The position numbers were made by a program, and so were the translations under genes. From positions 1 through 37,961 of IMG/VR virus record IMGVR_UViG_3300050821_022438: a stretch of 37,961 nucleotides of DNA; one strand, given 5' to 3'. Each line of letters begins with the position of its first letter. Position 1 is the stretch's first letter. This stretch comes from a virus. The notes below the pieces were generated by a model, which worked only from the letters and a program-made list of their open reading frames with translations, ran no database searches and was not told where the DNA came from. Positions 1 through 37,961 of the stretch are shown piece after piece.

Positions 1-60
1 CACCCGCGCCAACCTCACCCGCGCCAACCTCACCCGCGCCAACCTCACCCGCGCCAACCT
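1..60 (+). repeat. Four perfect 15-bp tandem repeats inside the pentapeptide gene
   Basis: The unit CACCCGCGCCAACCT occurs four times without a mismatch, one unit per TRANL pentapeptide. Identity at synonymous positions points to recent expansion. The array probably continues to the left of the window. Confidence 0.95.
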
Positions 61-376
61 CACCTATATCCGCAACGACTTCTGGTCGGTCCTTTTGTTC
101 GCGCAACCGGAAATTTCTTATCTCCGGAAAGCCATCGTGGAAGGAAAAGTAAATGGATCTGTTTACCGGGGAGATTGCGCGTGTCTTGTCGGTACGATCG
201 CCAATGCCCGCAAGTGTGACGTATACACCCTCACGGGAGGCTTGGAACCGAACAGCAACAGGGCCGCGGAGCGTTTCTTCATGGCCATCAAAGAGGGCGA
301 TAAACCCGAGACAAACCCAGCGTCCAAGATTGCTCTTGAGTGGCTCGATCAGTTCGTCGAACAAATCAAAACCTAA
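2..376 (+). CDS. Pentapeptide-repeat protein, C-terminal part (5' end outside window)
   Basis: The reading frame is open from base 2 to a TAA at 374-376 and has no start inside the window, so only the C-terminal ~124 residues are present. It begins with four identical TRANL pentapeptides, which match the A(D/N)LXX pattern of the pentapeptide-repeat family (right-handed quadrilateral beta-helix). A non-repeat tail of about 100 residues follows, containing cysteines (DCAC) and ending in FVEQIKT. Pentapeptide-repeat proteins are often scaffolds or DNA mimics, but nothing here fixes a specific role. A TTG at 95 could start a shorter product, but the in-frame repeats upstream argue for one continuous protein. 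The tail resembles small phage proteins of unknown function that accompany pentapeptide repeats. Confidence 0.75.
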   Translation, partial: TRANLTRANLTRANLTRANLTYIRNDFWSVLLFAQPEISYLRKAIVEGKVNGSVYRGDCACLVGTIANARKCDVYTLTGGLEPNSNRAAERFFMAIKEGDKPETNPASKIALEWLDQFVEQIKT

Positions 377-386
377 TCACCAAAAT

Positions 387-575
387 ATGAAGAATAAATT
401 GGAAGGGTATTGCTACGTGTGCGGGGAGGTCGTCCCTGAGGAGAAAGGCTTGGCGGAACAGCTTCCGCGATCTTCCGGGGAAGCAGGATGGGGAAAGACG
501 AAGTGGAGCGTGCGACATAAAAACTGTCAGCCACCTCCCGATAGTGCGGAGACAGGAGCAAATATAAAAACATAA
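387..575 (+). CDS. Small zinc-site protein, unknown function
   Basis: 62 residues. It shows CYVCG near the N-terminus (residues ~9-12) and a later RHKNC, together a plausible four-ligand CxxC...HxxC zinc site. The ATG at 387 is chosen because it lies just after the TAA of the pentapeptide gene. An in-frame GTG/ATG region further upstream would overlap that gene. The leader (AATCACCAAAAT) has no Shine-Dalgarno site. The neighbouring ATPase gene starts 14 nt downstream, so the two are probably co-transcribed. I do not recognise a family. Confidence 0.65.
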   Translation: MKNKLEGYCYVCGEVVPEEKGLAEQLPRSSGEAGWGKTKWSVRHKNCQPPPDSAETGANIKT

Positions 576-589
576 AAATTACAATCACC

Positions 590-1519
590 ATGAACATAGA
601 AATTAGGAAAGCTGAACGCGTTAAGTCAAAACTTCGCCTGGGCCTCTCCGGCCCGGCAGGCTCGGGGAAAACGATGAGCGCGCTTAAAGTCGCGAAAGGG
701 ATAGGCGGCCCGGTGTGCCTGATAGACACCGAGCGCGGTTCGGGCGACCTCTACGCGAACCTGTACGATTACTCGGTAATTACGCTCGAACCACCATTCA
801 AGCCAGACGTTCTCATTGATGCGATACATGCCGCGGAGAAGGCAGCATTCAACGTCATCATCGTAGATTCGCTATCGCATTTTTGGAGCGACGAGGGCGG
901 CATCTTGGACCAAGCGGACAAAATGCAGAACTCCGGCAAGAACCGCTTTACGTTGTGGGCGGATCTCACGCCGCAGCACCGACGCCTCGTGAACGCCATG
1001 CTCAATTCGCCCAAGCACATCATCGGTACGATGCGCTCGAAGCAGGAGTACGCGATGGAGACGAACGATCAGGGCAAGGCGAGCGTGAAGAAGCTCGGCC
1101 TCGCTCCGGTCCAGCGCGAGGGGATGGAGTACGAGTTCACCGTATTCTTCGACATCTCCCAAGACCATTACGCGAAGGTCACGAAGGACCGCACCAATAT
1201 GTTCGGCAACGAGGTCTTCATCATGAACGAGCAGACCGGCACTCGCCTGGCGAAATGGCTCGACGAAGGCCGCGCGGATATCCTCGCGCTGAAGCGGGAG
1301 ATCATGGGCCAGTTTGAACGGCTCGAAATCCCGGTTCCGGCCGGCAAACTGGAAGCGCGCGAGTTCCTCACGGGCGCGGTCAAGAAGCTCACCGGCTTAG
1401 AGCTTAGCGACGAGAATCTCTTGAAGGTCGTCGCTGCTCTCGTGGACATCGAGGACAAGAAGAAGGCGTACGACGCCGTCTTTGAAGAGAAAAAGGTCGC
1501 TGCAAAGAAAGCGGCGTAG
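590..1519 (+). CDS. AAA/RecA-like P-loop ATPase (Sak4-type phage recombination protein)
   Basis: 309 residues. The Walker A motif GPAGSGKT lies at residues 21-28, a conserved DTERG at 46-50, and Walker B VIIVDSLSH at about 89-97. This arrangement is typical of the phage AAA ATPase/Sak4 group, single-strand annealing or RecA-like recombinases. Such genes often sit next to an SSB gene, and an SSB lies about 0.8 kb downstream here with only a coiled-coil gene between. The C-terminus is Lys/Ala-rich (EEKKVAAKKAA). The expected role is ATP-dependent ssDNA binding and annealing during phage replication or recombination. The start follows an A-rich leader (ACAATCACC) without a Shine-Dalgarno site. 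Confidence 0.85.
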   Translation: MNIEIRKAERVKSKLRLGLSGPAGSGKTMSALKVAKGIGGPVCLIDTERGSGDLYANLYDYSVITLEPPFKPDVLIDAIHAAEKAAFNVIIVDSLSHFWSDEGGILDQADKMQNSGKNRFTLWADLTPQHRRLVNAMLNSPKHIIGTMRSKQEYAMETNDQGKASVKKLGLAPVQREGMEYEFTVFFDISQDHYAKVTKDRTNMFGNEVFIMNEQTGTRLAKWLDEGRADILALKREIMGQFERLEIPVPAGKLEAREFLTGAVKKLTGLELSDENLLKVVAALVDIEDKKKAYDAVFEEKKVAAKKAA

Positions 1520-1535
1520 CACTCTCGCAACATCA

Positions 1536-2333
1536 ATGGAGTTAGAAATTGAAAAATTCAATCCCACCAAAGCGCAGTTATCACTTCTCGTAGAGGAATC
1601 GAAAGCGCTCGACCTCACCGATCCTTTCGACCGCGACCAGCTAGGGAAGGTAAAGAAGGCGCGCCTCAACCTCCGCGACGCCCGCATAGCAATAACGAAA
1701 ATCGGTAAAGGTCTCCGCGAAGACGCTCTGAAGTTTCAAAAGGAGGTCATCGCGAAGGAGAAGGAGCTCGTCGGAATCATCGAACCGGAGGAGAACCGCT
1801 TAGCGGAGATTGAGGAGCGTGCCGACAAAGCCGTCGAACGCAAAAAGCGCCTTGAGCTATTACCCCATCGCAGGGAGCGTCTCGCCGCGATAGGTGACGG
1901 GCATTCCGAGACCGACGACCAGCTTCTCGATATGGACGGCCCGACGTTCGAAGGATATTGCAATGAACGTATTGCCGCCAAAAACGAGGCAGACCGGCAG
2001 CGCATCGAGGCGGATAAGCGGGCGATCGAAGAAGAGAAGCGTAGAATCGAACGGGAGAATGAGATGCGCGAACGGGAAGACAAGGCTCGCTCCGAGGAGC
2101 GTGATCGCGTCGAGCGTGAGCAAAGAGAAAGGGACGCACGAGAGCAACGCGAAAAGGAAGAAGCCGAATTGCGAAACAGAGAAGAACAGGAGCGGCTCGA
2201 ACGCGAGGAGCACTATCAGGCTTTCTTGAAAGGGCACGGTTATACGGTCGATACCGCAAAAGAATTCACGATTGCCAGGTCTGATATAGAAGCGAAGCTC
2301 TACAAGTTAGTTGGTGTATTCAAAATAAAATAA
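1536..2333 (+). CDS. Coiled-coil phage protein between recombinase and SSB
   Basis: 265 residues. I start at the ATG at 1536 (MELEIEKFNPTKAQL); an upstream start at 1482 would run through the end of the ATPase gene. The N-terminal ~110 residues have the spacing of a conserved phage helical domain seen in DUF1351-like proteins next to recombination genes. Residues ~150-235 are an almost continuous charged Glu/Arg/Lys coiled coil (many EREEKARSEERD-like runs). The C-terminal ~30 residues (GHGYTVDTAKEFTI onward) look globular. The role is unknown; position suggests a replication or recombination accessory protein. Confidence 0.7.
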   Translation: MELEIEKFNPTKAQLSLLVEESKALDLTDPFDRDQLGKVKKARLNLRDARIAITKIGKGLREDALKFQKEVIAKEKELVGIIEPEENRLAEIEERADKAVERKKRLELLPHRRERLAAIGDGHSETDDQLLDMDGPTFEGYCNERIAAKNEADRQRIEADKRAIEEEKRRIERENEMREREDKARSEERDRVEREQRERDAREQREKEEAELRNREEQERLEREEHYQAFLKGHGYTVDTAKEFTIARSDIEAKLYKLVGVFKIK

Positions 2334-2346
2334 TCTCAAATACGAA

Positions 2347-2814
2347 ATGAATCTAAACAAAGCAATCATCCTTGGAAGAGTTACCGCCGATCCGCAGTTA
2401 CGAACGACGGCCGGCGGACAATCGGTAACGACGTTCGGCATCGCAACCAACCGGGCCTGGACGGACAAGCAAGGCAGCAAGCAGGAAGACGTGGAGTTCC
2501 ACAACATTGTTTTGTGGGGCAGACAGGCAGAAATAGCAAGCCAGTTTCTGGCAAAGGGCGGTCTTGTCCTCGTCGAAGGGCGGATTGCCACCCGGACCTG
2601 GGAGGACAAGGAGGGGCAGACGCGCCGAGCTACAGAAATTATCGGCGAACATATCCAGCTCGGACCCAAGCCGGAAGCAAAGTCGCCAGTCGCCAAAAAT
2701 GAAAGGTCGGGCAAGGCCCCAAAGCGGGAGCCAAAGGTCGCACCCGATCAAGAGGAAATTCCTTCCATCAACCTCGACGAGGAGGAAATCCCGGTCGAAG
2801 ACATCCCCTTCTAA
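2347..2814 (+). CDS. ssb: Single-stranded DNA-binding protein
   Basis: 155 residues. Residues 1-110 form a recognisable OB fold of the bacterial SSB type: start MNLNKAIILGRVTADP, FHNIVLWGRQAE in the core, and LVEGRIATRTW. A basic, proline-containing linker follows. The C-terminus is acidic and ends VEDIPF, the classic SSB tip that recruits replication and repair proteins. It presumably coats phage ssDNA and works with the Sak4-like ATPase upstream. The leader is A-rich with no Shine-Dalgarno site. Confidence 0.95.
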   Translation: MNLNKAIILGRVTADPQLRTTAGGQSVTTFGIATNRAWTDKQGSKQEDVEFHNIVLWGRQAEIASQFLAKGGLVLVEGRIATRTWEDKEGQTRRATEIIGEHIQLGPKPEAKSPVAKNERSGKAPKREPKVAPDQEEIPSINLDEEEIPVEDIPF

Positions 2815-2858
2815 AGAAATTAGCCGCGGCCCGGAATCGCCGGGCCGCAAAGACCCGC

Positions 2859-3014
2859 ATGAAGAATTACTACTACAACCCAAAAACGCAGGACCTCACA
2901 ATCTTCGACACCGAGACGAAAGAAATGCTCGTGCTCGAACGATTGCTCGGTGTGCGCGTTCTCACAACGTCAGATTTAGACAGTCCGGGCGGCGACGAGC
3001 CCGTGAAGAAGTGA
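2859..3014 (+). CDS. 51-residue protein; upstream part of a gene interrupted by TGA
   Basis: ATG at 2859, TGA at 3012-3014, product MKNYYYNPKTQDLTIFDTET... ending GGDEPVKK. The same frame remains open after the TGA for 83 more sense codons that encode a zinc knuckle but contain no ATG, GTG or TTG. This piece therefore looks like the N-terminal part of a longer protein. No Shine-Dalgarno site is present, as for the SSB gene 44 nt upstream. It could also be a functional short protein; I do not recognise the domain. Confidence 0.55.
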   Translation: MKNYYYNPKTQDLTIFDTETKEMLVLERLLGVRVLTTSDLDSPGGDEPVKK

Positions 3015-3266
3015 AAGAACCACAATTGGGACGCGACCGCCGGAAAAGCCAAGCGTCATTATAAGACGCGGAAGCCGAAAGCCGAGAAACCCGCTAAAAC
3101 GAGAGCGCCGCGCGTCATCTCCTGCAAGAATTGCGGTGGACAGGGCCACTTTGCCAAGACGTGCAAAAACGCGCCCGCCCAAAGCCCCCCCCCTCTTCCG
3201 AAGGAACTCCCCGATGAAGAAGTCACCAAGATCGCGCGGGAGGAACGTGGCCAGGGTGAGGTCTAA
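3015..3266 (+). pseudogene. CCHC zinc-knuckle segment without a start codon (downstream of in-frame TGA)
   Basis: In the frame of the 2859 gene, codons after the TGA run to TAA at 3264-3266. They encode a basic stretch (KAKRHYKTRKPKAEK), then CKNCGGQGHFAKTC, a textbook C-x2-C-x4-H-x4-C zinc knuckle at 3123-3164. A Pro-rich and acidic tail follows. Zinc knuckles bind single-stranded nucleic acid, which would suit the SSB/recombinase neighbourhood. No ATG, GTG or TTG exists in this frame after the TGA. The segment therefore needs read-through, a sequencing error at 3012, or a nonsense mutation (AGA, CGA or GGA to TGA) to explain it. TGA works as a normal stop elsewhere in the window. Confidence 0.6.
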
Positions 3267-3523
3267 AGTCCGGATTCAGCTTTTGTAATCTTTCGCTTTC
3301 GATGGCAAAGAACCGCCGCGAGCGACCCAAAGGCAAAGGTCAGTGGCAACGCAATTTCGCCACCAAACGCCATGTTCCGTGCCCACAAACCCGCGAGATA
3401 CGCAACCAAGAACCCTACTCCGCACCCTCCAAGAATGATGAGCCCATTCCAGAGCCTCCATCCTTCCTCAGCTTTGCTGATGGCGAACGCGCTTAATACG
3501 ATGAACACCGCAAAGAGGATCAT
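3263..3523 (-). CDS. Small membrane protein, minus-strand accessory (moron-like) gene
   Basis: 86 residues with two to three hydrophobic segments: residues ~1-15, ~28-46 and ~58-72, the last followed by the basic CHRKRK. The start is supported by a strong ribosome site, AGGAGG, 5 nt upstream of ATG on the minus strand (about 3529-3534). Its stop overlaps the end of the zinc-knuckle frame by a few bases, in convergent orientation. It is the first of five isolated minus-strand genes, all for membrane or exported proteins. I do not recognise a family. Confidence 0.7.
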   Translation of the reverse strand: MILFAVFIVLSAFAISKAEEGWRLWNGLIILGGCGVGFLVAYLAGLWARNMAFGGEIALPLTFAFGSLAAVLCHRKRKITKAESGL

Positions 3524-3625
3524 TGTGACCTCCTGCCCAATAAAGCAATAGACCAGACATTAACCCAAAAAGAACGCATCCTCAATCGTCTTAATGAAGG
3601 CACATGGTTTTCTACCGTCGAATGC

Positions 3626-3817
3626 GTGCGAGATTTTCACATTCTTAGGTTAGGCGCGAGAATTTTTGACCTTCGTTCAGAGGGATATCAAATCGAGGAG
3701 CGCCGCGTTGAAGGAACGAGCTATTCAGAATATCGCTTGCGCCCGGCCCGCCCGATCGTTCTTCCTCCCGCATTCAAAGCTCCCGCGCCCGATAAAAAAT
3801 CTCCCTCTCTCTTCTGA
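3626..3817 (+). CDS. HTH_39-like DNA-binding protein, 5' end uncertain
   Basis: From the only usual start codon (GTG 3626) the product is 63 residues, MRDFHILRLGARIFDLRSEG onward. The same frame is open back to 3497. Codons from about 3560 encode TLTQKERILNRLNEGTWFST, which completes the helix-turn-helix pattern of the phage HTH_39 family (L/TxQKxxIL...LGARIxDLRxxGY.I). The real protein very probably begins near 3533-3560, but no ATG, GTG or TTG exists there; a CTG at 3533 or an ATA at 3548 are the only weak options. The missing start abuts the minus-strand gene at 3523, as if its 5' end was displaced. It ends in a TGATG overlap with the next gene. It is a likely small DNA-binding regulator. 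Confidence 0.6.
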   Translation: MRDFHILRLGARIFDLRSEGYQIEERRVEGTSYSEYRLRPARPIVLPPAFKAPAPDKKSPSLF

Positions 3818-4071
3818 TGTTCCTCCGCAAGCTGGAAACGGGAGAATGTCAGGAGCACGGATCACGATGTAAGACAGCGCGCCTCATGGAGTGCAACGAG
3901 TGCCACGGGGAGTTCGTGATCCACGGGGAAATCAATGCGCCCCGGCGGAGTTACTGCTCGCGGGAATGCCGCAACAAAGGCTCTAAAGCAGTCTTCGAGC
4001 ACGGCGAGGAAATGAAAAAGAAATGGGCGCGCATCAAATACGGCCGCGCGCCCGCACAAAATCAAAAATGA
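3817..4071 (+). CDS. Zinc-finger phage protein, unknown function
   Basis: 84 residues. CNECHGEF (residues ~26-33) and YCSRECRNKG (~47-56) give two CxxC/CxxxC pairs, a treble-clef or zinc-ribbon-like arrangement common in small phage proteins and related to HNH-type folds. No catalytic histidine pair is visible. The C-terminus is basic (KKKWARIKYGRAPAQNQK), compatible with nucleic-acid binding. The ATG overlaps the TGA of the HTH gene (TGATG) and its own TGA overlaps the next ATG (ATGA), so these genes are translationally coupled. Confidence 0.65.
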   Translation: MFLRKLETGECQEHGSRCKTARLMECNECHGEFVIHGEINAPRRSYCSRECRNKGSKAVFEHGEEMKKKWARIKYGRAPAQNQK

Positions 4072-4211
4072 TTTATTTTATAATCCTCATAGCGGTCGGT
4101 GTTCTGTCGTGGCTCATCCTACCGCCCCGATGTAAGAAATGCGGCGCGGAGATAAAGAATACTTGGTCGCTCGACAATCCAAGGCTAGGTTGTGACTGCG
4201 AACAAAAATGA
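4068..4211 (+). CDS. Small membrane-anchored CxxC protein
   Basis: 47 residues. Residues 1-20 (MIYFIILIAVGVLSWLILPP) are a single transmembrane segment, followed by CKKCGAE and a terminal GCDCEQK, together a likely cytoplasmic four-cysteine zinc site. ATGA overlaps the upstream stop. A diverged copy of its first ~12 codons recurs at 4970. Function unknown. Confidence 0.65.
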   Translation: MIYFIILIAVGVLSWLILPPRCKKCGAEIKNTWSLDNPRLGCDCEQK

Positions 4212-4219
4212 CGACTGCC

Positions 4220-4816
4220 TTAATCCGCGCTACGGATCATGACGTACACGAGACTGAGGCCGAAGGTGTTGGGCTTCGGATTGTTGTTTGGGGGAACCAC
4301 AAATCGCAGCTTGAATCCAGAATCCTCAAGTGAAGCGATAACGCCCGCGCAATCGGGACCGGGTGCCGGCGGGGTGAGACCCGCGCTGACGCTCGAAGCG
4401 AAAAATGAATTGCCCACACCGCTAGGCAGCGAGGGTGCTACACACTCCAAAAGCTCCACATCGTCACCCGAGTCTCTCATTCTGCGCTTTTCCCCCGTCT
4501 GCATAAAATAGCTGATTCCTCCCACGTCCGAAGCTACGAAATCCAAGGTGTAACCCGCCTGCGAAAGTTCTGTAATGGTCTCGGCACACACCGCGCTGGG
4601 GATAAAAAGAGCAGGGTCGCTCGCATGCACGATGGGAGGAATCGGCGGATAAACATTTGGTTCATAACAATCGAAATTTGCAACTTGGTGTGGCCTCCTG
4701 TCATCCGCCAAAACCGGCTTAGTTGCCACCGTGGCGTGAAAACCGAGCATCGCCAACAGTACCAACACGAGCGAAACAGCAACGGCAATAACGAATAGCT
4801 GGGTTTTGTTTTTCAT
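4220..4816 (-). CDS. Exported/anchored protein with internal duplication, minus-strand accessory gene
   Basis: 198 residues. A hydrophobic segment at residues ~7-30 (FVIAVAVSLVLVLLAMLGF) is a signal peptide or anchor. The exported part holds two related copies of a short unit: CAETITELSQAGYTLDFVAS ... YFMQ, then CAGVIASLEDSGFKLRFVVP ... YVMI. This suggests a small alpha/beta domain duplicated in tandem. The start is fixed by a GAGGAG ribosome site about 8 nt upstream on the minus strand. A well-formed promoter (TTGACA-N16-TAGAGT) lies about 80-105 nt further upstream. It is an isolated gene between + strand genes, so a moron-like cassette is likely. I do not recognise the family. Confidence 0.7.
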   Translation of the reverse strand: MKNKTQLFVIAVAVSLVLVLLAMLGFHATVATKPVLADDRRPHQVANFDCYEPNVYPPIPPIVHASDPALFIPSAVCAETITELSQAGYTLDFVASDVGGISYFMQTGEKRRMRDSGDDVELLECVAPSLPSGVGNSFFASSVSAGLTPPAPGPDCAGVIASLEDSGFKLRFVVPPNNNPKPNTFGLSLVYVMIRSAD

Positions 4817-4892
4817 CTTTTTCTCCTCTGCGGTTCACGGGGTACAACTTGGATGGATGGCCGCCTGAATAAGGTGTGCGGAGACTGCGAAG

Positions 4893-4920
4893 ACTCTAGC
4901 GGTTAAACGCAGGGTGTCAA
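4893..4920 (-). promoter_or_regulatory. Sigma70-like promoter for the minus-strand gene at 4816
   Basis: On the minus strand, -35 TTGACA (4915-4920), a 16-nt spacer and -10 TAGAGT (4893-4898). It points to the exported-protein gene starting at 4816. The -35 is a perfect match to consensus, making this the best -35 element in the window. Confidence 0.7.
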
Positions 4921-4969
4921 GTATCAAAATATGAACAGTACGGCTGGTACCACACGCTCCCAAGGAGAA

Positions 4970-5074
4970 ATGATTTATCTCGCAATCCTTATAGCGCTTG
5001 GCTTCCGATTAAGACGCACCGCTATTTCTCGGTGCCTGATTCAACCCCCAACCATAACGCCCCGCATAGATTGA
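4970..5074 (+). pseudogene. Decayed copy of the 4068 gene start (34-codon remnant)
   Basis: ATG at 4970 preceded by AAGGAG, product MIYLAILIALGFRLRR... ending at TGA 5074. The first ~36 nt closely match the start of the gene at 4068 (MIYFIILIAVGVL), with many differences at third positions. After that the similarity is lost, and the frame overlaps the minus-strand gene at 5022. It looks like the remains of a paralogous gene truncated at a cassette boundary. Confidence 0.4.
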
Positions 5075-5819
5075 TCAGCCATCCCACGACGTACAAGAAG
5101 GTACTGTCCCTATCGTACGCCTTGTATGCAGCCTCACTTACTTCCTTCTGAGCTTTGGCATCTTTCAAGACATCCTGCTCCGCATCCCTGACCTCTTTCG
5201 CAAGCATATCGCTCGTAAAGTAGAGCACCGAGAGTTGTGACAGGTCTTCGGGTGTGACCGTAAGAAAATGTCCTTTTGACGGATCTCTCGCCAGATCGAA
5301 TATTTTTTTCTGCATCTTCGATCTAAATTTACTATCGGTCTCCTGCTTATTCTCTGACCAACGACGTTTTAACGAATTCAAGTAATTTCGCGTACTTGTG
5401 GATTGGTACGGTAGTGCCTGGAAGAGGTTTTCTGTTGAGTCGAGCGTCAAAGAATTTATCATCTCCATATTGTCTATTTCCCGAGAAACACTATTTCCAA
5501 TACTATTCGCCATGTGGGTTTTCTCATTCCGTGTGCGTGGCATTTCGTCTCTTAAACCTCCGATGCTCCGTTTCACATCTTCTATCTCCTCAATCATGAG
5601 AGAAATATCCTCCCGAACCTTTGAATTCGTTTGCGCTAATGCAATAGCGCCAACGATCGCCTTTAATTCCTCTCGCTTACCCTCTTTCACAACGAAGGTT
5701 AAAAAAAGGATTAATGAGCCGATCAATGTCAGCAATCGTCGTCGCCGCGCGAAAATAAAGGTAGGAAACTTTTCAAGCCTTTTGGGTCTCCGTTTCCAAA
5801 CCGCTATGCGTTCTTTCAT
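5022..5819 (-). CDS. Two-pass membrane protein with coiled-coil middle, minus-strand accessory gene
   Basis: 265 residues. A strongly basic N-terminus (WKRRPKRLEK, ARRRR) precedes a transmembrane segment at ~30-45 (LTLIGSLILFLTFVV). Residues ~50-235 are charged and helical, with coiled-coil potential. A second transmembrane segment is near the C-terminus (FLYVVGWLINLCGALWLGV). This gives a topology with most of the protein on one side of the membrane. The start follows GGAGGGG about 7 nt upstream of ATG. The gene is visibly more A+T-rich than the surrounding + strand genes, consistent with separate acquisition. No family recognised; superinfection exclusion or envelope modification are guesses only. 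Confidence 0.7.
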   Translation of the reverse strand: MKERIAVWKRRPKRLEKFPTFIFARRRRLLTLIGSLILFLTFVVKEGKREELKAIVGAIALAQTNSKVREDISLMIEEIEDVKRSIGGLRDEMPRTRNEKTHMANSIGNSVSREIDNMEMINSLTLDSTENLFQALPYQSTSTRNYLNSLKRRWSENKQETDSKFRSKMQKKIFDLARDPSKGHFLTVTPEDLSQLSVLYFTSDMLAKEVRDAEQDVLKDAKAQKEVSEAAYKAYDRDSTFLYVVGWLINLCGALWLGVESGTEK

Positions 5820-5907
5820 TCACCCCTCCGAAAACACGTATGCGACCCCCTCCCTGGAAGATTGCGCATTCTACTCTTCCCTTACGTCTCTTGGGAACAA
5901 ACCCATT

Positions 5908-5916
5908 TGCTATACT
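5908..5916 (+). promoter_or_regulatory. Extended -10 promoter upstream of the HNH gene
   Basis: TGC followed by TATACT, 18 nt before the ATG at 5935. It matches the TGnTATAAT extended -10 pattern and resembles the -10 part of the three late motifs (TGCTANAGT). It lacks their CACA element, and no good -35 hexamer is seen. Confidence 0.5.
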
Positions 5917-5934
5917 TAAAAAAACACCGCAGTA

Positions 5935-6351
5935 ATGCTCCGCACCACCCCGCTTCGCAGATCGAGCAAATCACCCACCGCAAAGCTCAAGGAAAGAATC
6001 CAAGCACTTGTACGTGCCATCGTCATCAAGCGCGATAACGGTTGTTTGCTCAAAGGCTTCAACGGCGTGGCCTGCAATCCAGTGCTCCAGGCAGATCACC
6101 TTATCACCCGGGGAAAAAATATCGGTTTCGCTGATACGCGGCTCATCGTCTGTCTTTGCAAAGGCCATCACACCGCCAAGACCTATGACACTACGGGAAT
6201 ATACGAAGCGGCGATACGCGAGCGCATCGCACCCGAACGGAGAACTCTTTGGGATCGCGCCCGCGCCGATCAAAAAAGCTATCCCATGTCCGCCTATGAT
6301 TGGGCCAAAGAAGCCCTCGCGCTCGAACATGAATTAGGGCAAATGATTTGA
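5935..6351 (+). CDS. HNH-type endonuclease, NinG-like
   Basis: 138 residues. It shows the arrangement of phage NinG/HNH nucleases: a basic N-terminus (PLRRSSKSPTAKLKERI), IKRDNGC (C37), then LQADHLITRG with D54-H55, and CLCKGHH with H78-H79. The conserved cysteines (C37, C47, C73, C75) would hold a zinc ion, and the histidines coordinate the catalytic metal and general base. The C-terminal half is helical (RTLWDRARADQ). NinG-like proteins act on recombination intermediates; a homing or packaging nuclease is the alternative. It is preceded by an extended -10 promoter, has no Shine-Dalgarno site, and its TGA overlaps the next ATG. Confidence 0.75.
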   Translation: MLRTTPLRRSSKSPTAKLKERIQALVRAIVIKRDNGCLLKGFNGVACNPVLQADHLITRGKNIGFADTRLIVCLCKGHHTAKTYDTTGIYEAAIRERIAPERRTLWDRARADQKSYPMSAYDWAKEALALEHELGQMI

Positions 6352-6557
6352 TGATCGTCCGCGCCGCAAAAAACAAGCAGAAGCCCAACGGTTCGGCCGC
6401 CGAAGAGAAAGGCATCTGTCAATCCTGCGGACATCTCTGGTACGTCCATTTCGCGCCGAACGGGTGCGTTTTTTATATCAGGCCGAGCCCGGTGTTTAGG
6501 GCGCTGAAGCAGAACGGCAAACATTGCGGGTGCAAGGCAGAAAAGAAAAGTCTATAA
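6351..6557 (+). CDS. Small zinc-site protein
   Basis: 68 residues. CQSCGHLWYVHF (residues ~23-34) and a later HCGCKAEKK give CxxCxH...CxC, a plausible zinc site. The ATG at 6351 shares its A with the TGA of the HNH gene, so translation is coupled. It may be an accessory to the nuclease, but that rests on position only. Confidence 0.6.
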   Translation: MIVRAAKNKQKPNGSAAEEKGICQSCGHLWYVHFAPNGCVFYIRPSPVFRALKQNGKHCGCKAEKKSL

Positions 6558-6606
6558 GGTACGTAGATTCAATGACATCCATCGGCGCAAACTCAAAGAA
6601 CTTTCC

Positions 6607-6636
6607 TTGACACTTACCCGCGATGTGAAGCATAAA
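6607..6636 (+). promoter_or_regulatory. Candidate sigma70-like promoter before the 6644 gene
   Basis: TTGACA at 6607-6612 (perfect -35), an 18-nt spacer and CATAAA at 6631-6636. The next start codon is only 7 nt after the -10, so a transcript would be almost leaderless or would serve the following genes. The -10 is weak. Confidence 0.4.
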
Positions 6637-6643
6637 ATGGTTG

Positions 6644-6838
6644 ATGAGAGGTCATTCCAGTCCGCAGTTTCCCTTGGTCGAGCGGATTCGTCGGTTCGCC
6701 GCCGCGCTGACCGAAATCATCTCTATCCTTGAACGCACCCTCCTAAAGATTTTCAGGTCCGCCGAGCGCATTCTTTTTCACATCGTCATTTTCGCGGGAG
6801 CACTCTACGCCGTGTATCAGATTCTTAAACACCATTGA
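6644..6838 (+). CDS. Small amphipathic-helix/TM protein
   Basis: 64 residues. The N-terminal two-thirds form amphipathic helix (VERIRRFAAALTEIISILER), followed by one hydrophobic segment (ILFHIVIFAGALYAVYQIL). I start at ATG 6644; a TTG at 6641 would add one residue. Size and topology are like small phage membrane proteins, but position in the accessory region does not indicate a lysis role. Function unknown. Confidence 0.5.
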   Translation: MRGHSSPQFPLVERIRRFAAALTEIISILERTLLKIFRSAERILFHIVIFAGALYAVYQILKHH

Positions 6839-6961
6839 ATCAGATAGATACCGCCGCTGTTCGAGTAACTGCCAAACTTAACATAATACCGTCGGCCGTT
6901 GACGGGTGCGTTGGTCGGTACAGAATTGGTTCAACACGAAAGGCACCACGGGTGAACTTTC
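6839..6961. other. 123-nt gap without a convincing gene
   Basis: Lies between the small membrane-protein genes at 6644 and 6962. A minus-strand frame at 6817-6930 contains NGRRYYVKFGSYSNSGGIYL, which reads like a fragment of a phage structural protein, but it lacks a start and is broken. It may be a gene remnant. Confidence 0.3.
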
Positions 6962-7168
6962 ATGCCAGTTCAAATTCAAATCGACCATCTCATTCATTTC
7001 TATGACACCCTCACGTTGAGCGAGCTGGTCATCGTCCGCCTCCTGATGTATCTAGTGTTTATCTACGGGGCTTGGCATATCACGCGCGCACTTTACCATG
7101 CAGAGAAACCCCCGAGTACGTCCCGAATCTCCAAGAGGAAGAAAAGGAAGAAGCGATCAAGGAAGTAA
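6962..7168 (+). CDS. Small membrane protein with basic tail
   Basis: 68 residues. One hydrophobic segment (residues ~21-40, LVIVRLLMYLVFIYGAWHI) is followed by a very basic C-terminus (SKRKKRKKRSRK) that should stay in the cytoplasm. The 123 nt before it (6839-6961) hold no convincing gene. Function unknown; it may form a unit with the 6644 gene. Confidence 0.5.
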   Translation: MPVQIQIDHLIHFYDTLTLSELVIVRLLMYLVFIYGAWHITRALYHAEKPPSTSRISKRKKRKKRSRK

Positions 7169-7188
7169 CACTTATCCCCAGCCAAAAG

Positions 7189-7216
7189 TTGACGGGTTAT
7201 GGCGGCGCGGTATGAT
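7189..7216 (+). promoter_or_regulatory. Sigma70-like promoter before the 7253 gene
   Basis: TTGACG (7189-7194), a 16-nt spacer and TATGAT (7211-7216), each hexamer one mismatch from consensus. It starts a unit of four or five small genes (7253-8412). A TTATCCCCAG sequence just upstream (7172-7181) resembles the TTATCCACA element of the late promoter at 19245. Confidence 0.65.
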
Positions 7217-7228
7217 TAAGGAAACCCC

Positions 7229-7236
7229 GGTCGAAA
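7229..7236 (+). promoter_or_regulatory. GGTCGAAA leader element (copy 1)
   Basis: Exact GGTCGAAA, 24 nt from its first base to the ATG at 7253, in an A-rich leader without a Shine-Dalgarno site. The same 8-mer occurs upstream of three other genes (27397, 27955, 37398). Confidence 0.45.
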
Positions 7237-7252
7237 ATAATCCAACCAAACA

Positions 7253-7642
7253 ATGACACGTTTTCTCGCCCGTATTTGGGCCAAGCATTCCTACATCTTT
7301 CGTTTAGAGGCAGAGGCACGCACGAGCGAAATTAACGCCGGCCTCGCCTCGAAGCGCGCCGCAGAAAAACGCGCGTATGTCGAGCAGTTAGAAAACGAAG
7401 CGGCCGCGATCGAGGAAAATATCGCCCGCGAATTAGAAAAGGATGAATACAAAAATCTCGCCGGCCAAGAGAAGTACGAAGCCGACCGGGAGAAGCGCGA
7501 CGCCGAAAAAGTCATCGAAGATAAGCGCGCCACCGCAAAACAGGAAGCCGAAACCGCGAAGGGCGGAGAAGATGCCGCGAAAGTATTCCGCCAGAACGCC
7601 GAAAACAGTCGCGCAGTAGCAGACAAAATCCGCGCGCTCTAA
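7253..7642 (+). CDS. Coiled-coil protein, unknown function
   Basis: 129 residues. After a short N-terminus (MTRFLARIWAKHSYIFRL), nearly the whole protein is charged helix rich in Ala, Glu, Lys and Arg (e.g. EAAAIEENIARELEKDEY), predicting a long coiled coil without cysteines or membrane segments. It is the first gene of a promoter-led unit and its TAA overlaps the next ATG (TAATG). No family recognised. Confidence 0.6.
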   Translation: MTRFLARIWAKHSYIFRLEAEARTSEINAGLASKRAAEKRAYVEQLENEAAAIEENIARELEKDEYKNLAGQEKYEADREKRDAEKVIEDKRATAKQEAETAKGGEDAAKVFRQNAENSRAVADKIRAL

Positions 7643-7830
7643 TGGCCGAAAAAAAACCGCCCGCCCCCAAAATAATCCAAGTCATGACGACCGACCACGG
7701 AAGACTGGTAGGCGTCCTTTACGCGAACGGCCGGGTGTTCTTCTGGACGTACACAAAACTGCCCGAGGGGAAAGGCGCAGGCGAAGGATTCTGGGCGGAG
7801 ATGGCGTATCCGGATCTCAATACGAAATAA
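7642..7830 (+). CDS. Small hypothetical protein
   Basis: 62 residues. Beta-rich pattern with aromatic residues (LVGVLYANGRVFFWTYTKL ... GFWAEMAYPDL), resembling a small SH3-like or WD-like strand set. The start overlaps the preceding stop. Unknown function. Confidence 0.55.
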   Translation: MAEKKPPAPKIIQVMTTDHGRLVGVLYANGRVFFWTYTKLPEGKGAGEGFWAEMAYPDLNTK

Positions 7831-7831
7831 A

Positions 7832-8206
7832 ATGACCTGTAGAATTTGCAAATGCACTGACGAGCAAGCGTGTCCGGAAGGATGTTCTTGGGTTTTGCCG
7901 GGCCTTTGTTCCAATCCGGACTGTCTCTCGTCCAAAAAGCTCCTGCCAGGGAATACAAAAGATCCGGGCGAACTCTCGTTCAATTTCAGTCCCATTTCGA
8001 TTAGTTACCACGTCGGGAACGAGTACGTGCGTATTCAAAGAACCATCCGCAAAAATGGCCCGCATCGCGACTCCAAAGGACTTCTGAAGGAAGGTATAGG
8101 CCCGATAAGCCGCGGCTATTTTTTCAAAGTAGACCGGATCGGCAAGGCCTATTACGCGGTGTACAAATTTCCGGATGGCGAAGCCCGGAAGAATCGAATC
8201 AACTGA
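7832..8206 (+). CDS. Zinc-binding protein with CxxCxC...CxxC head
   Basis: 124 residues. The first ~30 residues, MTCRICKCTDEQACPEGCSW followed by PGLCSNPDC, match a cysteine-rich motif frequent in small phage proteins (CRICGCT..ACPGGCSW..LC..C), likely binding zinc. The remaining ~90 residues are a separate, beta-rich domain (ISYHVGNEYVRIQRTI, YAVYKFPDG). It is tightly placed between 7642 and 8206 genes with overlapping start and stop codons. Function unknown. Confidence 0.65.
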   Translation: MTCRICKCTDEQACPEGCSWVLPGLCSNPDCLSSKKLLPGNTKDPGELSFNFSPISISYHVGNEYVRIQRTIRKNGPHRDSKGLLKEGIGPISRGYFFKVDRIGKAYYAVYKFPDGEARKNRIN

Positions 8207-8412
8207 TGATCGAACGCTACACCATCAAAGCCGCGCCCGCCGTCCCCCATAAAGAGATCCTGAAAAAGCTCCAAGAGACGAAGGATTTTTCGCCCGAAGA
8301 ATTACAGAAGCTCCAGCACCTCAAAGTGAAGATCGAAGTGATCTGCGAGGCGGGGGATTTGAAGAAGATCAGCGATATGCTCAGGGAGCTTTCCCAGAAA
8401 TCACATTCTTAA
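8206..8412 (+). CDS. Small helical hypothetical protein
   Basis: 68 residues, alpha/beta pattern (RYTIKAAP..., KEILKKLQETKD, VKIEVICEAGDLKKISDMLREL). ATG at 8206 overlaps the previous TGA. Its last 32 nt overlap the 3' end of the convergent minus-strand gene at 8381. Unknown function. Confidence 0.55.
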   Translation: MIERYTIKAAPAVPHKEILKKLQETKDFSPEELQKLQHLKVKIEVICEAGDLKKISDMLRELSQKSHS

Positions 8413-9232
8413 ACATTACGGCTATGACCGCTTCTTTGCGCACCGTGAATGGTAGTATCCCGTTATCGGTTTTTTCTATCATGAAATATCGGGAATCATC
8501 CTCCGCAATAAGGCGCAGAAACGCCGTTGATTGAGGCTCATACTCGTAACCACCATCGCTTTTCACACCTCCCGTTAGAAACCCTAGGTTTTCTTTCACA
8601 ATGATAGTCACGATCCCAAAATCCTTATTGGATTTCGCCAGGTCAGCTCCAAAGGAAACCTTGTCCTCGTCACTGCCGGCACGTTTTACTTCACGTGCTT
8701 CAGAAAGCGCGATCGAGCGAATATTTGTTCCAAAAGCCATGAGAACTACCATCGCCCCAAAAATTGCGAGCGGATATCGCTCGACCGTTTGAACCGACAT
8801 GAGACTGTATCCGACTATCACCGGCGATAGTAACGTCATAAATTCAAAGAATATGCGACCGAACCCGGATTGAATATCGAGTGCCATTTCTATCCGTGCA
8901 ACGATTATTACAAGAATGATGAGTCCCAGAGACAATACAATATGAAGTCGGTTCGGAAGTAGCCGATGCCAAGGCAAAGGAATAAACCCTGTTAGCCCGC
9001 ATAACATGAACAGCAAGCATCGTTGATAGGAAATAACCGCGAACATATCTGCTGCCGGTTTTACACCGATCGCGCTGGGCGGGAACCCTAGTGATATCAA
9101 GAGACCACGCGCAAAGACGGCGCTCCCGAACGACACCAAGAAGACAATCAATACGGATAGAGCAGCCAGAATGCCCCCAATTTTCACTATGTCAATTGCT
9201 GTGGCATCTCTCGCCCCTTCTTTCACAGCCAT
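8381..9232 (-). CDS. Multi-pass membrane protein, minus-strand accessory gene
   Basis: 283 residues, starting MAVKEGARDATAIDIVKIGG. The start at 9232 is fixed by GGAGG 5-6 nt upstream and a promoter 22-50 nt upstream; a longer frame to 9595 would overlap the terminase small subunit gene. About five hydrophobic segments lie in residues ~18-175 (e.g. LSVLIVFLVSFGSAVFA, IVLSLGLIILVIIVA, AIFGAMVVLMAFG). A soluble C-terminal domain of ~100 residues follows (GIVTIIVKENLGF ... YFMIEK). It is isolated among + strand genes. No family recognised. Confidence 0.7.
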   Translation of the reverse strand: MAVKEGARDATAIDIVKIGGILAALSVLIVFLVSFGSAVFARGLLISLGFPPSAIGVKPAADMFAVISYQRCLLFMLCGLTGFIPLPWHRLLPNRLHIVLSLGLIILVIIVARIEMALDIQSGFGRIFFEFMTLLSPVIVGYSLMSVQTVERYPLAIFGAMVVLMAFGTNIRSIALSEAREVKRAGSDEDKVSFGADLAKSNKDFGIVTIIVKENLGFLTGGVKSDGGYEYEPQSTAFLRLIAEDDSRYFMIEKTDNGILPFTVRKEAVIAVMFKNVISGKAP

Positions 9233-9253
9233 ATACACCTCCGGCTCTGTAAC

Positions 9254-9282
9254 GTTATAATCAAATAAATCCCCGCCGTAAA
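9254..9282 (-). promoter_or_regulatory. Sigma70-like promoter for the minus-strand gene at 9232
   Basis: On the minus strand, -35 TTTACG (9277-9282), a 17-nt spacer and -10 TATAAC (9254-9259), followed by GGAGG and ATG. Confidence 0.65.
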
Positions 9283-9304
9283 CCCCCGTAAGACCCAAAT
9301 CCTC

Positions 9305-9817
9305 ATGCCACGCCTTACTCAAGAGCACAAGCAGTTCTACAAGTCCAAAATCCGGGCGCTCATCGCCGTGGATCACGGTATTTCCCGTCTTGAGATTCAA
9401 AAGCGGCTGGACCAGGACGGTCTGCACCTCGACTTGCATTACGTTGGGAAGCTCTTTGACGAAATCCTTGCCGAACGGGCTCACCGCATGGACCGCCGCC
9501 TCTTGAACCAAACCCTTTCCGCCTTCGAAGACACCATGACCGAGATCGTTCGTGTAGCGTGGGAGATCGCGAATACGAAATACATCAACCCGCAAGCACG
9601 CGTCATGGCCTTACGCGAAGTCCGCGAAGCCCACAACGACGTGTTTCAAAAATTATTCGACGCCGGAATATTCGAAAAGAAACTCGGCTCGCTTGACCTG
9701 ACCGTAAGAAACGCGCCGCTCCCGGAAGAAAAGAAAAAGGCGATCCGGGAAGTGTTCGAACAATGGGGACTGTTACCGGCCCCGAAGGAGGATGCACCAA
9801 CTAGCCCCGCCGGCTGA
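9305..9817 (+). CDS. terS: Terminase small subunit (probable)
   Basis: 170 residues. The N-terminal ~65 residues are helical and HTH-like (ISRLEIQKRLDQDGLHLDLH), the middle is helical, and the C-terminus ends in a helix and Pro-rich tail. It lies immediately upstream of, and overlaps, the large terminase gene, the usual place for the DNA-recognition subunit that binds the packaging site. The identification rests on this position and the HTH-plus-helical layout rather than on a strong sequence signature. The start ATG lies in the divergent region shared with the minus-strand promoter; no Shine-Dalgarno site. Confidence 0.65.
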   Translation: MPRLTQEHKQFYKSKIRALIAVDHGISRLEIQKRLDQDGLHLDLHYVGKLFDEILAERAHRMDRRLLNQTLSAFEDTMTEIVRVAWEIANTKYINPQARVMALREVREAHNDVFQKLFDAGIFEKKLGSLDLTVRNAPLPEEKKKAIREVFEQWGLLPAPKEDAPTSPAG

Positions 9818-11231
9818 GACATTCTTCGAAACGCATGAAGCCCGCAAAGAGTCCGCCAAGACTCTCCTCGGTTTTTCGCTTGTTTATCTCACCGGATATT
9901 TCACCGATCCGCCCGCGACGTTCCACGCCGAGCTGATCCATTCCCTCGAAAACGAAAAACTCCAGCGTTTGCTTGTCATCGGCTTCCGCGGCTCGGGCAA
10001 GAGCACACTCGGCTCACTGGCTTTACCTCTGTGGGCCGCGATCGAATATCCCGAAAAATATCCCTTCATCATCCTCGTTGCTGATTCAAGCCGGCAAGCG
10101 ACACTCAACATCTCCGCGATCAAACATGAGCTCGAAACAAACAACCTCATCAAGCAGGACTACGGGGAGATAAAGGGCAAGGTGATCGAAGACTTTTCCC
10201 TGCAAGGCGAAGGGGAGGAATGGCAGAAACAGAACATCGTCTTATCGAACGGCGTGCGCATCTTGGCGCGATCGCGCGGGCAAAAGGTTCGTGGGCTCCG
10301 TCATCTTCAGCATCGTCCCAAACTCGTCGTGATTGACGACCCGGAAGACGGCGAATGGGTCAGGACGAAAGAGAACAGAGACAAGACCGACCGGTGGCTC
10401 CATTCCGAGATAATCCCTGGCCTCGACGCCCGCAAAGGAAAGCTCGTCGTCATCGGCAATCTTCTCCACATGGATGCGCTGCTTTCTCGTCTCAAAGCGC
10501 CCGGCACGCAGTTCAAAGTCCTTGAATATCCCCTCATTGACAAAGACGGCCGGTGCACGTGGCCCGCGATGTATCCGACCGAAAAAGCGCTCAAAGCGAA
10601 AGAGCAAGACATGGGCACGATCCCCTGGCAAAGGGAAATGCTCCTGAAGATCGTCGCCGACGAAGACCAGATCATCACGCCTGAAGATATTCATTATTAC
10701 GACGCAATTCCGAATGGTGCCGTCGCCGCGCTCAAAGGCCACGGAATAGACCTCGCCATCAGTCAAAAAGAAAACGCGGATTACACGACCGATGTCGAAG
10801 GGGATGTGTTTTATGTGGACGACGCGCCGAAGATTTTCATTCTGCCCAATCCCTACAACGAGCACGTCGTTTTTCACGACTTTATGAAATATGTGAGAGC
10901 GATTCCCGGCGAACGAAAGGGAGCGCATATATTCTTTGTCGAGGACGTAGGCTATCAGAAAGCCGCCATTCAAGAGATGGAGCGCATGATGTTGCCCGTC
11001 GTGCCGATCCGGCCGACGACGGACAAACGCAGCCGGTTGCAAGTGGTCGCGCCGTACATAAAAAACGGAACCGTCCTTTTTCCCAGAACTGGGTGCGAGC
11101 AGTTGCTAGGGCAAATATTTAATCTTGGCGTGGAGTCACACGACGATTTGTGCGACGGGCTGACTACTTTGCTTCAGGGCTTGGTATCGCAGGGGTTGGA
11201 GTTGCCGAAGATACAGTGGATTGAGACGTAG
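9792..11231 (+). CDS. terL: Terminase large subunit
   Basis: 479 residues. The ATPase half has Walker A GFRGSGKST at 64-72 and Walker B KLVVIDDPED at 177-186, with the expected motif III LVVIGN at ~218-223. The C-terminal nuclease (RNase H fold) shows its acidic residues at D320 (HGIDLAIS), D385 (FFVEDVGYQK) and D451/D452 (SHDDLCDG). It powers DNA translocation into the prohead and cuts the concatemer. The ATG lies inside the end of the small subunit gene; AGGAGG directly abuts it, closer than usual, so coupling to the upstream gene is likely. Confidence 0.95.
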   Translation: MHQLAPPAETFFETHEARKESAKTLLGFSLVYLTGYFTDPPATFHAELIHSLENEKLQRLLVIGFRGSGKSTLGSLALPLWAAIEYPEKYPFIILVADSSRQATLNISAIKHELETNNLIKQDYGEIKGKVIEDFSLQGEGEEWQKQNIVLSNGVRILARSRGQKVRGLRHLQHRPKLVVIDDPEDGEWVRTKENRDKTDRWLHSEIIPGLDARKGKLVVIGNLLHMDALLSRLKAPGTQFKVLEYPLIDKDGRCTWPAMYPTEKALKAKEQDMGTIPWQREMLLKIVADEDQIITPEDIHYYDAIPNGAVAALKGHGIDLAISQKENADYTTDVEGDVFYVDDAPKIFILPNPYNEHVVFHDFMKYVRAIPGERKGAHIFFVEDVGYQKAAIQEMERMMLPVVPIRPTTDKRSRLQVVAPYIKNGTVLFPRTGCEQLLGQIFNLGVESHDDLCDGLTTLLQGLVSQGLELPKIQWIET

Positions 11232-11729
11232 CTAAAACTTTATTCCTTCAACACGCCATCCGTCATCGTAGAGCTTAAATAACGCCTGCGCTTTTTGCGG
11301 GGTTCCGGTCGTGCCCGTATACTTATTTACGAAATCTGGCGTATTAGCGAACTGCCACGTGAAGTCTACGATTTTTCCTCCAACGCTCGGAGGCCCATCA
11401 GTTATACCAGTTACTTCAGATACCTTTTTTTGAAGTGGTGCTCCTTTCAAGGTAGCCTGCCCAGCCAAGTACCAATATTGAGTGAAATAAGCTTGCCCCG
11501 CCGGTGAAAGCTGAAAATTGTTTAAAACTCCATCGTGCTTTGCCATTTCAAAGGCTTCCTGGCTAACGTGAACAGTCTGCTCCGAACCTAGTTTGTCGTA
11601 CTTCATCAGGATGGATAGCGCAGTTCCGCGTGACAGGTCTTTCGAATTCGTTGAACTGCAACTTAGCTGAAAAATCGCAACAGCAAGGGCGGTCGCCCGA
11701 TAAACTCCACAAGTGAATGACCGGTGCAT
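11232..11729 (-). CDS. Exported (possibly lipid-anchored) protein, minus-strand accessory gene
   Basis: 165 residues. A short N-terminal hydrophobic region (ATALAVAIFQLSCSS) looks like a signal peptide; the cysteine is in lipobox position but the -3 residue is Gln, so lipid attachment is uncertain. The remainder is soluble, with FTWQFANTPDFVNKYTG and a C-terminal LYDDGWRVEGIKF that resembles small NTF2-like or lipoprotein domains. AGGAG lies 7-8 nt upstream of ATG. Its stop directly abuts the stop of the terminase gene. Fifth and last of the minus-strand envelope-protein genes. Confidence 0.65.
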   Translation of the reverse strand: MHRSFTCGVYRATALAVAIFQLSCSSTNSKDLSRGTALSILMKYDKLGSEQTVHVSQEAFEMAKHDGVLNNFQLSPAGQAYFTQYWYLAGQATLKGAPLQKKVSEVTGITDGPPSVGGKIVDFTWQFANTPDFVNKYTGTTGTPQKAQALFKLYDDGWRVEGIKF

Positions 11730-11861
11730 TTTCGCTCCTTAGGCTTGTGGTACTACGAGGGAAGGTCGGAAGGATACAGCGGATCATCGGCACGACGCAA
11801 CGGAATAGATATGCACATGGCTATTTCCCGCCGCCGCACTAGAATTAAGTCAATCCCTCCC

Positions 11862-12236
11862 ATGCAAGCCCTCGAAGTCCGCCGCGTCACCCATTCCGAA
11901 GACTTACTCAAGCCCGGCGATTATGTTTACGTCCCCAAGCGTCCGCCGATCGTAACGTACGAACGGAAACTGCTTGAAGCCCCGCCAGGATTCTTCGCCA
12001 AGCTTTGGTGGCATTGGTTCGGTCAAAAATACACGATAAAACAGATCGTCGAGCTCCAATGGCCCGAATGCGACGTTGCGGTATTAAACTGCCCTGACTG
12101 CAACTCACCCGTCGCCACCACCGGCAGGCACAAGATCGTTTCTATCGAACCGTTAACGATCGAAACGCCCATCACCTGCCCGTACTCCAAAGACTTCACG
12201 TTCAAGGTCAGCGAAGGAAAAATCATGCCCGCGTAA
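11862..12236 (+). CDS. Zinc-site protein between terminase and portal
   Basis: 124 residues from ATG 11862 (MQALEVRRVTHSEDLLKPGD). ATGs at 11811 and 11817 would add a basic 15-17 residue extension; I prefer 11862 because the region before it is shared with the divergent gene's upstream region. CPDC at about residues 76-79 and a later TCPYSKDF give three cysteines of a possible zinc site within a beta-rich protein. The stop overlaps the portal ATG (TAATGG). A head-related role is possible from position only. Confidence 0.6.
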   Translation: MQALEVRRVTHSEDLLKPGDYVYVPKRPPIVTYERKLLEAPPGFFAKLWWHWFGQKYTIKQIVELQWPECDVAVLNCPDCNSPVATTGRHKIVSIEPLTIETPITCPYSKDFTFKVSEGKIMPA

Positions 12237-14557
12237 TGGCTCCCTCCCTCAACGCAAAAGGCCCGAGCTGGCCCATCAGAGCTTTACGCAAGCTGAATCC
12301 TTTCGCGTCCCGCATCGAACCGGAAATCTATTCCCAAGGACAAAAGATCGAGTTCAACCGCTTCGGAATGGCGCGGGCCGTGACGACCAAGAGCGGCAAG
12401 AGAGTGTTTGGGGAGATCACCGGCGGCAATCAGTTCGCCATCGAGCGGCCGGGCGGGGGAAACCGCATCGATCCCGCCAAAGCGATGGCGAACAACAAAG
12501 GGTTCGTCTATGCCGCGGTGAAAGCGATCGCGCGCGAAGTGATGAACATCGAGTTCAGACTCTTTGAAATCGACGGCAAGAATCACAACGAGCTAAAGGA
12601 GCACGAATTACTCGATCTCTTAGACGGCGTGAACGAGTTCATGACCGGTCCCGAATTGAAATACCTCACGGTCGCTCACATGAATCTCGTCGGCAATGCC
12701 TACTGGCTTCTCTTGGGGGTCAAAAACGAAACGGACAAGCCGAAAGCAATTTATGTTCTCGACCCTTCCAAGGTGCGAGTCATTCTCGATCAGACCACGT
12801 TCCCTTATCAGATCAAGGGTTACCGGATGAAGCTGGAAACGAAGACCTATGACTATCAGCCTTACGAGATTCTTCATTTCCGCAATCCTGACCCGTTAAA
12901 TCCCTACGAAGGCGTCGGCCCCGTCCAGAACATCGCCGAGTGGATCGATCTCGACCATTACGCGATGGAATTCAACCGGAAGTTCTTCGTGAACGGCGCG
13001 CGCGTCGCTGGATTCCTGAAAAGCGATTTCGTGAGCGAAACGCAGGTGGAAACCTTGCGCATCGGTTTTGCGAACATGCACGAAGGGATTGACAACATGA
13101 ACCGCGTGGCTGTCCTGCCCAAAGGCGTGGAGTGGCAATCGGCCGGTTCCACCCCGAAGGATATGGATTTCAAAAATCTTTCCGAGGACGTGCGCGACCG
13201 CATCCTTGCGGCTTTCGGCGTTTCAAAGACCATTCTCGGTACTGCTGAGTCGGACACCAACCGCGCCACATCAGAGACTGCGGATTATGTCTTTGCAAAG
13301 CGAACCATCAAGCCCCTCATGCAACTCTTCTGTAGTTTCCTTAATGAACAGCTCGTCCCTCGCTACGGCGATGATCTGTACGTGAGCTTCATTGACCCCG
13401 TTCCGGAGGATCGCGGCGCACGGACGACGGAAATGCAGACGGCCGTCGGCAGCCAGCCGGTGCTCACGATCAACGAAGCGCGCGAGGAGTTTATGGGGTT
13501 GGGACCGGTCGAAGGCGGTGATGAGCTGATGAAGCCGAGCTCAATGGCCCCGGCCGTAGCGCCCGAGCCGGATGCACCGAAACCGAAGCCCGGCAAAGAA
13601 CCCGATGACAATGAGGATGAAGAAGAGAGCAAGAAAATCAAACTCGCGTTCCGTCCCATGCGCACGAAGTTACAGAAACGCGCGATGGCGCGAAAGCAGA
13701 TCCAGGCGGCCCTCGCCGCGACAATAAGGGAAGCCATCATCGACGCTGAGAAACACCCCACCAAGAAATTCGGCTCGACGAAAGAGAACGATGAATTCGT
13801 ATGGAAGAAATTCAGCGAGCACACCTACAGCGCGGAAAAGGAGATAGCGGATCTCGTCCGCAAGCTGAACAGCGAGCAGAAAAAGCAGGTGATGGAAAAT
13901 CTCCCGAAAGCCATAGAGAAGGGGATCGACCCCACCAAGCTCTTCGACGTGGACAAATGGATCTCGATCATGACCGACGCGCTCACGCCGACCATAGAAT
14001 CTCTCTTTGTGTCGGAAGGAAAAACGGCCGCAGCCGAATTAGGCAAACCCGAATTGAATCCCTTATCCGACGTGACCGCCGCAAAAGCCCTCCATGATTC
14101 CATTTCCATGATGTCCAAGAGCTACACCCAAACGACACTCGCCACGCTCGAAACGAAAATTAACGACGGTCTTTCGCAGGGACAAAGTTTGCAGCAGATT
14201 TCAAAGACGGTTGAGGATGTTTACGAATGGTCTGACACCTACCGGGCTGAGCGCGTTGCCAAGACGGAATCGTTCCGCACCGCGAACATGGGATTGAAAG
14301 AAGCGTGGAAACAATCGGGCGTCGTGAAGACGATCCGCTGGTATACGTCGGAAAAGAGCAATGTCTGTCCCTACTGCGAGGCGATGGACGGCAAAGTCAT
14401 TTCCATAGAGCAGAATTTCTTCAACAACGGCGATTCGCTCACGGTAGGCGAAGGTGATAATGCGAAGACCATGTCCTTCGATTACGGCGACGTGGGCGCG
14501 CCCCCTCTACATCCGCTCTGCGCTTGTTTCGCTCGCCCCGAAGAAATCTCAATCTAA
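12236..14557 (+). CDS. Portal protein fused to MuF/SPP1-gp7-like minor head protein
   Basis: 773 residues, much longer than a usual portal (~400-500). Residues ~80-430 read as an HK97/SPP1-type portal: AMANNKGFVYAAVKAIAREV, FYVLDPSKV-like wing region, PYEILHFRNPDPLNPYEGVG, VSKTILGTAESDTNRATSET. A Pro/Asp/Glu linker follows at ~440-470. The C-terminal ~300 residues are helical and end with CPYC (711-714), MDGK and PPLHPLCAC (~756-764), the signature of the Mu gpF/SPP1 gp7 minor head family. The portal forms the dodecameric DNA channel; MuF proteins are carried in the head. One chain combining both would place a MuF domain on every portal subunit. Confidence 0.88.
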   Translation: MAPSLNAKGPSWPIRALRKLNPFASRIEPEIYSQGQKIEFNRFGMARAVTTKSGKRVFGEITGGNQFAIERPGGGNRIDPAKAMANNKGFVYAAVKAIAREVMNIEFRLFEIDGKNHNELKEHELLDLLDGVNEFMTGPELKYLTVAHMNLVGNAYWLLLGVKNETDKPKAIYVLDPSKVRVILDQTTFPYQIKGYRMKLETKTYDYQPYEILHFRNPDPLNPYEGVGPVQNIAEWIDLDHYAMEFNRKFFVNGARVAGFLKSDFVSETQVETLRIGFANMHEGIDNMNRVAVLPKGVEWQSAGSTPKDMDFKNLSEDVRDRILAAFGVSKTILGTAESDTNRATSETADYVFAKRTIKPLMQLFCSFLNEQLVPRYGDDLYVSFIDPVPEDRGARTTEMQTAVGSQPVLTINEAREEFMGLGPVEGGDELMKPSSMAPAVAPEPDAPKPKPGKEPDDNEDEEESKKIKLAFRPMRTKLQKRAMARKQIQAALAATIREAIIDAEKHPTKKFGSTKENDEFVWKKFSEHTYSAEKEIADLVRKLNSEQKKQVMENLPKAIEKGIDPTKLFDVDKWISIMTDALTPTIESLFVSEGKTAAAELGKPELNPLSDVTAAKALHDSISMMSKSYTQTTLATLETKINDGLSQGQSLQQISKTVEDVYEWSDTYRAERVAKTESFRTANMGLKEAWKQSGVVKTIRWYTSEKSNVCPYCEAMDGKVISIEQNFFNNGDSLTVGEGDNAKTMSFDYGDVGAPPLHPLCACFARPEEISI

Positions 14558-14564
14558 TAAATAA

Positions 14565-15125
14565 ATGCTCGACCCCGTAGCCAATTTAATAAAACTCCAA
14601 CTCAATCAGGGATACGACCAAAATGCCACCTCGATAGTGGTGACTTCCGGTGGTTCTTCACTCCCATCACCTTCCTTCAACGTCGTATGGTGGAACTCGA
14701 CCGATTATCCCGATCCGTCCAACGACCCCAATGTGGAGATTGTCCGCGTCACCGCAGTTTCGAGCAACACGCTCACCGTCACCCGCGCACAGGAAGGAAC
14801 TGCCGCCTCAACGAAAAACACCGCAGGCAAGACCTATCAGCTCATTCTTGGCATCACGGCGAAGATGATCACGGACATACAGAGCGCGATCAATGCCGTG
14901 GTTGTAGGCTATCGCCCGTCCGTTGCCAATTTCACGACCGTCTTGGGCGCGAATAGTTTCACCATCACGCCCCCTTCGGGAAGCGTCACCTCCATCCTCA
15001 TGTGTGCCGTCGGTACGCAGCAATTCGTGCCCGGCGGCGATGTCACGCTCTCCGGCAACGTCGCTTCATTTGCGGTGAACTATCCACAGGCTGGCGTCCC
15101 TGTAGTAATAATTTATACTTATTGA
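14565..15125 (+). CDS. Fibre-like structural protein
   Basis: 186 residues without a signal peptide. The first ~100 residues (TSIVVTSGGSSLP ... EIVRVTAVSSNTLTVTRAQEG) form a beta-rich domain widely found at the start of phage fibre and appendage proteins. The C-terminal ~70 residues (FTVLGANSFTITPPSG) are also beta-rich. Position after the portal suggests a head- or neck-associated fibre. A-rich leader, no Shine-Dalgarno site. Confidence 0.65.
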   Translation: MLDPVANLIKLQLNQGYDQNATSIVVTSGGSSLPSPSFNVVWWNSTDYPDPSNDPNVEIVRVTAVSSNTLTVTRAQEGTAASTKNTAGKTYQLILGITAKMITDIQSAINAVVVGYRPSVANFTTVLGANSFTITPPSGSVTSILMCAVGTQQFVPGGDVTLSGNVASFAVNYPQAGVPVVIIYTY

Positions 15126-15126
15126 A

Positions 15127-17436
15127 ATGGTTAAAAAGATACTTCTGGCAGCGGCGGCGGGAGCCATCATCATCGGCTTTATGGGTGTCATCGCAAACGC
15201 CGCTCCCTATCCACTTCAGGAATACGGCGGCGGCACAGGAACCAATGCGACTTCGACCGCCGGCCAGGTGTTGATCAGTACCGGCTCGTCCACCTACACC
15301 CCCGCCTATCTCGCCTGTAGCGGCGGTTGCACGGTCACGAGCGCCTCGGGAACAGTCACAATCACGGCCGCGAGTTCGAGCGCGCTCATCACCGTCACAA
15401 TCAACGGACAAACCGGCAGCGCGTTCAACGTATTCGGCGACAATGTCAATACCACCTCGACCACGAACGGTTCCACAACCGTCATAAAACTACTCAACTC
15501 GGGCGCAAGCGCGGCAACCTACACCTGCGCCACCGTAACGGTGAACGCGCAAGGTATCGTGACCTCCGCATCGAACGGCTCGTGCAGCGGCGGCGGAGGC
15601 ATCACGTCCATCAACGCCGCAACAAGCAGTGCGCAGACTCTCGTCGCAGGCGCGGGCCTCACGGCCACGACGACCGCGGGATCTTCCAACGCCACGACGA
15701 CCTATACCCTTAACATCGGCACCGGGTGCTCCGGAAACAACTTTGTCCAGACCATATCGGCCACGGGCACGATCACCTGCTCCGTCCCCTCGGGTGGCGC
15801 GAGCTCGACGAACGTCTACGGCGCGAACGGCGTGAACGTGGTGCAGGTAGGGGTGAATGCCACGGCGACCCTTGACACAACCTACGCAGCGATTTGGACT
15901 GCGCTTGAGACATTCAATAAAGGGCTCACCGCGAACGGAACAACGACGCTCGCTTCGACGACGAACGCGATTGCGGTGACCAACGGAAGCGGCACGGTCT
16001 ATGCCTATGCCGGATCGAACGTCTGCGGAGCGGGCAATGCCGCAACGGCAATTTCGGCGACGGGGACGATTACCTGCTCGCCCTTCGTGACGGCCGCCAT
16101 CACTTCCATAAACGGCAACACGACCGCCGCGCAGACTTTTACGGGCGGTGCCGGCATATCGGTCGCGAGCGCGAGCGGGAACACGACCACGACGAATACC
16201 GGCGTGACCTCCTTTACTGGAGCCGGATGCGCGACCGCAGCGAACTCAACGGGCACCGTCACTTTGACCGTGACCTGTATATCGGGCAATCAAAACATCA
16301 CGTTTAAGCTATCGGGCGACGCAACCGGCACGGCGAGCGGCGCGACTTCGATTACCGATACGGTGACGGTGGTCGGATTGAACGGCGTCTCTCTTCCCGC
16401 GAATACGACGGGGACGCTCGAATACGTGAGCGGTGCATGGGTGATCAAACTCGCGACGAGCTCGCTCGGGGTCTACGATGCGAGCGGAAACCTCTCGTCC
16501 TATATCGGCTCGCAATGCGGCGGGGGCCAATACATGACCGGCCTCTCGGCCACAGGAACGGTCGCGTGCGGAACGCCTGCCGGATCGGGGACGCTTTCAA
16601 CGACGACACCGTGGACAGTCGGGAATCTCACTCTCGCGAGCACCTCGAATGCCCTAGCGACTTACGGGGGATCTTCGTGCGGTTCTGGCATCGTGGCGGG
16701 CATATCCGCAAGCGGCACGGCTGCTTGTACGGCAACATCCACACTTCCACAAGGAACCGTGACAACGAGCACGGCGGGCGTTGCGAACGACTACGCGAAG
16801 TGGACTTCAGCTTCGGCGCTCGGCAACGCGAACACGTCCGATATAGGCACGTCAACGTATGTCAATGCCTCGACGACCGAACTCGGCGCGGCAACGACGA
16901 CCGGCCAGCAGCAATTCGAATCTCTCGCATCGACGACCAAGAGCTACGTGGAGTGCGGGCAGAGCGGATTTGCCTGCACCGTTCCCGGATCGCTCGCCTA
17001 TTCCCAGACTTCAACCGGTAACGGCGCGGGCGCGTCCACGACCATCGAGACCTACATCATCCCTTCATCGACTTTACTCACGATCGGGGACGAGTTCGAG
17101 GTGCGCGCGGGAGGCACGATCGCGAACACCGCCTCAACGAACAAAGTCATCCAGCTCAACGTCTCTTCGACCGTCATCTTCCAATCGCCCTCCTCGATAT
17201 TCCCGACGAGCTCAGCTTCCTCATGGTTCCTCGATGCTTATTGCATGGTGCAGTCCACCACCTCATCGCAAACCTGCGCGGGCTACATCGCCGCGGCTTC
17301 CGGCACCTATCCCTTCGACACATCGGTTTCCAGCCTGAACTACGCGACGGGAACAACTCTCACGCTCTACGGCAACGGCACAAACGCCTCGGACACCATC
17401 GCAAACTATTTCCGAGTTCTGTACAACCCATTCTAA
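15127..17436 (+). CDS. Large exported fibre-like protein with cysteine-bounded repeats
   Basis: 769 residues, dominated by Thr, Ser, Gly, Ala and Asn. Residues 1-26 (basic MVKK, hydrophobic AAAAGAIIIGFMGVIA, ANAA) form a clear Sec signal peptide with an AxA site. Four repeats of C-x(2)-G-x(5-7)-[IL]SA[TS]GT-x2-C lie at about C201-C218, C300-C317, C464-C481 and C518-C534, each suited to an internal disulphide. A phrase GDATGTASGATSIT and GTLEYVSGAWVIKL at ~397-441 is typical of phage fibre shafts, and residues ~635-769 form a C-terminal beta-rich head. ANGTTTLASTT (269-279) recalls Patescibacteria surface proteins. Either a virion fibre with a signal peptide or a protein placed on the host surface. 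Confidence 0.7.
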   Translation: MVKKILLAAAAGAIIIGFMGVIANAAPYPLQEYGGGTGTNATSTAGQVLISTGSSTYTPAYLACSGGCTVTSASGTVTITAASSSALITVTINGQTGSAFNVFGDNVNTTSTTNGSTTVIKLLNSGASAATYTCATVTVNAQGIVTSASNGSCSGGGGITSINAATSSAQTLVAGAGLTATTTAGSSNATTTYTLNIGTGCSGNNFVQTISATGTITCSVPSGGASSTNVYGANGVNVVQVGVNATATLDTTYAAIWTALETFNKGLTANGTTTLASTTNAIAVTNGSGTVYAYAGSNVCGAGNAATAISATGTITCSPFVTAAITSINGNTTAAQTFTGGAGISVASASGNTTTTNTGVTSFTGAGCATAANSTGTVTLTVTCISGNQNITFKLSGDATGTASGATSITDTVTVVGLNGVSLPANTTGTLEYVSGAWVIKLATSSLGVYDASGNLSSYIGSQCGGGQYMTGLSATGTVACGTPAGSGTLSTTTPWTVGNLTLASTSNALATYGGSSCGSGIVAGISASGTAACTATSTLPQGTVTTSTAGVANDYAKWTSASALGNANTSDIGTSTYVNASTTELGAATTTGQQQFESLASTTKSYVECGQSGFACTVPGSLAYSQTSTGNGAGASTTIETYIIPSSTLLTIGDEFEVRAGGTIANTASTNKVIQLNVSSTVIFQSPSSIFPTSSASSWFLDAYCMVQSTTSSQTCAGYIAAASGTYPFDTSVSSLNYATGTTLTLYGNGTNASDTIANYFRVLYNPF

Positions 17437-17456
17437 AGGTCAACAAAACAAATCTT

Positions 17457-17888
17457 ATGAATCCATTACAACCATTTCCAAAACCCGCGCAATCCGTAGA
17501 TTCCGTCCAATCGGTACAGAGTGTTCAAGCCCAGACAGTGCAGTACGCTTCCGTCGTCTCGCTTCTTGGCACGCAGGGAACGTATCCCGCAGGGACACTC
17601 TTCAACGACAACGGTGACGGCACGTGCAGCCCGGTGGCAGGTCAGGCGGACAAGTTCGGCGTTGATGTCAATTTCTTCGTAATTTACAACGCCGCGAGCC
17701 CCCTTCCGTTGCCTGGCGCGACATTCTACTCGCTGGACGGCCAGGGCAATGTCATCCAGGTGGCGAACGACGGCACGAGCGAGCCTAAGGCGCTCATCGC
17801 CGCCGGTCTCTTCTGGTTCGACCAGGCATCCGCCCAGGCAGCTCTTACGGCCCTCCTCGCCACACCGAAATCACAAGCATCCAGCTAA
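17457..17888 (+). CDS. Hypothetical structural protein
   Basis: 143 residues from ATG 17457; longer upstream starts would lie inside the previous gene. The N-terminus has a short SVxSVQ repeat (SVDSVQSVQSVQ). The rest is a beta-rich domain (GTYPAGTLFNDNGDGTCSPV, FFVIYNAASPLPLPG) ending in an Ala-rich helix (ASAQAALTALLATP). The leader carries GGTCAACA, a variant of the GGTCGAAA element. Its TAA overlaps the next ATG (TAATGA). Probably part of the appendage cluster. Confidence 0.6.
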   Translation: MNPLQPFPKPAQSVDSVQSVQSVQAQTVQYASVVSLLGTQGTYPAGTLFNDNGDGTCSPVAGQADKFGVDVNFFVIYNAASPLPLPGATFYSLDGQGNVIQVANDGTSEPKALIAAGLFWFDQASAQAALTALLATPKSQASS

Positions 17889-18736
17889 TGAAAAAATACG
17901 GTCATCTCGATAAAATTATCTTGGGAATCGTAGTGGGTTTTTGGGGTTTATTCGTCGCATATCCGCCTATACAAGCCCATGCCGCTATTGTGCTTGTAAG
18001 TACGACGACCATCGCCGAGCAGTCAGGTTCCCAAACGACCGTCAGCTCCAGTTTGTCGAACATCTCCATAAACAATCTTGTGGTCTGCGGATTCCGTGCG
18101 GGATCAAGCGGCAATTTTCCGACGAAAGCAGCTGACACAGGAAGCAGCACATGGGCGGTCGTGGCGACCGATACGACGACAGGGAGCAACGCAATCGCGG
18201 AGTGGTACGCGGTAGTATCCTCGACGACGACCCCTATCGTCATAACGGCAACGTGGAGCGGTGCGGTATCGAACCGCGACATAGAATGCGCCCAGTATTC
18301 AGGAACGGCCACGACGAACGTCTTGGATGTGCACAGCGGAAATACGAGCGGAGGGAGCACGGGAACGCAAGCGACCTCAACCGCCGTAACGACGACGGGT
18401 TCCGATGTTCTTGTGGTCGTAGGTTCCTTCAACGCGGCGAAAGTGGCGACGGCTAATCCGAACTATACGATGGAGGATACGCTCTCGACCGCAGATTCTT
18501 GGTTGCAAGACAGGATTTCCAACAGTATTTTAACGAGCGAGGTAGCTTCTTCGAGTTGGTCGGGAGGTACGAACACCTGGAATGAATTGATGGGAGCGTT
18601 TAAAGCGGCCTCAAGCAACGTGAGCGCCTCGAACGCCACGTCGCAGACGATGACTTCGCTCGGGGCAGGCATAATCCAGGTCGCCGCAAATTCCACCCTG
18701 CAAGTCGCGCAGGGATCGAATCTCTTCGTTCTCTAA
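17888..18736 (+). CDS. Exported Ser/Thr-rich protein
   Basis: 282 residues. A signal peptide spans residues ~1-33 (KIILGIVVGFWGLFVA, then IQAHAA). The mature part is beta-rich (NLVVCGFRAGSSGNF, ITATWSGAVSNRDIECAQYSG, SDVLVVVGSFN) and looks like a secreted carbohydrate-binding or lectin-like fold found in surface proteins. The ~45 C-terminal residues (SSNVSASNATSQ ... LQVAQGSNLFVL) are low-complexity. Overlaps the previous gene by one base pair set, so co-translated with the fibre cluster. Confidence 0.65.
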   Translation: MKKYGHLDKIILGIVVGFWGLFVAYPPIQAHAAIVLVSTTTIAEQSGSQTTVSSSLSNISINNLVVCGFRAGSSGNFPTKAADTGSSTWAVVATDTTTGSNAIAEWYAVVSSTTTPIVITATWSGAVSNRDIECAQYSGTATTNVLDVHSGNTSGGSTGTQATSTAVTTTGSDVLVVVGSFNAAKVATANPNYTMEDTLSTADSWLQDRISNSILTSEVASSSWSGGTNTWNELMGAFKAASSNVSASNATSQTMTSLGAGIIQVAANSTLQVAQGSNLFVL

Positions 18737-18737
18737 A

Positions 18738-18908
18738 ATGTACGGTTTCTCCGGATACGCGACTAATCCTTACGCGACAAAACGCTACACGAGCGCGGGC
18801 GCTCCTCCCGGCCCGATCGTCCAGCTCGCGATGACCTTCTGGCAAAACACCTACGGCATCGCGAATATGTGGTGGCTTCGATTCAAAAATACAACGCTTG
18901 AACTATGA
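18738..18908 (+). CDS. 56-residue small protein in the fibre cluster
   Basis: ATG at 18738 directly after the previous TAA; product begins MYGFSGYATNPYATKRYTS and ends FKNTTLEL. It is aromatic-rich with a middle helix (IVQLAMTFWQNTYGIANMWW). The TGA overlaps the ATG of the next gene (ATGA), which supports it as a real coupled gene. Unknown function; small proteins of this type often accompany appendage genes. Confidence 0.6.
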   Translation: MYGFSGYATNPYATKRYTSAGAPPGPIVQLAMTFWQNTYGIANMWWLRFKNTTLEL

Positions 18909-19243
18909 TCCCCTCCCCTATAAAAGTCGTGCAGAACGACTACGGCTATCAAATCCCTTTCACGCTTGAAGACGGCAACGGCAATCCCGTTTCGCTGAGC
19001 GGGGCAACGCTCGTCCTCAAGGTGCAATCCGCGCAAGACCCTTCAGACACTCTCGTTTTTCAGAACGGCATGACGATTGACAACGCCTCCGCGGGAACGT
19101 GCCACTATACGGTTGGTTCGAGCGATTTCCCCACGCCGGGCACGCTTCTCGTATCGATCGTCGCCACATACTCGACCGAGGTCCTGAGTTGGTCGGGGGC
19201 CCAGATCATTGTCATTCCCGCGCTGCCCCAATCCATGAACTAG
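18905..19243 (+). CDS. BppU-N-like Ig-fold appendage protein
   Basis: 112 residues with the pattern of the baseplate upper protein (BppU) N-terminal domain: IKVVQNDYGYQIPFTLEDGNG, PVSLSGATLVLKVQ, TIDNASAGTCHYTV and a final strand. In lactococcal phages this domain links receptor-binding proteins to the baseplate. Here it is a free-standing Ig-like protein in a cluster of fibre proteins, so it may anchor one of them to the virion. ATGA overlap with the previous gene. Confidence 0.65.
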   Translation: MIPSPIKVVQNDYGYQIPFTLEDGNGNPVSLSGATLVLKVQSAQDPSDTLVFQNGMTIDNASAGTCHYTVGSSDFPTPGTLLVSIVATYSTEVLSWSGAQIIVIPALPQSMN

Positions 19244-19244
19244 G

Positions 19245-19280
19245 TTATCCACAAGATCTCAAAAATCCGTTTGCTACAGT
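19245..19280 (+). promoter_or_regulatory. Late-type promoter motif, copy A (before 19287)
   Basis: TTATCCACA (19245-19253), 18 nt, then TGC-TACAGT (TGC 19272-19274, -10 at 19275-19280). An A5 tract lies in the spacer. The start codon begins 7 nt after the -10, so transcription may begin at or next to the ATG (leaderless). Copies B and C share the CACA-N18-TGCTANAGT spacing exactly. Confidence 0.6.
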
Positions 19281-19286
19281 TAAAGC

Positions 19287-19847
19287 ATGAATAAAAATTA
19301 TCTCATTGTGGCGGGTGCGGTCGTCGTAGCGTTGGTCGCAGCGGTCGTCGTATTCCATTCCTCGCCGCAACTTGCGGGGGATTTTGCGGGCGGCATCCAG
19401 CCGGGCCCGCTCTTCACGTGCAATGTCAGCACGAATAGCTGCACGCCGAACCTTTCGAATCTCTACGTGAACGGCGCGACGAGCGTAGGCGGAACCATCC
19501 CGAACAACCAGATAACGGTGCTCTACACTGCAACGACATCCTATCCGGCAGTCGCCCTTACCCTTGGGAGCATTTCCGCGACCACATCGACGACCAGCAC
19601 GAACATCGGCATTCCCGTAGCGGGATTCAGCGTCGGCGACCCTTGCAGCGCCATCTCATACAACGGCGCTTCCTCTTCAGCACTCATCAGCTACGATGGC
19701 AACATCACCGCGGCCGGCACGAACAACGCCACCGCGACGATACTCTTCATGAACGTCGGTACGTCGACCACAACGTTCACCGTCACGAGCACGGCGACCG
19801 GAGTAAGCAGCACGCTCAAAGCCACTTGCATCCACACGGGCGTATAA
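19287..19847 (+). CDS. Membrane-anchored exported protein, paralogue 1
   Basis: 186 residues. A single hydrophobic anchor covers residues ~5-23 (LIVAGAVVVALVAAVVVF), followed by the motif PQLAGDFAGGI shared with the 19865 gene. The exported part is Thr/Ser-rich and beta-like, with four or more cysteines (FTCNVSTNSC, GDPCSAIS, KATCIHTG). It is the first gene after late-type promoter copy A and has no Shine-Dalgarno site. Topology suggests an N-in, C-out envelope protein or a virion protein with a hydrophobic N-terminus. Confidence 0.65.
   Translation: MNKNYLIVAGAVVVALVAAVVVFHSSPQLAGDFAGGIQPGPLFTCNVSTNSCTPNLSNLYVNGATSVGGTIPNNQITVLYTATTSYPAVALTLGSISATTSTTSTNIGIPVAGFSVGDPCSAISYNGASSSALISYDGNITAAGTNNATATILFMNVGTSTTTFTVTSTATGVSSTLKATCIHTGV
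19377..19396 (+). repeat. 20-bp exact direct repeat, copy 1
   Basis: GGGGATTTTGCGGGCGGCAT, encoding the GDFAGGI region; the second copy is at 19955-19974 in the next gene. It marks the two genes as tandem duplicates. Confidence 0.85.
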
Positions 19848-19864
19848 AACGAAATACCTGAGCC

Positions 19865-20467
19865 ATGAACAAACTCGACACACTCCTTGCTGCAGCGGTC
19901 GGTGCGATCGTCGTGGCCGCCGTTCTCTTGGTCGTACTTCATCCGCAACTCGGCGGGGATTTTGCGGGCGGCATTGCACCGAATAATCTCTGGACCGCAA
20001 ACACGCTCTCCGCAAGCGTCTCTCCGGTCTCCGGAACGCCGAACATAATCACTTCCGGCAACGGCATTTTCAACGATGTTATCCAGGCGGACGCGGGATT
20101 CTCGCAGGTCGTGAATGCCTCGACCACCCTTACGCCGGGACAATTTTGCGGTACGACTTCGGTACACATCACGAACACGACCGCGGCGATCACGCTAACG
20201 CTCCCCGCCGCGACGACCACGTATGTCGCGTGTGGCTCGCCCGCACCCGGCGCTTACTCACAAGAGCTCCTCGTGAATGACTCCACGAACACCGTCACCG
20301 TCGCCGCGGGCACGGGCATGACGCTCATGAACCAGACGCAAGGCCCCGGCACCACAACCATTGCTGGCGTGATCAACACGATCCCTGCAACCTCAACCGA
20401 GCTCGTCACAGGGATCTGGGCCAGTTCGAGCAGCTTCTATGTCATGAACGGTGACATCTTCCACTAA
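19865..20467 (+). CDS. Membrane-anchored exported protein, paralogue 2
   Basis: 200 residues. Same plan as the preceding gene: anchor at ~8-26 (LLAAAVGAIVVAAVLLVVL), then PQLGGDFAGGI, followed by an unrelated-looking beta-rich exterior (ITSGNGIFNDVIQADAGF ... ITLTLPAATTTYVAC). The exterior reads like a phage fibre tip domain (NTVTVAAGTGMTLMNQ, TSTELVTGIWASSSSFYVM). Conserved anchor with divergent exteriors suggests the anchor is the shared function and the outside domain has been swapped. Confidence 0.65.
   Translation: MNKLDTLLAAAVGAIVVAAVLLVVLHPQLGGDFAGGIAPNNLWTANTLSASVSPVSGTPNIITSGNGIFNDVIQADAGFSQVVNASTTLTPGQFCGTTSVHITNTTAAITLTLPAATTTYVACGSPAPGAYSQELLVNDSTNTVTVAAGTGMTLMNQTQGPGTTTIAGVINTIPATSTELVTGIWASSSSFYVMNGDIFH
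19955..19974 (+). repeat. 20-bp exact direct repeat, copy 2
   Basis: Second copy of the repeat at 19377-19396, in the equivalent position just after the anchor-coding region. Confidence 0.85.
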
Positions 20468-20500
20468 TCTTGGTCGCCGCTTTTTACAAGCACAAGGATT

Positions 20501-20653
20501 ATGGAAACACTCTATAAAACTGAACTCGGTACGTGGGAGGTATCTCGTTGGGAGAACGGCCAAATTTCCTTTACCGCTGAAGATGGCCACACGTACACGA
20601 AATTCAGCGACGGTTCCATAGCTCATATGTTCTGCCACTGCTTCCACCAATAA
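20501..20653 (+). CDS. 50-residue small protein
   Basis: ATG 20501 to TAA 20653, product METLYKTELGTWEVSRWENG ... MFCHCFHQ. Short beta pattern and a terminal FCHCFH that could bind metal. AAGGA lies just before the start. It fills the space between the anchored paralogue and the protease gene. Unknown function. Confidence 0.5.
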   Translation: METLYKTELGTWEVSRWENGQISFTAEDGHTYTKFSDGSIAHMFCHCFHQ

Positions 20654-20660
20654 CCTCCCC

Positions 20661-22097
20661 ATGATCGACACCCTCAAAAAATTCTCTGCCGATCTCCTCG
20701 CCGATTTCAAAACATCCCAGGAAAAGCAGAAGACCGACGCCATACTTTCGAAAATAAAAGCCGCTGATACCGGGACATTTTCAGTCGTCATTTCAACCTC
20801 CGACGAAGACCGCCAGGGCGACTCGCTCGACCAGTCCAAATGGAAACTCGACAACTACGAGGCCAATCCCGTCGTGTTGTGGGCCCACGATTATTACGCT
20901 CCGCCGATTGGCGTCTGCACTGGCATCTCGGTCAAAGACGGCAAGCTCGTCGCCGAGGGCAAATTTGCATCAGAAGACCTCAATCCCTTCGCTGCGCAGA
21001 TCGCCGCGATGTATGAAGCAGGTTTCATCAAAGCCACCTCCGTAGGCTACGTCCAGCACGAAGACGGCCAGCTCGAACTTTTGGAATTCAGTTTCTGCCC
21101 CGTCCCCGCCAACCCGTACGCCCTTTCCTTGCGCGAGATGAAAAAGCTCCGCCTCGATATGCCCCAGCTTGTGATGAAAGGGCTTCGGTTCGAGACCAAA
21201 GCGGAACAGGCGGGCGACCGCTGCGAGCAGGACGACGGCACGTTGGGAATCCTGGCCGAAGATCCGCAGAATCCCGGCCAGCTCGTCTGTGTCCCCGCCA
21301 AATCCGACAAATCGAATGAGAATGACGGCGATATGAACAACGAACTCATGAAAAGCTTAAAAGCAGAACACTCCCGCCACGGCGAGGCGGTGATGAAAGC
21401 GATTGACGAATTCAAAGGCATTGACGAATTCAAGTCCGCGCTCGGAAGCGAGAACGACTCCCATCTCGAAAAGTGCATGAAAGCCATTGACGACTCGTAC
21501 GAAACGATGGGGCGCACGCCGAACAAAACCATCGACGAATTCAAAGCGGCGTTTCACGCCGAGCATGAAAAGCATGTTAAGTGCTTCGGGAAGGCCATCC
21601 AGGAATTCAAGACCATTGACGAATTTGAAAAAACCGCGTCCGAAGAACTGCCGCGCCATGAAAAAGCCCATATGGACTTGTGTGAAAAAGAAATGCGCGA
21701 AGGCGAGGACGAAGAAGAGAAGACCATCAAAGAGATTGTCGCCAAAGTGGGACGACAGATTTCCTCGAAGAACAAGGAAAAGATTCTGGCCGCCGTTAAG
21801 TCTCTCGAAGACGGCCATGCGGAGCACGGAAAAGCAATTCAAAATGTAATCGCGGCCCTGAAGGAACTTGTTTCCCAGGGTGACGAGGGGGAGGAAAAAC
21901 CGAAAACGGTTTCCCCGAACACAAGGTCGAGGCCTGCAGGAGCGGCAATCAACAAGGACGCGAAGGAAGGACAAATGTCCGACTTCGAAGTGTTCATGTT
22001 CACCCGTAGTCTCCTGAAGGAGGTCGCATCTGTGACATCCGACAGCCTCGCCCGGCTCAAAACTGAGTTTCGCGTGAAGTTTCCGGACCGCAGATAG
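20661..22097 (+). CDS. Prohead protease fused to scaffold-like domain
   Basis: 478 residues. Residues ~35-160 match the HK97-type prohead serine protease: NPVVLWAHDYYAPPIG with H76, KATSVGYV with S127, and ELLEFSFCPVPANPYA. Residues ~225-400 are charged helix with a recurring HxxxxxKAIDEFK-type unit (four or so copies of IDEFK), typical of an internal scaffold. The C-terminus (SDFEVFMFTRSLLKEV...) may contact the capsid protein. The scaffold part guides capsid assembly and is removed by the protease during maturation. It lies directly upstream of the capsid gene. Confidence 0.9.
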   Translation: MIDTLKKFSADLLADFKTSQEKQKTDAILSKIKAADTGTFSVVISTSDEDRQGDSLDQSKWKLDNYEANPVVLWAHDYYAPPIGVCTGISVKDGKLVAEGKFASEDLNPFAAQIAAMYEAGFIKATSVGYVQHEDGQLELLEFSFCPVPANPYALSLREMKKLRLDMPQLVMKGLRFETKAEQAGDRCEQDDGTLGILAEDPQNPGQLVCVPAKSDKSNENDGDMNNELMKSLKAEHSRHGEAVMKAIDEFKGIDEFKSALGSENDSHLEKCMKAIDDSYETMGRTPNKTIDEFKAAFHAEHEKHVKCFGKAIQEFKTIDEFEKTASEELPRHEKAHMDLCEKEMREGEDEEEKTIKEIVAKVGRQISSKNKEKILAAVKSLEDGHAEHGKAIQNVIAALKELVSQGDEGEEKPKTVSPNTRSRPAGAAINKDAKEGQMSDFEVFMFTRSLLKEVASVTSDSLARLKTEFRVKFPDRR

Positions 22098-22119
22098 ACC
22101 ACCACTCAAATCCAAATAA

Positions 22120-23385
22120 ATGGATCAAAAAACTATCGACACGATAGTTAAATCAGTTAGCGACTCGAACATAAAGACGCTCAACGACTTCATGGAGAAA
22201 GACCTTCTCCCGAAGGTTGACGAGCACTCGGCGAAGACCGCAAAGCAGATCGTCGACCGGATGTTGGCGGAACGGTACGTCCGTGGCCGCGACATCACGG
22301 GCCTCGACGACGAAGCCAAGAAGTCTTTCGCCAAGCAGGTGCAGGCCGTCTTCCGCGGCAACCGCGCAGGCGCGTTGCTCGTGAAAGAATTCGATGGCCT
22401 CAGCACAAAGGCCAACGAAGCGCTCATCGAAGAGCAGGACAACCGTGGCGGATACTTGGTTGAACCCGAGGTCGCCTCGGCCATCCTCCGCATCGCGGCT
22501 TCCGTCGGGACGATCATGCGGCAGTGCCAGCAATGGCCCATGCGCACCGATGAACTCGGCATCCCGAACTACACGGGCTCGTTCCTTACGGGCTCCTATG
22601 TCGGCGTCGACCTTCCCGGCACCGTGACCGGTTTGACCTTTGGTCAGGCCGTCCTCATCGCGCGCAAGTGGCAGCTCGCCTTCACCGTTGGCAACGACCT
22701 TTTGGCCGATGCCTCGGTTCAGTTGGCGGATTGGCTCTTGGCGATGGCCGGTGAAGCATTGGCGAACATGATCGACCAGCAAGGATTCATCGGCGGGACG
22801 GTAACCACCGCTCCGGGTCCTTTCGTCGGCATCATGAATCTGACGGGCGTGAACACGTACATCCTCGGCAATTCGAGCACCTCGGGTTCCACCACGTACG
22901 CAAAGTTCAACCCCGTGACGGACACCGCGAACATTGTCGCCACACTCGAAGAATCGATCTTGGACGGCGCTGCATTCTATATGCACCGCACCGTCTGGGC
23001 TTCGGTTCGCTCAGCGTTGGCGTCAACGTCCGGTTTGCCGTTCCTGTTCCTTTCCGGAGCAGATAGCGAGCTCGCACACGATGCGCTCGGCGGCCCCATC
23101 AAGCCGGCCGGTTCCATGGGCGGCTTCCCGGTTTTCACAAACCGGTGGCTCCCTGCGACGACCGCTTCATCGCAGACGAACACCCCGTTCGCCATCTTCG
23201 GGAACATGAAAGCAGCCGCCTTTGGCGACAAGGGCGACATGCGGGTTGCGCAGTTCGATTCCGGCAGCTTCGGCGGCAAAGAGATCGCTCTCGCCGACCA
23301 GCACGGCATCGTCTACCGCCACCGCCACGCCTTCGTGGTCGTGCTTCCGAAAGCGTTCACCGTCGTGTACACCTCGTCTTCCTAG
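22120..23385 (+). CDS. Major capsid protein, HK97 fold
   Basis: 421 residues. An N-terminal helical delta-like segment (~1-105) ends near NEALIEEQDNRGGYLVEPEV, the typical junction. The HK97 core follows: SAILRIAASVGTIMRQCQQW, GIPNYTG, LIARKWQLAFTVGNDLLADA, GEALANMIDQQGFIGG, and the C-terminal VAQFDSGSFGGKEIALADQHGIVYRHRHAFVVV. It is the shell subunit, cleaved at the delta domain by the protease upstream. A 12-bp hairpin follows the gene, possibly stabilising this abundant message. Confidence 0.93.
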   Translation: MDQKTIDTIVKSVSDSNIKTLNDFMEKDLLPKVDEHSAKTAKQIVDRMLAERYVRGRDITGLDDEAKKSFAKQVQAVFRGNRAGALLVKEFDGLSTKANEALIEEQDNRGGYLVEPEVASAILRIAASVGTIMRQCQQWPMRTDELGIPNYTGSFLTGSYVGVDLPGTVTGLTFGQAVLIARKWQLAFTVGNDLLADASVQLADWLLAMAGEALANMIDQQGFIGGTVTTAPGPFVGIMNLTGVNTYILGNSSTSGSTTYAKFNPVTDTANIVATLEESILDGAAFYMHRTVWASVRSALASTSGLPFLFLSGADSELAHDALGGPIKPAGSMGGFPVFTNRWLPATTASSQTNTPFAIFGNMKAAAFGDKGDMRVAQFDSGSFGGKEIALADQHGIVYRHRHAFVVVLPKAFTVVYTSSS

Positions 23386-23402
23386 TCTTTTTCAATCGTA
23401 CG

Positions 23403-23434
23403 GTCTGGCTCCGCCATCCTCTGCGGGGCCGGAC
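23403..23434 (+). terminator. Hairpin after the capsid gene (terminator or mRNA stabiliser)
   Basis: Arms GTCTGGCTCCGC (23403-23414) and GCGGGGCCGGAC (23423-23434) pair over 12 bp with two G-U pairs around an 8-nt loop. No T run follows directly, so a stabilising or partial-termination hairpin is more likely than a full intrinsic terminator. Confidence 0.6.
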
Positions 23435-23460
23435 TAAACGAACAAATAAACCGCCCGTCG

Positions 23461-23492
23461 AATCTATACATTTTTTCTTAAATCTATACATT
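23461..23492 (+). repeat. Direct repeat AATCTATACATT x2, 20 nt apart
   Basis: Copies at 23461-23472 and 23481-23492, separated by TTTTCTTA, in the 157-nt gap between capsid and 23543 gene. A 20-nt period places both copies on the same DNA face. Each contains a -10-like TATACA. It could be a tandem protein-binding site or a promoter. Confidence 0.6.
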
Positions 23493-23542
23493 CGTCCCTT
23501 CCGATTAAAGTCGATGGAAGGCAGGGGCCAACAAATCAAGCA

Positions 23543-24211
23543 ATGAAATTTAACGTCTATGACAACGTAGCGACCATGGGTTCCATCCCGCCCCAAAGCT
23601 TCACGGGAAGCACGGCGGTGAATGGATACCCGTTCGACACCTTGGACTACGACAACGCGGTGGTCTACGGATATGCCGCAGCGGCATCCGGATCGCCGAC
23701 GGCGGCGACGCTCGTCTTCACGGTCCAAGAGAGTCTGACGGGCAACAGCGGCTGGACGAACGCGCTCGACAACACGGGCACGGTCATCGGCTTCACCCTG
23801 AACGCGCTTCTCGCGCCGACGGTGAACACGACGAGCGGCACGGCGGTTCTCTCGAACCCGTCGAGCTTGACCGGCATTTATGTCGGCCAATACGTCACCG
23901 GCACGGGCATTCCCGCAGGTTCGACCATCATCGCGATCAACAACACGGGAACCCTCTCGACGAGCACGATCACGATCAGCGCGAACGCGACCTCGTCGAA
24001 CACGGCGGAAACGCTCACGCTTTCCGCAGAGAATTACGCCCGGATTGAAGGCCTCGGCCTCAACCGGCACCGCTTCTTGCGTGTCGTGGTGACCCCTGCC
24101 TTCACCGGCGGTACGTCCCCGGCAATCCTCGGATTCGGCGCACTCATTATCGGCAACGCTGGCGAGCGTCCGATCGTGACCCCGACGAACGCGGCAGTCT
24201 CAAATACCTAG
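23543..24211 (+). CDS. Probable head decoration protein with inserted beta module
   Basis: 222 residues. N- and C-terminal parts (FNVYDNVATMGSIPPQSFTG ... GLNRHRFLRVVVTPAFTGG ... ILGFGALIIGNAGERPI) read as one beta-rich domain of the kind encoded next to capsid genes. Between them, residues ~96-160 (TSGTAVLSNPSS, GIYVGQYVTGTGIPAGSTI, STITISANAT) are an inserted module also present in the 24255 protein. Function as capsid decoration or stabilisation is inferred from position. Confidence 0.65.
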   Translation: MKFNVYDNVATMGSIPPQSFTGSTAVNGYPFDTLDYDNAVVYGYAAAASGSPTAATLVFTVQESLTGNSGWTNALDNTGTVIGFTLNALLAPTVNTTSGTAVLSNPSSLTGIYVGQYVTGTGIPAGSTIIAINNTGTLSTSTITISANATSSNTAETLTLSAENYARIEGLGLNRHRFLRVVVTPAFTGGTSPAILGFGALIIGNAGERPIVTPTNAAVSNT

Positions 24212-24254
24212 TATTTGAACTTTCGCCATCAGGTCTTCTCAACCGAGGAGGCCT

Positions 24255-25154
24255 GTGGCGAGGGTAATCCTCGAACGAATGTCCAACCCCAAAGAACAGG
24301 TCTACGCATACGCGCTTACGACGCTTCAACGAGTGAAAGACCGCGAGCAAATAACGAACAACGACAACGACCCCGTCTTTATACGGATCATTAATGCCGT
24401 CACCGATTTCATCGAACGGCAGTGCGGCAAGAGCGGCATGGAACGCTTTCCGAACGACGGCCACTTCGTTCAGAAAACGTATACGAACGAGGTCTATACC
24501 GTCTTCGGTGCAAAGCAACAGAAGCTCGTCCTTCGCAACGCGCCCGTTTCTTATCTCATTGTTACGGGGAATCTTACTTCGGGCTCGGCCGTCGTTAATA
24601 ACGTCACGCCGTCCACAGGCATTATCGCGGGGATGCCGCTCTACGCCATTCAAGGACTTTTCCCGCAAGGAACCACCGTCTCTTCCGTGTCAGGCTCAAC
24701 CGTGACCATGAGCCAACCTGCGAGCGTCACGCAGACCGGCGCGCTGTTCGAGATCAGCGGCCTCATCAGCTTTCAATGGAGAGCGGGCACGCCCTCAAAC
24801 CCTAATTGGACATCGTTCATCATCGACCAGTTCGAACTCGAACAGCAGGGGTATTCCGGCATCGTCCGCGTGTACGGAGTCATGCCCCGGCTTTACTCCA
24901 ACATGCTCCGCGCCACCTACGTCGCGGGCTTCCCGATCGATTGGCAGAACGCCGGTAACGGCTCCACGCACCTACTTCCCGCCGACCTCACGAACACGTG
25001 TGACAACATCGTCGAGCGCATTTTCAAACGCCTCAAGACCGCAGGCAAACTGAGCGAGGGGATCGCGGGTTCGACTATTTCATGGAAAGACGACCTCGAC
25101 GCGATGGATAAGACCGTCATCACGAATTACAAACGCGTAGGAACCATTTTCTAA
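24255..25154 (+). CDS. Head-tail connector (gp6/adaptor-like) with inserted beta module
   Basis: 299 residues, starting at GTG 24255 behind a GAGGAGG ribosome site. The frame of a head-tail adaptor is visible: VFIRIINAVTDFIERQCGKS, QKLVLRNAPVSYL, and later FELEQQGYSGIVRVYG, NMLRATYVAGFPIDW, and a helical end. Residues ~107-167 (LTSGSAVVNNVTPS, GTTVSSVSGSTVTMSQPAS) interrupt it and match the module in the 23543 protein. It would form the ring below the portal. Confidence 0.75.
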   Translation: MARVILERMSNPKEQVYAYALTTLQRVKDREQITNNDNDPVFIRIINAVTDFIERQCGKSGMERFPNDGHFVQKTYTNEVYTVFGAKQQKLVLRNAPVSYLIVTGNLTSGSAVVNNVTPSTGIIAGMPLYAIQGLFPQGTTVSSVSGSTVTMSQPASVTQTGALFEISGLISFQWRAGTPSNPNWTSFIIDQFELEQQGYSGIVRVYGVMPRLYSNMLRATYVAGFPIDWQNAGNGSTHLLPADLTNTCDNIVERIFKRLKTAGKLSEGIAGSTISWKDDLDAMDKTVITNYKRVGTIF

Positions 25155-25157
25155 CCG

Positions 25158-25616
25158 ATGTTTTCCGTATCAATCCCAAATCTCGCCGCCCTTCAAAGCG
25201 CCCTTCTCGATTACCCGAGCATCGCACAACCCATCATTCAGAACGCGATCGTTGCAGCGCAGGCCATCCTCGCCAAATTCACGACCGCTGCCACTGTTCC
25301 CATACGGACGGGTTATCTTGTCCAGAACTGGGGATTCGACATCGGAAATCTGCAAGCGCGTTGGTATCCCAAAGCCTACTACGCACCTTTCGTAGAATTC
25401 GGCACCGGCCCTCACATCATCAAAGCGGTGAACGCGCGCGTCCTCGCTAACGCGAACACGGGCCAGATTTTCGGCACCATCGTCCATCATCCAGGCACGA
25501 AAGCAAATGATTTTATGGGGAAAATAATTTCCGCCGCGCAGCCTGAAATAACCACGCTCTTCGGCCAAGCGCTTAACAAAATAACCCAGGCCATCGCCTC
25601 ACAATCCAGTGCCTAA
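25158..25616 (+). CDS. HK97 gp10-like head-tail/tail protein
   Basis: 152 residues with the HK97 gp10 family pattern: PIRTGYLVQNWGF, ARWYPKAYYAPFVEFGTGPH, and IVHHPGTKANDFMGK. These proteins join head and tail or complete the tail. It starts 3 nt after the adaptor gene and overlaps the next gene if that one starts at GTG 25609. Confidence 0.85.
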   Translation: MFSVSIPNLAALQSALLDYPSIAQPIIQNAIVAAQAILAKFTTAATVPIRTGYLVQNWGFDIGNLQARWYPKAYYAPFVEFGTGPHIIKAVNARVLANANTGQIFGTIVHHPGTKANDFMGKIISAAQPEITTLFGQALNKITQAIASQSSA

Positions 25617-26073
25617 TACCTTTTCTCAGAATATGAAGCAGGCGATCGTGAACGACCTACAGGCCCTCGTCACTGCGGGCGTCCTTAATTCCTATGTCAT
25701 AGACGACGGCTCTAAACTCAATATTGCCGATTATGTTTTTTCCGGCTTCCCCGCGGCCGTCGTGAGTGCGGTCAACGTCCCTTCGAGCGATTACGAAGAC
25801 ACCGCCACCAATCTCCGGGTATACGAGTGGCTTCTCCTCATCGTGACGACCCCCGACAACATGCCCAAGAACAATCCCACTTATCTCGAATACTTGATTG
25901 ATTCTGTGCTCGGTGAGTTCGATGGTGACGTGACGTTGCAGGGATATGCGAATGGTGGCGTTGCGGCCGTGACACTCGCCCCGCCAGGCCCTGTCAATAG
26001 CTCCAACGCCACCTATTCCGGCTTCTACGTAATCATCAAAGCAAAACAAATCGTCACGGCGGGCGTTCAATAG
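25609..26073 (+). CDS. Probable tail terminator/completion protein
   Basis: 154 residues from GTG 25609, which overlaps the upstream stop; an ATG at 25633 is the alternative and would remove eight residues. The pattern of helix, strand SYVIDDGS, YEWLLLIVTTPD and C-terminal TYSGFYVIIKAKQIV fits tail terminator (gpU-like) proteins, and the place between gp10 and tail tube is the usual one. Assignment rests mainly on gene order. Confidence 0.6.
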   Translation: MPNTFSQNMKQAIVNDLQALVTAGVLNSYVIDDGSKLNIADYVFSGFPAAVVSAVNVPSSDYEDTATNLRVYEWLLLIVTTPDNMPKNNPTYLEYLIDSVLGEFDGDVTLQGYANGGVAAVTLAPPGPVNSSNATYSGFYVIIKAKQIVTAGVQ

Positions 26074-26076
26074 GCG

Positions 26077-26112
26077 CAATCCACAGGCCCTAAAAAAACG
26101 AAATGCTATAGT
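26077..26112 (+). promoter_or_regulatory. Late-type promoter motif, copy B (before 26127)
   Basis: CAATCCACA (26077-26085), 18 nt including an A7 tract, then TGC-TATAGT (-10 at 26107-26112). The start codon is 14 nt after the -10, so the leader would be about 7 nt. Confidence 0.6.
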
Positions 26113-26126
26113 GAAACTAATCACGC

Positions 26127-26363
26127 ATGGATATTCCTGGCATACAAAATAAGCAGATCGTTGACGGCGCGCAGATCAACAACGATTCCGACGAAAACAA
26201 GGGCGTGACGGTCACCGCCGTCGGCCCTTCAATGAACGAATATCATTTTCCCGGTTCCCCGGACTATCTTCCGATGAGCGTCAAAGCAGCCACGATCGAG
26301 CAAGCCACGGAAATTTGGAAGGACAAGCGCCAACCTGTCGAACAAACCAACGCTAACCAATAA
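26127..26363 (+). CDS. Small protein ahead of the tail tube gene
   Basis: 78 residues: IQNKQIVDGAQINNDSDENK, GVTVTAVGPSMNEYHFPGSP and a helical end (AATIEQATEIWKDKRQ). First gene behind late-type promoter copy B; its TAA overlaps the tail tube ATG (TAATGG). The role is unknown; a tail-assembly accessory is possible. Confidence 0.6.
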   Translation: MDIPGIQNKQIVDGAQINNDSDENKGVTVTAVGPSMNEYHFPGSPDYLPMSVKAATIEQATEIWKDKRQPVEQTNANQ

Positions 26364-27367
26364 TGGCAGCAAAAGGAATCGGGCGATTATTCGCCCTCGG
26401 ACTGGCAAAAGAATCCACACGCGGCACCGCAATCTCGGCAGCCACCTATTGGCTTCCCTTTGATGATCTGAGTTTCGACGAGAAATTCGACAACGCCGTC
26501 GCAGATCAAGCCGTTGGTGTTGTGGAAAATTCCATCAACGAATACCGGGTCAAGAACTACGCCGACGGCTCATTCAAAGTCCCCATGATGGACCAGAGTA
26601 CCGGCCTTTTATTCTTGTCACTGCTCGGTTCCCAGGCAGTCGCTACCCATTCCGGCGAATCCGTAGTCTATGACCACACCTTCACCGTTGGCGAAACGGC
26701 GCAGCACTCTTCGCTTACCATGTTCATCCACGATCCTCTTTCCGGCACCGACTACTCCCACGCGAACGGCGTTATCCATAAGATGGAGATCGCCGCGGAA
26801 CTGAAAAAGTTCGTCCAACTCTCGTGTTCCGCCCGCGCATTCAAAGGCGTATCCCAGTCCACCTTCACGCCGTCCATTCTTTCCGAGAACCGTTTCATCC
26901 CCCAGTACATGACGTTCAAGTACGCAACGGCGATTGCAGGATTGGGAGCGGCGTCGGCGATTGCGCTTAAATCCATCAAGCTCACCGTTGACGAGTCCAT
27001 CGAAGACCAAGAGGTATTGGGCAACGTCGCGCCCGCGGACTTCCTCAACAAAGAGTTCAAGGTGGAAGGCCAGCTCGAATGCATTTACCAGAACCTGACC
27101 GACTTCAAGAATGTTGCTCTCGCGACGCCGAACGTCGGACAGGCGATGCTCATTGACCTCATCAACACCGATGTTACCCTCGGCAGTGCCACGCATCCTG
27201 AGCTGAAAATTACCCTCAACCAGGTTTTCTTCACCGAATTTTCTAGACCGATAAAAGTAAAGGATCTCGTTTATCAAAATTTGAAATTCCGTGGTTCTTA
27301 TAAGTTAGCTGACAGCGCCATGATCACGGCAGTCTTGACAAACACGGTTAGTGGAACTTACGCATAA
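26363..27367 (+). CDS. Major tail (tube) protein
   Basis: 334 residues. The opening IGRLFALGLAKESTRGTAIS and ATYWLPFDDLSF..., the middle YDHTFTVGETAQHSSLTMFI, and repeated FKVPM / FKVEGQLEC strands are characteristic of siphovirus tail tube proteins. It polymerises into the tube around the tape measure. Length is on the long side for a tube protein and the two halves look similar in layout. It is followed by the chaperone G/GT pair and the tape measure, the standard order. Confidence 0.85.
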   Translation: MAAKGIGRLFALGLAKESTRGTAISAATYWLPFDDLSFDEKFDNAVADQAVGVVENSINEYRVKNYADGSFKVPMMDQSTGLLFLSLLGSQAVATHSGESVVYDHTFTVGETAQHSSLTMFIHDPLSGTDYSHANGVIHKMEIAAELKKFVQLSCSARAFKGVSQSTFTPSILSENRFIPQYMTFKYATAIAGLGAASAIALKSIKLTVDESIEDQEVLGNVAPADFLNKEFKVEGQLECIYQNLTDFKNVALATPNVGQAMLIDLINTDVTLGSATHPELKITLNQVFFTEFSRPIKVKDLVYQNLKFRGSYKLADSAMITAVLTNTVSGTYA

Positions 27368-27396
27368 GGTCGAAACAAATCACTATCACTATCACT
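27368..27396 (+). promoter_or_regulatory. GGTCGAAA element (copy 2) and (ATCACT)x3 leader
   Basis: GGTCGAAA at 27368-27375 directly follows the tail tube TAA. Three ATCACT units at 27379-27396 run into the ATG. There is no Shine-Dalgarno site. The hexamer repeat could be slippage-prone and alter spacing. Confidence 0.55.
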
Positions 27397-27690
27397 ATGA
27401 CCGAACGAAAAACTAAAACAGTAACCGCCCCCTCCGGCGTCGTCGTTGAACTCAAAGAATACATTTCCGCAGGAGAGTTCCTCGACGCGACCGAAAGCAA
27501 AGATGGCAATGATCTACCGAAGCAGCAGCTCGCTAAGAAGCTCGTGGAGACAGCCGTCGTTTCCTTGAACGGCTCGCGCGAGAACATCTCGACCGCTATC
27601 CGCGACCTTCCGCTTGCCGACTATCTTTTCTTGAGCAAAGAAGTGGCCAAGCTCACGAGCGGGGATTTTACCGAGGCGAAGAATCAATAG
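27397..27690 (+). CDS. Tail assembly chaperone, short form (gpG-like)
   Basis: 97 residues, with an acidic/basic start (TERKTKTVTAPSG) and helical remainder ending TSGDFTEAKNQ. Size and position between tail tube and tape measure match the G protein of the G/GT frameshift pair that binds the tape measure during tail assembly. A second frame (-1) overlaps its end and continues to 27881. Confidence 0.8.
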   Translation: MTERKTKTVTAPSGVVVELKEYISAGEFLDATESKDGNDLPKQQLAKKLVETAVVSLNGSRENISTAIRDLPLADYLFLSKEVAKLTSGDFTEAKNQ

Positions 27691-27881
27691 AAAGTCTCTG
27701 GCACCGGTTCTTCGCCCTCGGCCGCGCTTCCCTCTGGCCAGAAATGAAGGCCGCCGTTTTGTGCCGAGAAATGAAATGGACGTGGCAGGAATACCGCGAA
27801 CAGCCGCAATGGTTCGTCACCATGATTCTTTCTATGCTCCAAAATGAGGCTGAGGAGATCAAGAGCAAACAGAAGCTGTAA
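27669..27881 (+). CDS. Tail assembly chaperone T extension (-1 frame)
   Basis: The -1 frame relative to the G gene is open through its end and encodes YRGEESIESLWHRFFALGRAS ... WTWQEYREQPQWF ... LQNEAEEIKSKQKL, ending TAA 27881. Its Trp-rich content is what T domains look like. It lacks a start near its beginning (first ATG 27744), so a fused GT product by ribosomal slippage is expected. The best slip point I see is GAT-TTT-ACC at 27664-27672, where Phe can re-pair one base back. It is not a canonical heptamer, so the exact site is uncertain. Confidence 0.7.
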   Translation, partial: YRGEESIESLWHRFFALGRASLWPEMKAAVLCREMKWTWQEYREQPQWFVTMILSMLQNEAEEIKSKQKL

Positions 27882-27928
27882 ACTTGCGCATATTTTGATT
27901 GCGTTGCATTGTTAAAGTACCGCCAAAA

Positions 27929-27936
27929 GGTCGAAA
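27929..27936 (+). promoter_or_regulatory. GGTCGAAA leader element (copy 3)
   Basis: Exact copy, 26 nt from its first base to ATG 27955. A TTGCATTGTTAAAG sequence just upstream (27904-27917) resembles the -10 part of the late motif but is weak. Confidence 0.45.
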
Positions 27937-27954
27937 ACCAATCATTTAAACACC

Positions 27955-28134
27955 ATGAAAACACGCGACGAGATAACGGCCACTGCCAAGAAGCTTCAGG
28001 ATACCTTCACTGGCTTTGGTTCAACTTCCGCGGTTGGTCGTACTGAGATGAAAATGATTGCGCTTCAGGTCGAACTTTTGCTCGATATCCGAGACGCGAT
28101 CCTCAACCCAGGAGGCGACGGCACAAAGAAATAA
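27955..28134 (+). CDS. 59-residue helical protein before the tape measure
   Basis: ATG 27955 to TAA 28134, product MKTRDEITATAKKLQDTFTG ... VELLLDIRDAILNPGGDGTKK. Predominantly helical. It lies 12 nt upstream of the tape measure gene. Small helical proteins here may take part in tail initiation; no family recognised. Confidence 0.6.
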   Translation: MKTRDEITATAKKLQDTFTGFGSTSAVGRTEMKMIALQVELLLDIRDAILNPGGDGTKK

Positions 28135-28146
28135 TCTCCATAAAAG

Positions 28147-29955
28147 ATGGCCGACTCAGAATCGAACCTCGAAATAGTCATCTCCGCCATCGACGAGGCG
28201 TCGGCCCAACTCGATGAAGTAAGCGAATCCCTCTCCGGGCTTTCTGAATCTGCAAGCGAAGCCGGTGCGACGACGAGCGAGGCGCTCGATTCTGTTTCGG
28301 CAGCAGCCACCGCGACTACGGGAACAATTCAAACCGCAAATCAAGCCCAAGCCGATTCCTTTGCGATGGCCGCCGAAATAGCCACGCAAAGCGACCAGGA
28401 GATCATCGATACGATGCTGGAGTTCGGCGTTAATGCGCAGACCGCCGCCAACATCGTTGCCCAATCGAACGAAGAAATTGCGGAATCATCTGAGGCTACC
28501 GCGTCAACATCAACCGGCAGTTACACGTCAATAGGCGTGGCTGCCGGTTTGGCGTTCTACGCACTTGAAAGTGCTGTGAGTAATGCCGTCTCCTCGGCCC
28601 AACAATGGGACGAGACATCCGCTGTCATTTCCCAAGAACTCAAAAATATCGGCTCTTCGATTCCTCTTTCTCAGGTCCAGGCGTACGCGCAACAGGTCCA
28701 GGCGACCACCCTCTTCAGCCAACAACAAGCACTTTCGGCAGAAGCGGTGGTGTTAGGATTTTCAAACCTCGCGCCCCACTATCAGGAAATCACTGCCCTC
28801 TCCGCCGATCTTGCAACCAAAATCCAACAGTTCACCGGCTCAGCGACCGCGGATATGCCGTCTGCGATGAAGATAATCACGAACGCTCTCAATGACCCGG
28901 TCGCGGGAATAAACCAGCTTATCCGGCAGGCGGGCGTAGACCTTCCGGCCGCGACGGTGACGATGATCGAGAATCTTGCGAAAGCAGGGGATACGTCCGG
29001 CGCGGACGCCGTGATTCTTCAGGCCCTCAACCAACAGGTAAGCGGACTCGCACAATCCGCCGCCAACGCCGAAGGTGGCCCTCTAACCCAGCTCGAAAAT
29101 CAACTCGCCGCTACGGGCATGACCATCGGTAATATTCTCCTTCCCCTTCTCGACCAGATGGCAAAGGACATGGAGCCGATCATCGCTGCCATCACTGAGT
29201 GGGCGACCGAACATCCACAACTTACCGCTGCAATTATCGCCGGAACGGTTGCATTCTTCGGCTTTCTCACAGCTCTGACCTTGGTGGGAATAATCGTCGC
29301 CGCAGTAGGTGCGACTGTTGGCGCTGCGATGTTGGGCATCGCCGCGGTCATCGCGGTCGTGGCCGCGCTTGTCATTTCAAACTGGAACTCTCTATGGAGC
29401 ATCACCGAAACCGTCTGGAATGTAATCTCGTTCTTCTTCACCGCGTTTTGGAACGGCTTGAAGATTCTTTTTACGGACCAGCTCGACGAGGTCAAGGAGT
29501 CTTGGCAATCCACCTGGACTGATATGAGCACGATCGTCCAAAACATCTGGGCAACAATACAAAGCATAGTGAAAACCGGCGTGAACGACGTGATCTCCGC
29601 CATCAACGGCTTCATCAACGCACTCGACTCGCTCCACATCACGCTTCCATCGATCGGCATCCCAGGGACCAAGCTCGCGACGCCCGCCATCAATCTCGGT
29701 TTCAACATCCCCGACATCCCGATGCTTGCCGAGGGAGGATTCGTCACGCAGCCTACGCTCGCCATCATCGGGGAATCCGGCCCCGAGGCGGTTATTCCTC
29801 TTTCCGCCGGCGGAGGCATGGGCGGAGGCCAACAAATCAACGTTTATATCCAAGGAGGTATTTTTCCCGCCGACGCTTCGTCAATCAAACAAATCGGTGA
29901 CATGCTGGCGAAACAGATTTTGCAGACCGTCCGCGTTAGAAATTATCAGCCATAG
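28147..29955 (+). CDS. Tape measure protein
   Basis: 602 residues, short for the family, predicting a short tail. The N-terminal ~120 residues are Ser/Ala/Glu-rich helix (IDEASAQLDEVSESLSGLSE). Residues ~361-410 are strongly hydrophobic (AAIIAGTVAFFGFLTALTLV onward), the membrane-active part used in DNA entry. The C-terminus has LAEGGFVTQPTLAIIGESGP followed by EAVIPL, a hallmark of tape measure C-termini. It sets tail length and helps the genome pass the host membrane. Confidence 0.93.
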   Translation: MADSESNLEIVISAIDEASAQLDEVSESLSGLSESASEAGATTSEALDSVSAAATATTGTIQTANQAQADSFAMAAEIATQSDQEIIDTMLEFGVNAQTAANIVAQSNEEIAESSEATASTSTGSYTSIGVAAGLAFYALESAVSNAVSSAQQWDETSAVISQELKNIGSSIPLSQVQAYAQQVQATTLFSQQQALSAEAVVLGFSNLAPHYQEITALSADLATKIQQFTGSATADMPSAMKIITNALNDPVAGINQLIRQAGVDLPAATVTMIENLAKAGDTSGADAVILQALNQQVSGLAQSAANAEGGPLTQLENQLAATGMTIGNILLPLLDQMAKDMEPIIAAITEWATEHPQLTAAIIAGTVAFFGFLTALTLVGIIVAAVGATVGAAMLGIAAVIAVVAALVISNWNSLWSITETVWNVISFFFTAFWNGLKILFTDQLDEVKESWQSTWTDMSTIVQNIWATIQSIVKTGVNDVISAINGFINALDSLHITLPSIGIPGTKLATPAINLGFNIPDIPMLAEGGFVTQPTLAIIGESGPEAVIPLSAGGGMGGGQQINVYIQGGIFPADASSIKQIGDMLAKQILQTVRVRNYQP

Positions 29956-29957
29956 TC

Positions 29958-31481
29958 ATGGCCACGCCCGTATATATTTTGGACAACGGCACCGATATCT
30001 CTTCCATTGTCGATTGGAAGAGCGTGGACGCGGTAAACGTCCTAACGAAAGAGACCGGAACGTTTTCCTTTTCCATCCTTCAGAACGCCGCCACGAATCT
30101 CACGATTCCCAAGATCGGCGACACGATAGAGCTGTTCGATTCAAGCGGGATAGTGTGGGGCGGAACGCTGACCGAACAAGAGCCCATCATCGCCGGGCTC
30201 ATGATCACCTGGCAGTTCACCTGCCAAGATTGGGGATTTTTGCTCGACGGAACTTTGGTAAAAAAGAATTATTCCGGCGTAGACCCTTCGGCCATTGCCA
30301 TCGATATCGTGAATACGTTCGCGGCCGGCAAGGGAATCAGTGCGGCGACCGTCGCGGATGGCGGATTTGTGCAGTTCGGCAACTTCAGCGTCCCTAGCAT
30401 CCAATTTAATTATCAGCAACCTTCGAAAGCCTTGCAGTCACTTGCGAAATTGATCGGCTGGGACTGGTACATCGACGCGAACAAAAATCTCCATTTTTTC
30501 TTAGGGGACATAGACGACGGTGAGGGAGGAGGGGCGGTAGGCGACGGCGGCGCGGCCCCCATACAGATCGACGCTCTCGGCGGCAAGAGTGGCGCGGATA
30601 TTTTCTGGAATTCCCTTGATATCGATCTTCAGATAACCAACATGCAGAATCGCGTGTTCGTGCAAGGCGGCACGTACTTAAAAATATTCACGGCGCTCAA
30701 CACCGTGGACTCCTATATGACAGACGGCGTCCAGCAATCCTTCCCCACGTCCTACGCGTATTCCGAAAGCACCATCTCCGTCACGCTGAACGGCGTGCCG
30801 CAGACTGTCGGGATATTAAACCAGGTCACCGACCCGTTGGATTTCAATGTCCTCTACAGCACGACCGACAGGAACATCCAATTTACCGCGGGCGCTCCCG
30901 CTTCCGGCAAAACCGTCCTGATCTTCGGCAACGCCCAAGTCCCCATCATCGCAAGCGCAAGCGACGCCGCGAGTATCGCTGCCTACGGCGTGCGCGAAGG
31001 GGTGATCAACGACGCGAAAATAACGACCGTGCCCGAGGCGTTTCTAAGAGCCCAGGCCCAAATCCTCCAGTTCGGCCATCCGGTCTACGATCTCAAAGTG
31101 ACAACCCTTGTTCCCGGATGCCGCATTGGGCAAGTAATCATCGCGAACATTCCCTCAATGGGCATCACGAACTACGCCCTCATCATCAAGCGTGTGGAAG
31201 CAACGGTCTTCGTTCCGGGCGCGAATGCCCTCCTCCAATACCAGCTTGAATGCATCGGCTCGGACAACGTCACCTTCACAGATCTCATGACGCTCCTCTT
31301 GCAACAGGAAGCCGTGCAGACGGACAACAGCCCGAATACCGTTACCGAGAACCTTGAGGTCATAAGTGAGGAAATTCTTACGGTTGAATCCCTGCTCGCC
31401 CCCGTTGCTACTTCCATGCCCTATGAACTGGGCGTCGCCGCAACAAACCAATTCCGCATGGGCTTCTCCCGCCTCTCGTAA
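29958..31481 (+). CDS. Baseplate hub / tail-associated protein
   Basis: 507 residues. Starts MATPVYILDNGTDISSIVDW, with FSFSILQNAATNLTIPKIGD, VWGGTLTEQEP and SLAKLIGWDWYIDANKNLHF, a pattern of phage hub (gp27/Tal-type) proteins. A Gly/Asp-rich loop (DIDDGEGGGAVGDGG) interrupts the middle. No peptidase motif is seen. Position directly after the tape measure supports a distal tail or hub role. Confidence 0.75.
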   Translation: MATPVYILDNGTDISSIVDWKSVDAVNVLTKETGTFSFSILQNAATNLTIPKIGDTIELFDSSGIVWGGTLTEQEPIIAGLMITWQFTCQDWGFLLDGTLVKKNYSGVDPSAIAIDIVNTFAAGKGISAATVADGGFVQFGNFSVPSIQFNYQQPSKALQSLAKLIGWDWYIDANKNLHFFLGDIDDGEGGGAVGDGGAAPIQIDALGGKSGADIFWNSLDIDLQITNMQNRVFVQGGTYLKIFTALNTVDSYMTDGVQQSFPTSYAYSESTISVTLNGVPQTVGILNQVTDPLDFNVLYSTTDRNIQFTAGAPASGKTVLIFGNAQVPIIASASDAASIAAYGVREGVINDAKITTVPEAFLRAQAQILQFGHPVYDLKVTTLVPGCRIGQVIIANIPSMGITNYALIIKRVEATVFVPGANALLQYQLECIGSDNVTFTDLMTLLLQQEAVQTDNSPNTVTENLEVISEEILTVESLLAPVATSMPYELGVAATNQFRMGFSRLS

Positions 31482-31514
31482 TACACAGGACTCTTAAAAA
31501 CCATTTGCTAGAGT
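31479..31514 (+). promoter_or_regulatory. Late-type promoter motif, copy C (before 31528)
   Basis: TAATACACA (31479-31487), 18 nt with an A5 tract, then TGC-TAGAGT (-10 at 31509-31514). ATG lies 14 nt after the -10. The 5' end of the motif overlaps the stop of the hub gene. Confidence 0.6.
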
Positions 31515-31527
31515 AAATAAAGTACCG

Positions 31528-32118
31528 ATGCGAAGAAAAATTAAAGAAAAAGGAGGCATACAAGGCACCGTCATTGTCCGCTCCCATCCGGCCGGCACTA
31601 TTAAGCGCTATCACGAGCTCAAGAAAACCGACCTTCCCGCCGCTCAGAGGCTACTCAAAGAAGGCAGGGTTTACGTCGTCCAGAAAAACATGATCGTCTG
31701 GTCGGCGAGCTGCGGCTACGACATCCTTGTCCAATTTCTTCTCTCGGCCTATACCGGTAGTTTCGCCTTCCCCCTGGGGATAAGCTGGGGAGAGATCGGC
31801 ACGGGGCTCACTGCGCCCGCGAACACGGATCTTGCACTCACCACTCCCACCGCGCGGGCGACCGTGAGCTACGCGGCCGACAGCGCTTTCAGCATTGCCC
31901 AGCTACAGTTTTTCTTCCCCGACGTTACGCTCCCCAACCAGACCTATACAGAGTTCGGGACATTTATCGGGGGTACGTCATCCATCGGCACGGGCAATAT
32001 GTTCAACCACGCGCTTTTTATCAATCCCTACTCAAAATCATCAGGAACGGACACTACGGTCGAGGTGGACTTCGCCTTCGGCGCGGACAGCGGGTTCGAC
32101 GATTCGGGTTTCTCATAA
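31528..32118 (+). CDS. Tail/fibre-associated structural protein
   Basis: 196 residues. The first ~60 residues are basic and helical (MRRKIKEKGGIQGTVIVRSH, HELKKTDLPAAQRLLKEGR). The C-terminal ~130 are beta-rich (WGEIGTGLTAPANTDLALTT ... TYTEFGTFIGGTSSIGTG), resembling small phage appendage proteins that carry fibres. First gene behind promoter copy C, so it probably heads the receptor-binding unit. Confidence 0.65.
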   Translation: MRRKIKEKGGIQGTVIVRSHPAGTIKRYHELKKTDLPAAQRLLKEGRVYVVQKNMIVWSASCGYDILVQFLLSAYTGSFAFPLGISWGEIGTGLTAPANTDLALTTPTARATVSYAADSAFSIAQLQFFFPDVTLPNQTYTEFGTFIGGTSSIGTGNMFNHALFINPYSKSSGTDTTVEVDFAFGADSGFDDSGFS

Positions 32119-32130
32119 ATAAAATCAACA

Positions 32131-34533
32131 ATGAAAAAATTATCTCTCTTCCTTCTCGCATTCCTCTTTTTCTTCGGCGCGAAATCTCTCTCCGCTTCCG
32201 CCGCCTGCACGCCGATTTCTTCCACGTATCCAGGTTCCCTCGATACCTTCGTCGCAAACGACTGCATCCCTTCCTCATGGGCAAACCAGCTTGAACAGAA
32301 ACTCGGCATCACGAGCTCCTCCGTCACTTCCTCGCTCGACTATCAGATCAACAATCTCTTCACTTCCTACGGAAGCGAGATCGTGAAAGCCACCTCCACC
32401 ACAGGACTTTTGCAGACGCTCAACAATCTTTCTGACCTTACCAATCTCGTCTCTGCGCGAGCCAACCTCGGCCTCGGCTCAGCGGCCACGCACCCTTTCA
32501 GCGATTTCTTGCCATCCAGCACCCCCTATTCCACCGTTTCTACCTCATCCGCCAATTCTTGGACCCAGCTCCAAACTTTAAATAATGGATTGACGGTCAA
32601 CGGCACAACGACGCTTGCTTCGACCACGAGCGCGCTCGTCGAAGCGACCTCAACAGGGCAGGTCATTCCTTATCCCGGGAGCACGTGCAGCGCGGGGACT
32701 GCCTATACAGGTCTTTCCGCGACCGGCACGCCTGTCTGCACGGCCTTCGGCTCTTCCAATGTCTCTACTTCGAGCGCGAATACATGGTCGCAGGTGCAAA
32801 GCACAAACGGAGTGTCGAACACCGGAAACGCGACCTCGACGAGTATCGAGGTTACGGGGACTTCGACGGCATCCTTCGTCGCGAATGCCAATATGCGCTT
32901 TCAAGTTCCCCCGCAGGCGACGCTGACCGCGTTTGGATTCACCGACGTGACGCAATATATGGCGAACATCTACGCCGCCTATAACGGCGTCGTAAGTTCT
33001 ACTGAGTTCGATTTCGGCGCGGGTAACTGGCCGGACGTGACTACGACGACATTCAATTTCTTGGGCGATCGCGTTTACATTACGGGAGTTCCCGGAGGCG
33101 GATCTCGTATTACTTACACGCCGACAAGCACGGGCGCGATATGGACGATCAACAACGGTTCAGGATCAACGGGTGGACAGCACACCTCGGCGCAAGGCGT
33201 GAATGCTATGTATTTCCAATGTTCGGACGGTTCGAGCACTGCGCTTCTTGTTGGCGGCACTCTCGGCGCGGAAGGTACGAGCATCACGAACAACACATTC
33301 AATCACTGCCCCGTCCCGATCGAGAGTGCCGGGAACACGTGGGAGCTTACGATCGACCATAACTTCTTCAGCAGTTATGCCACCGGGACCGTGTTCGATT
33401 CTTCGAACAACTCGGGCGAAATGCCGCGCGTTACGAACAACGACTATCACGACAACACGAACTCTACGACCACGAACGGTTTTGTGATGCAGACGGCTTC
33501 CACGATCGGCGCTACCGTCTGCTGGAATAGCTTTGACGACACGGGGGTAAATTACGGCGCAGGCAACGTCGGCATCAAGTCCTGCAACTACTTTGAGAAT
33601 CCGGGGTGGGCAACATACGGCTCTTATCCATTCCTCAAGATCGGTGCGAACTCGACCGTCGTGAGCCAAGATACGTTCGGCAACGATGCCTCGACCACGG
33701 GAAACTTCCCGCCCGAGGACATTTCCAACGCGGGTACTTTGATTGATGCGGGCATAACAACCGTTGCGAACGGCACGGCGACAACGACTCCGGCCCTTAT
33801 CGTGGACACGGGTGCTGGCACTACTGCAGGCATCGGCGTCATCAACGTTCCGAACAGTTCTGGCGGCAACGCAGTTTCCTCAACGATAGGATCTTCTGTA
33901 TTCAATGCGCTCACCTTCTGGATCGAACCAGCCTATGGCACGAGCACTCCAGATCTGGCTCTGGGGACTCAGGGAACCGTAAATTCCTCTACGTTTATGA
34001 CTTTCGACGGCAACCGTGTTCAAATCGGCTATGACCCCTCGACGATTGATGGGACCACTGGACAGCTAGCCCTCTTCGGTGGCGGCTCAAAAGGTATCGA
34101 AATCTGTGTTAACGGCACTGCAAATCTAGTATGTGGACAAAATGCTATCTACATCAGCGGGACTGCAAACACAGGTGTCGGCGTCGCTGCGGTAGGAATT
34201 AATACCCAAAACCCTTCCTCAACGCTCGATGTCAATGGTTCATTTGGAGAAAAAGTCACAACGAGTGCCGTGTCGTCCACGATGACCGCTCTCGCTTCCA
34301 CTTGGATTTATACGGGGACCACTGCTGGCACATTTACGCTTACGAATTGCACTTCAACTCCTAACCGGCAGTACCTGACGTTCGATGATTCCTCTTCGAC
34401 CCTCACCATTGCGGCAACGAGCACGAATTTCATATGGCCCAATGTCGGTGGAGCGACTTCAACCTCGGTTTCGGTCACTACTTCCACTCCTTCTTTCTTC
34501 GTTTGTGACGGTACAAACTGGCACCAGAAATAA
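32131..34533 (+). CDS. Exported fibre/receptor-binding-like protein with beta-helix
   Basis: 800 residues. Residues 1-25 (MKK, then LFLLAFLFFFGAKSLSASAA) form a clear Sec signal peptide. Residues ~100-250 are shaft-like, with NGLTVNGTTTLASTT and one C186-C203 ISA/LSATGT module identical in plan to those in the 15127 protein. Residues ~265-545 contain NNTFNHC, IDHNFFSS, NNDYHD and WNSFDD turns, a right-handed parallel beta-helix pattern common in polysaccharide-binding or -cutting tailspikes. VGINTQNPSSTLDVNG (688-703) is a common fibre motif near the tip. Likely host recognition; why a virion protein should have a signal peptide is unexplained. Confidence 0.75.
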   Translation: MKKLSLFLLAFLFFFGAKSLSASAACTPISSTYPGSLDTFVANDCIPSSWANQLEQKLGITSSSVTSSLDYQINNLFTSYGSEIVKATSTTGLLQTLNNLSDLTNLVSARANLGLGSAATHPFSDFLPSSTPYSTVSTSSANSWTQLQTLNNGLTVNGTTTLASTTSALVEATSTGQVIPYPGSTCSAGTAYTGLSATGTPVCTAFGSSNVSTSSANTWSQVQSTNGVSNTGNATSTSIEVTGTSTASFVANANMRFQVPPQATLTAFGFTDVTQYMANIYAAYNGVVSSTEFDFGAGNWPDVTTTTFNFLGDRVYITGVPGGGSRITYTPTSTGAIWTINNGSGSTGGQHTSAQGVNAMYFQCSDGSSTALLVGGTLGAEGTSITNNTFNHCPVPIESAGNTWELTIDHNFFSSYATGTVFDSSNNSGEMPRVTNNDYHDNTNSTTTNGFVMQTASTIGATVCWNSFDDTGVNYGAGNVGIKSCNYFENPGWATYGSYPFLKIGANSTVVSQDTFGNDASTTGNFPPEDISNAGTLIDAGITTVANGTATTTPALIVDTGAGTTAGIGVINVPNSSGGNAVSSTIGSSVFNALTFWIEPAYGTSTPDLALGTQGTVNSSTFMTFDGNRVQIGYDPSTIDGTTGQLALFGGGSKGIEICVNGTANLVCGQNAIYISGTANTGVGVAAVGINTQNPSSTLDVNGSFGEKVTTSAVSSTMTALASTWIYTGTTAGTFTLTNCTSTPNRQYLTFDDSSSTLTIAATSTNFIWPNVGGATSTSVSVTTSTPSFFVCDGTNWHQK

Positions 34534-34546
34534 CCCCCTCAAACCA

Positions 34547-35989
34547 GTGAAAGCCATCCGCCTTCCATCCGGAGCAACGTACTACGCGCAAGAACATAAC
34601 GCGCTCCGTTCCGACGCCGTGGCCTCGTCCTGGCTTCACGTCCATCAGCAGCTCGGGGCTTTGGCTCTTGGCACCACGCCGACGAACGGCCAGACGGTCA
34701 CGCTCGACATCAACGGCACGAACGTACAGTTCCAGGCCGTCACCGGCTCGCCAACAAATCCGGGAGACGTAAAAGCGCCGGGAACCGCGGCCGGGTTCGT
34801 CGCCAATCTCTTTGCCGCGCTCCAGAATCCGACCGCAGCCACCTCGACCTACGTTCCAATCTCTTCCGCGAACGCCGTTCTCATCCAATATCTTGGTTTT
34901 GGTTTGGCGACGGGCGCCACGACCATTACGCCGTTCTCTCTCAACACTTCGACGTACTCTCCGCTCTCGTCCTTCAGCGCGAGCACGACCGTCACAAGCG
35001 GAACGTGGACGGCACAGACGATGGAACTCTACGTCCAACCCGGAACGTATTACGTCGGCACCACCCGCGTTCTCTTTCTCGGCGGGAGCACGCCGACCTT
35101 CACGGCACCGTCATCCCATCCTCGCATAGACCTCGTGACCGCGGATTCGAGCGGGACTATCGCGCTTGTCACGGGGACGGAAAGCGTCTCGCCTTCAGCG
35201 CCTTCCTATCCTGCCAATAAAATGGTTCTCGCGGAGATCTACAACGTCGTGGGAGAAACCGCTCTCTACGACAACGATAATCAGCAATCAGGCCAGGGAT
35301 ATGTTTTGAATGACGTGAGGCCGTTCTTCCCGGGCGGATATATAAGCTCGACCTCGCAGGTCGCATCCGGACTTTTCATTTTGGACCCCGGCAGCGAAGT
35401 GCAGGGCAATATCCTTTATTGGAACGGCGCGGCGTGGGTGCTTTTGGCACCGGGAACTGCCGGCTACGTTCTCGCAACCAACGGCGCGAGCGCCAATCCC
35501 TCTTGGGCGCTCAGCTCCACGACCGCGCAGATAAAAGACACTTCCGGCTCGAACATCACTCCGAACGCCGACAATGCGTATCACACGATAGCTACCTATA
35601 CGAGCATCCCTGCGATAGCCACAAACCAAACCATCTGGCTCAGGGGGCGCGTAACGAACGCCGACAGCCACAACAAAATCAATTCGTCCATCCGCATCAC
35701 GATGAACGGCACGACGATATTCACCGTCACAGGAGGGACGGGCGGCTCCCCATTCGATATTTATTTCGACATGATCGTAACCGTCCCGACCCCTGCGAGC
35801 GTGCAGATCTCTTCAGGTTCCGGATTCAATACGACCGATCTCGCGCTTCAAGGCATCGCCCAGACGACCGCCGCCAATCTCTCCTCTGCTTTCTCCCTGA
35901 CGATAGACGGGCTGGTAAATGTGACCGGCTCGCCGGCCATGAACGGCCCCTGGACCGTGGACCACTTCCTTATGACGATCCTCAACTAA
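34547..35989 (+). CDS. Tail fibre protein
   Basis: 480 residues from GTG 34547 (KAIRLPSGATYYAQEHNALR); an upstream ATG at 34385 would run inside the previous gene. The opening is typical of phage fibre proteins that place a base on the tail. Residues ~45-150 contain TNGQTVTLDINGTNVQFQAV. Later parts have LDPGSEVQGNILYWNGAAWV and GYVLATNGASANPSWAL, standard fibre repeats, and a jelly-roll-like C-terminus (TIWLRGRVTNADSHNK ... VDHFLMTILN). No signal peptide, unlike the neighbour. Confidence 0.8.
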   Translation: MKAIRLPSGATYYAQEHNALRSDAVASSWLHVHQQLGALALGTTPTNGQTVTLDINGTNVQFQAVTGSPTNPGDVKAPGTAAGFVANLFAALQNPTAATSTYVPISSANAVLIQYLGFGLATGATTITPFSLNTSTYSPLSSFSASTTVTSGTWTAQTMELYVQPGTYYVGTTRVLFLGGSTPTFTAPSSHPRIDLVTADSSGTIALVTGTESVSPSAPSYPANKMVLAEIYNVVGETALYDNDNQQSGQGYVLNDVRPFFPGGYISSTSQVASGLFILDPGSEVQGNILYWNGAAWVLLAPGTAGYVLATNGASANPSWALSSTTAQIKDTSGSNITPNADNAYHTIATYTSIPAIATNQTIWLRGRVTNADSHNKINSSIRITMNGTTIFTVTGGTGGSPFDIYFDMIVTVPTPASVQISSGSGFNTTDLALQGIAQTTAANLSSAFSLTIDGLVNVTGSPAMNGPWTVDHFLMTILN

Positions 35990-35990
35990 C

Positions 35991-36293
35991 ATGAACGACG
36001 ACAACCGCGAAAACGCACCAGATCACGACATCATCATCGAGCTTCGTACCGAAGTGAAGGGCATGCGCGCCGACCTGAAGAGCTTTTCCGACGACACGAA
36101 AGAGCGTCTCATCCGCGTCGAAGAAAACAAGCTCGACAAGCAAACCTTCACCGATTTCCTCCTTGACGACAAAGCACGCGACCTCGACAAGGAACGACGC
36201 ATCCGCTTCCTTGAACGCTGGAGCTGGGCCGCCTGGGGCGTCGTAGGTTTCATCGAGTTCGCACTTATCCTGTACGTGACTTTTCATCGTTAA
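35991..36293 (+). CDS. Holin-like coiled-coil/TM protein (XhlA-like)
   Basis: 100 residues. A charged N-terminal ~70-residue coiled coil (IIIELRTEVKGMRADLKSFS ... RLIRVEENKLDK) is followed by one transmembrane segment (WAAWGVVGFIEFALILYVTF). This layout resembles XhlA/hemolysin-type proteins near lysis genes. Its place at the end of the fibre genes and before the peptidase and 37398 gene supports a lysis role. A spanin-like or structural role is possible. Confidence 0.65.
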   Translation: MNDDNRENAPDHDIIIELRTEVKGMRADLKSFSDDTKERLIRVEENKLDKQTFTDFLLDDKARDLDKERRIRFLERWSWAAWGVVGFIEFALILYVTFHR

Positions 36294-36298
36294 TTACT

Positions 36299-36386
36299 AT
36301 CCCCTCCCCCGCCGGTTACCACTCCCCTACCACCAAAAAACCAATAAAACCGAGGCATGCGATAGGGGAGGGGATTGACTATCCCC
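36299..36386 (+). promoter_or_regulatory. Competing inverted repeats in the 142-nt gap after the holin-like gene
   Basis: ATCCCCTCCCC (36299-36309) is perfectly complementary to GGGGAGGGGAT (36365-36375), 11 bp around a 55-nt loop. The end of the right arm, GGGGAT (36370-36375), can instead pair with ATCCCC (36381-36386) in a tight 5-nt-loop hairpin. A further ACTCCCC at 36321-36327 could compete. No gene, T run or recognisable attachment site is in the gap. It may be an attenuator-like switch, a terminator or a processing site upstream of the peptidase gene. Confidence 0.5.
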
Positions 36387-36435
36387 ACCGCCGCTCTCGA
36401 CAGATTCCGAAGATATTCCACAATGAAGTAAAGCA

Positions 36436-37374
36436 ATGGAGTTTGTACACCCTCATAAAGTAGGAAAGAAGCTTGGCGTCATCCACGAAGAAAATCCGAG
36501 CCTTCATCCGCTCAGTTTGGTTCGGGCTGCGATCCCTCCCGTTCGGCCGCCGCAATATCTCCTCGACCCGGCCGGGCCGTTCTTCACCCTCACCGCCCTC
36601 ATGCAGTCATTCAGCCCTGCCTGTGGCGGATACTCTCTCGCCCAGCTCGTCAATTTTCTCGCCGTCGTCAAGAAAGGCGCTTCGCCCGTAGACCTCTCCG
36701 GCAGTTTCGATTATGCGTTTGAAAAAACGGTCGACGGATATCCCAACGACGACGGCACCACCATCACGGCGATCGGGATCGCCGGGCCGAAGGGTTCCTG
36801 CCTCAATGCTCTTTTTCCCGATGACGGCGACACGACCTTAAATCCCATGGGCGAAAAAAACGCGCCGTGGTCCGATGCCACTCCTCAAGCCATTGCCGAT
36901 GCCATCACCCGCGCGCTCGGCACTCCGTTTCTTCTCGACGACCTCTCCATAGATGGGATACACCAAGCATGCTTTGAAAACGCGGCCGTCATTTTGGAAT
37001 TGCAGCTTGGAAAAGAGTGGTATACGTCCGTTTCCGGAGAAGAGACATGGGATGCGGCCGAGATCCTTCCCATCCGCCCGCCTGCGACCGTCATCGACAG
37101 CCATTTCGTTCTCGTTGCTCCCTATGACGAACCGAACGACCGGACGTGGTTCATCAACTCTTCTTCTCCGCGATGGGCACAAAACGGCTTCGCTTATTTC
37201 GGCGCGGACTACGCTCCGTTCATAAAATCGGGCATCGCCTTCAAACAGATCCCTCCGAGCGTCTCGGCCGTCCTTCAAAACCCCACCGTCCCGACAGAAA
37301 CAAAACCCGCTCTTATCCAGCAAATCATTACCGATATCGAGGCGGCCGTCGCCTTAATCCAGAAAGAACTCTAA
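36436..37374 (+). CDS. Papain-like (C1 family-like) cysteine peptidase in the lysis region
   Basis: 312 residues, no signal peptide or membrane segment. Three papain-type motifs occur in order: Q58...C63 in LMQSFSPACGGYSLAQLVNF (oxyanion Gln and catalytic Cys at papain-like spacing), H223 in VIDSHFVLVAPYD, and N241 in TWFINSSSPRWAQNGFAYF, which parallels papain's NSWG...WG.NGY strand. Spacing Cys-His 160 and His-Asn 18 fits the C1 fold. The C-terminal ~45 residues are a helical tail. It sits between a holin-like gene and a small hydrophobic gene, and no muramidase or amidase is seen, so it may be the endolysin (cross-bridge peptidase) or act on host protein. Confidence 0.7.
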   Translation: MEFVHPHKVGKKLGVIHEENPSLHPLSLVRAAIPPVRPPQYLLDPAGPFFTLTALMQSFSPACGGYSLAQLVNFLAVVKKGASPVDLSGSFDYAFEKTVDGYPNDDGTTITAIGIAGPKGSCLNALFPDDGDTTLNPMGEKNAPWSDATPQAIADAITRALGTPFLLDDLSIDGIHQACFENAAVILELQLGKEWYTSVSGEETWDAAEILPIRPPATVIDSHFVLVAPYDEPNDRTWFINSSSPRWAQNGFAYFGADYAPFIKSGIAFKQIPPSVSAVLQNPTVPTETKPALIQQIITDIEAAVALIQKEL

Positions 37375-37375
37375 A

Positions 37376-37383
37376 GGTCGAAA
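37376..37383 (+). promoter_or_regulatory. GGTCGAAA leader element (copy 4)
   Basis: Exact copy starting one base after the TAA of the peptidase gene, 22 nt from its first base to ATG 37398. Confidence 0.45.
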
Positions 37384-37397
37384 TCTTTATTCAAAAC

Positions 37398-37553
37398 ATG
37401 AAAGCATTTTTCGCGAATCCAGTGGTCCACGCCGTAGTCGTCGCGCTCGTCTTCATTGTGACGTACGTCGTCACGGCAGGCGGCGCATGGCAGACCATCA
37501 CGCTCGGCTCCATTGCCGCCGGCGCTCTGCACTACCTCACCTCCCTCGAATAG
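37398..37553 (+). CDS. Small hydrophobic protein, candidate holin
   Basis: 51 residues: MKAFFANPVVHAVVVALVFI, then VTYVVTAGGA, WQTITLGSIAAGALHYLTSLE. One strong and one weaker hydrophobic helix make a two-segment hairpin plausible. Small size and the place right after the peptidase fit a holin or antiholin. It is followed by an intrinsic terminator, so it ends the late unit. Confidence 0.65.
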   Translation: MKAFFANPVVHAVVVALVFIVTYVVTAGGAWQTITLGSIAAGALHYLTSLE

Positions 37554-37568
37554 TCCGCAACTCCTGAC

Positions 37569-37603
37569 GCGCACGGAACGCTTTCGACCCGTCACCCGTG
37601 CGC
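37569..37603 (+). terminator. First hairpin of a tandem terminator region
   Basis: GCGCACGG (37569-37576) pairs perfectly with CCGTGCGC (37596-37603) over 8 bp around a 19-nt loop, just upstream of the T-tailed hairpin. Confidence 0.5.
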
Positions 37604-37606
37604 CTC

Positions 37607-37631
37607 AGGGCTTACGCCCTTTTTGTTCTTT
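37607..37631 (+). terminator. Intrinsic terminator of the late unit
   Basis: AGGGC-TTAC-GCCCT stem-loop (37607-37620) followed by TTTTGTTCTTT. It is the clearest rho-independent terminator in the window and separates the structural/lysis unit from the gene at 37657. Confidence 0.75.
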
Positions 37632-37656
37632 CAAAATTAAAAATCTAGGAGATCAC

Positions 37657-37932
37657 ATGGTATGTCTATTTCCACTCGGACAATTCGTTGCCACGCCCGG
37701 CGCGCTCGAAGCGCTTGCCACAAACAATCAAACACCGGGCGAGTTCGTTGCGCGCCATCTCAAAGCCGATTGGGGCGACCTCGATCAAGACGACAAGACT
37801 GCGAACGACGACGCCCTGAAGGTCGGCGAGCGGCTGCTCTCCGCCTACCATCTCCGCGACGGAACGGTTTTGTGGATATTGACAGAAGGCGATAGAAGTG
37901 CCACAACACTTCTCTTGCCGGAGGAGTACTGA
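37657..37932 (+). CDS. Conserved small protein of a plasmid/phage-associated family
   Basis: 91 residues. The sequence FPLGQFVATPGALEAL, ADWGDLDQDDKTANDDAL, GERLLSAYHLRDGTVLWILT and EGDRSATTLLLPEEY matches, from memory, a widespread hypothetical family of plasmids and proteobacterial accessory regions; function unknown. Start ATG 37657 has AGGAG about 5 nt upstream, a clear Shine-Dalgarno site unlike most phage genes here. It follows the terminator, so it opens a new, probably early or accessory, transcription unit. Confidence 0.75.
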   Translation: MVCLFPLGQFVATPGALEALATNNQTPGEFVARHLKADWGDLDQDDKTANDDALKVGERLLSAYHLRDGTVLWILTEGDRSATTLLLPEEY

Positions 37933-37961
37933 TGCCTCCCCGCACATGCCATCACTGCCAC
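37932..37961 (+). CDS. Start of a cysteine/histidine-rich protein (truncated by window end)
   Basis: ATG at 37932 shares its A with the preceding TGA, with GAGGAG a few bases upstream. Only ten codons are visible, MPPRTCHHCH, a CxxC zinc-site beginning. Confidence 0.5.
   Translation, partial: MPPRTCHHCH

Follow-up and report, generated by a model that had tools for sequence, protein, structure and literature searches.

A candidate exchangeable host-adhesion cassette with a split, putatively exported fibre between the portal and prohead protease genes of metagenomic phages

In ordinary phages the attachment domain and the shaft of a fibre are part of one chain, and the virions of tailed phages are assumed to be assembled in the cytoplasm. 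The described proteins that come nearest to the locus analysed here are the tail fibres of the GP4/BcepIL02 type, which appear to share their attachment N-domain with one of its proteins, c4, as judged from a structural model (Foldseek E 2.7e-4 to 8jov_1) and from phrog_8469. In BcepIL02 this domain forms a single polypeptide with the remainder of a 292–339-aa fibre that lacks an AxA signal (an anchor was flagged by our rule in 1/4 fibres of this type), whereas here it is encoded by a separate gene. Attachment-domain tail fibres are single polypeptides, cytoplasmic and devoid of a signal; in contrast, the shaft c3 is encoded apart from c4 and carries a predicted signal peptide. A precedent for export is Llp of phage T5, a receptor-blocking lipoprotein that is directed to the envelope; the proteins described here would resemble it as exported phage proteins, but they are long fibres, they are located among late genes, and no lipobox Cys is present by eye at the predicted cleavage site of the window's c3 or of its second exported protein, c6. 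BppU (PF10651), to which a small Ig protein of the locus was likened, is a baseplate upper protein, while the Ig gene lies in the head region. In phiCbK, gp76 is described as the candidate head filament, encoded by a large, adhesin-like gene within the head part of the structural module and not detected in virions (PMC3556154); the passages on gp76 mention no signal peptide, and its likeness to c3, also a large adhesin-type gene near head genes, is one of description and location. A keyword search of titles, the beginnings of abstracts and phrase matches, with subscription papers and preprints outside its scope, returned no report of exported tail fibres, and we regard their novelty as provisional.

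The window is the whole stretch of DNA that was analysed, a 37,961-bp IMG/VR virus record. The initial annotation had described nine genes that separate portal from protease at 14565–20653, two with signal peptides and two with N-terminal anchors. All nine ORFs were found on one strand, and a rule-based scan recovered the signal peptides on the genes starting at 15127 and 17888 as well as the anchors on those starting at 19287 and 19865. The scan used a home-made rule (K/R start, hydrophobic core, AxA) other than SignalP, and the counts of signal peptides and TM segments that are given below for c3, c4, c6, the Ig protein, the tail-end proteins and the controls include near-duplicates. The genes of the slot and its borders are:

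12236..14557, +, portal fused to a MuF-like minor head domain, left border (PF04860, 8.5e-60; PF04233, 1.4e-14; phrog_2662, 5.8e-117)
14565..15125, +, c4, fibre stub of 186 aa, no signal peptide, attachment-like N-domain (phrog_8469, 2.3e-9)
15127..17436, +, c3, predicted signal-peptide fibre of 769 aa, 18 Cys in 9 close pairs (rule-based signal peptide/TM call, Cys parity and spacing)
17457..17888, +, 143-aa gene, no signal (ORF only)
17888..18736, +, c6, putative second exported protein of 282 aa with a signal peptide (in 4/4 family members)
18738..18908, +, small conserved gene, 56 aa (tblastn matches in 23 loci)
18905..19243, +, c1, Ig/BppU_N-like protein, 112 aa, no signal (matches in 34 loci)
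19287..19847, +, c2, predicted N-terminal membrane anchor and beta-rich domain, even Cys (signal peptide or TM in 19/20)
19865..20467, +, c2-like anchored paralogue with a GDFAGGI.P motif (TM by rule; 25% identity in alignment)
20501..20653, +, 50-aa ORF (ORF only)
20661..22097, +, prohead-protease-like gene, right border (phrog_80, 1.1e-12; phrog_3244, 4e-10)
22120..23385, +, major capsid protein (phrog_10, 1.2e-23)

The tight start/stop overlaps that had been noted for the block are present at 17888/17888 and 18905/18908, while the remaining junctions are gaps of 1–43 nt. No terminator-like site was found on the + strand within 14565–20653, and promoter-like sites occur in the block at chance frequency. 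GC content is 0.60–0.62 at 15001–17000 versus ~0.53–0.56 over most of the window.

The large fibre c3 had no Pfam or PHROG match, and its relatives range from 464 to 1684 aa. According to the rule, an N-terminal signal peptide or TM segment is present in 28/28 members of the family (21 with an AxA site and 7 with TM only), and Sec-like N-termini with AxA sites are conserved among divergent fibres, following the pattern of a K-rich start, a hydrophobic stretch, AxA and GGTGT. The same rule flagged 1/62 portals, 0/89 capsids, 0/82 proteases and 0/29 TerL proteins. The Cys content supports export independently of the scan: mature c3 proteins contain 2 to 30 Cys, and the number is even in 26 of 27; the only exception is L046, in which one of the counted Cys belongs to the protein's own signal. 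Even counts also predominate in c2 (19/19), in the second exported proteins (10/11) and in the exported fibres of the tail end (3/3), and the distant signal fibres of L062, L068, L077 and L083 have 10, 12, 12 and 16 Cys, respectively (L083 read from an inner start), compared with even counts in 20/58 portals, 39/68 proteases, 41/67 homologues of the gene at 24255, 26/46 of that at 29958 and 16/27 TerL controls. Since capsid proteins are even as well (32/35), via a fixed two-cysteine pattern, parity alone is not proof, and it is the spacing and the number of Cys that carry the case. Within a pair the median distance is 17 residues, with 179/183 neighbour pairs at ≤40 residues; between pairs the median is 99.5, and only 7/156 distances are ≤40. 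The non-exported fibres of other phages that contain a GGTG motif have 0–1 Cys (L150, L154 and L160), as does the non-exported adhesin that occupies the same slot in L184. Thus, c3 combines the signal peptide and the paired, even cysteines predicted for a Sec-exported disulfide-bonded protein. Together, the signal and the local pairing indicate that c3 is most likely exported, which we consider well supported at the level of sequence, and that it would fold in the oxidising periplasm. In a different phage type (L150, 2397–3227), the GGTGT shaft motif is joined to an N-terminal domain that is not exported and lacks cysteines.

The gene upstream of c3 encodes the stub c4, for which a signal peptide was predicted in 0/25 members by the rule, with at most one Cys in 24. 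phrog_8469 was matched by 13/20 members. The best PDB match of the AF2 model, whose pLDDT is only 70.5, was 8jov_1 from the portal-tail complex of phage GP4 (Z 10.6, with 106 residues superposed at rmsd 3.4), suggesting that the N-domain resembles the virion-attachment domain of tail fibres. The C-domain resembles neck proteins at Z 6–7, which may be due to chance. In all 23 measured pairs c4 and c3 are separate ORFs, and in 11 of these the stop of c4 and the start of c3 overlap by 4 nt. Since c3-type fibres occur without c4 in L012, in L053 and at 32131 of the window, c4 is not strictly required; in L067 it adjoins non-exported proteins.

The genes at 17457 and 20501 yielded 0 tblastn matches in the loci and are unsupported as conserved genes, since no relative was found. 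The second exported protein of L054 matches Laminin_G_3 (4.4e-20). A BppU-like Ig protein had been proposed for the gene at 18905, and this was borne out only as a weak profile match, with both BppU_N (8.6e-4, 19.5 bits versus a cut-off of 23.1) and Invasin_D3 (1.7e-4, 22.5 versus 33) scoring below the Pfam cut-offs; a signal peptide was predicted by the rule in 0/27 members of this family. The AF2 model of c2 consists of a helix at residues 3–23 and strands at 78–183, and the fold had no PDB match (best E 0.45). PDB-sequence profile searches returned weak matches. Relatives of the 112-aa Ig protein are also located in the head region of the unrelated phages L191, L192 and L193, and in L191 and L193 they directly precede a gene that by eye resembles a head-tail connector.

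Searches of viral contigs returned 80 loci with the capsid query and 5 with the portal query. The slot recurs in the order c4 (~186 aa), c3, an optional second exported protein, the small gene, the Ig protein, c2 and protease. A signal-peptide fibre is present in 24 of the 54 relatives in which both borders could be read (23 plus the reassigned L083), a count that includes near-duplicates such as L033/L034. The first classing of these loci, for which the gap caller chose wrong-frame ORFs in some cases (e.g. L007), put 23 in the group with a signal fibre (≥400 aa), 26 in that whose slot has no protein of ≥300 aa and 5 in neither; L083 was treated as 'other' here and in the tree, and an inner start with a signal places it in the exported-fibre group. 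On the capsid tree, which had 50 rows after the removal of four duplicates, 8 changes of the exported-fibre label are required. A clade of 28 rows with support of 100/100 contains 21 rows with the fibre, 6 without and 1 other, and the local nature of the changes is illustrated by the fibre-less L005 and L018, whose sisters are L036 and L041, respectively. In L184 and L064 the slot is taken by non-exported proteins. The patchy presence within this clade argues for an exchangeable accessory cassette rather than a fixed neck component. The suggestion that the block is an inserted appendage module or a set of host-surface proteins is thus upheld insofar as the slot is empty in deeper relatives (10–41 bp) and the proteins appear to be directed to the envelope; the block is not peculiar to this phage, since a group of metagenomic phages shares the ordered gene set, and we rejected a unique insertion because many relatives carry the same set. 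Searches of isolated phages with c3, the fibre at 32131 and the Ig protein gave no match.

The tail end of the window contains a second set of adhesin-like genes:

31528..32118, +, fibre-related gene before the second exported fibre (phrog_4176, 3.2e-5; no signal peptide in 37/37)
32131..34533, +, second predicted signal-peptide fibre, 800 aa (signal by rule, start MKKLSLFLLAFLFFFGAKSLSASA; even Cys)
34508..35989, +, conserved adhesin-like protein without signal (matches in 29 loci; signal peptide in 0/30; the longest ORF begins at 34385 and the conserved start lies further in)

By the rule, a signal peptide or TM segment is present in 3/4 members of the 32131 family. The window has putative exported fibres both in the block and at the tail end. 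L012 and L053, which have no block fibre, carry an exported fibre at the tail end between the homologues of 31528 and 34385, and that of L012 (902 aa) matches the block fibres of L010 (622 aa, 42%) and L044 (641 aa, 39%). Neither exported fibre is present in L038 and L056, which instead have a pair of proteins without signal at the tail end, called lectin-like from visual inspection and from their resemblance to the L184 protein, not from Pfam. This distribution points to a single adhesion function of block and tail-end proteins, for which they would be interchangeable fillers. The tail module ends with a conserved protein of 312 aa (36436–37374), whose L038 version resembles, by eye, a papain-type cysteine peptidase.

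We propose, with a probability of roughly 0.7, that the block serves as an exchangeable cassette for host adhesion and that its fibre is divided into two parts, the distal one being exported and disulfide-bonded. The cassette probably helps host recognition, an adhesion function suggested by the sequences of its members. The fibre would be encoded by two genes, c4 and c3, with the signal peptide located at the split. c4 would be incorporated into the virion in the cytoplasm, while c3, along with c6, would wait in the periplasm, perhaps close to the anchored c2. At lysis c3 would either dock on the c4 stub of the virion, for which we see slightly less than an even chance, or act free as a secreted adhesin, depolymerase or receptor blocker, a serious prospect although also below even odds. 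The broader idea that tailed phages complete their particles outside the cytoplasm, by joining a virion-bound stub at lysis to a Sec-exported, disulfide-bonded distal fibre folded in the periplasm, is speculative and in our estimate rather unlikely. Exported disulfide-bonded fibres among head genes would be unusual for a tailed virus; if the proposal is correct, part of the particle would be added after export, or adhesins would be released as separate agents. Oxidised fibres could fit acidic soils.

The strongest competitor is that the exported proteins are never part of the virion, but are made late and either held in the periplasm until released by lysis or displayed on the cell surface, where their role would be to mask receptors, break down surface polymers or keep other phages out. 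We give this substantial weight, short of an even chance: the export signals and the disulfide pattern are consistent with it, as are the occurrence of c3 without c4 and the lectin-like nature of some partners (the L054 protein). However, c3 lies directly behind a stub with a predicted virion-attachment fold, often overlapping it, and the non-exported proteins that fill the slot in L184 and L064 fit a virion role.

Appendages built wholly in the cytoplasm, in the manner of phiCbK-like head or neck fibres and with the hydrophobic N-termini serving as structural plugs, would account for the position among head genes and for the fold of c4, and the phiCbK candidate gp76 is likewise described as near head genes. 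We nevertheless consider this improbable, because the AxA sites and Sec-like N-termini are conserved across divergent fibres and because the Cys pairing is missing from non-exported fibres. It is less probable still that the proteins are fixed, ordinary head-neck components of the phage group, the circumstance that the initial annotation had set against its own reading. The gene order is indeed conserved in many relatives, yet the six fibre-less rows of the 28-row clade keep portal, protease and capsid, and the label changes repeatedly on the tree; for the fibre, close relatives that share portal and capsid and lack it refute this explanation. c2 could be a core part, since it is retained in the slot in L012, L018 and L030, in which the fibre is absent.

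As for the hosts, scanning genomes with the capsid alignment gave 11 loci, including 7 titled as Patescibacteria lineages and 1 as 'Acidobacterium sp.'. The capsids of the relatives in Patescibacteria MAGs are ~50–56% identical to that of the window. In 6/7 of the Patescibacteria loci (L089–L094) the gap between portal and protease is 10–41 bp, while L096 has a 1.4-kb insert without a signal at this position. L087 is a block-bearing phage in an Acidobacteriota MAG, on a contig of 232 kb with ~62% GC outside the phage. Its phage region begins at a tRNA-Met with an integrase-like ORF alongside, and 20 bp of the tRNA end are repeated at 168104; thus, L087 represents a prophage of ~52 kb. The capsid profile matched 2/396 Acidobacteriota genomes (the one strong match being L087's own) and 5/379 Patescibacteria genomes. 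No chromosomal relatives were found of c6 (99 Acidobacteriota genomes) or of c3 (99 Acidobacteriota and 96 Patescibacteria genomes); the c3 search also missed G001, a known carrier of a c3 relative, and these negative results are therefore uninformative. We infer that the window is a virus of bacteria, as regards its own host. The capsid relatives span two bacterial phyla, with Patescibacteria MAGs on the one hand and the Acidobacteriota prophage L087 on the other. Elsewhere in the window, an ORF on the − strand (4220–4816) has an N-terminal membrane anchor.

Follow-up and report, generated by a model that had tools for sequence, protein, structure and literature searches.

Tail-fibre-like proteins of a soil tailed phage family are probably exported and locked by disulfides

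Genes of the window and the fibre cassette

In this work we have analysed a virus record of 37,961 bases, the whole of which we call the window; its genes and proteins are named by their start positions and lie on the + strand unless stated otherwise. The window belongs to an HK97-type long-tailed phage and encodes a terminase (9792), a portal protein with a C-terminal minor-head domain (12236..14557), a head maturation protease and a major head protein with PHROG matches (20661 and 22120, together 20661..23385), connectors, a tape measure protein (28147) and tail genes. Viral contigs and a phage collection, searched with the single sequences of the fibre-like proteins 15127 and 32131, gave no match, and the relatives discussed here, 58 contigs, were collected through the portal protein.

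Between the portal and protease genes, in the window as in most relatives, a recurrent cassette lies within the virion gene block. Its order is a member of the 14565 family, a fibre of the 15127 type (called an exported fibre below on the strength of its predicted signal peptide), often a second secreted protein, members of the 18905 and 19287 families, and then the protease. The 14565 protein (14565..15125, 186 residues, no signal peptide) resembles the N-terminal part by which tail fibres are anchored on virions: 16 of the 23 members of its family match PHROG tail fibre families, its profile matches the phage tail fibre chain 8jov_1 (E 0.0077), and a signal was found in 0 of 34 members. In nearly all relatives a gene of this type stands immediately before that of the exported fibre, and in several of them the two overlap. 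The exported fibre itself (FIB15.1, 15127..17436) has 769 residues. It is followed by 17888 (17888..18736), a predicted exported protein of 282 residues with two cysteines in its mature part; this has no family match and is a smaller secreted protein rather than a clear fibre, and relatives carry signal-bearing proteins at the same place. The next protein, 18905 (18905..19243), is BppU_N- or Ig-like, is not exported and has one invariant unpaired cysteine. Pfam BppU_N is matched by 12 of the 22 members of its family (best E 7.5e-9), and the window's own member scores 19.5, below the cut-off of 23.1. BppU is a baseplate protein of lactococcal siphophages; the match of the family to it covers the N-terminal domain only, and the fibre beside 18905 is exported. 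Two membrane-anchored proteins of a GGDFxGG family complete the cassette, 19287 (19287..19847), with a helix at residues 3-25 followed by a beta domain, and 19865 (19865..20467), with an N-terminal membrane segment. A model of 19287 (pLDDT 68) gave no significant structural match, the best E values being 0.05 among viral structures and 0.66 in the PDB.

The second exported fibre, 32131 (FIB32.1, 32131..34533, 800 residues), has a central beta-helix-like region and stands in the tail block. Two relatives have a protein of its type in the corresponding position, flanked by the 31528 and 34511 families, with a signal and a conserved mature N-terminus SxWxNxLE; these two have no 15127-type fibre in the cassette, whereas the window has both types. 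The adjoining 34511 (34511..35989) is an ordinary, non-exported distal tail fibre candidate and served as an internal contrast. Of the relatives in which the tail block was read, nearly all have a member of its family and the others have another signal-less fibre there.

Both exported proteins have the character of phage fibres. The 15127 protein contains a GGTGT...GQVLI module that is present also in unrelated, signal-less phage fibres. The 32131 protein contains VGINTQNPSSTLDVNGS, weakly matches PHROG tail fibre 2282 (E 4e-4) and is similar over residues 273-564 to a beta-helix-like fibre (27 percent, E 6e-12); its structure predicted from a 3-sequence alignment reached a pLDDT of 36.7, too low to use. 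Ordinary tail fibres and tailspikes share with the exported fibres the GGTGT...GQxLIGN module, the beta-helix-like region and the VGINTxNP...LDVNG motif, but they have neither the signal peptides nor the cysteine pairs that are conserved in the exported fibres. We also considered whether the C-terminal knobs of 15127 and 34511 are one domain with and without disulfides, and rejected this, since neither a BLASTP comparison, one range of which may have been out of frame, nor a search in the proper frame gave similarity. Neither 15127 nor 32131 showed a Pfam family, a recognised outer-membrane or wall anchor, or a secretion domain for display at the outer membrane.

Where the cassette of a relative lacks an exported fibre, there is one in the tail block or a signal-less fibre instead, and signal-less fibres occur at the same or the tail position where the exported fibre is absent. 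One relative, L029, joins the anchor domain to a beta-helix-like region that has homology to exported fibres, 32131 included. This gene (L029 12332-15271) is a naturally occurring fusion of both cassette proteins: it encodes in one frame the anchor and apparently tandem beta-helix-like regions, has no signal and is followed by a signal-bearing fibre. In three distant relatives (L038 11688-15287, L047 6398-8074 and L055 11465-15064) long signal-less proteins with ETxxLADxIxR-like repeats replace the exported fibre. Small proteins with a CAYCG-type motif, HNH-endonuclease-like by eye, lie between the portal and anchor genes in L008 (12344), L009 (6083), L025 (12179) and L114 (4770).

Three further genes of the window were recorded. 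A lipoprotein-like gene on the minus strand (11232-11729; LSCSSTNSKDLSRG) lies between terminase and portal, has a close relative at the same place in L125 (7077-7577 of the reverse complement) and is a candidate lysogenic-conversion or exclusion gene. The product of 4220-4816, also on the minus strand, contains several cysteines and begins with a strong signal or membrane segment. Past the tail genes, 36436-37374 encodes a protein conserved in most relatives, where it starts LGAxERPKDxRDxLLG, and for which no Pfam or PHROG match was found.

Signal peptides

The proteins 15127, 17888 and 32131 begin with MVKKILLAAAAGAIIIGFMGVIANA, MKKYGHLDKIILGIVVGFWGLFVAYPPIQAHA and MKKLSLFLLAFLFFFGAKSLSASA, followed by APYP, AIVL and ACTP, respectively, and each of these N-termini is a Sec signal peptide of the textbook type. 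The predicted cuts are ANA/APYP after residue 25 in 15127 (signal 15127..15201) and ASA/ACTP after residue 24 in 32131 (signal 32131..32202); in 17888 the signal takes up residues 1-32. The signals of the two fibres are not artefacts of start-site choice, since in-frame stops lie five codons upstream in 15127 and four in 32131 and neither has a credible alternative start: codons 2-60 of 32131 contain no ATG, GTG or TTG, and 15127 has a single internal ATG near its start, at codon 19. That all three proteins start with a standard signal peptide had been proposed in a sequence-only reading of this DNA, and this stands. The signal prediction suggested there as a check was made with a home-made rule, not SignalP, and with gene starts in relatives placed mechanically; the three N-termini pass it, as against 3 of 545 orthologous control proteins of the same phages (a total summed from a table).

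The rule was positive in every 15127-type fibre, given the correct start codon. A signal peptide was present at all 35 loci found, which include L028 and L030, where the automatic start was too far upstream, and L045 of a distant clade; some come from near-identical phages, so that the 35 cannot be taken as independent of one another. The three 32131-type fibres, that of the window and those of two relatives, all have a signal. As is typical of substrates of Sec signal peptidase I, the signals have a positive n-region, an uncharged hydrophobic core and small residues at -3 and -1. The net charge is +2 in most, position -1 is alanine in all 29 and position -3 is A, V, S or T. Among the 15127-type signals the hydrophobic core has a mean pairwise identity of 17 percent, against 45 percent in the adjoining mature N-terminus, which is conserved as A-A/P-Y/F-P-x-x-x-GGTGT; charge, hydropathy and the A-x-A site thus persist while the core drifts. 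A lipobox-like site is seen in L003 and L117 only, within the core of a longer signal. By these predictions 15127, 32131 and several of their neighbours carry conserved Sec signals of the cleavable type.

Pairing of cysteines

The 18 cysteines of 15127 fall into nine local pairs and the 12 of 32131 are likewise paired, whereas 34511, the ordinary fibre, and the tape measure protein have none. Lysine and arginine together make up only about 1 percent of mature 15127. In the mature exported fibres the number ranges from 2 to 30 and is even in 29 of 29 complete proteins, the L003 fibre being cut at its A-x-A site (it would be odd with the lipobox cut). The parity of related fibres is not wholly independent, though the counts vary so widely; after clustering at 70 percent identity the number is even in 27/27 clusters (p 7e-9 if clusters are independent). 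Control proteins have an even number in 157 of 406 cases, and in 84 of 156 among those with four or more cysteines. Spacing follows the same pattern: the median distance in exported fibres is 17 residues within pairs against 98 between them (p 1e-59), compared with 31 and 46 in controls with six or more cysteines. Unrelated phage fibres that share the GGTGT module but lack a signal contain 0-3 cysteines. Raw cysteine content was dropped as evidence because the signal-less fusion fibre of L029 has 18 cysteines without pairing. In the 19287 family cysteines outside the membrane segment are even in number in 22 of 22 members.

Even cysteine numbers are favoured in extra-cytoplasmic bacterial proteins (PMC7678975), and local, even pairing points to oxidative folding outside the cytoplasm. 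The pairing in the mature fibres therefore suggests that the signal is used and is not an idle anchor. On these sequence grounds we consider export together with disulfide formation very probable.

Host of the clade

One relative, L061, is a prophage; the 232-kb contig into which it is integrated comes from an Acidobacterium metagenome-assembled genome, which we take to belong to the order Terriglobales (Acidobacteriota). This relative shows 82 percent identity in the terminase and 62-65 percent in the portal. The phage region has a tyrosine integrase at one end and is lower in G+C (about 54-59 percent) than most of the flanking DNA (62-64 percent); the flanking genes on both sides reach 71-83 percent identity to other genomes of the same order. 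Among 298 genomes of this order the portal family was found only in the known prophage. The genome that bears the prophage encodes DsbA and VKOR, an oxidation machinery. Integration into a chromosome of this order speaks for a diderm acidobacterial host of the clade, and the window's phage may by extension have a similar host. The earlier suggestion of a Patescibacteria host does not agree with this: the sole host-linked relative is the Terriglobales prophage, and nothing that was tested points to Patescibacteria.

Discussion

The signals and the paired cysteines together make it almost certain that the fibres leave the cytoplasm through Sec and undergo oxidative folding outside it, in a diderm host of the Acidobacteriota type. 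What could a tailed phage gain from this? Tailed-phage fibres are assumed to be synthesised and attached within the cytoplasm, and the sequence-only reading had considered that the signal might serve as an anchor for virion assembly. That the N-terminal segment is a hydrophobic tether, inserted into a virion part or held in the inner membrane until assembly, would suit virion proteins, normally made in the cytoplasm, and the 19287 family of the same cassette does have an N-terminal membrane segment without an obvious conserved cut; however, a tether needs neither a conserved A-x-A site beside a drifting core nor strict cysteine pairing confined to the mature part and expected only after export, and we regard this reading as very improbable.

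We favour, tentatively and at close to an even chance, the hypothesis that 15127 and 32131 are receptor-binding fibres which would be sent out through Sec and would trimerise and oxidise in the periplasm. Lysis of the cell would free them, and they would then dock onto virions through anchors made in the cytoplasm, such as 14565. The gain from export may be disulfide-stapled fibres suited to acidic, protease-rich soil or peat. A role in the virion is suggested by the place of the cassette in the virion block, where the 15127 gene recurs between portal and protease beside the anchor-like 14565 and near the BppU_N-like 18905, by the matches of these two families, by the fusion in L029 and by the relatives that lack the exported fibre and have a signal-less one at that place or in the tail position. 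Against docking, virions in the cytoplasm cannot meet periplasmic proteins before lysis, and we know of no tailed phage that assembles a Sec-exported fibre. We found no paper on Sec-exported fibres in tailed phages, and a survey reports that the variable (DGR) target proteins of phages lack signal peptides (PMC6199706).

The main rival is that the fibres act as exported decoys or adhesins. They may never join virions and be held in the periplasm or at the outer membrane of the infected cell, a serious possibility to which we give somewhat less credence. Their role could then be to mask the phage's own receptor, which would exclude superinfection or protect progeny from binding to debris, or they could be adhesins of lysogens. 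Export is well supported, the 19287 family of the same cassette is membrane-anchored, and relatives also carry a signal-less distal fibre in the tail block, which means that receptor binding need not be the task of the exported fibres. There are also precedents. Lambda Lom, encoded between tail genes in a phage of a diderm host, is exported, but it is an outer-membrane barrel and not a fibre (PMC12309495). PblB of streptococcal prophages is, like the exported fibres, a tail-type protein; a signal peptide is predicted for it in a pneumococcal prophage, and it has a role as an adhesin (PMC4508584), but its host is Gram-positive, no cassette or cysteine pairing is described for it, and we liken it to the fibres by description, not homology. 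Display on the cell surface remains putative, as no recognised anchor or secretion domain for the outer membrane accompanies the fibres. Their gene place inside the virion block, their pairing with a virion-anchor-like and a BppU_N-like protein and the signal-less fibres found in their stead at these positions also speak against a role apart from the virion. It is improbable that they are morons, secreted proteins of host origin that the phage has picked up and that have no part in infection. The 17888 protein and its counterparts do resemble ordinary small secreted bacterial proteins, but both fibres are built of phage fibre modules, and the 15127 family was found in no other of the 298 genomes of the host order.

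Returning to docking, assembly outside the cytoplasm has a parallel in filamentous phages, whose coat and adsorption proteins are exported through Sec, the adsorption protein with disulfides. Filamentous virions are assembled at the membrane, whereas the window belongs to an HK97-type tailed phage, and no homology is claimed. It is possible, though we would put it a little below the docking of the window's own fibres, that virion assembly in the tailed phages of Acidobacteriota ends outside the cytoplasm, with exported, disulfide-stapled fibres docking via a separate anchor at lysis.

This family of soil tailed phages thus has tail-fibre-like proteins that are probably exported and disulfide-locked, which is not known for the fibres of tailed phages. 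Annotation will probably mistake signal-bearing fibre proteins of this kind for bacterial surface proteins. The export signals and paired cysteines found across the clade would mean either that a tailed virion is partly assembled outside the cytoplasm or that the fibres are tools of infection that act in the periplasm or at the cell surface.
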